The notes under the pieces were generated by a model. The model searched no databases, was not told the DNA's origin, and worked only from the letters and a program-made list of their open reading frames with translations. The position numbers and the translations under genes are program-made. 36,700 nt of DNA. It comes from a virus. How positions within the stretch are numbered: the first letter of the stretch is position 1; each line of letters opens with the position of its first letter. The stretch spans positions 1 through 36,700 of IMG/VR virus record IMGVR_UViG_3300020477_000071; one strand, written 5' to 3'. Positions 1 to 36,700 of this stretch are shown in pieces.

Positions 1-132
1 ATCACAAATTTAAATGGGGTGTCGATGTATTTGAGGGGCAAACTAGCTACTGATGAAGAAGTAGTTGAAGAAGCTCCTTCAACTGAAGAAGATTTAGAAA
101 GAACTTCAGAGTATCCTGCAGATACATCTTAA
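1..132 (+). CDS. C-terminal part of a small protein with an acidic tail (5' end outside window)
   Basis: Frame 1 is open from the first base to TAA at 130-132 and gives 43 residues without an obvious start. The last 27 residues are rich in Glu and Asp (DEEVVEEAPSTEEDLE). I do not recognise the family. An internal ATG at 25 has only a weak upstream GGGG, so the gene probably begins outside the window. The frame matches that of the cysteine-rich gene that runs off the right edge at 36700. If the molecule is circular, the two pieces form one protein of 85 residues with a cysteine-rich N-terminus and an acidic C-terminus. The next gene, the head-tail adaptor, starts 19 bases downstream. Confidence 0.6.
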   Translation: MTNLNGVSMYLRGKLATDEEVVEEAPSTEEDLERTSEYPADTS

Positions 133-150
133 ACATTAGAAGGGGGCTTG

Positions 151-1266
151 ATGCCTACAACTGATTTTAGTTTTACAAGTGTACTAACTTATAACGGTTC
201 TAATTATGGCGATATGACTTTAGAAGCTCAAAAACCAGGAGGTACTTCGTTTGGAGCTTTTGTTGAAACAAGCCATTTTTTATATTTAGGGCATGACAGT
301 AAGTTTGATATGGCCGTGTTTGATATTGATACCGCAGGAAGTCTCGGAACGTTAAAATATGAATACTATAATGGAAGTGCTTGGGCAGAATTTAACCCAT
401 CATCTGCTTTATACGCTACGGATCCAGATGATAATGAAGATGCTCAATACGCTTTTGATAAAGACGGCGCAGAAATGTTTCCTGAAAATAGGTTAGATAG
501 CTGGTCCACTGTAGCTATTAACAGCACTACTAAATATTGGATACGAATTTCTAGCCCAACTAGCGTTACAACTGCCCCAACCTTTAAGCGCATACAAATG
601 CGTCCGTTAGCTGCTTATTGTACATCTAAAGATGTATTTGAGCTTATGCAAATGGGGGCGGTACTAGGGGGTACGGATTTCACTACATCTACTTATCCAT
701 CTAAAGAAACCGTTGAAAGATACATAAATGAAGCGCAATCTCACATTGATTATAAAACTAGAAAATCGTGGCGACCAAATATTGTTTACGGAGAAATGCA
801 CGAATTTAACTTAAGTGGTTTTAAGTTAGATAGACCCGATCCGTTCAAAATTATTGATTTTAAAATCTGGAATGGGTCTTCTTGGGACACAAAAACGCAA
901 GGACGAAAACAAGATTTTTTCTTGGTTCCAGATACCGGAACATTACATTTTTCCCGTTATTTCCTATTACCAGCTAGATTTCAGTCATATAATGCTCCTA
1001 TCTGGAGATGGGGTGGCGGCGAATTTACCATGCCAATTAAAGTTACCTATCTAAACGGTAGGGATTTACATACAGATGTACGAGAAAGTGGCATTGTTTA
1101 TGATGCTTGTAAAAAAATGGCTGCCATGGAAATTACTAAAAATGCTGATTTTGGGGGTTCTGTAGTTAGTGGAATGGACCGTGTAACGGTATCTCAACGT
1201 ATGGAGTCTTGGGCAAGAGAAATTGAAGAAAATCTTGAAAGCTTACGAGCTTTTGAAATTTTTTAA
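151..1266 (+). CDS. Head-tail adaptor (connector) protein with an extra N-terminal beta-sandwich domain
   Basis: Predicted 371 residues. ATG at 151 is preceded by AAGGGGGC at a good distance; a TTG one codon earlier is less likely. Residues about 1-150 look beta-rich, with a pattern seen in phage fibre and carbohydrate-binding-like domains (KYEYYNGSAW, then YWIRI and TTAPTFKRI). Residues about 155-371 look like HK97 gp6/SPP1 gp15-type connectors: a short helical start (CTSKDVFELMQ), then a helix with ETVERYINEAQSHIDYKTR and a helical C-terminus ending in RAFEIF. Such proteins form a ring under the portal. Position fits, since tail terminator and tail tube genes follow. The domain assignment is by pattern and order, not by search; the N-terminal fusion is unusual for a connector. 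Confidence 0.6.
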   Translation: MPTTDFSFTSVLTYNGSNYGDMTLEAQKPGGTSFGAFVETSHFLYLGHDSKFDMAVFDIDTAGSLGTLKYEYYNGSAWAEFNPSSALYATDPDDNEDAQYAFDKDGAEMFPENRLDSWSTVAINSTTKYWIRISSPTSVTTAPTFKRIQMRPLAAYCTSKDVFELMQMGAVLGGTDFTTSTYPSKETVERYINEAQSHIDYKTRKSWRPNIVYGEMHEFNLSGFKLDRPDPFKIIDFKIWNGSSWDTKTQGRKQDFFLVPDTGTLHFSRYFLLPARFQSYNAPIWRWGGGEFTMPIKVTYLNGRDLHTDVRESGIVYDACKKMAAMEITKNADFGGSVVSGMDRVTVSQRMESWAREIEENLESLRAFEIF

Positions 1267-1276
1267 GGGGTAACGT

Positions 1277-1711
1277 ATGGCCGAGCCAATAGCAGTTACG
1301 AATGTATTAAGTGAGTTAGATACACAATGGAATTCGTCTAATGTAACTGAACCACAAATTATAGAAATGAATGGAGCAAGTGCTCCAACACGAATTGATT
1401 TAAATCGAGGGGATGTTTTAATTGGGCAACCTGGCAGCCCCACCGTAGAAGAAATCCCTTTAGGAAACTGGAAATACGTAAACCGTATTTACGCAGTTTC
1501 ATTAGAAATTACTACAAAAACAAGTCGTCAACGCTTATACGATTTAATGGGCGAAGTACGACGAATATGTCACGCTAGAAGGCATAGTATGACTAATTTT
1601 CAACGAATACAGTTTGTTGCTTTTAACGAAGCTGTAGATGACCAGTTAAACGTATGGGTAGGCACGATTGAAATTCGATTAGTAAATACTAACGTTTTGG
1701 CAGAAACTTAA
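1277..1711 (+). CDS. Probable tail terminator / tail completion protein
   Basis: 144 residues, ATG at 1277 after GGGGTAACGT, 10 bases after the adaptor. The central YAVSLEITTKTSRQRLYDLMGEVRRIC segment reads as a strand followed by a long basic helix, then a strand ending the protein (VGTIEIRLVNTN). This is the alpha/beta layout of tail terminators such as lambda gpU and related siphovirus proteins that cap the tail tube and join it to the neck. Size and location, between the connector and the tail tube gene, agree. No catalytic motif is expected. The call rests on fold-like pattern and synteny; a head-closure protein is the main alternative. Confidence 0.5.
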   Translation: MAEPIAVTNVLSELDTQWNSSNVTEPQIIEMNGASAPTRIDLNRGDVLIGQPGSPTVEEIPLGNWKYVNRIYAVSLEITTKTSRQRLYDLMGEVRRICHARRHSMTNFQRIQFVAFNEAVDDQLNVWVGTIEIRLVNTNVLAET

Positions 1712-1719
1712 TAAAAATG

Positions 1720-1728
1720 AGTATAATA
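1720..1728 (+). promoter_or_regulatory. Promoter P1 (AGTATAATA class) for the tail tube gene
   Basis: AGTATAATA with a perfect TATAAT at 1722-1727, in the 57-base gap before the tail tube gene. The only -35-like hexamer is TTGGCA at 1697-1702 with a long 19-base spacer. The longer block AGTATAATATAAAGA nearly matches AGTAAAATATAAAGA upstream of the portal gene. A dedicated promoter for the abundant tube protein makes sense. Confidence 0.6.
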
Positions 1729-1729
1729 T

Positions 1730-1750
1730 AAAGAACGCAAAATGTTCTTT
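1730..1750 (+). repeat. Perfect 7-bp inverted repeat overlapping the P1 start region
   Basis: AAAGAAC (1730-1736) and GTTCTTT (1744-1750) pair perfectly around a 7-base loop. The dyad lies at the expected start of transcription from P1. It could be an operator, a 5' stem-loop of the mRNA, or, because TTTTT overlaps the right arm, a weak terminator for the upstream operon. Confidence 0.5.
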
Positions 1751-1768
1751 TTCAATTGAGGAGGAAAT

Positions 1769-3460
1769 ATGGCAATATATCGAGCAGATCAAGCGCAACT
1801 AACGTTTGGCCCAGAAGCCGCTGCAGGCGGTTATGTAGAGATTAGCCCAGCAGATTTATCGGTTTCCGGAGGTAGCACAACGTTAGCTTCTGACCATGAG
1901 GCAGGCGTAAGAGAGATTACGGTTTCAAGCGCTACTAATTTTAGCGTTGGCGACCATATAGCCTTCGATAGAGGCGTTACAGTTGCACAACAGAAAGAAT
2001 CCGAGCTTAGGGTTATTGAACATATCTCAGGAACAACATTTACTTTAAATGCTCCAACAGCATTTTTTCATGCCAGCTCTTGCACAATTAAAGAAGTTAA
2101 TGCCTCTAGCATTACATCTTCCGCAGACCGCCAATACATTACTTTAATCCCAGGTGTTTACGAAACGGTAGATTTACCTGATCCAGAGATGTCTATTGAG
2201 CCTAGGTACTTTTTAGGAACAGCTTCGAAACGAAATTTTCATAGTGTGTATAGCGGACAACAATCTTATACGGGATCGATAGGAAGTTTTGTTTTGTTAA
2301 ACGGACGAGCTTTACGATTTCCTATCGGTAAAGTTAGCTCTTCTACTACCTATACTAACGATGTAACGGCTATGAAACGAACTTTTGCTACGGCTTTGAA
2401 AAAAGGTGAAATTTATGTCACTTTAGGCGCTACTTCTGGGGATGCAGCAATTGCCACCACTACAAAAGTAATGTTCGGTAGAGGAACTACCAGTTGTGAA
2501 GTTAGGCAAGCAGCTACTGCCTTAGCTACTAATACTGCTGGGACTATTACCTTGGACTATCCACTTCAATTTGACCATGCTGCTGGAGATATGCATGTAG
2601 TAGGTACAGCAGCTAGTAATACTACGATTGCTACTACGCAAACAATACCTTACACCCACACAATTACCGAAACGGTAGATTTAGATTCAATTAGTTGGAA
2701 CGCCCATATGCGAGCATCAAACGAAACTGCTACATATGATTTGAATCGCAGATATTTTGGAGGCAAAGTAGGAAGTGCTTCCATTTCAGCCGATGAAGGT
2801 GGGATGGTAATGATGTCTTGGGATTCAGTAAATTTCTTAGGCATGATACATAATCAATTAACAAATTCTAACGGATCAGTAGCAGTTCCATTTTATTCGA
2901 TGATGGAAACTATTGATAGTGATGGAGTAGATACGCCGACTACTGACCCATATTACTTTTCTAATGGCGAAGTTACAATATTTGGACAAACAATTGCTAG
3001 AATTAGAAGCTTTAGTTTGTCAATTAATAACAATGAAGAACCTAGATATTATGTTAGTAAACAGATGGGTCGAAGACGAGGCCCCTCTGAAATAAAAGAA
3101 CAGCGAAGAGAATATTCATTAGCTGTTACGTTAGCTTTACCAGATGCTGGTTTAGCTACAACAGCAGCTAGAACTTTGTTTAACGAGCTACTTCTCGAAG
3201 GAGATTACGGTAGTGGTAAAACAGGTTTTAACGTATCAATTACCTTTACAAGAGGAAATGTTGTCACCGGGTTTGAAGATAAAATGACTATTACAATTCC
3301 AGATGATGGCACTTCTGCAACTGGAGGTAATCAACAAGGAGCATTTATTAGATCGGCTCCACATGATTTTGGAACGGATAATCCTTTCCAAGTTGACGCA
3401 GATATTCTTTTCCGTAATTTGAAGATAGAAGTACAAGATTCAGAGCATTATTACCCATAA
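1769..3460 (+). CDS. Major tail (tube) protein with inserted beta modules
   Basis: 563 residues, ATG after GAGGAGGAAAT (strong site). It sits where siphovirus tail tube genes sit, just before the frameshifted chaperone pair and the tape measure. The C-terminal half (about 300-563) has the strand-rich, repetitive look of tube proteins and ends in DADILFRNLKIEVQDSEHYYP. The protein is far longer than the usual 150-350 residues. The excess is partly two copies of a beta module also present in the capsid and hub proteins: residues about 36-107 (REITVSSATNFSVGDHIAF ... SGTTFTL) and about 210-282 (AGTITLDYPLQFDHAAGD). It has its own promoter, P1. It polymerises into the tail tube. The function is inferred from order, size and composition. 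Confidence 0.65.
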   Translation: MAIYRADQAQLTFGPEAAAGGYVEISPADLSVSGGSTTLASDHEAGVREITVSSATNFSVGDHIAFDRGVTVAQQKESELRVIEHISGTTFTLNAPTAFFHASSCTIKEVNASSITSSADRQYITLIPGVYETVDLPDPEMSIEPRYFLGTASKRNFHSVYSGQQSYTGSIGSFVLLNGRALRFPIGKVSSSTTYTNDVTAMKRTFATALKKGEIYVTLGATSGDAAIATTTKVMFGRGTTSCEVRQAATALATNTAGTITLDYPLQFDHAAGDMHVVGTAASNTTIATTQTIPYTHTITETVDLDSISWNAHMRASNETATYDLNRRYFGGKVGSASISADEGGMVMMSWDSVNFLGMIHNQLTNSNGSVAVPFYSMMETIDSDGVDTPTTDPYYFSNGEVTIFGQTIARIRSFSLSINNNEEPRYYVSKQMGRRRGPSEIKEQRREYSLAVTLALPDAGLATTAARTLFNELLLEGDYGSGKTGFNVSITFTRGNVVTGFEDKMTITIPDDGTSATGGNQQGAFIRSAPHDFGTDNPFQVDADILFRNLKIEVQDSEHYYP

Positions 3461-3493
3461 GATACTAGAAAAACTAAATATAGTGGAGGCAAG

Positions 3494-3880
3494 ATGGCTA
3501 CAACTAGTCGAACTAAAGACGCGTCAGCATTTGACGTATCTAAATATACAGTTACCGGTGATCCCGTAATCCAAACGGTTACGGTAGAAGAAACCGGAGA
3601 TACCTTTGAAGTTTCGGTACAAGGCCTTAGCTGGGCAAAACGCAATCAATTAATTTCTGCACACATGTCTTGGGATATTGACGGTAATACAAAATTTAAC
3701 GCGTCAGAATATGTGAGGGCGTGTTTATGCGATATGATTGTAGATGCTCCTTGGGGCAAAACAACCGAAGCTTTTTTAATTTCTATAGACAGTAGATTAG
3801 GTAAAGCTTTAGAAAGTTTAGTACCTGAAGCTTTTGGTACAGATGATGTTACACCAATAGACACATTAAAAAACGCATAA
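3494..3880 (+). CDS. Tail assembly chaperone, short form (gpG-like)
   Basis: 128 residues, ATG after GTGGAGGCAAG. It lies between the tail tube and tape measure genes, the invariant place for the lambda gpG-type chaperone that coats the tape measure during tail assembly. The N-terminus is beta-like (VTGDPVIQTVTVEETGDTFEVSVQGL) and the rest helical (WAKRNQLISAHMSW; SRLGKALESLVPEAF), as in many gpG analogues. The ORF stops six bases after a canonical A_AAA_AAC slippery heptamer, so some ribosomes should make the longer gpGT-like form. Family assignment is by synteny and the frameshift signal; sequence similarity in this family is always low. Confidence 0.8.
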   Translation: MATTSRTKDASAFDVSKYTVTGDPVIQTVTVEETGDTFEVSVQGLSWAKRNQLISAHMSWDIDGNTKFNASEYVRACLCDMIVDAPWGKTTEAFLISIDSRLGKALESLVPEAFGTDDVTPIDTLKNA

Positions 3881-4122
3881 AAGCTTTTCTTGTTAATGCT
3901 GGAAATATTTCCAATGAAGAAAAGCTAACATATTCATATTGGTTAACATTTACAAAACTGCTAAAAGATGGGTACCCATATGAGGCAATTATGAAGTTTA
4001 GCGTAGCTGAAATTAATTTAATTTTAGCTATTGAAAACGCATTACATGAAAGGCAGCAAGAAGAACAAGAAAGACTGCAAAGAGTTTCGCAGGCGCGACA
4101 ATCTTTTACTAGGGGACGATAA
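3494..4122 (+). CDS. Tail assembly chaperone, long form by -1 frameshift (gpGT-like)
   Basis: If ribosomes slip back one base on A_AAA_AAC at 3868-3874, reading continues from CGC at 3874 to TAA at 4120-4122. This adds 82 residues to the first 127 and gives about 209. The extension is open and protein-like: it starts RIKAFLVNAG, contains YSYWLTFTKLLKDGYPYEAIMKFSVAEINLIL, and ends with a charged helix (HERQQEEQERLQRVSQARQ). It has no ATG start with a good ribosome site of its own. The stop overlaps the tape measure ATG (TAATG). In lambda the T part binds the tube protein while G binds the tape measure. Seen: signal and open frame. Known: gpG/gpGT biology. Inferred: that slippage occurs. Confidence 0.8.
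3868..3874 (+). promoter_or_regulatory. Programmed -1 ribosomal frameshift slippery site A_AAA_AAC
   Basis: The heptamer AAAAAAC is in the correct register (0-frame codons TTA AAA AAC), followed by GCA TAA. A perfect 10-bp stem begins seven bases further on, which is the usual spacing for a stimulator. Confidence 0.88.
3882..3926 (+). repeat. Stem-loop stimulator downstream of the slippery site
   Basis: AGCTTTTCTT (3882-3891) pairs perfectly with AAGAAAAGCT (3917-3926), leaving a 25-base loop. The loop contains the 12-base palindrome GGAAATATTTCC, which could form a small inner hairpin. The position fits a frameshift stimulator, though the stem is AT-rich. Confidence 0.75.
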
Positions 4123-5498
4123 TGGCAGATGCACGACCATTAATAGCGCGAATACAGGTAGAACACGGTTCTGCAGGTTCGTTCGGCCAAAGTGATTCCG
4201 AAGGATCTGGGGGAGGAGATCGCGTTCAACAACAAATTGCTAAAAATACAGGGCCTAGAGGGGTTAATGCAACGTTACAAAAAGCAATGCACACGACCTA
4301 TAAGAATGTTCAAAAGAAAGCTTCGTTACAAACTCTAGGAATTAGTTTAAGCATTGCGTCTCTTTTAAAACAATCGCAAATTTTTACTAGTTCATTAGGG
4401 GCTATATTTCAATTAATAGGCGCAATGATTGATTTATTTTTAGCACCGTTAGTTAAGCCTGTTTTAATTCCTTTTATTAAATGGATGGCCCGAAATATGC
4501 CAATGTGGGTTGAAAATGCTCATGCGATGTTAGCAACGCTTCGAGATGCTATTAGACCTATATTAGAAAAAATTTGGAGCATGATTCCACAAGTTGCTAA
4601 AGATAATATGGGATATTTAATAGCCTTTTTAGCAGGTAACTATTTCATTAAAAAATTAACTGGAGTTAATATTATTGGAATTGCTACCAAACCAATTGCC
4701 GCACTCGCGACAGGTATTTTTATGGGATTAGGAGTTATGTTAGCCCCATATCTTGTAGCTGTAGTAGCTTCTTTAGGCACGTTACTAGCCGCTCTAGCTC
4801 CACTAGCTATTTTAGGGTCTGCAGTATTTATAAATTTTTATAAACAAGGCAAATTAGATAAAATTTTAAGTTGGTTGGGCAAAATGTTTGGTCAAAATAA
4901 AGGAATGATTGATTTAGGGGGAGGTGTTGTAAAAGAAGGAAGTGTTGCTTTAATTGCCAAGGAGGTAAAAAAAGACCCCCCTGTAATAGTTCACACATCA
5001 TTATCGGAAGAAGAGATGGGAGACAATGAAACTAAAGAAGCAACAACGATTATGTTAGATTATTTAGAAACAAAAAATAATAGAGCAAGAGATGCGTTTA
5101 TGAATGAGTTTCAAAAACGTGTTAGAGAGATTTTTGGCGTACCTATAGGAAGTTTTCCACAAGGAAATGACCTTTTCACGTATGGGGCTAATTTGTTTAT
5201 GGACCAAGGTAAAGCAAAAACAAGTGGGGTATTTATGGGTCCTACATTAACAAATCCACTTGGACAAGGGTATTCGTACACATTTCATGTTACGTTAGAT
5301 GCCGGAATTTTAGCGAATTTAGGATATCAACGTGTAAAAATTGAAGGTCAAAATAGCGGAACCACCACAGCCCAAGCAGTGGTTGTAGCTAACGACTATT
5401 ATTTAGGCTCTAGTGGTGAGGATGATGACACACCTGGATTTGGTGCGGAACCTCTCCAAGAGCACCGAAATAAACACGGTGGCGTCTTTAGAGCGTAA
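4122..5498 (+). CDS. Tape measure protein (short)
   Basis: 458 residues. ATG overlaps the stop of the frameshifted chaperone extension, implying coupled translation. A Gly/Ser-rich N-terminus (EGSGGGD) is followed by a helical zone and long hydrophobic segments at about 75-110 (LGISLSIASLL; IFQLIGAMIDLFLAPLV) and 165-240 (YLIAFLAGNYFI; LAPYLVAVVASLGTLLAALAPLAILG). This is typical of tape measures, which may enter the host membrane during DNA injection. The C-terminal part is soluble and mixed. At roughly 0.15 nm per residue the tail would be about 65-70 nm, a short siphovirus tail. No lysozyme or peptidase motif was seen. Length control is inferred from position after gpG/gpGT. Confidence 0.8.
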   Translation: MADARPLIARIQVEHGSAGSFGQSDSEGSGGGDRVQQQIAKNTGPRGVNATLQKAMHTTYKNVQKKASLQTLGISLSIASLLKQSQIFTSSLGAIFQLIGAMIDLFLAPLVKPVLIPFIKWMARNMPMWVENAHAMLATLRDAIRPILEKIWSMIPQVAKDNMGYLIAFLAGNYFIKKLTGVNIIGIATKPIAALATGIFMGLGVMLAPYLVAVVASLGTLLAALAPLAILGSAVFINFYKQGKLDKILSWLGKMFGQNKGMIDLGGGVVKEGSVALIAKEVKKDPPVIVHTSLSEEEMGDNETKEATTIMLDYLETKNNRARDAFMNEFQKRVREIFGVPIGSFPQGNDLFTYGANLFMDQGKAKTSGVFMGPTLTNPLGQGYSYTFHVTLDAGILANLGYQRVKIEGQNSGTTTAQAVVVANDYYLGSSGEDDDTPGFGAEPLQEHRNKHGGVFRA

Positions 5499-5510
5499 CT
5501 AGGAGGATGT

Positions 5511-6122
5511 ATGACAGTAGCAATATTATTACGAAATGGTAAACATAAAAGCACGGTTTCTTCAGAAGAAGCAACTATTCGATACGGGTTAAAGTGTGAT
5601 AGTGTTACAATACAAATTGCGCGTTCTCCATTACAAATTCCTATTCCGGAAGCTTCACCCGAGTTACTGGATTTAGGTATTTCGCGTCCTTCTATTACTT
5701 TAAGTGGCTTAATAGATACTGTTGGACAAGCTTCCCACACAACTGCAAATTTTGAAAATATGGAAAGTTTTAGTGTAACACGTAAATATTGGAATTCTAC
5801 AACATATACAGCAGATACACAAACTTATTATATTCCGTATAAAAATAAATTAGAAAGTTTTGTGTTAGAAACATTAGGAACTTTTGATACGAATTTAGAG
5901 TTAGAAATTGGGGACGCTAATTATCCTATGTATAATACAGCTGCTGAAGCACAAACGGGTACTACTACCGTTTCGGATACTACAAATTCGGAAACTGGCG
6001 GTTCAGTATATATGGTAGCAATTCAACAATGTAGATTTCAACAAGATTCTTCTCAAGAAGATAGGTATCAATTTCAAATGCAGTTAGTTGCATCTGCACG
6101 AAAAGATATCATGTTTACGTAG
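5511..6122 (+). CDS. Probable distal tail protein (Dit-like)
   Basis: 203 residues, ATG after TAGGAGGATGT. It lies between the tape measure and the large hub/fibre protein, where siphoviruses encode Dit, the ring that connects tube and tip. The sequence is strand-rich throughout, with SVTIQIARSPLQIPIP, RPSITLSGLIDTVG and a closing strand pair (YQFQMQLVASARKDIMF). The phrase describing a preserved line of beta residues before 'sGliD' is common in tube/Dit folds, which share the tail-tube fold. No catalytic motif. A minor tube protein is the alternative. Confidence 0.5.
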   Translation: MTVAILLRNGKHKSTVSSEEATIRYGLKCDSVTIQIARSPLQIPIPEASPELLDLGISRPSITLSGLIDTVGQASHTTANFENMESFSVTRKYWNSTTYTADTQTYYIPYKNKLESFVLETLGTFDTNLELEIGDANYPMYNTAAEAQTGTTTVSDTTNSETGGSVYMVAIQQCRFQQDSSQEDRYQFQMQLVASARKDIMFT

Positions 6123-6134
6123 GAGGATATTGAC

Positions 6135-9100
6135 GTGCCACAACCTACAATAGCATTAGAATATTGGGATGGAGACAGTTGGGTTAAAGCAGTAACACAT
6201 ACTGGTAATAATGCTGTAAGAGCTTGCGATATAGGCAAAATTGCTGATGAAACGGATCAAGCTTTTGTAACATTGTCTAATCCTCCTAAAAATGCTCGTT
6301 CAACTGACACATCTAAAAGTAAAGGTTTATTAACAGACGTTTTTCTTGAGGACGGTGTTAATAATATGAAATTATGTCTTTTACGAGATGAAGAAACAGG
6401 AATGGTTTTATTTCGTGGAAAAGTTCATAAAATTCGTCACAGATACGAAATTGCAGGATTTGGAAGTTCTTTAAAATTAGAATTACGTGATGAACTACAA
6501 GAATTAGCCGATTTACCATTAGAAGCTTCATACCCTTCTTTAAAATCTATTGATTTAAGTAAAAGTGGGCAAACTCCCGATACAACTAAACGAAGTGGTA
6601 TTATTCAACAATTAGTCCAAACATTAGTGAAAACTTATAGAAAAACTAGTGAAAGCAATCATGGTTTTAGCGATACCGATAAATTTGAAAGTTCAGCACA
6701 GGGTTTTACAGAAAAAGATGTGATTAAAAGCGCTAACGATAATACGACTTATTTAAGCACCCGCGTTTGGGATCTTACAGGTTCTTCAGCTAATGCATTA
6801 GAAATGGTGCAACTCATTGCGCAAACAGAACCGCACGATGCAGCTGACTTATCTCAACATTACGGCTATGATTTTTATTTAGATCCTAATTTGTCTACAT
6901 TTGATACATCTAATTCAGAAATTAAACCCCCTCCTAGTTTTAATTATTTTAAACGGGGAACTCGCCCAGGAGCTGCTGGGACAACTGCGGCTACGCCTCA
7001 AAAACATGGGATAACATTCGAATACCCGTCTTCTAATTGGCCTACTATTTCTGCGTACAGTAAAAAAGGGTTTATTAGACAAATTAGTGAAGATGCAGAT
7101 TTTGACGTTGACGAGAATACTTTAGCAACGGCATTATTGGCTGAATGGGAATTTGATAATACTCCAAATTCTGATGCTAGTGGTAGCGCTAAGTATAAAC
7201 AAACGTTTGAATTAATGAAAGCCACAATACCTAGCGGCAAATTTACAGATACAAGTTCAGAAGGCAAAAGTTTATGGGAGGGTAGACGTTTACTTTATGA
7301 AAGCGTAATAGCTGATTTTAATAAAACTACGTTAGGGACGCATAGCAGTACCTCTGAGGCTAACGCAGTTGATGCAATTGTTGAAATTTTTGTTGGTACA
7401 AACGATCAGTCTACTGATACCGAAAATCCCACGTTTTTATATGCTAGTGGTGATACGTATCCTACAGCTTTACTGCATTATGCCTCAGGTAGCGGAAATG
7501 GGACAAATGCAGATTATGTAATTTTATCAAATGTTTTTGATACAGATGAAACAGTGCCTTCACAGACTGATAATGAATATGATTTATACTATTTTAAAGG
7601 ATTTCCTAGTGGAGCTTGGTCGAGAATTAACATGGGCAGCGGGATTACCGACACTGCAACCGCTTTAACGGTAGATGATGCGAGTGTTTTTTCCGTAAAT
7701 GACGTAATTAGAGTAGAAGACGAATTAATGAATATATCTGCTGTAAATACTACTACTAATGTTTTGACGGTAGGACGCGAATATAGCTCAACTAGCGGAG
7801 TTGCGCATGCAGATAATGTGTACGTATATAAGTCCATTCGATTGCATACACGTAAAAGCAAAGCGACAAATGCTACAGATGTGCCTTATATTGATATTAC
7901 GCCAAGTATTGGTCGACCATCAGAAAAATATAATGTTAAAAAACCTAGAAGACGGACGTTTCATAAAACTTTTTCAAATACGGATTTAGTACGAAAAGAA
8001 ATTGCTAATGAATTAGATGTAAAATCTTCTAATACAACGATTAAGGCAAAAGTGCGTACAACTCGTTATCCATATACACGACTTATAATTAAACCTGCTA
8101 ATGTTACGAGGGGCACTGACGCTTCTAATAATTTATTAACCTTTGCTACAGCTCCAACCGCTAGTACCGCGATTAATATGGGCAGCGATTTTCAAGCAAA
8201 TGAGACTGCTTTAACCGTTGATTCTGCGTCGGGATTTAGCGTAGGCGACATTATTGCATGCACAACTTCTTCTGTTACAGAGCAAATGCAAATTACGGCT
8301 ATTAATTCGAATACGTTTACGGTAACTCGGGCTGTAAACGGAACAACAGCAGTAGAACACGCTGATGATCTTGCAGTAACTGGAGCTCCAACGTTTACAA
8401 CAGCCGATGGAACTACAGCTACAAATGACATTAGAACTTTTGGCGTAAAAAAAGGAATGATTATCGCGCAATTACAAGGAGATGGCTCAACAGTTAAACG
8501 ATATGCCTATATTACAGAAGTTACGTCAAGTACCATTAGGTACGGAAATCGAATTACCGTAGGTGGTGCAAACGACCAACCTAAAGATACTAGCGATTTT
8601 CTCGAAATTGGTGGAAAAGTAGATGAAGTAGCCTCTGGTATTAGTAATTCTTCAAGTGTTACGACAATTACAGTTGATACTGGAACTCGTTTTGAAGCAA
8701 ATGATGTTATTAAAATTAATTCTGAACAAATGTTGGTTACTGCGGTAAGTGGTAATACTTTAACTGTTGTTCGCGGGCATAATAATACAGATTTAGGAAC
8801 CCATAGTGTGGATGCAGATATCCATATTTATAATGATTTAGCAGTATTTGTTCCAGTTGAAACTGGCCATTCGGTACGCTTGAAGCATAAACAGTGGGGC
8901 GTAGACTCAGATTTTTTTGTAGACGCAATTAAATATGAAGTTACAGGTGGTTTAGTAACTACGACGTTAGATTGCGTAGGTCTTACATCGTTAAATGGTA
9001 ATCAAGTCGGCGTTCGGCCTTTTAAACGCCCAACAGGAAAGCATAGTGACCGAGGAGGCGGGGGCTCCGATAATAAACAGTTAACTGTTACATTACCGTT

Positions 9101-11342
9101 AAATCAACAAACTTTTACAGTTATTGACGGAAGTATCCAGCCTAAAGATGGCACACATATTGAAGTTAAACCCGATAATCCTAACGCATTATTTGTTACG
9201 TTAGTTACAGGAAATGGTCAACGATATCAAATTCGTAAAACAGACGGCACAACAGCTTACCCTCATCTCGATGTTTCGGGGGGAGTTAAAACAGGACAAC
9301 TATTTGTGGAATTTCCTGCTAATGCTGTTAATATGATAATTGATTATAATACAACTTTTGAACACCAAGATGTTATTTTTATAGCGGGTACGCCTGGGAG
9401 CAGTGCTGTAGAGCAACTAAAAGTTAATCGTATTACACATAATGGCACGACACATACAACTTTATGGGTAGATCGTGAATATAACGGTACTACTAAAGCG
9501 GTTCATGCAGATAATACAACGTTTTCTACGGGGGGGTATGCCGCAGGCCAAGCACAAATTATTTATTTTAGGCCTGCTGGGTACGGAGCAGCTAAGGGAT
9601 TGCAGGTTGCTCCATATAAACATGGAGCGCCAGGCACTAATTATACGGAAATTGGGGACGCTACTGATATTATTATTGGTTGGGCGCAAGCGGATAAATT
9701 TAGTTATAGAGGCTCTAGTAATATTGAGGGATTAACGGGCGGTGTTTCAAGTCCGTTAAACGGAGCTATTTCAGATGCCCCAGCAGCAGGTACTCGCCAA
9801 GATATAACGGTAGATACTGGTAGCAGTTTTTCTATCGGAGATGTTATTTTAGCGGAAGAAGAGGAAATGTCCGTTTACGGCATATCATCTAATACCTTAT
9901 CTGTTACACGAGGAGTTAACGGAACTGCTACCGCTACACATGCTGACGATACATCAATAGACCTTAGAGAACGTTTTAATACAAATCCTAATGCCAAAGC
10001 AACTTTAAAATTAAACGGAACTGGGTCATTTGGGGATGGTGGGTCTATTGATATAAAGGAATTATCTGAAGGAGCTTTCCCAGGTTATCATGGTAATTCG
10101 CATACGCTATCCTTTGAAAATGTCCATTCCCGTATAGCTTTACAAGATCCTACAAATGCTTCTGGAGTTGTTGATAATCCCATACATATTTCAAGCGCGG
10201 GATTATCTTTCCAAATTCCAGCTACTGCGTCAACGCAAATTAACATGGCAGGTAATTTAGGAAACAATGCTAGTACCGATACGTCAGTAGTTGTTGATGA
10301 TGCGTCTGTTTTTGCCGTTAACTCAATAATTACAATTGATAGTGAAAAAATGAAAATCAGTGGGATATCTAGTAATACATTGACAGTTACAAGGGCGCAA
10401 CATGGAACTAGCGTGGCATCCCATAATGATAATGCTTATGTATATGGGCTCCAAGGGCATAATGAATTAGCTGCAGGCCCAGATAAAAAAATTATATTTT
10501 ACCATAACCCCAATGCTATTGATACAACTGGGGTATCTTCGGGTAGTACGTACTTTTATCGCATGGGGGCCTCTCCAACTGTACAAGATAACGGTACTAT
10601 TACAGGAGTAGGGCGTAATTTATTTATTGATGACCAAGGTAGTACAACGGAATTAGGTCTTGATACCACTACCTCGCAAAATGAAACATTAGCCATTAAA
10701 TCTCGTTTACAATCTAATAATGTAGCCTTTCATGCTCCTAGATATTATGCAGCGGCTTGGCAAAATGAGTCTCACGGTTCCGAAAAACATCCATCATATA
10801 GTTTTAGCACTGATTTAGATACAGGCATGTATACGGAAAATAGCAATAACTTAGGTTTTACCACAGGCGGAACTCAACGTATGAACTTACAATCAGGTGG
10901 GATTTATGTTACGGGAGATGGGTATAAAACTACAGGGGCGGGCGATTGGAGCAACTTTTCTGATGACCGAATTAAAACAAATATAGCTTCTTTAACAAAT
11001 TCTATGGCGGTTATTGAACAGTTAAATCCTGTCAGCTACAAATATACTGCTAATTGGCAAAGCGCAATAGAATTAGCAGATAATGAGACTCAAATTGGGT
11101 ATTTAGCCTCTGAGTTTGCAACGGTTTTTCCTAATCAAGTTTCTACTACAGGACATAGTTTAGTTAAATTTGAAGATGGAACAATTAAACTAACTGATAG
11201 AACGGACTTGCCAGAATCCTCAGAAAAAGTCACTGCCGATATTAAAGTAATTAACACAGGGTTTGTTGTCCCACACTTAGTTGCAGCTGTAAAAGAATTA
11301 AAAGCTGAAATTGACGATATTAAAGACCAATTAAACGGGTAA
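6135..11342 (+). CDS. Tail hub / central fibre protein with repeated beta modules and C-terminal S74 self-cleaving chaperone
   Basis: 1735 residues from GTG at 6135, eight bases after AGGAGG. Residues about 1-140 resemble baseplate-hub barrels (VLFRGKVHKIRHRYEIAGFGSSLKL, read as adjacent strands). Hub-like sequence returns at about 605-655 and 905-965 (SDFFVDAIKYEVTGGLVTTTLDCVGL). Between and after these lie five clear and one degenerate copy of a module of about 60 residues (TALTVDDASVFSVNDVIRV ... NTLTVTRG ... HAD). The C-terminus is an intramolecular chaperone of peptidase family S74: FSDDRIKTNI, then LNPVSYKY, IGYLASEF and VVPHLVAAVKELKAEI. Ser1609 and Lys1614 have the five-residue spacing of the endosialidase dyad, so the last 127 residues are probably cut off after trimerisation. 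It likely forms the host-binding tip. Confidence 0.8.
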   Translation: MPQPTIALEYWDGDSWVKAVTHTGNNAVRACDIGKIADETDQAFVTLSNPPKNARSTDTSKSKGLLTDVFLEDGVNNMKLCLLRDEETGMVLFRGKVHKIRHRYEIAGFGSSLKLELRDELQELADLPLEASYPSLKSIDLSKSGQTPDTTKRSGIIQQLVQTLVKTYRKTSESNHGFSDTDKFESSAQGFTEKDVIKSANDNTTYLSTRVWDLTGSSANALEMVQLIAQTEPHDAADLSQHYGYDFYLDPNLSTFDTSNSEIKPPPSFNYFKRGTRPGAAGTTAATPQKHGITFEYPSSNWPTISAYSKKGFIRQISEDADFDVDENTLATALLAEWEFDNTPNSDASGSAKYKQTFELMKATIPSGKFTDTSSEGKSLWEGRRLLYESVIADFNKTTLGTHSSTSEANAVDAIVEIFVGTNDQSTDTENPTFLYASGDTYPTALLHYASGSGNGTNADYVILSNVFDTDETVPSQTDNEYDLYYFKGFPSGAWSRINMGSGITDTATALTVDDASVFSVNDVIRVEDELMNISAVNTTTNVLTVGREYSSTSGVAHADNVYVYKSIRLHTRKSKATNATDVPYIDITPSIGRPSEKYNVKKPRRRTFHKTFSNTDLVRKEIANELDVKSSNTTIKAKVRTTRYPYTRLIIKPANVTRGTDASNNLLTFATAPTASTAINMGSDFQANETALTVDSASGFSVGDIIACTTSSVTEQMQITAINSNTFTVTRAVNGTTAVEHADDLAVTGAPTFTTADGTTATNDIRTFGVKKGMIIAQLQGDGSTVKRYAYITEVTSSTIRYGNRITVGGANDQPKDTSDFLEIGGKVDEVASGISNSSSVTTITVDTGTRFEANDVIKINSEQMLVTAVSGNTLTVVRGHNNTDLGTHSVDADIHIYNDLAVFVPVETGHSVRLKHKQWGVDSDFFVDAIKYEVTGGLVTTTLDCVGLTSLNGNQVGVRPFKRPTGKHSDRGGGGSDNKQLTVTLPLNQQTFTVIDGSIQPKDGTHIEVKPDNPNALFVTLVTGNGQRYQIRKTDGTTAYPHLDVSGGVKTGQLFVEFPANAVNMIIDYNTTFEHQDVIFIAGTPGSSAVEQLKVNRITHNGTTHTTLWVDREYNGTTKAVHADNTTFSTGGYAAGQAQIIYFRPAGYGAAKGLQVAPYKHGAPGTNYTEIGDATDIIIGWAQADKFSYRGSSNIEGLTGGVSSPLNGAISDAPAAGTRQDITVDTGSSFSIGDVILAEEEEMSVYGISSNTLSVTRGVNGTATATHADDTSIDLRERFNTNPNAKATLKLNGTGSFGDGGSIDIKELSEGAFPGYHGNSHTLSFENVHSRIALQDPTNASGVVDNPIHISSAGLSFQIPATASTQINMAGNLGNNASTDTSVVVDDASVFAVNSIITIDSEKMKISGISSNTLTVTRAQHGTSVASHNDNAYVYGLQGHNELAAGPDKKIIFYHNPNAIDTTGVSSGSTYFYRMGASPTVQDNGTITGVGRNLFIDDQGSTTELGLDTTTSQNETLAIKSRLQSNNVAFHAPRYYAAAWQNESHGSEKHPSYSFSTDLDTGMYTENSNNLGFTTGGTQRMNLQSGGIYVTGDGYKTTGAGDWSNFSDDRIKTNIASLTNSMAVIEQLNPVSYKYTANWQSAIELADNETQIGYLASEFATVFPNQVSTTGHSLVKFEDGTIKLTDRTDLPESSEKVTADIKVINTGFVVPHLVAAVKELKAEIDDIKDQLNG
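7636..10450 (+). repeat. Protein-level tandem/dispersed beta modules inside the hub/fibre gene
   Basis: Copies are encoded at about 7636-7830, 8166-8390, 8625-8835, 9762-9962 and 10230-10450, with a degenerate one at about 9290-9535. Shared features are an INMG-type lead-in (three copies), a TVD-A-FSVGD-I strand pair, E-M-I, then NTLTVTRG and a HAD near the end. DNA identity is low, so these are old duplications rather than recombining repeats. Confidence 0.8.
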
Positions 11343-11726
11343 ATGCGTACCGATAAAAAGATTGTTCGACTACGAACAAGGCAACCGTTATTGACCGGCT
11401 CAGAAATTGGGCGTAGACTAAATGTATCCCGAGAATATGTTTATAAAGTACTAAAAGACGCTGGATTAAATAACAAGCAACCGCACTATAAGAAAAATAT
11501 AGTGCTATGTAAGGTTTGTGGAAGCATAACTCCACGAAAGCAAGTATTTTGTCCGACGGGGGATTGTAAACGGAAATATTTTTATGTGGATGTAGAATGT
11601 TCATTTTGCCATCATAAATTTCATTTACAACGAAGCCATGTGGTTCAGCGTCATAAAAGAGGTATGAAACATATTTACTGCAGCCAGAAGTGTTATGGTC
11701 TGGGGCAGAGGGATGGTATAAGCTAG
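11343..11726 (+). CDS. HTH protein with cysteine zinc-binding region
   Basis: 127 residues; ATG immediately follows the hub/fibre TAA, with only a weak GGG upstream, so translation is probably coupled. Residues about 16-42 form a helix-turn-helix (LLTGSEIGRRLNVSREYVYKVLKDAGL). Two cysteine clusters follow: CKVCG with CPTGDC at about 56-76, and CSFC with YCSQKC at about 84-118, suggesting two zinc sites. The second resembles zinc fingers that accompany phage homing endonucleases, but I see no HNH or GIY-YIG catalytic motif. A DNA-binding regulator is the simplest reading, especially next to the sigma-like gene. The 3' end overlaps the likely start of that gene. Confidence 0.6.
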   Translation: MRTDKKIVRLRTRQPLLTGSEIGRRLNVSREYVYKVLKDAGLNNKQPHYKKNIVLCKVCGSITPRKQVFCPTGDCKRKYFYVDVECSFCHHKFHLQRSHVVQRHKRGMKHIYCSQKCYGLGQRDGIS

Positions 11727-12283
11727 ATTTGGAGATTAATGAGGAACTCTTAGAAAAATGGGAGCCCAAGGTCCAAAAGTTTTTACAAACTACTTTTGTA
11801 AACGGTATGGATCGAGATGACATCGCCCAAGAACTTCGTATAGCCATAGTAAAAGCTGCGTCTCATTTTGATAATTCTAAAGGGGTTGTTTTTCACACAT
11901 ATCTTCATACCGTTATGGTTAATACGTTACGAACGTTAATAGCAAAAGCTCAAAAAACCAAAAATGTTAATATTACGTATAGTATAGACGGCATGGATGT
12001 AGACGATAATCCACAAGGGTTTTTACCTAATGAAATTGCTAATTCGTTATCGGATACAACTGCCTTAGAGTTTATTAACAATGTAGAATTGATGGATATT
12101 ATTACTAGATCAGATTTAACCACTAGCGAACTTCAATTCTTAGAGCTTCGTCTTGAGGGCATGACCATGGAGTATATTTCAGAACGCTTAGAAGATTCGG
12201 CATATAAGATTCGAAATACCATCCAAAAAAAGATACAAGCCTTTGTAATTACGAGGGATAAACTAAATGAGAAGAAAACTTAA
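11690..12283 (+). CDS. Sigma-70-like (ECF-size) phage transcription factor
   Basis: Up to 197 residues. Two starts are possible: GTG at 11690, overlapping the preceding gene by 37 bases, or TTG at 11729 just after its stop; neither has a strong ribosome site. A sigma region-2-like segment is clear: MDRDDIAQELRIAIVKAASHFD, then GVVFHTYLHTVMVNTLRTLI, matching the 'D-L-Q-E ... A-x-x-x-F-D ... F-x-x-Y' pattern of sigma-70 proteins. A region-4-like HTH lies near the end (LTTSELQFLELRLEGMTMEYISERL ... IRNTIQKKIQ). This architecture fits a small alternative sigma factor that redirects host RNA polymerase. It may read the repeated AGTATAATA elements found here, which lack clear -35 boxes. Seen: region patterns. 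Inferred: promoter target. Confidence 0.7.
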   Translation: MLWSGAEGWYKLDLEINEELLEKWEPKVQKFLQTTFVNGMDRDDIAQELRIAIVKAASHFDNSKGVVFHTYLHTVMVNTLRTLIAKAQKTKNVNITYSIDGMDVDDNPQGFLPNEIANSLSDTTALEFINNVELMDIITRSDLTTSELQFLELRLEGMTMEYISERLEDSAYKIRNTIQKKIQAFVITRDKLNEKKT

Positions 12284-12506
12284 ACATCAAATTGGTAAGC
12301 TGTTTAAAACAAAAATCTTGACATCCGCGCTCCCTGCAGTTTATGATGTTATCGAAGTAAATAAAAAAGACGGAACTATTGTTAAAATTGGCGAAGTTTC
12401 CACCATTAATGAAGCAGTTGAACTTAAATTACAACAATATAAACCTGCATGTACATACTATATTTTGGAAGATAAGGCTATTTTAACAGAGTTACCCACG
12501 AGGTAG
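12267..12506 (+). CDS. Small protein of unknown function
   Basis: 79 residues. ATG overlaps the end of the sigma-like gene by 17 bases and follows GAGGGATAAACTAA. The N-terminus is basic (MRRKLKHQIGKLFKTK). The rest looks like a small alpha/beta domain with VYDVIEVNKKDGTIVKIGEVSTINEAVELKLQQY and a final strand pair. The pattern 'strand, turn, strand, EAVE helix' resembles small domains that often accompany phage replication genes, but I do not recognise the family. It sits between the regulator and helicase genes in a tightly packed operon, so a role in replication or its control is possible but unproven. Confidence 0.6.
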   Translation: MRRKLKHQIGKLFKTKILTSALPAVYDVIEVNKKDGTIVKIGEVSTINEAVELKLQQYKPACTYYILEDKAILTELPTR

Positions 12507-12507
12507 G

Positions 12508-13815
12508 ATGTTAGAAGATAAATCGCGGTATGAAGAAATTGATGTTTCGACGTATCCCCAAATCGAATCTGCAATTTTATGCAATTTAGATTCAGAGAAA
12601 TTAGATGCTTTTCCTTATATGTCACAACATTTTAGCACGCATGGTGATGCGTTTCAGTGGATAAAAGCATATGTTGATAAGTATAAAAAGTTTCCTACAA
12701 TTTATGAAATTGGAGAAACTTATCCATCTATTGACACTAATACGGTTGGTTTTAGATGGGAGTATTTACTTGATATTTTCCAAAAACAGGTTATGTATCG
12801 TCGAATAGAAAGTATTTTATCCGTGCAGATTAAAAAAATACGGCAAGATCCTCAAAAGGGATTAGTTGATATGCTGTCAATGTTATCTGATGTTGAGATG
12901 GACTTTGATGATGATGTAACCATTTATGATGACGGTACTTTGAGGAGACTTGAAGAATATGAGGAAGATCGTAGACGATATATAGAAAACGGAGGAATTA
13001 TTGGGATTCCTACACCATTTAAAGCTTTACAAGCGTTAGGCAGCGGGTGGAAACCTGGAGAACTAATCGGGTTGTTTGCTAGATCAGGCATAGGTAAATC
13101 TTGGTTATGTACAGAGTTAGCTGCCGTATCGGTTTTGTCTGGTACTCGTACTTTATTTATTAGCCCTGAATTAACAGTTAAACAACTTAGTACCAGATTA
13201 GACACAATTTTGGGACATAAATTAGGATATAATTTCTTACATTCAGATTTAGCCAATTTACGTCCAATTACCGATAAAGATGATTACGTTGAGTTTTTAG
13301 AAAATAACAATGCTAAACAACATTCTATTTGTCATAGCATTAGCGGAGAAAATGGAATAACTATTCAATCTATTGAACGCTTAATTCGCAGGTACAGCCC
13401 TGAATTTGTAATTATAGATGGTATTTATTTAATTGGAAGTTCCACCACCTCGGCAGGCCAACCACAATGGGAGAGGTCCCATGAATTAGCTAACTCGTTT
13501 AAAAATCTAGCTATGACTCATAATGTTGCAATTTGTGTATCAACACAGGCGAATCGTGAGAGTCAAGATGAGTTTGAGCCTCCTCATGCAAATACAGTTG
13601 CTTTTGGAGATGGGCTTTTGCGAGCTGCGGATTATTTGTTTTCCTTATCTAAAACTTTAGATTCTGATGGAGACTATGATGAACGTTTACGTAAAATTAG
13701 ATGTTTAAAAATTCGAGACGGGGCTTTATTAACTGGAGATTTAATTTTTAGATGGGACGTGAATAGAGGGGATATAGAGGAGATAGAGAATTATGAGTTT
13801 AAATCAGATTATTAA
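12508..13815 (+). CDS. Replicative DNA helicase, DnaB-like
   Basis: 435 residues; ATG one base after the previous stop, with GAGGTAGG upstream. Residues about 1-130 form a helical N-terminal region (ESAILCNLDSEKLDAFPY). The RecA-type ATPase follows: a GWKPGELIGL strand, Walker A ARSGIGKS at 191-198 (Ala in first position, as in DnaB's ARPSMGKT), FISPELTVKQLSTRL, and a Walker B strand FVIIDGIYLIG. A later VSTQANRE is like the DnaB sensor loop (LSQLNR). DnaB proteins are hexameric 5'-3' helicases that load at forks and recruit primase. The downstream gene, overlapping by 23 bases, encodes that primase, which strengthens the call. Slightly shorter than host DnaB. Confidence 0.85.
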   Translation: MLEDKSRYEEIDVSTYPQIESAILCNLDSEKLDAFPYMSQHFSTHGDAFQWIKAYVDKYKKFPTIYEIGETYPSIDTNTVGFRWEYLLDIFQKQVMYRRIESILSVQIKKIRQDPQKGLVDMLSMLSDVEMDFDDDVTIYDDGTLRRLEEYEEDRRRYIENGGIIGIPTPFKALQALGSGWKPGELIGLFARSGIGKSWLCTELAAVSVLSGTRTLFISPELTVKQLSTRLDTILGHKLGYNFLHSDLANLRPITDKDDYVEFLENNNAKQHSICHSISGENGITIQSIERLIRRYSPEFVIIDGIYLIGSSTTSAGQPQWERSHELANSFKNLAMTHNVAICVSTQANRESQDEFEPPHANTVAFGDGLLRAADYLFSLSKTLDSDGDYDERLRKIRCLKIRDGALLTGDLIFRWDVNRGDIEEIENYEFKSDY

Positions 13816-14677
13816 TGGGGATATTGACTGGACTCAAATTCTATTGGCAACTAATTTAGATATACCAATAGATAGAGACGAATTTAGCATCCCTTGCCCA
13901 TTACATTTAGATACCCATGCTTCGTGTTCTATTAACACTAAGAAAGGGGTATGGATTTGTTTTGCCGGATGCGGGCAAGGTTCGTTATTTACGTTTATTC
14001 AACAACTGTTAGATTACGATGCTCCTACAGTACGTAAATTTTTAGACCAATTTCATGTGTCTTTAACAGTTACAGCGCCTACGAAAACACTTGAGTTTAA
14101 TTCGGAGACAGATTTGCCGCCGTCTTTTATAGCAGATGACTATCCGAATTGGATTTATGACCGTGGGTTTACGGAAGAGTTTTTAAAACAATGGGGTTGT
14201 GGCACAAATATTTACGAAGATTTAATTATTCCAATTAGAGATAACAAAAGCACGCTAGTGGGATTTGTAAGTAGACGGCAAAATACTGTCCCAAAATATA
14301 TGTATAGTACGGGGTTAAAAAAATCTCAATTATTATTTGGAGCAGATAAAGTTGAACCTTCGGAGTTTGTATGTATTACAGAAGGTTCATTGGATACGAT
14401 GTGGTTACAACAAAATGGTTATCAATCTGTAGCTTTGCTTGGCATACATTTATCTGTTACTCAAGCAAAATTATTACGAGAACTGCCTACAAAAGAATTT
14501 GTACTGTGCTTGGATAATGATAAGGCAGGACAACTTGGGCGCGAAAAAGCATTATGGAGGTTAAAGAAAATTGCACAAACATCCTATATAAATATTCCTG
14601 ATCCACATAAGGATGTACAGGATATTCGAGATAAAGAACATCTTGATAAGTTAATTCAAAACAGATATTATTGGTAA
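13793..14677 (+). CDS. DnaG-type primase (CHC2 zinc finger plus TOPRIM)
   Basis: 294 residues, overlapping the helicase by 23 bases. A CHC2-type zinc ribbon is visible: Cys35 and His38 (CPLH), then Cys56 and Cys60 (CFAGC) followed by GQGSLFTFI. The TOPRIM core follows at about 195-250 with CITEGSLDTMWL (catalytic Glu) and FVLCLDNDKAGQLGREKA (the DxD site). The host enzyme's C-terminal helicase-binding domain is missing, so this is a compact phage primase like those of many siphoviruses. It makes RNA primers at the fork with the adjacent DnaB-like helicase. The gene ends 29 bases before the next ATG, which has a strong AAGGAG site. Confidence 0.85.
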   Translation: MSLNQIINGDIDWTQILLATNLDIPIDRDEFSIPCPLHLDTHASCSINTKKGVWICFAGCGQGSLFTFIQQLLDYDAPTVRKFLDQFHVSLTVTAPTKTLEFNSETDLPPSFIADDYPNWIYDRGFTEEFLKQWGCGTNIYEDLIIPIRDNKSTLVGFVSRRQNTVPKYMYSTGLKKSQLLFGADKVEPSEFVCITEGSLDTMWLQQNGYQSVALLGIHLSVTQAKLLRELPTKEFVLCLDNDKAGQLGREKALWRLKKIAQTSYINIPDPHKDVQDIRDKEHLDKLIQNRYYW

Positions 14678-14706
14678 ACAATAACATTATTTTTAAGGAG
14701 ATAAAC

Positions 14707-15423
14707 ATGAGTGGAATACACAGAATACAACAATTACGCAATCAACAACGAGTACCAACAACTAGTAAGACTTCATCACCTAGTCAAGAAATATACTTCA
14801 AAGACGGGGATCAGGCTTTTATCCAGTCATTTGCTACTGGAAATGACGATGATAAATATTTTGATAATATAGAAATGTATACTTGGCCTAATGAACAAGG
14901 TCGAGGTTATCATAATTTATTAAAACATGCTGATATAGACGATAGTGTTGTCCCGACGGATGTAAGCCCATCACATAAATTTGCCTTTTGGGGGTATGTA
15001 TATGAAATATTTCATGGACAACTAACTGAACGTGGTAGAGAAGCTGGATGGGAGCCTCTTGAAGACCCTACCGGTAAGAAAATTTATAAAGAAATAATTA
15101 ATGCTTACAAAGTTATTAGTTTGTCATATGGGCGTAACGAGTATGTATTTAATCAGTTATTTGATATTTATAATGATTGGGGACGATTAGATAAGGGCAT
15201 AGTACGAGTTAAACGAACTGGTGCTGGTATGCAGGATACATCCTATACAATTGCAGCAACAACCCGTGAAGCCCAAGCTCCTGCCCCAGAAAATACCTTG
15301 CCTACTATTGAAGAATATTTTTGTGAACGGTATGGCGAGCTTTGGCAACCGCAATCTAGTACGACTGGATCGGCAGAGTCTACTTCTAACATTTCACAAG
15401 ATGATATAGATTCATTATTTTAA
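14707..15423 (+). CDS. Candidate single-stranded DNA-binding protein
   Basis: 238 residues from ATG at 14707, which follows AAGGAGATAAAC; an in-frame start 36 bases upstream lacks such a site. Not assigned by a signature fold motif. Features that suggest an SSB of the gp32-like sort: a basic N-terminal helix (SGIHRIQQLRNQQR); a core with FKDGDQAFIQSF, YTWPNEQGRGYHNLL and an aromatic-rich region (FAFWGYVYEIFHGQ); and a Ser/Thr-rich linker ending in an acidic tip with a terminal Phe (QDDIDSLF), as SSB proteins have for partner binding. It is placed between primase and DNA polymerase. No cysteine zinc site is seen. Function is inferred from tail and context. Confidence 0.5.
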   Translation: MSGIHRIQQLRNQQRVPTTSKTSSPSQEIYFKDGDQAFIQSFATGNDDDKYFDNIEMYTWPNEQGRGYHNLLKHADIDDSVVPTDVSPSHKFAFWGYVYEIFHGQLTERGREAGWEPLEDPTGKKIYKEIINAYKVISLSYGRNEYVFNQLFDIYNDWGRLDKGIVRVKRTGAGMQDTSYTIAATTREAQAPAPENTLPTIEEYFCERYGELWQPQSSTTGSAESTSNISQDDIDSLF

Positions 15424-15424
15424 G

Positions 15425-17407
15425 ATGTTAATTGATAATGATATTTTATATGAAGAAGCAATTAATGAATTAATTGAATATTCGACATGGGCAGTTGACG
15501 TAGAAACTAATGGCACAGATGCGTATGCACAAGATCACATTTGTGGCGTTGGAGTAGCTGTAAGTAACGACGAAGGTAACACAATAAAAACTTTTTATTT
15601 TCCATTTCGTCATCAACAAGGTACTAATTTGTCATTGATGCATTTGGACGATTTATTAACCTCAATGAGTTGCCGAACCGAATTATTAGGGTACAATTTT
15701 AAATTTGACCTTAGTTTTTTGGAAAAGGACGGGTTAGATATCGAGAAAAAAACATTGATTGATGTAATGCTTTTGGTTCGTCTTACAGCGCATTCAACTG
15801 TTCGTGAATTAGGGTTAACAAAGACTATTAATAGAATCTATGGTCCAGAGGCTGGGCAATACGATATAGATACTAAAAAATACTTGCAATCGAACAAATG
15901 GAATAAAGACTTTTCATTAGCACCCGCAGAAGTTTTAGGTCCTTATTGTGAGCAGGATGTTTATTGGACATATAGATTATATTTTGATTGTTTAACTAAA
16001 GTACGTAATCAAGGTCAATTAGATGTACTACATATGCAGTATGATTTAACCAAGGTTTTATATGAAATGGAACGGACTGGGATCACAATTGATATAGATT
16101 ATGCTAGTCAGGCGATTGATAAGATTAAAAAACGTCAAGAAGAAGTAGCACAACAAATTTATTCACTTGCGGGCAAAGAATTTAATATTCGAAGCACGCA
16201 AGAAACCGGAGAAGTTTTTCATGCTTTAGGGATTAATTCAAACCTTCTCACTGCTACAGGCAAAGAATCTTGGAGTGAGGCAGCTTTAGCACAGATTAAC
16301 CATGAAATTGCTGGATGGATTCGGCAGTATAGAGCTTTGCATAAATTAGCATCAACTTATTTAGAGCCTTATGTTGATTCGCCAAGTTTACATACGTCGT
16401 TTTGTAATTGGGGAGCAGTAACAGGTAGATTAAGTAGTAGAGAACCTAATTTACAGAATATTCCTCGTACCCATTTTAGATTACGAAATGTAGAACTTAC
16501 CGAAGAAGAGTTAGGCGTGGTAAAAGGACGAGTTGAGGCAAGCATTGCGAATAAAGGTGGGTCAGCAGATACCGTTCTTAGTACAGACGTTTTGAATACT
16601 TGGGGATTTTTAGGGGACGAATCATATGACGAAACCGATGATACGCAAGTAGCTATTCGTAGGTTATTTGTTGCACGTCCAGGATACCACTTAGTTAGTT
16701 TTGATTATTCTCAAATGGAAGTTAGAGTTTTTTTAAGTTATTTACAAAATGCGAATATGCAAGAATTACTGCATAGAACTGATGTAGATTTTCACGGAGA
16801 AACGGCTAAACTAGCTTTCGGCTTAACTGAAGATCATGCGGAGTTTAAATACTATCGTCAAATGGCTAAAAGCATTACGTTTGGGATTATTTACGGAATT
16901 GGCAATGAGAAATTATCTCAGCAATTACAAACAAGTAAAAAAGAAGCAGCGTCTTACAAAAAGAAATATTTAGACAGCATTGACGGGGCTAGAGAATTTA
17001 TGCGGGGCGTAATGAAAGCTGTTGAGAATAGAGGCTGGATTAAAAATAGATATGGGCGTATTTATAAAGTTCCTGCTGATATGAGCTACAAAGGTGTTAA
17101 TTACTTAGTGCAAGGTACAAGCGCCGATATTTTAAATGAACGTCTTATAGCGGTAAATATATATTTACAAGATAAGTTAAGTCGTCTCTTATTACAGGTG
17201 CATGATGAGATTATTTGCGAAATTCATGACTCCGAGATGGACAGCATAGTACCTGAAATAGTAAACTTAATGCAATGGAATACTTTAGAAATCCCATTAT
17301 TTGTAGATAAAGAAGTTTGTTTAACTTCGTGGGCTAATAAAATAGATTATGAAGATTGGGCAGTAGATAAGAATAGTGACGTAGAAAATTATATAGATTG
17401 GAGTTAA
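15425..17407 (+). CDS. DNA polymerase I family (family A) with proofreading domain
   Basis: 660 residues; ATG one base after the SSB candidate's stop. The 3'-5' exonuclease is intact: DVET (Asp25, Glu27), NFKFD and YCEQD. The polymerase domain has TGRLSSREPNLQNIPR, motif A FDYSQMEVR, motif B RQMAKSITFGIIYG and motif C QVHDEI. In motif B the residue equivalent to E. coli Phe762 is Phe, predicting discrimination against dideoxy nucleotides. There is no 5'-3' exonuclease domain. An insertion of about 55 residues, containing ELTEEELGVVKGRVEASIAN, lies between LQNIP and IRRLFVA compared with E. coli Pol I. It is the phage's replicative enzyme, working with the helicase and primase encoded upstream. 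Confidence 0.93.
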   Translation: MLIDNDILYEEAINELIEYSTWAVDVETNGTDAYAQDHICGVGVAVSNDEGNTIKTFYFPFRHQQGTNLSLMHLDDLLTSMSCRTELLGYNFKFDLSFLEKDGLDIEKKTLIDVMLLVRLTAHSTVRELGLTKTINRIYGPEAGQYDIDTKKYLQSNKWNKDFSLAPAEVLGPYCEQDVYWTYRLYFDCLTKVRNQGQLDVLHMQYDLTKVLYEMERTGITIDIDYASQAIDKIKKRQEEVAQQIYSLAGKEFNIRSTQETGEVFHALGINSNLLTATGKESWSEAALAQINHEIAGWIRQYRALHKLASTYLEPYVDSPSLHTSFCNWGAVTGRLSSREPNLQNIPRTHFRLRNVELTEEELGVVKGRVEASIANKGGSADTVLSTDVLNTWGFLGDESYDETDDTQVAIRRLFVARPGYHLVSFDYSQMEVRVFLSYLQNANMQELLHRTDVDFHGETAKLAFGLTEDHAEFKYYRQMAKSITFGIIYGIGNEKLSQQLQTSKKEAASYKKKYLDSIDGAREFMRGVMKAVENRGWIKNRYGRIYKVPADMSYKGVNYLVQGTSADILNERLIAVNIYLQDKLSRLLLQVHDEIICEIHDSEMDSIVPEIVNLMQWNTLEIPLFVDKEVCLTSWANKIDYEDWAVDKNSDVENYIDWS

Positions 17408-17411
17408 CGTA

Positions 17412-17630
17412 ATGGCAAAGATATCAGTACATCTAGGGTTTACCTTTAGAGTAGGTCCACTAGATACCAATCAGTATGCTAGAGTGGATTTGACGGCAGA
17501 TGAGATAGATTCTAGCCTTCCGTTAGAGCCTCAATTAGAAGAAATTGGTGATGCTGCAGATAAAGTTTGGGAGTTTGTTCGAACTAAAGTTGATACCCAA
17601 ATTGACAATATAATTGATTCTCCTGAGTAG
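17412..17630 (+). CDS. Small protein of unknown function
   Basis: 72 residues, four bases after the polymerase gene. A short strand-like start (KISVHLGFTFRVGPL) is followed by an acidic helical region (LEEIGDAADKVWEFVRTKVDTQIDNII). It lacks Cys and membrane segments. I do not recognise the family. Its conserved position between polymerase and recombinase genes suggests an accessory role in replication, but nothing in the sequence proves it. The following gap carries AATATAAT just before the recombinase ATG. Confidence 0.6.
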   Translation: MAKISVHLGFTFRVGPLDTNQYARVDLTADEIDSSLPLEPQLEEIGDAADKVWEFVRTKVDTQIDNIIDSPE

Positions 17631-17638
17631 AATATAAT

Positions 17639-18574
17639 ATGAAAGATAATGCAGACCAAGTAATACAAGGTTTATTAGCTAAAAATCCTAATTTTTTTAG
17701 AGGTAACGATAAAGATTTTGCGTATGACCGGATACCGTTTGGAATTCCGTCGTTAGACACCCTTACTGGGGGTGGTATACCTAAAAAGCGTATGACCCTT
17801 CTCTACGGGCCTACAAACGTCGGTAAGAGCTATCTGGCAAGTCAGATATGCGCTAATGCACAGAAACAAGGCGGGACTGCAGGTTGGGTAGACACAGAAC
17901 TTTCTTGGGATTCAGATTGGGTGGCGAAGTGTGGTGTAGACGCTGAGAAAATTTTGGTTACCCAGCCTACCAATGGTGAAGAAGCTTTTGAACGTGTGCG
18001 TGAAATGATGGTAGCGGGGGTTGATGTCATTGTTTTAGATAGCATCGCAGGATTAGTGCCAACTGCTGTAGTTGAAGAAGAATTTAGTTATAACCCAATG
18101 GCGTGGCAAGCGCGTTTTATTAATTCATCATTGCCTAAGTTATTACCTAATTTAAAAAATGGTTCGGCCTTTGTTGCTATTAACCAAGTTAGATCAAGTC
18201 TTGGACCAGTAGCTATAGATAATATGCCTGGCGGGTTAGCACAAACCTTTTTCGCACATTTTCTTTTACAGGTACGCCGAAGTGGGTGGATTGAAGAAAA
18301 TAAACAGCGTGTTGGTTTTGATATGGAAGTACGTTTGCGTAAAAGCAAAGTAGGTGGAGAAAATTGGCGTAATGCTATAGTGCCATTTAGAGTTGCTGGC
18401 GGTATCGACGTGTTAGAAAGCTTTATACGCGAAGCTATAGATCACGGATTAATTACTAGAGCTGGAGCTTGGTATACATATAAAGATGATAAAGCTATGG
18501 GCCTTAACGGATTAAAACAATTATTTATAGATAACCCCGAAAAAATTGATGAATTAAAAGCAGAAGTATTATGA
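17639..18574 (+). CDS. RecA-like recombinase (UvsX/RecA family)
   Basis: 311 residues. Walker A GPTNVGKS at 57-64 is preceded by GIPSLDTLTGGGIP, the RecA/RadA start of the core. Then come WVDTELSWDSDW (position of the catalytic Glu), a Walker B strand VIVLDSIAGLVP, and FVAINQVRSSLG (the motif-3 strand and loop L1 region). Loop L2 and the DNA-binding part follow with NMPGGLAQTFFAHFLLQVRRSG. It is shorter than host RecA and lacks the large N-terminal domain. It should form filaments on single-stranded DNA for strand exchange and replication restart. Nuclease and resolvase genes follow at once. The ribosome site before ATG is weak (GAGTAG). Confidence 0.85.
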   Translation: MKDNADQVIQGLLAKNPNFFRGNDKDFAYDRIPFGIPSLDTLTGGGIPKKRMTLLYGPTNVGKSYLASQICANAQKQGGTAGWVDTELSWDSDWVAKCGVDAEKILVTQPTNGEEAFERVREMMVAGVDVIVLDSIAGLVPTAVVEEEFSYNPMAWQARFINSSLPKLLPNLKNGSAFVAINQVRSSLGPVAIDNMPGGLAQTFFAHFLLQVRRSGWIEENKQRVGFDMEVRLRKSKVGGENWRNAIVPFRVAGGIDVLESFIREAIDHGLITRAGAWYTYKDDKAMGLNGLKQLFIDNPEKIDELKAEVL

Positions 18575-18888
18575 ATATTCGTCCTACCGAATATACAAAG
18601 CAAGAAAACATTATTGCTGCCTGTTTGTCTGAATTAGGATTTAGATTTGAGCAACAGACACAGTTTGGTAGTTATCAGGTTGATTTTTGGATTCCTGAAT
18701 TAAAGCTTGTAATTGAGGCTGATGGGGTATACGGGCACTTAAAAAAACGAGACATACGTAGAGATACTTTTTTGATGAATGAGCCTGAAATTGAAAATAT
18801 TTTTCACATAAAAGTACAAACTAAATTTGATATACAGGAGGAGATATGGCGGGCATTGAGCAAATTATCGGAAGACGAAACACCGTAA
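18571..18888 (+). CDS. DUF559 / Vsr-like restriction-endonuclease-fold nuclease
   Basis: 105 residues; ATGA overlap with the recombinase stop. The core pattern fits the PD-(D/E)XK fold as used by Vsr and DUF559 proteins: an N-terminal helix ending ELGFRFEQQTQFGSYQ, VDFWIPELKLVIEADGVYGH (candidate metal ligands Asp, Glu, Asp and His), then RDIRRDTFLMNE and a closing strand FHIKVQT. Family members cut DNA, often single-stranded or mismatched. Whether it resects ends for recombination or repairs mismatches cannot be read here. The 3' end overlaps the next nuclease gene by 43 bases and supplies its ribosome site. Confidence 0.72.
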   Translation: MNIRPTEYTKQENIIAACLSELGFRFEQQTQFGSYQVDFWIPELKLVIEADGVYGHLKKRDIRRDTFLMNEPEIENIFHIKVQTKFDIQEEIWRALSKLSEDETP

Positions 18889-19526
18889 ATGATTCGCAAG
18901 ATAAATGGTTGTTAAAGAATTTCGATACCCATTTAAAAGAAGTACAACGTCCTGCCAGACAAGGCGTTTTTTACCCTTCTGCTTTAGGGAGTGAATGCGA
19001 TAGGTATGTATATAATTGTTATCACGGATTGGTAAAACAAGAAGAAATTTCAGCGGTTTCCCGTCGAATTTTTGATTGTGGAGATTACTTAGGATATCGT
19101 TACGAGAAATACTTAGAAAAAATGGGAATTTTATTAGGGACAGAATTACCTATTAAATCCGAAATGCCTCCTATTTCTGGACGATTAGATTTTTTAATTA
19201 CGCATAATACACATGGGCCTACAATTATTGAATTAAAATCTATTAATCATAAAGGTTTTGCTGCCTTAACAGAACCTAAACCTGAACATACCGTGCAACT
19301 ACAAATTTATTTGAATTTAAGTCAATATGAATATGGAATTGTTTTGTATGAAAATAAAAATGACCAAAAAATTAAAGCTTTTGGGGCAAAAAAAGATCCT
19401 GAAAAATGGGAGACTTTGGCAAATAGATGTTTAGCTATAATGAATTTAACAGAGCAACCTAGTGAATGTACGGGACATCGTTATTGTCCTTGCAAGAGAG
19501 AAAAGAATGTTAAGATCCGAAAATAG
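18846..19526 (+). CDS. Cas4-like PD-(D/E)XK exonuclease with probable Fe-S cluster
   Basis: 226 residues; ATG follows GGAGGAGAT within the end of the previous gene. Catalytic motif: SGRLDFLI (Asp115), IIELKS (Glu129 and Lys131), and a later QLQIYLNL (Gln151), the order of RecB/Cas4 nucleases. Four cysteines fit the Cas4/AddB iron-sulfur arrangement: Cys51 in SECDRYVYN, and Cys208, Cys214 and Cys216 near the C-terminus (CTGHRYCPC). Such enzymes resect DNA ends to give single strands for the recombinase next door. No Cas1, Cas2 or CRISPR repeats occur here, so a CRISPR role is unlikely. Cluster binding is inferred from spacing. Confidence 0.8.
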   Translation: MAGIEQIIGRRNTVNDSQDKWLLKNFDTHLKEVQRPARQGVFYPSALGSECDRYVYNCYHGLVKQEEISAVSRRIFDCGDYLGYRYEKYLEKMGILLGTELPIKSEMPPISGRLDFLITHNTHGPTIIELKSINHKGFAALTEPKPEHTVQLQIYLNLSQYEYGIVLYENKNDQKIKAFGAKKDPEKWETLANRCLAIMNLTEQPSECTGHRYCPCKREKNVKIRK

Positions 19527-20034
19527 GGATACAAAATGGACGCCGTTTAAAGCTTTAGCAAAAGCTGAATCTTTTGTAGAAGAATTAAGTATACCGCCGT
19601 TAGGTAAAGAAGTTACGAAAGAGTACGGGTTAGATTTTACTAACCTAATGAATACGGATAATAAAAAGTTAGAAGAGTTTTTAACGATGTTCGGAGGTTA
19701 TAGAGCCTACCTAGAATATCAATTATCGGATATTACCTCGAAAAAGGGGGCTTTAGAAGCCGCTTTTGATGAGGGATACGCGACAGCTATTTATAGATTA
19801 GCAGATGAACGAGAAACGGCTGGTAAGAAGAAATTAACTCGTGATGAGGTGCGGGGGGCTGCATTTGATAATTATCCTAGTTTAAAAGAATTACGAAGGG
19901 AGATTATTGAACAAGAAGCTGTTCATACAAAGGTAGCCGGATTATTAAATGCCTACAAAGCTGCGTATGATGCAGTGAGTAGAGTTGTAACATTACGAAG
20001 CTTAGGTAGGGAGTTTAGCAAAGGGAGTTCCTAA
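19507..20034 (+). CDS. Helical protein in the recombination cluster (function unknown)
   Basis: 175 residues from ATG at 19507, preceded by GAGAGAAAAGA. A start 45 bases upstream is possible but lies deeper in the nuclease gene. The sequence is nearly all helix: KALAKAESFVEELSI, then LEEFLTMFGGYRAYLEYQLSDI, RDEVRGAAFDNYPSLKELRREIIEQE and a long closing helix with YKAAYDAVSRVVTLRSLGREF. There are no cysteines and no membrane segments. Its place between nuclease and resolvase genes, plus the basic helices, makes a recombination mediator (UvsY-like role) conceivable, but I see no signature. Stop TAA overlaps the next ATG. Confidence 0.6.
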   Translation: MLRSENRDTKWTPFKALAKAESFVEELSIPPLGKEVTKEYGLDFTNLMNTDNKKLEEFLTMFGGYRAYLEYQLSDITSKKGALEAAFDEGYATAIYRLADERETAGKKKLTRDEVRGAAFDNYPSLKELRREIIEQEAVHTKVAGLLNAYKAAYDAVSRVVTLRSLGREFSKGSS

Positions 20035-20228
20035 TGGCTAAACAATTTAAAACCCTGGATAGTCACGAATTATTAGATACGGCTAATAAAGCCGAAATTG
20101 TAATTCGAGGCTTACGTTATGCGGTTCTGTATCAAGATATAGATACATTACGAAAATGTGTAACCGATTTACGCAATTGCGTTTTAGACATGAATGAAAT
20201 AGTAGAGGAAGAGTTTGGTAAAGCATGA
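20034..20228 (+). CDS. Small helical protein of unknown function
   Basis: 64 residues; ATG overlaps the preceding stop by one base, with AAAGGGAG upstream. Two predicted helices cover most of the chain (HELLDTANKAEIVIRGLRYAVLY and DIDTLRKCVTDLRNCVLDMNEIVEEEF). There is no recognisable motif. It ends inside the start of the resolvase gene, so translation of the two is probably coupled. It may be a partner of a recombination protein, but this is only positional. Confidence 0.6.
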   Translation: MAKQFKTLDSHELLDTANKAEIVIRGLRYAVLYQDIDTLRKCVTDLRNCVLDMNEIVEEEFGKA

Positions 20229-20742
20229 AAGTAATTGGCAGATATTTCAAGACCTCCCTGAAACTGTATATATGGGGATTGACTGTTCATCTAAAGCAGT
20301 CCATGCGGTATTAGTAGACTCAACTGAAACCGTAATTGCACAGGGCAAATGGGATAGTAAAATTAAAGATTTTTCATTAAGAATTCTTGAAATTGCCCGT
20401 AAATTTGAACAAGACTTGAGTAAAATAAAAGTAGAAACAGAAGCAGCTGTTGAAGCTGCTATTTTTATCCAAAACCCTAAATCGACTATGGAGATATCGG
20501 GAGTTGTTCAAGGAGTACGAATTCTTTGTTCTCAACGAGATATTTATTGTCATCCTGTTGATAATCGGCATTGGAAAAAATATATTTTAGGTAAAGGTAA
20601 CGCTAATAAACAAGGTATTAAAGCATATACTACCGATAAATGGGGCGATATTTTTACTGAACAAGATTGGTGTGACGCAGCATGTGTTGCATTATGGATC
20701 AAACGGAAACAATTAGGCGAGCTTGAGAATAGTGAGCTATAA
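20215..20742 (+). CDS. RuvC-like Holliday junction resolvase
   Basis: 175 residues if started at TTG 20215, which follows GAGGAAGAG; ATG at 20272 would remove 19 residues and lies right at the first catalytic strand. RNase H-fold motifs appear in order: MGIDCSSKAVHAVLVD (first Asp), an acidic segment VETEAAVEAAIF (Glu), an inner loop GKGNANKQGI, and DWCDAACVALWIKR (last Asp). This is the order of RuvC-type resolvases, which cut four-way junctions made by the RecA-like protein or during packaging. It overlaps the upstream gene by 14 bases and ends 14 bases before the next. Confidence 0.78.
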   Translation: MVKHESNWQIFQDLPETVYMGIDCSSKAVHAVLVDSTETVIAQGKWDSKIKDFSLRILEIARKFEQDLSKIKVETEAAVEAAIFIQNPKSTMEISGVVQGVRILCSQRDIYCHPVDNRHWKKYILGKGNANKQGIKAYTTDKWGDIFTEQDWCDAACVALWIKRKQLGELENSEL

Positions 20743-20756
20743 AAGGAGCATATATT

Positions 20757-21260
20757 ATGATGGGTAAAGGTGGGCTACAAAAAGTAGGCCCTGAGATTAG
20801 ACAAGCATTTATAGGACCGGCAAAGAAAAAAATACGAAAGTATGAAGACACATTTCCAAAAGAGTTACCAACTATAGAGGATGTTAAAGCTAAATATGGT
20901 ACGGTTGTCTGGTGTAAATTTACGGAATGTAAATATAATCAAGAAATAGATGATTTACAACGTACGAGTAGTTCGATAATGAAAAACAAAATGTATAAAC
21001 CAATTGGCGAACAAGAACATATTTGGGTTAATGTATGTACTAAAGATGAAATCTCAATTAAGTTTCAAGAAGTTGAGCCAAGCAAAAACACAACTGTAAA
21101 AGTTCCTTTTTGTTTTTCGGCGGCTAATAAAACAGCAGGTCATATAGACTTTACAAGATTCTTGAATTCAGACGGGACTCCATTAGGTGGAAACATAGAT
21201 TCCCAACACGTTTCAGATGCTGGTTATGGAGCCATGGATTCCAATACTTTTTATCAATAG
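20757..21260 (+). CDS. Conserved-looking protein of unknown function
   Basis: 167 residues; ATG after AAAAGGAGCATATATT, with a second ATG directly following. The N-terminus is basic (GKGGLQKVGPEIR; PAKKKIRKYED). The middle has a compact domain with GTVVWCKFTECKYNQEI and HIWVNVCTKDEISIKF, and Cys at about 57, 62 and 97. The C-terminus is Gly/Asp/Ser-rich (GTPLGGNIDSQHVSDAGYG). No nuclease, lysin or membrane motif is evident. It lies between the resolvase and terminase genes; a role in either DNA processing or packaging is possible. Confidence 0.6.
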   Translation: MMGKGGLQKVGPEIRQAFIGPAKKKIRKYEDTFPKELPTIEDVKAKYGTVVWCKFTECKYNQEIDDLQRTSSSIMKNKMYKPIGEQEHIWVNVCTKDEISIKFQEVEPSKNTTVKVPFCFSAANKTAGHIDFTRFLNSDGTPLGGNIDSQHVSDAGYGAMDSNTFYQ

Positions 21261-21268
21261 GATACAGT

Positions 21269-21769
21269 ATGCCCAAAAGAATACCACAAGAAGTTAAAAC
21301 AAAAGCTATGGAGTTATTTTTAGAAGGAAAACCTGCTAAAGACATAGCCGAAAAAGTAAGTGATACGTTTAATACAGTTGTTAAACCTTCAACTATATAT
21401 GCTTGGGCAAATCAGTTTAAGTGGGGAGAAACACGGGCTGTATCTCGAACGGATGCTGTAGCAAAGGTAGCTGAATCCGAGACTCAAAGGTACGCACGAC
21501 TGCAAGAAGAGCACTTAGCTACATATGAGGGCTTACGGAGAAAAGCTTCTGCGGAATTGAATGTTCAAACATTTGACCGAGCCTTTGATGCAGCGAAAGC
21601 TTTAGACTTAGGTATTAAGGGTGAACGAGTAGTAATGGAAGGGATGATTAACCTTCAATTTATTCAGGATGTCATAGGCGTTTTAATTGATGAGATACAA
21701 GATCCTGATACGTTGAATAGAGTAGCTATTAAATTAAAAGCTTTGGTGCAAACAAAAAATGACGAATAA
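21269..21769 (+). CDS. Terminase small subunit
   Basis: 166 residues, ATG after AGGATACAGT. The N-terminus is a helix-turn-helix that fits small terminases: VKTKAMELFLEGKPAKDIAEKV, then VKPSTIYAWANQFKW (recognition helix). A long helical middle (QRYARLQEEHLATYEGLRRKASAEL) can form the oligomer ring, and the C-terminus (DTLNRVAIKLKALV) could contact the large subunit. It selects phage DNA for packaging. It overlaps the large subunit gene by 11 bases. The identity comes from the HTH and from its neighbour. Confidence 0.78.
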   Translation: MPKRIPQEVKTKAMELFLEGKPAKDIAEKVSDTFNTVVKPSTIYAWANQFKWGETRAVSRTDAVAKVAESETQRYARLQEEHLATYEGLRRKASAELNVQTFDRAFDAAKALDLGIKGERVVMEGMINLQFIQDVIGVLIDEIQDPDTLNRVAIKLKALVQTKNDE

Positions 21770-23483
21770 ACCGCAATCCACAACATTTGATGATGCTTTC
21801 GCTAAATTAGCGCAAGGACTAGAAGCACGTCAAGCGATTAAGGTTGGTAGCTTTTGGGAGTTTTTGCGGGATGTTTGGAGCCTATCGTTTGACTACCCAG
21901 AATATTTTCAAGCTTGGCATGTAGGAGTTGTGGCAGAAGATATCGAAAAATGTCTTGAAGAAGGCCTAAACTACGTTGCTATTCTCCCACGCTTCCATTT
22001 TAAGTCTACCCTACTAGGGCATGCCTTTAGCGTTTGGAGGCTCTTAAAAGCCAACAGGGACTGTTCTGTGCTATACCTATCCTACAGCGACCATATGGCT
22101 AGATATCATTTGAGTGAGATTAATAAAACAGTTAATAGAAACCCTCAACTTAAAGAATGGATGGTTAACCGAAGCCCTAAAGCAGACTATTCTTTTAGAT
22201 ATTATGTGAATGGAAATCCAGTCGAAATTGCGCATGGAGGTCTTTTTTCATTTAAAAGAGGTATGCACGTTAACGGGGCATTAATTGCTGATGACATACT
22301 TCGTGATCCCGACAATCCATTAAATCTGGGGCAAATAAACAAGATTGAAGACCATTTCTTAACAGAGTCTATGTATATTCCTTTAAAGGGGGTTCCCAGC
22401 ATTGTGTTAGGCACGCCTATGTTACCAGGAGACTTGTTAACAAAACTGCAATCAGATGATAGATTTTTGGCTAGAGTATTACCTGCGTTAGATCCAGCGC
22501 CGGGTCGTCGAGTTTTAATGCCTGAGCTCTATACGGAAGAATGGTTATTGCAACAACAAAAGGCAAGACCAAAATCATTCGCTTCAGAATTTTTATTAGT
22601 GCCTCATCTATCTACTCAATCATATTTTGAGGAAGAAGATATTAGAAAATGCGAATATCCTGATTTAGTTAATTATTCAGCATATTCAAAATATGAAGAT
22701 GAGTCTGACCTGTTATTCGCTGGCTTTGACGTAGGCAAAAAACGCCACCCCTCACATTTAGTAATATTTAGAAAACGAGGGTCTACCGTAGAACAGGTTC
22801 ATCAATCTTGGTTAGATGGGTGGAATTATTCGGATCAAATTGAATATTTAAATCAAGTAGCAGAAAACTTTAATTTACAACGAGGTTATATTGATAACAC
22901 ACGGGGCGAGTTAGAGGATAGAGGATTAGATGGTGTGTGGAGCCCTATGTCATTTACTCAAAAATCAAAGAATACTATGGCACAAGTTTTTGAGCAATAT
23001 GTCCATTCAGATACATTAAAGTTATTAGCAGACGAAAGGCAACGGCAACAGATACTGTCCGTAAACAATGAATTAAAGGCTCCTGAAGGACCTATGGGTC
23101 ATGGGGATGCGTTCTTTTCAATTGCTATGGCATTACAAGCCGCGTATGAATCAAGTCTTTACAGTGTCCAATCTATGGGTAATGTAATGGACTGGTTTAG
23201 TGATATGGACCCAGATTCTGCGGGGCAAAAGTCGTCTAATCCGAGCACAGATTTACAGAAGAAGTGGGGTAAGGTATTAACGAACGGGTCAGCAATGAAA
23301 GACACTGACCAGTCGTCGTGGGACGGAAAACCGTGGGCAGAACAAACGCCCGAAGATACTATAGCTCGTATCGACCAAATAAGAGCTGAAGCACCAAATA
23401 AAACATGTGCTGAAAGCTTGTGTAATCCATCGTATTGGGTAAAAGAACGGAATCTTTGTCTATACTGCGGACATAGAGGATAA
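21759..23483 (+). CDS. terL: Terminase large subunit (packaging ATPase and nuclease)
   Basis: 574 residues. The ATPase has a Walker A-like LPRFHFKST at 76-84, an unusual form of the terminase 'PR-x-x-x-KS' loop, then DCSVLYLSYS, Walker B ALIADDIL at about 174-181 and the coupling motif VLGTPMLPGD. The RNase H-like nuclease begins with LFAGFDVGKKRHPSHLVIF and continues with RGYIDNTRGE. The last 30 residues carry a cysteine set C-x4-C-x11-C-x2-C (CAESLC ... CLYC), a possible zinc finger not usual in TerL. The enzyme pumps DNA into the head through the portal and cuts it. TerS precedes, and the ribonucleotide reductase follows after 17 bases. Confidence 0.92.
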   Translation: MTNKPQSTTFDDAFAKLAQGLEARQAIKVGSFWEFLRDVWSLSFDYPEYFQAWHVGVVAEDIEKCLEEGLNYVAILPRFHFKSTLLGHAFSVWRLLKANRDCSVLYLSYSDHMARYHLSEINKTVNRNPQLKEWMVNRSPKADYSFRYYVNGNPVEIAHGGLFSFKRGMHVNGALIADDILRDPDNPLNLGQINKIEDHFLTESMYIPLKGVPSIVLGTPMLPGDLLTKLQSDDRFLARVLPALDPAPGRRVLMPELYTEEWLLQQQKARPKSFASEFLLVPHLSTQSYFEEEDIRKCEYPDLVNYSAYSKYEDESDLLFAGFDVGKKRHPSHLVIFRKRGSTVEQVHQSWLDGWNYSDQIEYLNQVAENFNLQRGYIDNTRGELEDRGLDGVWSPMSFTQKSKNTMAQVFEQYVHSDTLKLLADERQRQQILSVNNELKAPEGPMGHGDAFFSIAMALQAAYESSLYSVQSMGNVMDWFSDMDPDSAGQKSSNPSTDLQKKWGKVLTNGSAMKDTDQSSWDGKPWAEQTPEDTIARIDQIRAEAPNKTCAESLCNPSYWVKERNLCLYCGHRG

Positions 23484-23500
23484 ATTTAGGAGGAAAAATT

Positions 23501-25396
23501 ATGACAGTATCTAGGCGTTTATCATTTAACTTACCATCATCGGAAACTTTTGCACATAAAGAATTGTCCGACCAATCAAAAATTATTTTAAATCATAGGT
23601 ATTATTTAAAAGACGAAAATTCACAACCTATTGAAGATGCTAATGGATTGTTTGACAGAGTTGCTTGGGCTTTAGCCAAAGTAGATAAACAGTATGGAGC
23701 ATTACCAGTAGAAGTTGAATTAACCCATAAAGATTTTTATTTTATGATGAGGAATTTATATTTTCTTCCTAATAGTCCTACGTTAATGAATGCTGGTACA
23801 GAGCAGGGCACAATGTCTGCTTGTTTTGTACTGCCTTTAAAAGATTCAATGAAAGATATTATGCAAACTGCTAACGACATGGCTATGGTACAGAAGTTTG
23901 GTGGAGGTACAGGATTTGCTTTATCTGAGCTTCGCCCCAAAGGAGCCCGCATTAAAACAACGCATGGTATAGCGTGTGGACCAATTCAAGTTTTAAAGAC
24001 CTTATCTAGCGTATCAAGCATGATTACCCAAGGCGGTAAACGCGATGGTGCTAATATGGCTGTTATGGATATCCGACATCCAGATATTTTAGAATTTATT
24101 CGCTGTAAGTCAGTAGAAGGCGATATTCATAACTTTAATATTTCAGTTGGAGTTGACTCTAATTGGATGAAAGCCGTAGAAAACGATATGGATTATGATT
24201 TAATTGACCCAAATACGAATCAAGTTACTGGGCAGTTAAATGCTAGAGAAGTATTTGACGAAATAGTCTTAGGGGCATGGAAAAATGGGGAGCCGGGCAT
24301 GATATTCCTTGATAGAGTTAACGAGGACAATCATGTAACTGAGCAATACGGTAATATGATTGCAACTAACCCCTGTGGAGAACAACCCTTACTTCCTAAT
24401 GAATCATGTAATCTAGGATCTATTAATTTAGCTAGATTTTATCAACATAATCTTAGAACTAATAACTGGAAATTAAAAATTAATTGGGAAAAATTAGAAA
24501 AAATAACACGCATTGCTACGCATTTCTTAGATAATGTTATTGACGCAAATGAATATGCTACTAATGATATTGAAACTATGACTAAAGCTACTCGCAAAAT
24601 AGGTCTAGGCGTTATGGGATTTAGCGATTTATTAATCCAATTAAAAATTCCATATGACAGTGAAGAAGCTAGAGAAGTTGGTAGCGGTATTATGGAGAAA
24701 ATTACGCAGTGGGCTAATGAACAATCTATTGAGTTAGCTAAACAGCGTGGAGAATTTCCTGCGTGGACACCTACGACTTTTGTAGACGAGAATGAAGAGC
24801 CTATTCATTATAGAAACCATTGCAAAATGACCGTAGCACCTACAGGCACTATTAGTATGATTGCTGACTGTGCTAGTGGTATAGAACCTACATTTGCATT
24901 GGCATGGAAGAAACAAAACATATTAGAAGGTAAAACTTTACACTATGTAAATAAATATTTAGAACAAGAACCTTTTTACTCTGAAGCTTTATTGGAACAT
25001 TTAGCTTCTGGTGGAACATTAAGTGATGCTGATGAAGGGTTTAATATTCCTGATTGGGCAAAAGAAGTATACATTACAGCTCCTGAAATTAATCCTGAAG
25101 ATCATGTATTAATGCAAGCCGCATTTCAATCCCATGTTGACGCAGGTATTTCAAAAACTATAAACTTTAGCAATCAAGCTACTACGATTGACGTGGAGCA
25201 AGCTTATTTGTTAGCATGGGAAAGTGGTTGTAAAGGTATAACCGTATACAGGGCAGGTAGTAGAGAAAAAGAGGTACTTGTTAAAGGTAATGCCGAACAA
25301 GAAGAAGTAGTATGTTGCGATACACCACAAATAGTACAGGATAGTGGCTGTGAGACATGTAAGACCTGTGGATGGAGTGCCTGTACAATAGCATAG
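23501..25396 (+). CDS. nrdJ: Class II (adenosylcobalamin-dependent) ribonucleotide reductase
   Basis: 631 residues; ATG after a strong AGGAGG. Reduces ribonucleotides to deoxyribonucleotides for phage DNA synthesis. Key residues are present: Cys108 (GTMSACFVLPL), the radical/catalytic loop Asn290-Cys292-Glu294 (NPCGE), Cys303 (ESCNLGSINL), the KFGGGTGFALSELRP phosphate region and APTGTISMIADCASGIEPTF. The C-terminus GCETCKTCGWSAC matches the cysteine-rich tail of NrdJ proteins that relays electrons. No N-terminal ATP cone is seen and no small subunit gene follows, both consistent with class II. It is shorter than many cellular versions. Its place between terminase and head genes is unusual. 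It implies a host that makes or imports B12. Confidence 0.93.
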   Translation: MTVSRRLSFNLPSSETFAHKELSDQSKIILNHRYYLKDENSQPIEDANGLFDRVAWALAKVDKQYGALPVEVELTHKDFYFMMRNLYFLPNSPTLMNAGTEQGTMSACFVLPLKDSMKDIMQTANDMAMVQKFGGGTGFALSELRPKGARIKTTHGIACGPIQVLKTLSSVSSMITQGGKRDGANMAVMDIRHPDILEFIRCKSVEGDIHNFNISVGVDSNWMKAVENDMDYDLIDPNTNQVTGQLNAREVFDEIVLGAWKNGEPGMIFLDRVNEDNHVTEQYGNMIATNPCGEQPLLPNESCNLGSINLARFYQHNLRTNNWKLKINWEKLEKITRIATHFLDNVIDANEYATNDIETMTKATRKIGLGVMGFSDLLIQLKIPYDSEEAREVGSGIMEKITQWANEQSIELAKQRGEFPAWTPTTFVDENEEPIHYRNHCKMTVAPTGTISMIADCASGIEPTFALAWKKQNILEGKTLHYVNKYLEQEPFYSEALLEHLASGGTLSDADEGFNIPDWAKEVYITAPEINPEDHVLMQAAFQSHVDAGISKTINFSNQATTIDVEQAYLLAWESGCKGITVYRAGSREKEVLVKGNAEQEEVVCCDTPQIVQDSGCETCKTCGWSACTIA

Positions 25397-25410
25397 AAAA
25401 GGAGAAGACA

Positions 25411-25656
25411 ATGATAAGTAGAGCAAAGTTATACGCAGAAACCTTTTGGACAATCGAAGATATTAGGCAAATTAGAGAAGAGCTAGGGTATACTCACGAC
25501 CATGAGTGGGATGATGACATTTATAATGATTTTTTGTATGCAGTAGAAAAAGATTTAATTACTGTAATGACATCAAACGGTAAAGCTTTTTTAACTTCAT
25601 TGATTAAAGAAGCCCATTTTTATGACGTTAATCGCCCTATTATAGAGGAGAAGTAG
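25411..25656 (+). CDS. Small acidic protein of unknown function
   Basis: 81 residues from ATG at 25411, which follows AAAAGGAGAAGACA; a start 39 bases upstream would run back into the reductase gene and lacks a ribosome site. The chain is helical and acidic (TIEDIRQIREELGYTHDHEWDDDIYNDFLYAVEKDLI). There is no recognisable motif. It is followed without gap by the next gene, so the two probably act or are expressed together. It may belong to the reductase transcript. Confidence 0.65.
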   Translation: MISRAKLYAETFWTIEDIRQIREELGYTHDHEWDDDIYNDFLYAVEKDLITVMTSNGKAFLTSLIKEAHFYDVNRPIIEEK

Positions 25657-26088
25657 ATGTTAGGCGGAATGTTACAGGGCCGAGATCAACAATGGGTAGC
25701 CACTAAAGATGAAGTAACGAATACCTGGCGAATTTTAGATACGTGGCATGAAAGTTTGCGAATTATGGATATTGAGGACGATATACCTGACGATTCACCA
25801 GCTGTTACCGTAATAACTGAAGGCGCATTTATATCGTTATTTAGAGAAGCCGCTAGACTTGGAGTTTTAGAAAATGCTTCGTTTGGGGCAGATAATGAAT
25901 CGTATGAGCTAGAATTACAAGATCGCGAAGCAACTATTCGAGAATTACGGACACAATTAGAACAAAAACCAACAGTTGTTGAGGCAAAACCTGCTTTATC
26001 AGAAAGTAAGGCGTTTAAATTAGAAATAGCTGATAGGATGATGAAGTTGGTAGGCTTAGACGAGGTATCAGATATAACTTCAAATTAA
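25657..26088 (+). CDS. Coiled-coil-containing protein of unknown function
   Basis: 143 residues; ATG directly after the previous TAG, with GAGGAGAAG upstream. The N-terminal half holds WRILDTWHESLRIMDIEDDIPDDSPAVTVITEGAFISLFREAARLGV. The C-terminal half has a charged helix (SYELELQDREATIRELRTQLEQ) suited to a coiled coil, a linker, and a final amphipathic helix (FKLEIADRMMKLVGL). Position just before the portal promoter might suggest a packaging or head role. I recognise no family. Confidence 0.6.
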   Translation: MLGGMLQGRDQQWVATKDEVTNTWRILDTWHESLRIMDIEDDIPDDSPAVTVITEGAFISLFREAARLGVLENASFGADNESYELELQDREATIRELRTQLEQKPTVVEAKPALSESKAFKLEIADRMMKLVGLDEVSDITSN

Positions 26089-26110
26089 CGCTAGAAAATC
26101 GAAAAAATTG

Positions 26111-26119
26111 AGTAAAATA
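26111..26119 (+). promoter_or_regulatory. Promoter P2 (AGTAAAATA variant) for the portal operon
   Basis: AGTAAAATA, one base different from the AGTATAATA element, lies 48 bases before the portal ATG in the only real gap of this area. The longer block AGTAAAATATAAAGA differs from P1 by one base. No -35 hexamer at a proper distance is visible. Confidence 0.5.
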
Positions 26120-26122
26120 TAA

Positions 26123-26138
26123 AGACAGAGTTATGTCT
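26123..26138 (+). repeat. 5-bp inverted repeat at the P2 start region
   Basis: AGACA (26123-26127) and TGTCT (26134-26138) pair around a 6-base loop, in the same place relative to the promoter as the inverted repeat at P1. A 5-bp stem alone is weak evidence; its repetition at other promoters is the reason to list it. Confidence 0.35.
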
Positions 26139-26166
26139 CTATCAGTAATTTAGCGAGGGTTAAGTA

Positions 26167-28041
26167 ATGAAGTTATCGTCATACTTACCAGAAGTGCCAG
26201 CATTGGCACAACAAATGTCCGATTTAAATGGGCAGATTAACATGCTTCAGCTTATGAAAGCATCTGGAGATACCGGTTCAGCTCCAACTATTGGTTTAGA
26301 TCACGTTGTAAATACGTGGGTACGCCATCAAATGGCATACCGACAGCAATTAGTTATGGACCTTCAGACTATTGCTATGTCGGTAGAAGAAATACGAGGC
26401 CCTTTAAACCACATAACTAGTGAAGTTTTTAGACGTGGATTTGATTGGGAGCCTAAATCAGACGATGCTGATTCCGCTAATTTGGACTATTTTAAGACTT
26501 TTTTAACATCCTGCAATGTTTTTGACCAATCATTAGAAGAAGTTTTACGACAGGTTCATTTCGATTTAAACTCAATTGACGATTGTTTTATTTATCTAGC
26601 TAAAGAATACTATGACGACAAAGGTACTCTGCAGTCGAAAGTTAAAGAAATTAGGCGTTTAAATCCAGCACTAGTTGAATTCGACTTAGATAATGCCGGA
26701 TTACCTAAAAACTATCATTTCTTATGCCCTATTCATCGTGAAGAAATTCATGAAGCTAAAGGTATTTGTCCCGAAGCAGGGTGTAAGTTTGAAACGCAAC
26801 CTGTAATGTATAAGTATTATCATAGGAATAAGCATTTATATTTATTTGAATCGGAAATTATCCATCTTTCTAAATTCTCTCCATCGGAAACATATGGTTG
26901 GAGTCCTATATTAACTATTTTTGAAAAGGCTCTAACCTTAATCGGTATGGATAAAAATCTGTATCGTTATTTCTTTGAAAGAAAAATGCCTGGTAGCATG
27001 ATGATGGTATTTACAGATGACCCTGAATCACTACGTAGAGAACGAGCTAATTTAGCTGCGCAAACTCGTTTAGATCCTAACTTTGTACCAATGGTAGCTG
27101 TATCGTCAAAGAATAATCGTGGTAGAGTAGATATGGTTCGACTGTTTCATACCTTACAAGAAATGGACTACTTACCTGTTAGAGCTGAAATTAGAGAACG
27201 TGTATCGGCAATGTGGGGGGTTACTCCAGCATGGCAGGGTTCCCCAGAAGCTTTTGGTGGATTATCTACTCAAACACAACAACTCGTAGTAATGTCTAGG
27301 GTTGTAGAAGGTGACCAAAGATTATTCCACGAAAAAGTTTTTCCTCAATTACTTGAAGCTTTTGGTGTAACGGATTGGAATATTTCTTTACGAGTTCCCG
27401 AAGAAAAAGCTGAAGCTACTCGTATTTCTTTTGCACAGCAACGCGTTTCTATGGCAAGCCAATTAAATAATATGGGCTTTACTATTAAACTTAAAGAACA
27501 AGGCGTAATTATGGAAGACGCTCAATTTATGATTGAAGGCGAAGTTGTACCTATTGTACAAATACAAGGAGAGCAACAAGCCTTAGCCCTTGAAGAACAA
27601 CAAGAGATGGCTGATGAACCTATCGAAAAAGCAATTCCAGGGCAAGAACGGGATATCGACGCATGGGCAGCTGCTAGAGATAAAAAAGGCGAAGATAGAC
27701 AATGGGGATATAGAAGACTTCCTGGCCGTCCACCTAAAGGTGCTACCAAAGAAATGATTAAATCTACGACATGGGTAGAATCTTTAATGAATCAAGGGTT
27801 TCCTTCACCAGTAATTAAAGAGGTTAATGATGACGGCAAACAACTTTGGTTTATTTCAGATGGCGTTGATTATGTAGGCGATATTTTATCTAATGGGCAT
27901 GTATTTGTAGAAAAGGCTACATTCGCTAATCCATCAATTTCCTACGCGCCTACACAAACCACTAAAAAACGGTTAGAACGTAATAATGTGCAAGGTGAGC
28001 CGTATATGGGAGAAACCATCGAAGATTCGGAGGATAACTAA
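26167..28041 (+). CDS. Portal protein with an inserted zinc-knuckle-like motif
   Basis: 624 residues; ATG after GCGAGGGTTAAGTA. Portal features: a helical N-terminal wing with VEEIRGPLNHITSEVFRRGFDWEP, a segment DCFIYLAKEYYDDKGTLQSKVKEIRRLNPALVEF, the ESEIIHLSKFSPSETYGWSPI region, then the long helix FEKALTLIGMDKNLYRYFFERK and GVTPAWQGSPEAFGGLSTQTQQLVVMSRVVEGDQRLFHEKV. This is the standard order for portals that form the dodecameric DNA gate. Unusual: Cys187, His190, Cys201 and Cys206 (CPIH ... CPEAGC), a possible zinc site. The C-terminal extension (about 490-624) may be a separate domain. The next ATG overlaps the stop. Confidence 0.85.
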   Translation: MKLSSYLPEVPALAQQMSDLNGQINMLQLMKASGDTGSAPTIGLDHVVNTWVRHQMAYRQQLVMDLQTIAMSVEEIRGPLNHITSEVFRRGFDWEPKSDDADSANLDYFKTFLTSCNVFDQSLEEVLRQVHFDLNSIDDCFIYLAKEYYDDKGTLQSKVKEIRRLNPALVEFDLDNAGLPKNYHFLCPIHREEIHEAKGICPEAGCKFETQPVMYKYYHRNKHLYLFESEIIHLSKFSPSETYGWSPILTIFEKALTLIGMDKNLYRYFFERKMPGSMMMVFTDDPESLRRERANLAAQTRLDPNFVPMVAVSSKNNRGRVDMVRLFHTLQEMDYLPVRAEIRERVSAMWGVTPAWQGSPEAFGGLSTQTQQLVVMSRVVEGDQRLFHEKVFPQLLEAFGVTDWNISLRVPEEKAEATRISFAQQRVSMASQLNNMGFTIKLKEQGVIMEDAQFMIEGEVVPIVQIQGEQQALALEEQQEMADEPIEKAIPGQERDIDAWAAARDKKGEDRQWGYRRLPGRPPKGATKEMIKSTTWVESLMNQGFPSPVIKEVNDDGKQLWFISDGVDYVGDILSNGHVFVEKATFANPSISYAPTQTTKKRLERNNVQGEPYMGETIEDSEDN

Positions 28042-28754
28042 TGCCTATTACACAGAAAGACGACAAATGGTATTGGGGCGGACAAGGGCCCTTTAATACA
28101 AAAACCAAAGCTACAGAAGTAGCCCAAGCTGCTTATGCATCAGGATATTCTAAATCCGTTCAAAAATTTATTGATTTTCAAAAAGAACAAACTGCTGATT
28201 TAATTTTACCGAGAGGGGAAACTAAAATTTTGCAAGCTGAGGACGATAACTACAAACGAGGCTTGCTAGTAGAGTTACTTGAAGATGGCGGATATGATGT
28301 TGCGTATTGGTATGATGAGTTTACTGTATATCCAGTTGAAGTGTTAGTAGACGGAGAATCTGTTAAAAAAGATGCTAAAAAAGTAACTTTTAAATATCAC
28401 CCTGAACTAAATGATAAAGGAGATGTTAAACCTAATGAGGAAAAAAGTATTGAGAAAGAAGAAGGCGGTTTGGCTGGCGGCGGCACTGTGTTCACTTCTA
28501 CTAATGCTGGTATTTTTACCCCTACTTATGGTGGGCGTTATCCAACACGTAAAAAGAAAAAAACAGGCATCGAAAAACTAGGATTATTTGTTAATGAAAA
28601 TTCTCCACAGAAAAAAATGGAGAAAGCATGGGGCAGCGGGGGTGTTCAGGCTGATGAGTTAGCTCGTAGCGGTAAAATGGACACATTAGAACCAGATGAA
28701 GAGAGAAACGAACCTGAAGTACAGCATTTAGAGGAAAACAAGAAAAAGTCATGA
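28041..28754 (+). CDS. Portal-linked protein, probable head component of unknown function
   Basis: 237 residues; ATG overlaps the portal stop. Residues about 7-40 (DDKWYWGGQGPFNTKTKATEVAQAAYASGY) look like a small domain common at the ends of phage head proteins, with Trp-Gly-Gly-Pro-Phe and an alanine-rich helix. The middle is mixed beta. A Gly-rich linker (GGLAGGGTVFTSTNAGIFTPTYGGR) precedes a basic, lysine-rich tail (TRKKKKTG; NKKKS at the end). No enzyme motif is visible. A structural or internal head protein is inferred from position and composition. The stop overlaps the following zinc ribbon gene by four bases. Confidence 0.6.
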   Translation: MPITQKDDKWYWGGQGPFNTKTKATEVAQAAYASGYSKSVQKFIDFQKEQTADLILPRGETKILQAEDDNYKRGLLVELLEDGGYDVAYWYDEFTVYPVEVLVDGESVKKDAKKVTFKYHPELNDKGDVKPNEEKSIEKEEGGLAGGGTVFTSTNAGIFTPTYGGRYPTRKKKKTGIEKLGLFVNENSPQKKMEKAWGSGGVQADELARSGKMDTLEPDEERNEPEVQHLEENKKKS

Positions 28755-29002
28755 CTAATAAATTGTGCCCTAAATGTGCAGGTTCTTTATATGTAAACAT
28801 TGATACAGATTTAAGCTGTATGATGTGCGGTAAAACCATAGCATTAAGGAGAGAACTAGATGAAGTCAAAGATACCAGAAGAGGCCAAAGAACACCTGAT
28901 AAAGAAACGCCTACTAGGAGCAACGTGGCCCGAACTAGTAGAGTATTTGCAAAAGGAATTTGGGGTCAAAATACATCGTACCAACATCGCAATTTGGTAT
29001 AA
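28751..29002 (+). CDS. Small zinc ribbon protein
   Basis: 83 residues; ATGA overlap with the preceding stop. Residues 6-27 form a zinc ribbon: CPKC, a strand pair, then CMMC. The remaining 50 residues are basic and low in hydrophobics (RRGQRTPDKETPTRSNVARTSRV). They overlap the metallophosphoesterase gene out of frame by 143 bases, so the tail may be constrained mostly by that gene. Small ribbons of this type bind nucleic acid or protein partners. I cannot say which. Confidence 0.6.
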   Translation: MTNKLCPKCAGSLYVNIDTDLSCMMCGKTIALRRELDEVKDTRRGQRTPDKETPTRSNVARTSRVFAKGIWGQNTSYQHRNLV

Positions 29003-30209
29003 AAACGAAGTTGATATTGAAAATGTTGATCCTGCTGGGATTGAACTAGATAGCTTAAAAGACCGTTTAAGTATAGATCAAAAGTTAGCAACTGCAAACG
29101 CCCGTGCGCTATATTATAGACGGCTCTACAATCAAGCTTTACAGAAAGACCGTAAGTCTAATTATTTAATAGACGCTATTTACGAAGCTACTTTACCTTT
29201 TCAAAAAGTTAAACCTATAAAGTACACCAAACCTACAGGTAAACGTAGAGGCGAATCTACCCAAACCGTAGTAGCTCCTCTTACTGATACACATATTGGT
29301 GAAGATGTTGATTACCAACAAATGGCTGGCCTAAACTCCTATTCATTTGAAATTTTTAATAATAGACTTTCGGGTTGGGCAGACCAAGTATTAACTTTAG
29401 TTGAACTCCGCAGAGCTTCGGTTCCTATAGATGATTTAATAGTACCTATGCTTGGCGACATGATATCAGGCGATATACATGACGAGCTCATAAAAACTAA
29501 TCAAGATAATGTTATGGGGCAGATGATTAGAGGAGCTAATTTAATTGCGCAAGCGTTAATGTCATTTGCACCACACTTTAAGACTATCACAGTACCTTGT
29601 GTAGTAGGTAATCACGGTAGAATGACTCGCAAACCCCCAATGAAAGATAAATATATGGACTGGGACTACATGCTTTATCAATGGGTTGCCGCTTTCTGCA
29701 AACATCAGACTAACATTAAATTTCAAATTAACACTAGTTATATGAACATTTTCCAAGTATACGATAAAAACGTTTTGATTATGCATGGAGATAGTGCTTC
29801 TGGAGCAGGATCAATAGCCACCATTACGAAAGTATTAACTAATTTACGGTCCGTTTTACAATTTAGAAAAGGGTTAGAACCTGAAAACGCTGAAGCTAAT
29901 ATGGAAATTTTAGAACCTAATTTGCTACCAACTAGTTTTGATTCGGTAATGATGGGGCATTTCCATAGAGTTGATGAGATAGACATAGGCACTGGCCACG
30001 CTATTATATGCGGATGTATGAAGGGTGGAGATGAGTTTGCGTTACAGAGACTAGCAGTTATTACTAAACCACAACAAATTGTAACCTATTGGCACCCTAA
30101 ATATGGCTATATAGGTAAAGAAACTATATATCTAAACGCATTTGATAATGTAGATAGTAAATTTGTGGACGTTTTGCCTGAAGTTTGGGCAGAAAGCCCC
30201 TCTTTTTAA
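28860..30209 (+). CDS. Metallophosphoesterase (calcineurin-like) with N-terminal HTH
   Basis: 449 residues; ATG after AAGGAGAGAACTAG, inside the zinc ribbon gene. Residues about 8-48 form an HTH-like unit (LLGATWPELVEYLQKEFGVKIHRTNIAIWY). The phosphoesterase motifs are complete: Asp143-x-His145 (LTDTHIG), GDMISGD (Asp200), GNHGR (Asn251, His252), MHGD (His309) and GHFH (His367, His369). These coordinate two metal ions for hydrolysis of phosphodiesters or phosphomonoesters. Phages often carry such an enzyme among head genes; its substrate is unknown. The end of the gene overlaps promoter P5 and the left arm of a hairpin over the next ribosome site. Confidence 0.8.
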   Translation: MKSKIPEEAKEHLIKKRLLGATWPELVEYLQKEFGVKIHRTNIAIWYKNEVDIENVDPAGIELDSLKDRLSIDQKLATANARALYYRRLYNQALQKDRKSNYLIDAIYEATLPFQKVKPIKYTKPTGKRRGESTQTVVAPLTDTHIGEDVDYQQMAGLNSYSFEIFNNRLSGWADQVLTLVELRRASVPIDDLIVPMLGDMISGDIHDELIKTNQDNVMGQMIRGANLIAQALMSFAPHFKTITVPCVVGNHGRMTRKPPMKDKYMDWDYMLYQWVAAFCKHQTNIKFQINTSYMNIFQVYDKNVLIMHGDSASGAGSIATITKVLTNLRSVLQFRKGLEPENAEANMEILEPNLLPTSFDSVMMGHFHRVDEIDIGTGHAIICGCMKGGDEFALQRLAVITKPQQIVTYWHPKYGYIGKETIYLNAFDNVDSKFVDVLPEVWAESPSF

Positions 30210-30227
30210 GTATAATAATTAGAGGGG
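30197..30227 (+). promoter_or_regulatory. Hairpin that can mask the ribosome site of the neck gene, enclosing promoter P5
   Basis: CCCCTCT (30197-30203) pairs perfectly with AGAGGGG (30221-30227). The right arm is the ribosome binding site of the gene starting at 30239. The 17-base loop contains the AGTATAATA element. A long transcript would hide the ribosome site, while an RNA started at P5 would lack the left arm. Confidence 0.65.
30209..30217 (+). promoter_or_regulatory. Promoter P5 (AGTATAATA) inside the hairpin loop
   Basis: Exact AGTATAATA with TATAAT at 30211-30216, overlapping the final bases of the phosphoesterase gene. The expected start near 30223 would give a short leader of about 16 bases that keeps an AGGGGGGG ribosome site before the ATG at 30239. 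Confidence 0.55.
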
Positions 30228-30238
30228 GGGATGTTTCT

Positions 30239-30790
30239 ATGCCAAGACTATCGAGTAAAGTACCTTTAGCTACTGCTAAAATTAACGCTGGGTTTATTAA
30301 ATTAAGTAAAGCGGCATTTGACCGGTCACAAGAAGCACGTCCTCCACGTACTCCTATTTCTGGTATAGGGGATAGAGCTGGGTATGTTCCAGTACAAACT
30401 GGGAGATTGCAAGCATCTGGGCGATTTTCAGTACCGTTTAATTCTACTTTTATACTTGAAACTCATTTAATATATTTTGCTCCGTATGCATCCAAAGTAG
30501 AATTTGGCAGTGATGACAATGAATCAACTTATGATCCAAATGCTGTATTTCAAGTTCGAAATTCACGGTCAAAAACTGGATTTAGTGAATATACAGGAGG
30601 AAGAAGACCTATGTATATTGAAGAAATTGGGGAATATAGAACGGTTCCTGTAGTACAAAATGCAGATAGGTCTTTTTCACGAGCTGGCAGAGGGGGCCAA
30701 CAAGGTAGATTATTCGTTACACGAGCTGTAACACAGTTATTTAGAGAAGCGCTAGGTAAAAGGTATGCTTTTCAACAATATGTAGACTAG
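30239..30790 (+). CDS. HK97-gp10-like neck / tail completion protein
   Basis: 183 residues from ATG at 30239, seven to eight bases after AGAGGGGGGG; an in-frame start 54 bases upstream would lie inside the preceding gene. The pattern VPVQTGRLQASGRF, then IYFAPYASKVEFGSDD and later QGRLFVTRAVTQLF, is characteristic of HK97 gp10-type proteins: a helix, 'TG-x-L-x-x-S', then 'YA-x-x-V-E-F-G' and a C-terminal helix. They join head and tail. Its location before the scaffold and capsid genes, away from the other neck genes, is unusual. Expression may be set by the hairpin/promoter element described upstream. Confidence 0.65.
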   Translation: MPRLSSKVPLATAKINAGFIKLSKAAFDRSQEARPPRTPISGIGDRAGYVPVQTGRLQASGRFSVPFNSTFILETHLIYFAPYASKVEFGSDDNESTYDPNAVFQVRNSRSKTGFSEYTGGRRPMYIEEIGEYRTVPVVQNADRSFSRAGRGGQQGRLFVTRAVTQLFREALGKRYAFQQYVD

Positions 30791-30806
30791 AGGAGAACTT
30801 ATTATT

Positions 30807-31013
30807 ATGGTAGATGTAAACAAAATTACACCAGAACAAGAATACGTCATAGCACGTCATTCTAGGATGGTGGGCAAAATACTGGACTTATTAGAGGCAT
30901 CAATGCCTGAAGGTGTACAATGTGAGAAAATCAAGAAACTCGCACAAGTACCCTTATATGACTTTAGGCATGAAATGATTCAATTAGTTACTAATGGAGT
31001 GCCTGAAGAATAA
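30807..31013 (+). CDS. Small helical protein of unknown function
   Basis: 68 residues; ATG after GAGGAGAACTTATTATT. Helical: PEQEYVIARHSRMVGKILDLLEASMPEG, then CEKIKKLAQVPLYDFRHEMIQLVTNG, which reads like a compact winged-helix-size domain. It is the last gene before a pair of hairpins and a terminator, so it closes the portal operon. No function can be assigned from sequence. Confidence 0.65.
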   Translation: MVDVNKITPEQEYVIARHSRMVGKILDLLEASMPEGVQCEKIKKLAQVPLYDFRHEMIQLVTNGVPEE

Positions 31014-31017
31014 AAGT

Positions 31018-31043
31018 GCCCCTAAAGATGGCTCAATAGGGGC
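31018..31043 (+). terminator. GC-rich stem-loop at the end of the portal operon
   Basis: GCCCCTA (31018-31024) pairs perfectly with TAGGGGC (31037-31043) around 12 bases, starting five bases after the stop codon. No T-run follows, so it may slow polymerase or protect the RNA 3' end rather than terminate alone. Confidence 0.5.
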
Positions 31044-31067
31044 GATTAGAACAGAACTTCTATATTA

Positions 31068-31105
31068 TAGCTATTTAGACCAAATTCTACAATAGCTACC
31101 TTTTT
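31068..31105 (+). terminator. Probable intrinsic terminator
   Basis: TAGCTATT (31068-31075) pairs with AATAGCTA (31091-31098), and TAG/CTA can extend the stem past a bulged C. CC and TTTTT follow at 31099-31105. This is a stem plus U-tract just before promoter P3, though the stem is AT-rich. Confidence 0.6.
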
Positions 31106-31148
31106 ATATTATAAAGTCTACTTTTTCCGTAAATTTTACAAAAAAGTT

Positions 31149-31157
31149 AGTATAATA
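31149..31157 (+). promoter_or_regulatory. Promoter P3 (AGTATAATA) for the scaffold-capsid operon
   Basis: Exact AGTATAATA with TATAAT at 31151-31156, 110 bases before the scaffold ATG and just after a terminator. No -35 hexamer is present at the proper distance (CGTAAA). It should drive the scaffold and major capsid genes and leave a leader of about 100 bases. Confidence 0.65.
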
Positions 31158-31163
31158 ACTTGT

Positions 31164-31179
31164 ATAGCATAATTGCTAT
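31164..31179 (+). repeat. 6-bp hairpin at the 5' end of the scaffold-capsid transcript
   Basis: ATAGCA (31164-31169) pairs perfectly with TGCTAT (31174-31179) around a 4-base loop, starting where transcription from P3 is expected to begin. The rest of the leader (to 31266) holds a possible GGTC/GACC stem (about 31200-31219), and the AAGGAGG ribosome site. Confidence 0.5.
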
Positions 31180-31266
31180 TATATAACCGCTTACGGAGAG
31201 GTCGGACGTGGCTTAGACCAACCTTTCTTAAAGTAGTATAAAAAACTATTATAAGGAGGACCACTA

Positions 31267-32058
31267 ATGGCAGATGAGATTTATAGTCGAATCGAAAAGC
31301 AATTAGAAGGCAATAGTCTGGCTCTTTCCGCTGTAGCTGAAGTACTTCAGAAAATGGACGCAAGAATGTCCGAACAAGATGAAGTTGCTATAGCTAAACA
31401 GGAAGAAGAAGCTGCTGCAGCTGACAGACAAGCTCTTATTAAAGAGATTGCTTCTGAAGTTGCAACTATTATCAAAGCTGATGCTGGCATGGATGTTTCT
31501 GGTGAGGTTCGTCCCGCTGAAGGCGCAGGTAAAACTGCTGCTGACGCTGACGACTCGGAAACTGAAATAGAGCCTACTTCAAACATCGAAGACCAACAGG
31601 CTACTATCCAAGCAATGGCACATGAAGATGAAGAAGAAGACGTAGAAAAAGAAGAGGACGAAGACGCTGAAAAAGCAATGTATTACAAAGAAGAGAATGG
31701 CGATGACGAAGATGTCGAGAAAGAAGAGGATGACGACGACGAAATTAAAGCAATGGCTAAACAATTAGAAGAATTGAAGAAGCAAGTTGCAGATTACGAA
31801 GTTAACATGCAAAAATCAATTCAGACTGAATCTGAAAATAGATTGAGAAAGATGGGATTTAGAGAGGAAACTAGTCTGAATGCACCTAAAATGGTTGACC
31901 CACTAGGTGTAGATGGTACTGATGTCATACAAAAAGGTACTGATAACCTCGATACTGTAGACCAGTTAACTAATTTGTCTTACAAAGAACTAAGAGATCT
32001 ACAGACCAACATTGAACAAGGTAACACTGACGGTGTACCACAAGAATTACTCGGATAA
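31267..32058 (+). CDS. Capsid assembly scaffolding protein
   Basis: 263 residues; ATG after AAGGAGGACCACTA (strong site). It directly precedes the major capsid gene. Features are those of scaffolds: an N-terminal helix (SRIEKQLEGNSLALSAVAEVLQKMDARM), Ala/Glu-rich helices, a very acidic stretch at about 118-160 with a near-repeat of DVEKEED, a coiled coil (QLEELKKQVADYEVNMQKSIQ) and a C-terminal helix (YKELRDLQTNIEQG) likely to touch the capsid protein. It would be removed by the prohead protease encoded further down. There is no similarity to enzymes. Function is from position and composition. Confidence 0.75.
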   Translation: MADEIYSRIEKQLEGNSLALSAVAEVLQKMDARMSEQDEVAIAKQEEEAAAADRQALIKEIASEVATIIKADAGMDVSGEVRPAEGAGKTAADADDSETEIEPTSNIEDQQATIQAMAHEDEEEDVEKEEDEDAEKAMYYKEENGDDEDVEKEEDDDDEIKAMAKQLEELKKQVADYEVNMQKSIQTESENRLRKMGFREETSLNAPKMVDPLGVDGTDVIQKGTDNLDTVDQLTNLSYKELRDLQTNIEQGNTDGVPQELLG

Positions 32059-32087
32059 TCAAAAATTTTATTAGGAGGAAATGAGTA

Positions 32088-33422
32088 ATGGCTAATCCAA
32101 GCTTAACCGAATATCTAGCTCAATCCCAAAGAGGATTGTATCAGTCAGTATTTGGTCCTGAGTACATGCAAAAGCAGACCTACCATACCGTAGACACTGC
32201 TACTGGCATATTTAATACTACTTACGGCCGAAAAGTCTGGCAATCATTGAATAACCAAACTCGTTTCTTCAATGCTATCCCAAGAGTTGTTTGGGGTAAC
32301 ACAGCTGGTTGGAGGGTACGAACTGACAGAGGTTCAGGACGTAGCCGACCTGTCACTGAGACTGGTAGCCTCCCAACTGTAGACATTTCCAATATAGAAA
32401 CCGTTTCTTCACTACCAAGAATCGTAGGTACAACCTTCGGTGCTTCCGTGAAGTCCGTTTTCTCCGCACAATTAGAAGGCGGTGTTGGTGATGTTTTGGC
32501 ATTGGAAAACGAAAATGCACAAATGGACCACGTTAAAGAAATTAACGAAGAATTATTGGCAGGTTCTGCGTATCTAACATCCGCAGGAGCTACCACCACC
32601 TTTACTGTGCCAGCATCTATTGCAAAGCACTTTAAAGTTGGAGACGCTGTAGCACAATACGATGCTTCAGCAACTGGGCACGACAGACAAACTGGTTCTG
32701 TTGTTTCCGCAGTTAACACCTCTACTGGTGTTGTCACAGTAGCCACCGGAACTACTTTTGCCGATGGTGATATAGCCTATATTTACAGCAGAGGTGGAAT
32801 GACTTCCATCGACGACATTGTTATGCAAGACGGAGCTGCTGTAGGTGGCGTAACTTCCAGAGTAAGAGCTTATGACTTAACTATTAATGACAGAGCTTCT
32901 GGAAACTGGAATGCCGGCGCATCTGTTTCTTATAACAGCGGTAGCGGTAGAGACTTAACTCTCGCTATGCTGGATACTGCTATTCAGAAAATTAGAGAAA
33001 ACGGTGGCGAGCCAAAGCTAATCCTACTAGGACATGACCAATATTTTAATCTTGAAAGACTGTTAAGCTCTAACCAGCGATACATGGGTCAAGAAGAGTA
33101 TCAGGTCGGCGTAGGCTCAGAAAGAACTTTCCCAGGCACTCGAACTGGATTAGTTCTGGCAACGTATATGGGAATTCCAATACTCCCAGATGCAGACGTG
33201 CCAAAATCAGTCGCAACTAACGACGCAGTTCTAGGATCAAATGTTTATGTCTTAGACACAGACTACCTAGAAATTGCTGTTGCACAACCTACTCAGTATG
33301 TTGAAAACCGAGACTACTTCGCAGCTAATGCGTTAGTAGTAAGAGGTCTACTCTATACTATGGGTGAATTGCGATGCAAGAACATGTTTGTTCAATCCAA
33401 GATTGCGGACCTCAATAGCTAA
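32088..33422 (+). CDS. Major capsid protein (HK97 fold) with an inserted beta module
   Basis: 444 residues; ATG after TAGGAGGAAATGAGT. HK97-fold pattern: N-terminal arm, RFFNAIPRVVWGNTAGWRVRTDR, then the spine-helix region (ALENENAQMDHVKEINEELLAG), and a P-domain with LAMLDTAIQKIRENGGEPKLILLGHDQYFNLERLL, MGIPILPDADVP and a beta strand set near the end (VVRGLLYTMGELRCKN). Residues about 161-236 (TTTFTVPASIAKHFKVGDAVAQYD ... TGVVTVATG) form an insertion resembling the beta module in the tube and hub proteins. Codon choice is richer in C-ending codons (TTC, AAC, ACC) than in the replication genes, as expected for the most highly expressed protein. A strong hairpin follows. Confidence 0.88.
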   Translation: MANPSLTEYLAQSQRGLYQSVFGPEYMQKQTYHTVDTATGIFNTTYGRKVWQSLNNQTRFFNAIPRVVWGNTAGWRVRTDRGSGRSRPVTETGSLPTVDISNIETVSSLPRIVGTTFGASVKSVFSAQLEGGVGDVLALENENAQMDHVKEINEELLAGSAYLTSAGATTTFTVPASIAKHFKVGDAVAQYDASATGHDRQTGSVVSAVNTSTGVVTVATGTTFADGDIAYIYSRGGMTSIDDIVMQDGAAVGGVTSRVRAYDLTINDRASGNWNAGASVSYNSGSGRDLTLAMLDTAIQKIRENGGEPKLILLGHDQYFNLERLLSSNQRYMGQEEYQVGVGSERTFPGTRTGLVLATYMGIPILPDADVPKSVATNDAVLGSNVYVLDTDYLEIAVAQPTQYVENRDYFAANALVVRGLLYTMGELRCKNMFVQSKIADLNS

Positions 33423-33439
33423 TCTATAAGGTCTACAGC

Positions 33440-33465
33440 GTAGGGGGCTCTAGCGGGCCCCCTAC
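33440..33465 (+). terminator. Strong GC-rich hairpin after the major capsid gene
   Basis: GTAGGGGGC (33440-33448) pairs perfectly with GCCCCCTAC (33457-33465) around an 8-base loop, 18 bases after the capsid stop. No T-run follows (ATTAGTATATAC). It may be a partial terminator or an RNA-end protector that raises capsid mRNA above downstream genes. It is the strongest local hairpin I found. Confidence 0.65.
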
Positions 33466-33468
33466 ATT

Positions 33469-33477
33469 AGTATATAC
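33469..33477 (+). promoter_or_regulatory. Possible weak promoter of the AGTATAATA type
   Basis: AGTATATAC follows the hairpin after the capsid gene and shares AGTATA with the promoter set. It is two bases off the nine-base element and no -35 box is clear. It could start transcription of the 33514-36436 genes; this is tentative. Confidence 0.25.
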
Positions 33478-33513
33478 ACCAAAATATTAAAATTGAATTC
33501 TAGGTGAATAAAA

Positions 33514-33777
33514 ATGGCTGATACAACTGACCAAATCTCCATTGACCTAGCAGTGTACATGGAAAGATTAGATACGTATATAGCCACCCAGTCACAGTTA
33601 AATGAAACCTTATGCAGTCGACTGGAAAGTTTAGATTCGGAACTAGAAGATTTAAGGGATTGGAGAAGTAGGTTTTATGGAGCAAAATCATTAATGTTTT
33701 TAATGGGGATACTACTAGCTCACGGAGCAGCTGTGATTGCTAGTATGGTTACTGTGTCCTCAATTATGAACGATTAG
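33514..33777 (+). CDS. Small coiled-coil plus membrane-segment protein (possible holin/XhlA-like)
   Basis: 87 residues; ATG after TAGGTGAATAAAA. Residues about 10-52 form a heptad-like acidic helix (ERLDTYIATQSQLNETLCSRLESLDSELEDLRDW), then Arg residues and one hydrophobic segment at about 59-83 (LMFLMGILLAHGAAVIASMVTV). Small proteins with this order include XhlA-type lysis factors and some phage membrane proteins. It is the only lysis candidate I see. It sits between the capsid and head-decoration genes, an odd place for a holin, so a virion or assembly role is also possible. Confidence 0.5.
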   Translation: MADTTDQISIDLAVYMERLDTYIATQSQLNETLCSRLESLDSELEDLRDWRSRFYGAKSLMFLMGILLAHGAAVIASMVTVSSIMND

Positions 33778-33788
33778 GAGAAATACGT

Positions 33789-34709
33789 ATGGCAAATGAA
33801 AGACATACAGACCAACGAGAATGGGATATAGATTATTCTACCCGTCAATCGGTACACGCTGTTACTAAATATAGTCCTTTTAGAGAGGCTCTTAGTACAA
33901 CAGCTTCAACTTTATTTACACCCGGACAAGGCGAAATTGCTACAAACTGGGTACAAAATCCCCGAATTGAAGCTACTGATATAAGTATATTTACTGCTTC
34001 GGGATCAGCTATTTCTCGCAGTACAGCACAACAATCAGTAGGAGCTGCTTCTTTGTTAGTAAACCCTGCAAACTCAGCTAACCATGAGGGCTTTTACTGG
34101 GAATCTCCAAAAATTCCTTTTAGTGTAAACCCACAACATATTTCTGTCCAAGTTGAGCATCGTGGAGCATCCGCATCAGGTGCTGTTAAGATAGAAGTAA
34201 AAGATACATCAAATACTGTACAACACGCTGTATCTGATAGCTCTGATTTAGCAACAAGTTGGACACGCATAACTACCACTTATACGATTCCAGGATCTAC
34301 TGCCTCAGCCGCATATAGATTATATGTAACTACTGCTGGGCAACATAACATTAACTATTATGTTGATAAGATTATGTTTGAAGTACGAGAGGATACTGCT
34401 ACAGCTTCGACTTATGTAGACGGTTCTAGCGGAGTTAATTACGAATGGACTGGAACCGCTAACGATTCTAGCTCAATTAAAAAACGAGGCATGACCACTA
34501 TTAAAGGTATGAAGGTTACTAACGAATCAAGTACGGGTGGTGAAATTGTTTATTTAGCTATAGGTACTACTGCTACTTCTAGCACTGGAATACCTATTGG
34601 AGCGGGCGAAGCATTTGAAACAACTATCCCATTAGGATTTACAGATTATATTTCTGTAATATCTGCATCAGGCACACCTACAATCAGAGGCGTAATCTGG
34701 GGGGTCTAA
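33789..34709 (+). CDS. Head decoration / fibre protein with carbohydrate-binding-like domain
   Basis: 306 residues; ATG after TTAGGAGAAATACGT. Residues about 55-205 look like a CBM-type jelly roll: NWVQNPRIEATD, SRSTAQQSVGAASLLVNP, WESPKIPFSVNPQHISVQVEHRG, KIEVKD and YYVDKIMFEV are the ordered strands of such domains. Residues about 240-306 form a second beta domain (MKVTNESSTGGEIVYLAIG, then GAGEAFETTIPLGFTDYISVISASG) of a type seen in head-associated proteins. The likely role is decorating the capsid and perhaps sticking to polysaccharide. It overlaps the protease gene by one base. Sugar binding is inferred, not shown. Confidence 0.6.
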   Translation: MANERHTDQREWDIDYSTRQSVHAVTKYSPFREALSTTASTLFTPGQGEIATNWVQNPRIEATDISIFTASGSAISRSTAQQSVGAASLLVNPANSANHEGFYWESPKIPFSVNPQHISVQVEHRGASASGAVKIEVKDTSNTVQHAVSDSSDLATSWTRITTTYTIPGSTASAAYRLYVTTAGQHNINYYVDKIMFEVREDTATASTYVDGSSGVNYEWTGTANDSSSIKKRGMTTIKGMKVTNESSTGGEIVYLAIGTTATSSTGIPIGAGEAFETTIPLGFTDYISVISASGTPTIRGVIWGV

Positions 34710-36229
34710 TGACTACAATTGAATCAACAAACCAGTATATGTATCAAACTATATCAGATGATGCAAGCATTACTGTTATTGAAAAACAGTTTGGACGCAC
34801 AACTGCTCAGGACATTACTGAAGCGTTAGACGAATACAAACGTTTATTTAAGGCTGGAATTGCGTCAGATGCTGAAATATTAACTTTATCGAGAGCTTAT
34901 CCAAAAGATCCTATTTATCAAAAAGCAGCTAAGGATATAGATTCTGAACCTGTTGTTGTAGGCGGTCCAGCTAGTGTAGAGCTTATTGACCGTGAAGGCC
35001 ATTTAATTACTACTGATGCATTAACTAAAGCGTTTGATAAATATATGTCGAACTTTAGAACTAGAAACACCATGGTACTCCATTCTGACGTACAAGTAGG
35101 ATGGGCTTTACCAGCATATATAAGTAAAACGGGGCAAGTGTTTAAATCAGGTGTTGATGAAAAAGGTTTATTCTTTGTAACTGAAATTCGCAAAGACACT
35201 AAAATTGCTAATAGAGTTTTAGAGCAAATTAATGAAGGGAAATTAAAGTCATATTCAATTGCCGGTTCAGCTACTAAAACTCAAAACTTACAAAAAGGTT
35301 TAATGCCATACATGCAAGTAGACGAAATGGAATTAGCTGAAATTACTGTTTGCGAAAAAGGCGTTAACCAAGCCGCAGGGTTTGATATTCTTAAAGGTCA
35401 TGATGCAGCTACTACAACATGTACTGATGGAAGTTGTCTTATACACTTAGAAAAAGAAGATATAGAACCGCATAATCCCATTGATTTAATTTATAAAGAA
35501 AATGGTGATATTAATTTCTTTGAATCGTTTCAAAACTGGGTTGAAAAAGAAGATATTGTAACTTCGGGAAAAACCTTTCCTACTTTACACAACTTCGCTG
35601 GACGCGATGCAGAACATCATCAACTGTTAAGAGAGCAAGGTTTTCCATCTGAACAGCCTCAAGCTGCTATGCGTTATACGCCAGTGGTAGAAACCGCAGC
35701 TGATGCCGAAGGCATTCCACTAAAAAATAAACCGCCGTGGTATGTAAATGAAGCTGGGGAACATTTAGGGGAATATTTAGACGATTCTGCTCCTACGTTT
35801 AAGAAAGCAGAACCTAAAGAGGATAAAGGAACCGAGGATCAGACTGAAGAGGACTCAAACGATGCTTTCGAGCTTTTAGAGGAGTCCCCGACGGATTTAG
35901 TAAAAGATTCGGATAAACCTGAAGATAATTTAATAGGTTGGACCGAAGAGTTTAAAACTGAACAGCTAGAACTAGATACTGACATAGTAAGTGCTGACTC
36001 TGATGTACCTAGTACACCATCAATGGGTTGGTTTGATATGCTTAAAAGTTTACCCAATGATATGGATTCCGTTGTTGATTGGGTACATAATTTAATTGAT
36101 GAAATTAAAGTTGAGGCTGTTACGGAGTATGCGATGGACAAAGCTTATCCTGATTGGAAACAAGACAAGGAGGCTTTTTCCGAACATTTAACTGAAATGA
36201 GAACTAAAATTAAGGAGGGTTACAAGTAA
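34709..36229 (+). CDS. Prohead protease (HK97 family, S78-like) with long C-terminal extension
   Basis: 506 residues; ATG overlaps the preceding stop by one base, with GGGGGGTC upstream. The catalytic domain spans about 88-230: DREGHLITTDALTKAF, TMVLHSDVQVGWA (His125), LKSYSIAGSA (Ser183 as likely nucleophile), and MELAEITVCEKGVNQAAGFDIL. This matches the U35/S78 proheads proteases (His, Ser and the ExxxCxxG-x-N-x-AGF strand). It should trim the scaffold during head maturation. The extra 270 residues include acidic, low-complexity parts (DKGTEDQTEEDSND) and a helical end (DSVVDWVHNLIDEIKVEAVTEYAMD), perhaps cargo or scaffold-binding. Unusual: it lies after, not before, the capsid gene. Confidence 0.78.
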   Translation: MTTIESTNQYMYQTISDDASITVIEKQFGRTTAQDITEALDEYKRLFKAGIASDAEILTLSRAYPKDPIYQKAAKDIDSEPVVVGGPASVELIDREGHLITTDALTKAFDKYMSNFRTRNTMVLHSDVQVGWALPAYISKTGQVFKSGVDEKGLFFVTEIRKDTKIANRVLEQINEGKLKSYSIAGSATKTQNLQKGLMPYMQVDEMELAEITVCEKGVNQAAGFDILKGHDAATTTCTDGSCLIHLEKEDIEPHNPIDLIYKENGDINFFESFQNWVEKEDIVTSGKTFPTLHNFAGRDAEHHQLLREQGFPSEQPQAAMRYTPVVETAADAEGIPLKNKPPWYVNEAGEHLGEYLDDSAPTFKKAEPKEDKGTEDQTEEDSNDAFELLEESPTDLVKDSDKPEDNLIGWTEEFKTEQLELDTDIVSADSDVPSTPSMGWFDMLKSLPNDMDSVVDWVHNLIDEIKVEAVTEYAMDKAYPDWKQDKEAFSEHLTEMRTKIKEGYK

Positions 36230-36235
36230 CCAAAA

Positions 36236-36436
36236 ATGACAAACATTCTTACTCAGGCACTAAATTTTTTCCATTTGCCAAGCGGGCATAACTATCACGA
36301 CCACGCAGACCAAGAGTATGAACTGTATAAACATATAGAACATATTGATGAGCCAGTAGAGCCAACACATTGCAAGTATTGCGCTTTAGATAATAGGACT
36401 CAACAAGAAAAATACCGAGACAGTCATTTGATATAA
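36236..36436 (+). CDS. Small His/Cys-containing protein of unknown function
   Basis: 66 residues, ATG six bases after the protease stop. AAGGAGGG lies some 17 bases upstream, so the ribosome site is not ideal; coupling may help. The chain is rich in His (HNYHDHADQEYELYKHIEHI) and has a CKYC pair near residue 46, which together could bind metal. No family is recognised. It is followed by promoter P4 and the long inverted repeat. Confidence 0.5.
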   Translation: MTNILTQALNFFHLPSGHNYHDHADQEYELYKHIEHIDEPVEPTHCKYCALDNRTQQEKYRDSHLI

Positions 36437-36453
36437 AATCTGGTTACTTTAAC

Positions 36454-36462
36454 AGTATAATA
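36454..36462 (+). promoter_or_regulatory. Promoter P4 (AGTATAATA) ahead of the long inverted repeat
   Basis: Exact AGTATAATA with TATAAT at 36456-36461. The expected start near 36468 is just before the inverted repeat at 36471, so the RNA would begin with that hairpin. No -35 box is clear. It would drive the cysteine-rich gene and, if the molecule is circular, the neck genes at the left end. Confidence 0.6.
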
Positions 36463-36470
36463 ATATAAGC

Positions 36471-36546
36471 GATCTAATTAGTAGTATGTGGTTAATCTAG
36501 TCATATGTAAACGTGCGTAGGTTAACCATATACTACTAATTAGATC
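36471..36546 (+). repeat. Long inverted repeat (25-bp arms) in the gap before the cysteine-rich gene
   Basis: Arms 36471-36495 and 36522-36546 are complementary over 25 bases with one mismatch, which would be a G-U pair in RNA. The 26-base loop contains CATATG. The arms start GATCTAATTAGTAG. It is by far the longest palindrome noticed in the window. It could be a 5' mRNA stem-loop, a small RNA, a protein binding site or a replication/packaging signal. It does not fold like a tRNA. Confidence 0.85.
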
Positions 36547-36574
36547 ATTCTTAACACAATTAGAGGGGGGACTT

Positions 36575-36700
36575 ATGGACAATGCCTTAGACCACGAGTG
36601 TATCTGTAATTGTGAGGAAGCAGATTCCGAACAATGTATATGTAAAGCCGAAGATGGGTGCAGTTGTCAGGGATGTGGATGTGAAGCGAATGTACCGATA
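36575..36700 (+). CDS. Cysteine-rich, metallothionein-like N-terminus (runs off the window)
   Basis: ATG at 36575 follows GAGGGGGGACTT. The 42 visible residues contain nine cysteines in paired CxC motifs (ECICNC, QCIC, GCSC, GCGC) mixed with acidic residues, the style of metal-binding, metallothionein-like peptides. The reading frame is open to the window edge and is the same as that of the partial ORF at 1-132. Joined, they would give 85 residues with a cysteine-rich first half and an acidic second half. A structural role is suggested by the head-neck neighbourhood, but metal binding or storage is only inferred from the motif pattern. Confidence 0.65.
   Translation, partial: MDNALDHECICNCEEADSEQCICKAEDGCSCQGCGCEANVPI

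Follow-up and report, generated by a model that had tools for sequence, protein, structure and literature searches.

The nearest precedent for the transcription system considered here is that of phages phiEco32, SU10 and Salmonella phage 7-11, which likewise encode an ECF sigma factor (gp36) and use host sigma-70 for their early promoters. Promoters of the phiEco32 type carry a short -10-like sequence, tAATGTATAtA, positioned 6-8 nt upstream of transcription starts before structural genes (PMC4331800, PMC4281155), and bacteriophage ECF promoters have been reported to lack any recognizable -35 element (PMC5333181). In T4, gp55, gp33 and gp45 likewise redirect the host polymerase to structural genes by way of a phage sigma and a TATA-rich -10, from late promoters that have no upstream element and with gp33 serving as a separate sigma-4 mimic (PMC2988020). 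Bacterial ECF sigmas (SigE/RpoE, SigW, SigD, AlgU) combine region 2 and region 4, and their promoters have an upstream element with a GGAA/AGAA core.

The virus described here, analyzed as a single 36,700-nucleotide stretch (the window) together with its relatives, probably drives its structural genes with a sigma factor of its own at a matching bipartite promoter, which is conserved throughout the lineage to which the virus belongs. While the strategy is known from a few phages, this factor-promoter pair is new and, in contrast to the phage cases described, includes a -35 part. Two adjacent genes bear on this reading:

11343..11726, + strand: HTH and Cys-rich/zinc-finger-like protein beside the sigma gene (Sigma70_r4-like HTH, 9.8e-6)
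11729..12283, + strand: sigma-70-family factor, ECF-like, about 185 aa (Sigma70_r2, 2.3e-11)

A sigma-like gene had been proposed at 11690-12283 in the preliminary description, an assignment borne out by Pfam and TIGR02937 matches, by a predicted fold with regions 2 and 4 and by conservation together with the promoter class; the start is probably 11729 rather than 11690, as a TTG at 11729 fits the homologues. The protein matches TIGR02937 at 52.9 bits (cut-off 42.9), as do all nine members examined, and Pfam Sigma70_r2 is likewise found in 9/9 (best 2.3e-12). Pfam r4 is detected in two of the nine, so that sequence support for region 4 is weak. In the structural model, however, both regions superpose on sigma structures, region 2 on that of sigma-70 at about 2.1-2.6 Å and residues 117-176 on the domain of M. 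tuberculosis SigD that binds the -35 (3vfz) at 1.7 Å over 58 residues. Judged by both domains and its short length, the product is a true sigma-70-family protein of the ECF-like type (group 4).

Its best PDB sequence match is E. coli SigE (3.7e-6), although, unlike the bacterial ECF sigmas, it has no identified anti-sigma gene. Whereas gp36 matches phrog_1740 at 1.9e-45, the window sigma matches phrog_351 at 1.4e-9 and phrog_1740 at 8.7e-9, and hhalign detected no significant pairwise similarity between the two proteins; an SU10_MCP-type capsid protein is common to the phiEco32 group and the window virus. The suggestion of a T4 gp55 style of regulation is not supported, as one and the same protein is predicted to carry region 4 as well, the alignment of gp55 (7d7c_F) covers model residues 1-87 only, and the promoters, in contrast to those of T4, have an upstream element. 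The sigma gene is present in every large relative examined, with 377 relatives in IMG/VR. A search of GTDB contigs returned a single 23% match and no close cellular relative, and so gave no guide to cellular origin or host; the only tRNA clue to the host is one tRNA-Tyr in G023. The neighboring HTH gene is kept in G010, G023, G017, G020, G018 and G004.

The promoter class built on the 9-mer AGTATAATA, termed class 2 here, is represented at five sites in the window:

1701..1728, + strand: class-2 promoter of the tail/tube gene (1769), upstream element CAGAAACTT at 1701-1709, -10 AGTATAATA at 1720-1728
26092..26119, + strand: class-2 promoter of the portal gene (26167), upstream TAGAAAATC at 26092-26100, variant -10 AGTAAAATA at 26111-26119
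30190..30217, + strand: class-2 promoter of a neck-type gene (ATG 30239), upstream CAGAAAGCC at 30190-30198, -10 at 30209-30217
31129..31157, + strand: class-2 promoter of the scaffold/major capsid operon, upstream GTAAATTTT at 31129-31137, -10 at 31149-31157, score 17.7
36434..36462, + strand: class-2 promoter of a cysteine-rich ORF (ATG 36576), upstream TAAAATCTG at 36434-36442, -10 at 36454-36462

The reported positions of AGTATAATA (1720, 30209, 31149 and 36454) are exact, all on the + strand and all in or at gaps between genes, with the copy at 30209 overlapping the stop codon of the ORF upstream; no exact copy occurs on the - strand of the window. The variant AGTAAAATA does lie at 26111 (+), but a second copy, at 20419 inside a gene, had been missed. 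Dinucleotide shuffles of the window give 1.06 expected copies of AGTATAATA on both strands, with at least four copies in 1/100 shuffles, and one-mismatch neighbors show no enrichment there, at 30 against an expected 53. When the rate in coding regions of relatives is used instead, 0.089 copies are expected on the non-coding + strand of the window (P(>=4) = 2.4e-6). The recurrence of AGTATAATA is confirmed and is much stronger than is visible from the window alone.

The tail/tube promoter is the top-scoring match in the window (22.5, against best null scores of 12.6-16.9) and is found in the same position in G010, G017, G020, G023, G025, G026, G028, G029, G030, G031, G032, G034 and G047. The promoter before the cysteine-rich ORF scores 19.3 and follows the same gene in G010 (42851), G004 (29995) and L006, while that of the portal gene scores 16.0 and retains AGTAAAATA in the corresponding position of G028 and L034; in most other relatives the portal promoter is one gene further upstream, or there is none within 150 nt. 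At the neck-type gene the score of 9.6 falls inside the null range, with CAGAAAGCC a poor match to the upstream element, and the assignment therefore draws on the perfect -10 match together with synteny to G010 (36707), G023 (44251), G017 (38670) and G018 (26309).

The decisive test, independent of the window, is the contrast between non-coding and coding sequence in the relatives. With the window excluded, related contigs hold 173 non-coding and 27 coding copies of AGTATAATA (0.70 versus 0.023 per kb, a 30-fold difference), so that the 9-mer is not equally frequent inside genes, the result that would have told against a promoter; ten control 9-mers of the same composition give 1-28 non-coding copies. 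Among 61 related contigs, AGTATAATA is one of the most over-represented non-coding 9-mers (133 versus 3.2 expected), and TAGTATAAT occurs 103 times in non-coding sequence against 1.3 expected. Copies in relatives are nearly always on the coding strand (coding to opposite strand 15:0, 11:0, 8:0, 11:2, 11:2, 9:1 and 12:0 in the large relatives), whereas in unrelated contigs the motif has neither strand bias nor excess over the reversed motif. At protein identities of roughly 40-60%, class-2 promoters occur at the same genes, preceding orthologs for tail, portal, neck and scaffold proteins, and of 98 scaffold loci 97 have AGTATAAT in the 260 nt before the ATG. Motifs are few in the 10 kb around the sigma gene (12 non-coding, 3 coding) because that stretch holds few class-2 promoters. 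Place, strand and conservation across relatives thus support the promoter class before structural operons as real.

These promoters had been described as lacking -35 boxes, which is correct only as an absence of TTGACA. An upstream element resembling [T/C]AG[A/G]AWWTT is present at fixed spacing to the -10 (EM gain of 128 log units, 40-63 in controls), the aligned scaffold promoters contain no gaps, and the class-2 consensus is [T/C]AG[A/G]AWWTT - about 10-11 nt - (T)AGTATAATA. In its strict form the element accompanies 22% of AG-TATAAT sites versus 2.2% of other TATAAT sites, although it is weak in many single sites, including those at 30209 and 31149. An upstream part distinguishes this lineage, together with the motif itself, from the promoters of phiEco32 gp36, and its core is shared with bacterial ECF promoters. 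The TATAAT-like -10 differs from the usual ECF type.

Two RNA hairpins are predicted near class-2 sites:

30197..30227, + strand: RNA hairpin CCCCUCU...AGAGGGG enclosing the -10 (fold -16.5 kcal/mol, z -2.2)
31194..31229, + strand: conserved 36-nt RNA hairpin of the scaffold/capsid leader (54/54 leaders)

The scaffold-leader hairpin has an outer stem (31197-31202/31221-31226), a CGGACG bulge, an inner UGG/CCA stem and a CUUAGA loop, with 98% of cells paired, a covariation of 0.380 (0.150 when shuffled) and no Rfam match at E<=1. An alternative GGUC/GACC fold, 95% paired but without covariation, was rejected. In T4 gene e, the ribosome site of read-through RNA is masked by a hairpin that also contains the promoter (PMC3014915). 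Folding of the window sequence indicates a resemblance at 30209 to the T4 gene e, soc and I-TevI leaders, in that the 30197..30227 hairpin, specific to the window as far as seen, is lost in RNA starting at 30217 and would keep the Shine-Dalgarno sequence inaccessible only in transcripts that read through the promoter. A 5'-terminal mRNA hairpin after every motif, seen by eye in the window, was ruled out over 92 sites.

A distinct class, TTGACA-N17/18-TATAAT, clusters in a separate region of the relatives' genomes, presumably that of early genes, and the genome therefore carries two promoter classes. This bears on whether class-2 sites are simply host sigma-70 extended -10 promoters, with the 9-mer a strong host consensus that needs no phage factor, as the perfect TATAAT and a few sites that also have TTGACA at 17 nt (G010 52226, G017 15157) would allow. 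We consider this very unlikely, since only 5% of AG-TATAAT sites, versus 17% of other TATAAT sites, have a box at 16-18 nt that agrees with TTGACA in >=5/6 positions, and the two classes occupy different genome regions.

Somewhat less improbable, though still doubtful, is that host sigma-70 holoenzyme acts with a phage activator bound to the upstream element, as with MotA/AsiA at T4 middle promoters, leaving the phage sigma to serve something else. The HTH protein of 11343-11726 would be the candidate, its conserved gene adjoins that of the sigma, and the hexamer is itself the sigma-70 consensus. Yet class-2 sites have specific flanking bases, AG ahead of the hexamer and A behind it, whereas AG precedes the -10 in 5/74 sites of the sigma-70 class, which is instead TGn-extended (46/74) with TTGACA, and the predicted region 4 of the phage sigma fits an upstream element at such a spacing. 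A possible activator role at class-2 promoters could also fall to the HTH protein alongside the phage sigma. The view that the motif is no promoter but a conserved signal in the leader or for RNA processing would accord with the hairpins after several window copies and the covarying scaffold hairpin, but is highly improbable, as RNA just downstream of the 92 sites folds no better than random non-coding sequence (p = 0.69) and a fixed-spacing upstream element with a -10 hexamer match fits promoters.

We therefore favor transcription by the phage's own sigma, in which this two-domain ECF-like factor would bind host RNA polymerase core and start transcription at class-2 promoters ahead of the operons for tail, portal, neck and scaffold/capsid, with region 2 reading AGTATAATA and region 4 the upstream element. 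From the sequences we infer recognition of class-2 sites by the phage sigma and late timing of their transcription, and we infer, too, a bacterial host that supplies the core enzyme; 8 records yielded no RNA polymerase subunit of the host type, and a search for a single-subunit RNA polymerase, made without a positive control, gave nothing. Co-occurrence of sigma and motif is no independent proof of recognition because it follows descent in one lineage, and the region-4 recognition helix differs in the G020 clade, which has too few class-2 sites for covariation with the -35 sequence. Host sigma-70-type promoters, often TGn-extended, would serve the separate, presumably early, gene block. Sites of this type a short distance before the sigma gene in G020, G018, G023, G029, G047 and G033 point to a cascade from host sigma to phage sigma to structural genes, although the window's own sigma gene has no convincing one before it.

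The portal and MCP of the window virus are nearest to those of haloarchaeal tailed viruses. We regard as evenly balanced the fuller picture of a large, uncultured lineage, with this capsid and portal affinity, that combines its own ECF-like sigma, true two-part promoters and leader-hairpin RNA control of scaffold and capsid. The analysis provides a testable, complete transcription programme for a lineage of hundreds of contigs in which no cultured member was found, and the motif marks structural operons in its metagenomic contigs. A phage sigma that has both promoter elements could also test why the phage ECF promoters described so far lost their -35 part.

The preliminary description placed exact copies of the 9-mer AGTATAATA, the -10 element of the class-2 promoters, at 1720, 30209, 31149 and 36454, and all four are indeed present on the + strand, with none on the - strand. 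The variant AGTAAAATA is likewise found at 26111, where the close relative G028 and the related locus L034 retain it, but a further copy inside a gene at 20419 had been missed. Four copies of AGTATAATA compare with 1.06 expected on both strands, a count reached in 1 of 100 shuffles, and the window by itself is only modest evidence for an excess. A rate taken from the coding regions of relatives gives an expectation of 0.089 for its non-coding + strand (P = 2.4e-6). Because the motif was picked after inspection of the window, the relatives provide the fair test. In IMG/VR, 243 stretches match the capsid protein and 377 match a sigma alignment. Genes were called with a simple script that takes the longest ORF, and sequence counted as "non-coding" takes in 30 nt at gene ends. 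With the window excluded, the related contigs contain 173 copies of AGTATAATA in their non-coding sequence (246 kb) and 27 in their coding sequence (1,174 kb); ten control 9-mers with the same letters have 1-28 non-coding copies each. AGTATAATA ranks among the most over-represented non-coding 9-mers of these contigs (133 versus 3.2 expected), as does TAGTATAAT (103 versus 1.3), and its ratio of coding to other strand in large related contigs is 15:0, 11:0, 8:0, 11:2, 11:2, 9:1 and 12:0. In eight unrelated large contigs with a chance pattern match, the motif favoured neither strand and was no commoner than its reversed form.

The window and its relatives are syntenic, and class-2 sites lie at the same genes in relatives of ~40-60% protein identity, recurring at these places:

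5' of the tail gene (window 1769)
5' of the portal gene (window 26167) or of the gene preceding it
5' of the neck gene (window 30239)
5' of the scaffold gene
3' of the gene at 34709

Upstream of the scaffold gene, AGTATAAT is found within 260 nt in 97 of 98 loci, the sole exception, G032, carrying the near match TATGTATAATAG instead.

When sites are aligned on the 9-mer, TAGGATTTT, TAGAAACTT, GGTAATT and similar sequences begin 19-20 nt upstream. An EM search of 92 non-redundant sites recovered [T/C]AG[A/G]AWWTT at this position; its log-likelihood gain of 128 compares with 40-52 when the sequences are shuffled and 48-63 when they are rotated. In scaffold promoters the alignment is gap-free from this element through the -10. 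The class was therefore wrongly described as lacking a -35 box, even if the scores of some individual sites, 30209 among them, are poor.

The ORF at 11690-12283 is a sigma-family gene, matching Sigma70_r2 (2.3e-11) and the sigma70-ECF superfamily model (52.9 bits, cut-off 42.9), with E. coli SigE as the top PDB sequence match; it probably starts later than 11690, at TTG 11729, which fits the homologues. The AlphaFold model (mean pLDDT 73.9; domains good, linker weak) matches sigma factors throughout. By superposition, residues 1-76 fit sigma-70 region 2 (~2.1-2.6 A) and residues 117-176 fit the SigD -35-binding domain (1.7 A). The T4 gp55 match is confined to residues 1-87, and the proposed gp55 style does not hold on the two features tested. 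The gene was found in all large relatives examined; a host-type RNA polymerase subunit was found in none of 8 records. In the simplest reading, class-2 promoters would be transcribed by host core polymerase under the direction of the phage sigma, whose region-4 domain fits an element at the upstream distance. We infer this recognition, since co-occurrence of sigma and motif, all within one lineage, is not proof of it. Adjoining the sigma gene in most relatives is a conserved HTH and Cys-rich protein (11343-11726), a possible activator or sigma partner; alternatively, host sigma-70 holoenzyme activated by this protein may act at class-2 promoters.

Recognition by the phage sigma would resemble phages phiEco32, SU10 and 7-11, where an ECF sigma (gp36 in phiEco32) acts at a tAATGTATA-type motif and early genes have sigma-70 promoters (PMC4331800, PMC4281155). 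A recognizable -35 element was reported completely absent from such phage ECF promoters (PMC5333181), whereas the present system has another motif and an upstream element. Its sigma is only distantly related to gp36, matching phrog_1740 at 8.7e-9 versus 1.9e-45 for gp36 itself, and hhalign of the two gave no significant match.

A second, sigma-70-type class has TTGACA followed by a TATAAT-like hexamer at 17 nt (n = 22) or 18 nt (n = 12), any other spacing occurring at most twice; 46 of 74 such sites are TGn-extended and only 5 of 74 have AG before the -10. They cluster in their own block (47-57 kb in contig G010, 53-66 kb in G023) with genes for DUF932, GP88 and a methylase-like protein among others, plausibly the early region, past the window's right end. 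Such a site also lies shortly 5' of the sigma gene in G020, G018, G023, G029, G047 and G033. In G047 an Hsp20 gene (46036-46446; L362:6036-6446), preceded by a sigma-70-type promoter, stands directly 5' of the sigma gene.

The scaffold/capsid 5' leader carries a candidate translational operator, a 36-nt hairpin (31194-31229) that has invariant residues in its conserved CGG bulge and its CTHAGA loop, and whose outer stem covaries (98% paired; covariation 0.380 versus 0.150 shuffled). All 54 leaders of the set carry it, and no copy turned up elsewhere in the contigs searched; an Rfam search of the window gave no match at E<=1. Another hairpin (30197-30227) encloses the 30209 -10 element and pairs with the Shine-Dalgarno run, so that the ribosome site would be hidden in read-through RNA and free in RNA from the internal promoter, an arrangement like that documented for T4 gene e (PMC3014915). 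Directly 3' of the 36454 promoter lies a near-perfect 29-bp hairpin (36471-36546; z = -10), absent by eye at the equivalent place in L006.

The nearest named viruses for the portal (26167-28041) and major capsid protein (32088-33422) are the haloarchaeal tailed viruses HVTV-1/HCTV, at ~27-30% identity. Despite this likeness, the evidence from the promoters and from the sigma gene favours a bacterium as host.

Follow-up and report, generated by a model that had tools for sequence, protein, structure and literature searches.

The window, a 36.7-kb virus record of an uncultured lineage analysed over its full 36,700 nucleotides, contains a junction at which an exonuclease gene is followed by a neck gene. 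The features of this junction are as follows.

28860..30209, + strand: exonuclease gene (phrog_284, SbcD/Mre11-like; hmmscan E=1.5e-49)
30197..30203, + strand: left arm CCCCTCT, complementary to the Shine-Dalgarno (SD) sequence of the neck gene and carried only by transcripts that come through from upstream
30209..30217, + strand: AGTATAATA, -10-like element of a late promoter class; it lies in the loop of the hairpin and overlaps the stop codon of the exonuclease gene
30222 (30221-30223), + strand: putative RNA start, placed from the TATAAT-N5-ATG spacing of leaderless relatives
30221..30230, + strand: right arm and SD sequence AGAGGGGGGG of the neck gene (SD duplex -9.6 kcal/mol)
30239..30790, + strand: HK97-gp10-like neck gene encoding 183 aa (the family alignment has TGxLxxS...YAxxVExG as conserved columns)

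The exonuclease gene ends with GAA AGC CCC TCT TTT TAA (stop codon TAA at 30207-30209), and the left arm sits within its coding sequence, in the last four codons. The ATG of the neck gene (30239-30241) lies 29 nt beyond the stop codon and is separated from AGTATAATA by ATTAGAGGGGGGGATGTTTCT. Direct reading of the sequence and the predicted fold bear out the original prediction that CCCCTCT can pair with AGAGGGG (30221-30227) at the ribosome site of the neck gene, with a promoter on the gene strand in the loop between the arms. The right arm is actually longer, containing seven G residues and extending to G30230, the fold has an additional inner UUA/UAA stem, and the arms are symmetrical around the -10 element. 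By energy alone the hairpin is modest, because its fold z-score is only -1.7 to -1.8. A search of Rfam gave no match, and a reading of the hairpin as a terminator was rejected, there being no terminator-like U tract after the stem.

The profiles PF04883 (HK97-gp10_like) and PF11114 (Minor_capsid_2) each match three of nine members of the neck family and do not directly match the protein of the window itself; together with the family alignment, these matches make "neck gene" a fair name. The neck protein found no relatives when used as the query, and relatives were gathered with the exonuclease instead. Among the window and four relatives (L164, L165, L166 and L167), the neck gene is 24-34% identical, whereas the adjoining upstream exonuclease is 82-92% identical, which suggests either fast divergence of the neck gene or cassette exchange beginning at the promoter. 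No close cultured phage was found for the window, and megablast against phages gave no match; that the lineage is marine is no more than a guess. The major capsid protein (gene at 32088-33422) carries an SU10-type capsid domain; within the phage collection it comes nearest to the capsid proteins of the haloarchaeal tailed viruses HCTV-1 and HVTV-1 (27-30% identity over half the protein), and a search of GTDB genomes yielded no close relative, only one partial match of 32%. Yet the promoters, PolA, DnaB and sigma factor are bacterial in type.

The promoter class and a phage-encoded sigma factor

Further members of the promoter class and two sigma-related genes are found elsewhere in the window.

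1720..1728, + strand: AGTATAATA promoter of the same class, in the tail module
11343..11726, + strand: small protein with a helix-turn-helix that scores as Sigma70_r4 (PF04545, 25.4 bits, cutoff 24.1)
11690..12283, + strand: phage-encoded sigma factor, comprising region 2 and an end that resembles region 4 (Sigma70_r2, E=2.3e-11)
26111..26118, + strand: AGTAAAAT, ahead of the portal gene and likely a weaker representative of the class; in relatives, AGTATAAT stands at roughly the corresponding position
31149..31157, + strand: AGTATAATA promoter before a leader RNA, ORF 31267 and the major capsid gene
36454..36462, + strand: AGTATAATA promoter after ORF 36236

The window has four copies of the element AGTATAATA, where 1.06 are expected, all of them on the gene strand. 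AGTATAAT is strongly strand-biased, with 198 copies on the gene strand and 8 on the opposite strand (81 loci, redundancy included), and the region upstream of 119 deduplicated AGTATAAT sites is AT-rich. A TAGGATTTTT box precedes AGTATAAT at -20 to -11 in the promoter of the capsid gene and is often found upstream in the class; the copy at 30209 has no such box and may therefore be weak. In almost all of 109 distinct regions the motif coincides with the exonuclease stop codon or follows it immediately, and of the 118 regions in an enlarged set, searched allowing close variants, 103 have AGTATAAT or a close variant (GGTATAAT, AGTACAAT) behind the exonuclease gene. In three records (the window, G001 and G004), 27 copies of AGTATAAT at gene junctions are in structural or late regions and none is in the replication module; as early genes hold 27.5% of the bases, the chance of finding none of 27 among them is about 2e-4 by our own arithmetic. 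The strand bias, the preference for late over early junctions, and a spacing of 5 nt to the ATG in many relatives make it very probable that AGTATAAT serves this phage family as a genuine late promoter.

The spacing also indicates where transcription is likely to begin. Among the 103 regions with the motif, 53 have 5-8 nt from TATAAT to ATG, and AGTATAAT stands exactly 5 nt before ATG (TATAAT-N5-ATG) in many relatives. In 51 of the 53, no SD sequence is detected at -6 kcal/mol, and the median best SD energy is +0.7 kcal/mol. Such leaderless genes (for example in L211, L219, L098 and L248) make up about half of the family. A spacing of N5 to N8 can be understood only if transcription begins on or beside the ATG, and we therefore infer a start at about 30222 in the window, where the gap from the -10 element to the ATG is 22 nt and includes an SD sequence. 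The start near 30223 that had been proposed fits the 30222 +/- 1 implied by these relatives.

The sigma factor ORF (11690-12283) matches TIGR02937 over residues 18-182 (52.6 bits, cutoff 42.9) and has homologues in G001 and G004; this protein is the candidate reader of the AGTATAAT promoters. It forms a two-part sigma-like pair with the region-4-like helix-turn-helix protein (11343-12283), situated between the tail fibre gene, which it adjoins, and the replication genes. As for transcription from upstream, scans detected no terminator-like site on the + strand between 26966 and the promoter at 30209, and AGTAAAAT at 26111..26118 is one possible source of read-through RNA.

Predicted masking of the Shine-Dalgarno sequence in the window and its relatives

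Masking was measured as the modelled cost of opening the 7-nt SD sequence. In the window, this cost is 12.6-14.3 kcal/mol for any tested RNA that starts at or before 30197, 6.4-6.7 kcal/mol for RNA starting from 30200, and about 2.4-3.7 kcal/mol for RNA starting between 30204 and 30224; the probability that the SD sequence is unpaired in read-through RNA is about 0-0.1 in silico. Deletion of the left arm in silico lowers the cost from ~14 to ~3.4 kcal/mol, and shuffled upstream arms give mean costs of 4.9 (p 0.02) or 5.2 kcal/mol (p 0.01). The window's own arm is the best masker of the 25 arms in a swap matrix. With the start placed by the spacing of the leaderless relatives, 3' of the left arm, the helix could not form in the short RNA. 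The original prediction of a long RNA that is off and a short RNA that is translated thus holds in part: the predicted gap in SD access is large (~13-14 versus 2.5-3.5 kcal/mol), but the left arm is itself translated. With a ribosome on the exonuclease stop codon, covering 30190-30220, the modelled cost falls from ~14 to 4.4 kcal/mol, and coupling to exonuclease translation becomes possible; to call the read-through RNA simply off is therefore too strong. When the last ten exonuclease codons are recoded synonymously, the cost still averages 8.8-8.9 kcal/mol (window p ~0.09), and therefore the Ser-Pro-Ser peptide alone favours pairing.

Across the family, an arm masks its own SD sequence better than swapped arms do. 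In 25 hand-picked lineages, own arms average 5.85 kcal/mol against 4.38 for swapped arms (5 of 100,000 permutations; 17 of 100,000 with the window left out), and in 23 regions chosen by a sequence-similarity rule rather than by hand the averages are 5.95 and 4.12 (3 of 100,000 permutations). A synonymous-codon test on 23 unselected regions gives a combined p of 0.001 (Fisher) or 2e-4 (Stouffer). Of 37 promoter-linked SD starts, 7 show masking of at least 9 kcal/mol, against none of 104 SD-led starts without a nearby promoter (Fisher 5e-5), a comparison to be weighed in the knowledge that a conserved capsid leader RNA was set apart from these controls after the data had been seen; in an earlier control set without this separation, 14% of ordinary junctions were masked, mostly through that one RNA. 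Counting the clade of the window (the window, L167 and L003) once leaves 5 of 35, or ~8e-4 by our own arithmetic. Independent strong hairpins, differing in their arm sequences, occur in L008 (AGCTCCTC/GAGGAGCT, z -4.4) and L082 (z -3.5), and masking in L144 and L158 likewise exceeds 9 kcal/mol.

Conservation is nevertheless patchy. The strongly masked state (at least 9 kcal/mol) is present at 7 of 117 tips, with 7 changes on the tree. In the close clade, L165 and L167 keep the hairpin, whereas it is weakened in L164 (a C-A mismatch in the stem, 7.7 kcal/mol) and in L166, in which masking is only 4.9 kcal/mol with an exonuclease 92% identical to that of the window; there, own arms are not the best partners, and swapped arms are often equally good. 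Of the ten stem pairs in this clade, seven are invariant, two vary on one side, and one shows a change on both sides (C-G to U-A) plus one unpaired case. The co-variation of the arms that the original prediction looked for in relatives is thus present as one compensated pair, offset by one mismatch, within the close clade and at a level not above shuffles. Relatives with non-complementary arms, which it counted as contrary evidence, are represented in part by L166, L164 and the many SD-type relatives that have no hairpin. Masking is absent from most SD-type relatives, including a large group with AAGGAGATTTATT leaders. In L170 and L172 the SD sequence is so near AGTATAAT that a start at the promoter would remove it, which is the opposite of the proposed logic. 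Taken together, the models indicate that the masking arrangement recurs in several related lineages above chance, yet is not conserved in all of them.

Proposed start-site gating, its rivals and the T4 precedent

The best explanation as a whole, with a probability of about 0.47, is that the neck gene is gated by the RNA start through a promoter placed within the hairpin. The element at 30209-30217 would be a late promoter, and the sigma factor that the phage encodes would be its probable reader. On read-through RNA, the last codons of the exonuclease gene would fold back on the SD sequence of the neck gene and hide it, and neck translation would be low and dependent on ribosomes finishing the exonuclease gene; RNA from ~30222 would have no left arm and would open with an unmasked SD sequence right at the 5' terminus. 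Free translation of the neck gene would be confined to this promoter-started RNA. As the left arm is coding sequence, covered by a ribosome at the stop codon, the read-through RNA would not be simply off, and gating and coupling are likely to act together.

Ordinary translational coupling might suffice, neck translation being tied to exonuclease termination, the promoter merely adding RNA later, and its position in the loop having no special role. The location of the left arm, the drop in SD cost under a terminating ribosome and the short distance from stop to ATG all agree with this account, but coupling would be expected at any junction, and ordinary SD junctions are not masked as promoter-linked ones are; for this reason the link to the promoter is favoured over plain coupling, which we consider unlikely, also given that in about half of the family the neck gene is without an SD sequence. 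Slightly less unlikely is a chance pairing of a G-rich SD sequence with neighbouring Ser-Pro-Ser codons, the promoter and SD sequence being normal and the hairpin without a role in this phage. The unexceptional fold z-score, the pairing that survives synonymous recoding and the weak masking in the nearest relative are what such an accident would produce; the swap test, the comparison with controls across lineages and the independent hairpins of L008 and L082 are not. We consider it very improbable that the inverted repeat is an operator enclosing the promoter, active at the DNA level, or a site of RNase III-like processing: the symmetry of the arms about the -10 element would suit an operator, but the arm sequences diverge freely from one lineage to the next although AGTATAAT remains constant. 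This is not the pattern of a conserved operator, and the operator reading was rejected on this ground.

Start-site gating has a precedent in the T4 genes e, soc and 49, in which a helix hides the SD sequence on long RNA and a late promoter omits the 5' arm (PMC3014915), and the original prediction described the junction as a switch of this type. In T4 as in the window, the SD sequence would be sequestered only on long transcripts, RNA from a late promoter would be without the 5' arm, a sigma-family protein is phage-encoded, and a late structural or lysis gene lies behind earlier-transcribed genes. The T4-type late promoter element recognized by gp55, TATAAATA, is absent at the site, where the element is AGTATAATA, which therefore does not belong to the T4 promoter class; the expectation of a different class was correct, the consensus here being AGTATAAT, often with TAGGATTTTT upstream. 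The phage, with its SU10/HVTV-like capsid protein and PolA, is unrelated to T4 by the genes examined; its sigma factor has region 2 and a region-4-like end and is not gp55; the left arm belongs to the final codons of the preceding gene; and conservation is patchy. The architecture is thus the same, but it would be a T4-like working variant and not a member by descent. Similar hairpins hide the SD sequence on early or middle read-through RNA of I-TevI, I-TevII, I-TevIII, segB and Aeh1 mobE, and a late start omits the 5' part (PMC2988022); the logic is alike, but the genes concerned there encode homing endonucleases in T4-type phages, whereas the present case concerns a neck gene with a constant position in the head operon, in a phage family unrelated to them. 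No such switch outside T4-type phages was found among the open-licence texts that the searches listed, which is weak evidence of novelty.

The leaderless mRNA of about half the family may reach the same gating by having no SD sequence on read-through RNA, whereas on RNA begun at the promoter the ATG would itself form the 5' end. Leaderless mRNA from promoters with only a -10 element is reported for mycobacteria (PMC4633059); it resembles the TATAAT-N5-ATG arrangement without an SD sequence, but here it concerns a phage family and one fixed late gene, and is interchangeable with SD-led versions. A broader proposal, which we regard as doubtful though somewhat less so than chance pairing, is that throughout the family a late promoter read by the phage sigma factor at the exonuclease stop codon yields either leaderless mRNA or short-leader mRNA freed of its hairpin, that lineages switch between the two, and that the logic of T4 e and soc evolved here independently. 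If the device described for e, soc and I-TevI in T4-type phages does operate with another sigma factor, promoter class and capsid lineage, start-site-gated translation would be a recurrent phage solution, and the relatives, with leaderless, masked-SD and open-SD forms at one conserved place, would be a natural experiment in silencing late genes on read-through RNA.

The capsid leader RNA and other hairpins

The leader RNA set apart above is conserved and lies at 31187-31269, between the promoter at 31149 and ORF 31267 with the major capsid gene. Its motif is AAGGTCGG-nn-GTGGCTTAGACCAACCTT, and it has no match in Rfam. Among 26 sequences, 20 positions do not vary. The outer stem (12-16/35-39) is 99.5% paired and shows changes on both sides at three of five pairs (0 of 500 shuffles). 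Its CCAACCTT side can pair with the SD sequence AGGAGG, and 18 of 66 sites of this class are masked by at least 9 kcal/mol. This RNA is possibly a new regulatory leader. At 36454-36600 a long inverted repeat (GATCTAATTAGTAGTAT...ATACTACTAATTAGATC) comes after the promoter AGTATAATA, and behind the promoter at 1720 there is likewise a hairpin (AAAGAACGCAAAATGTTCTTTTT).
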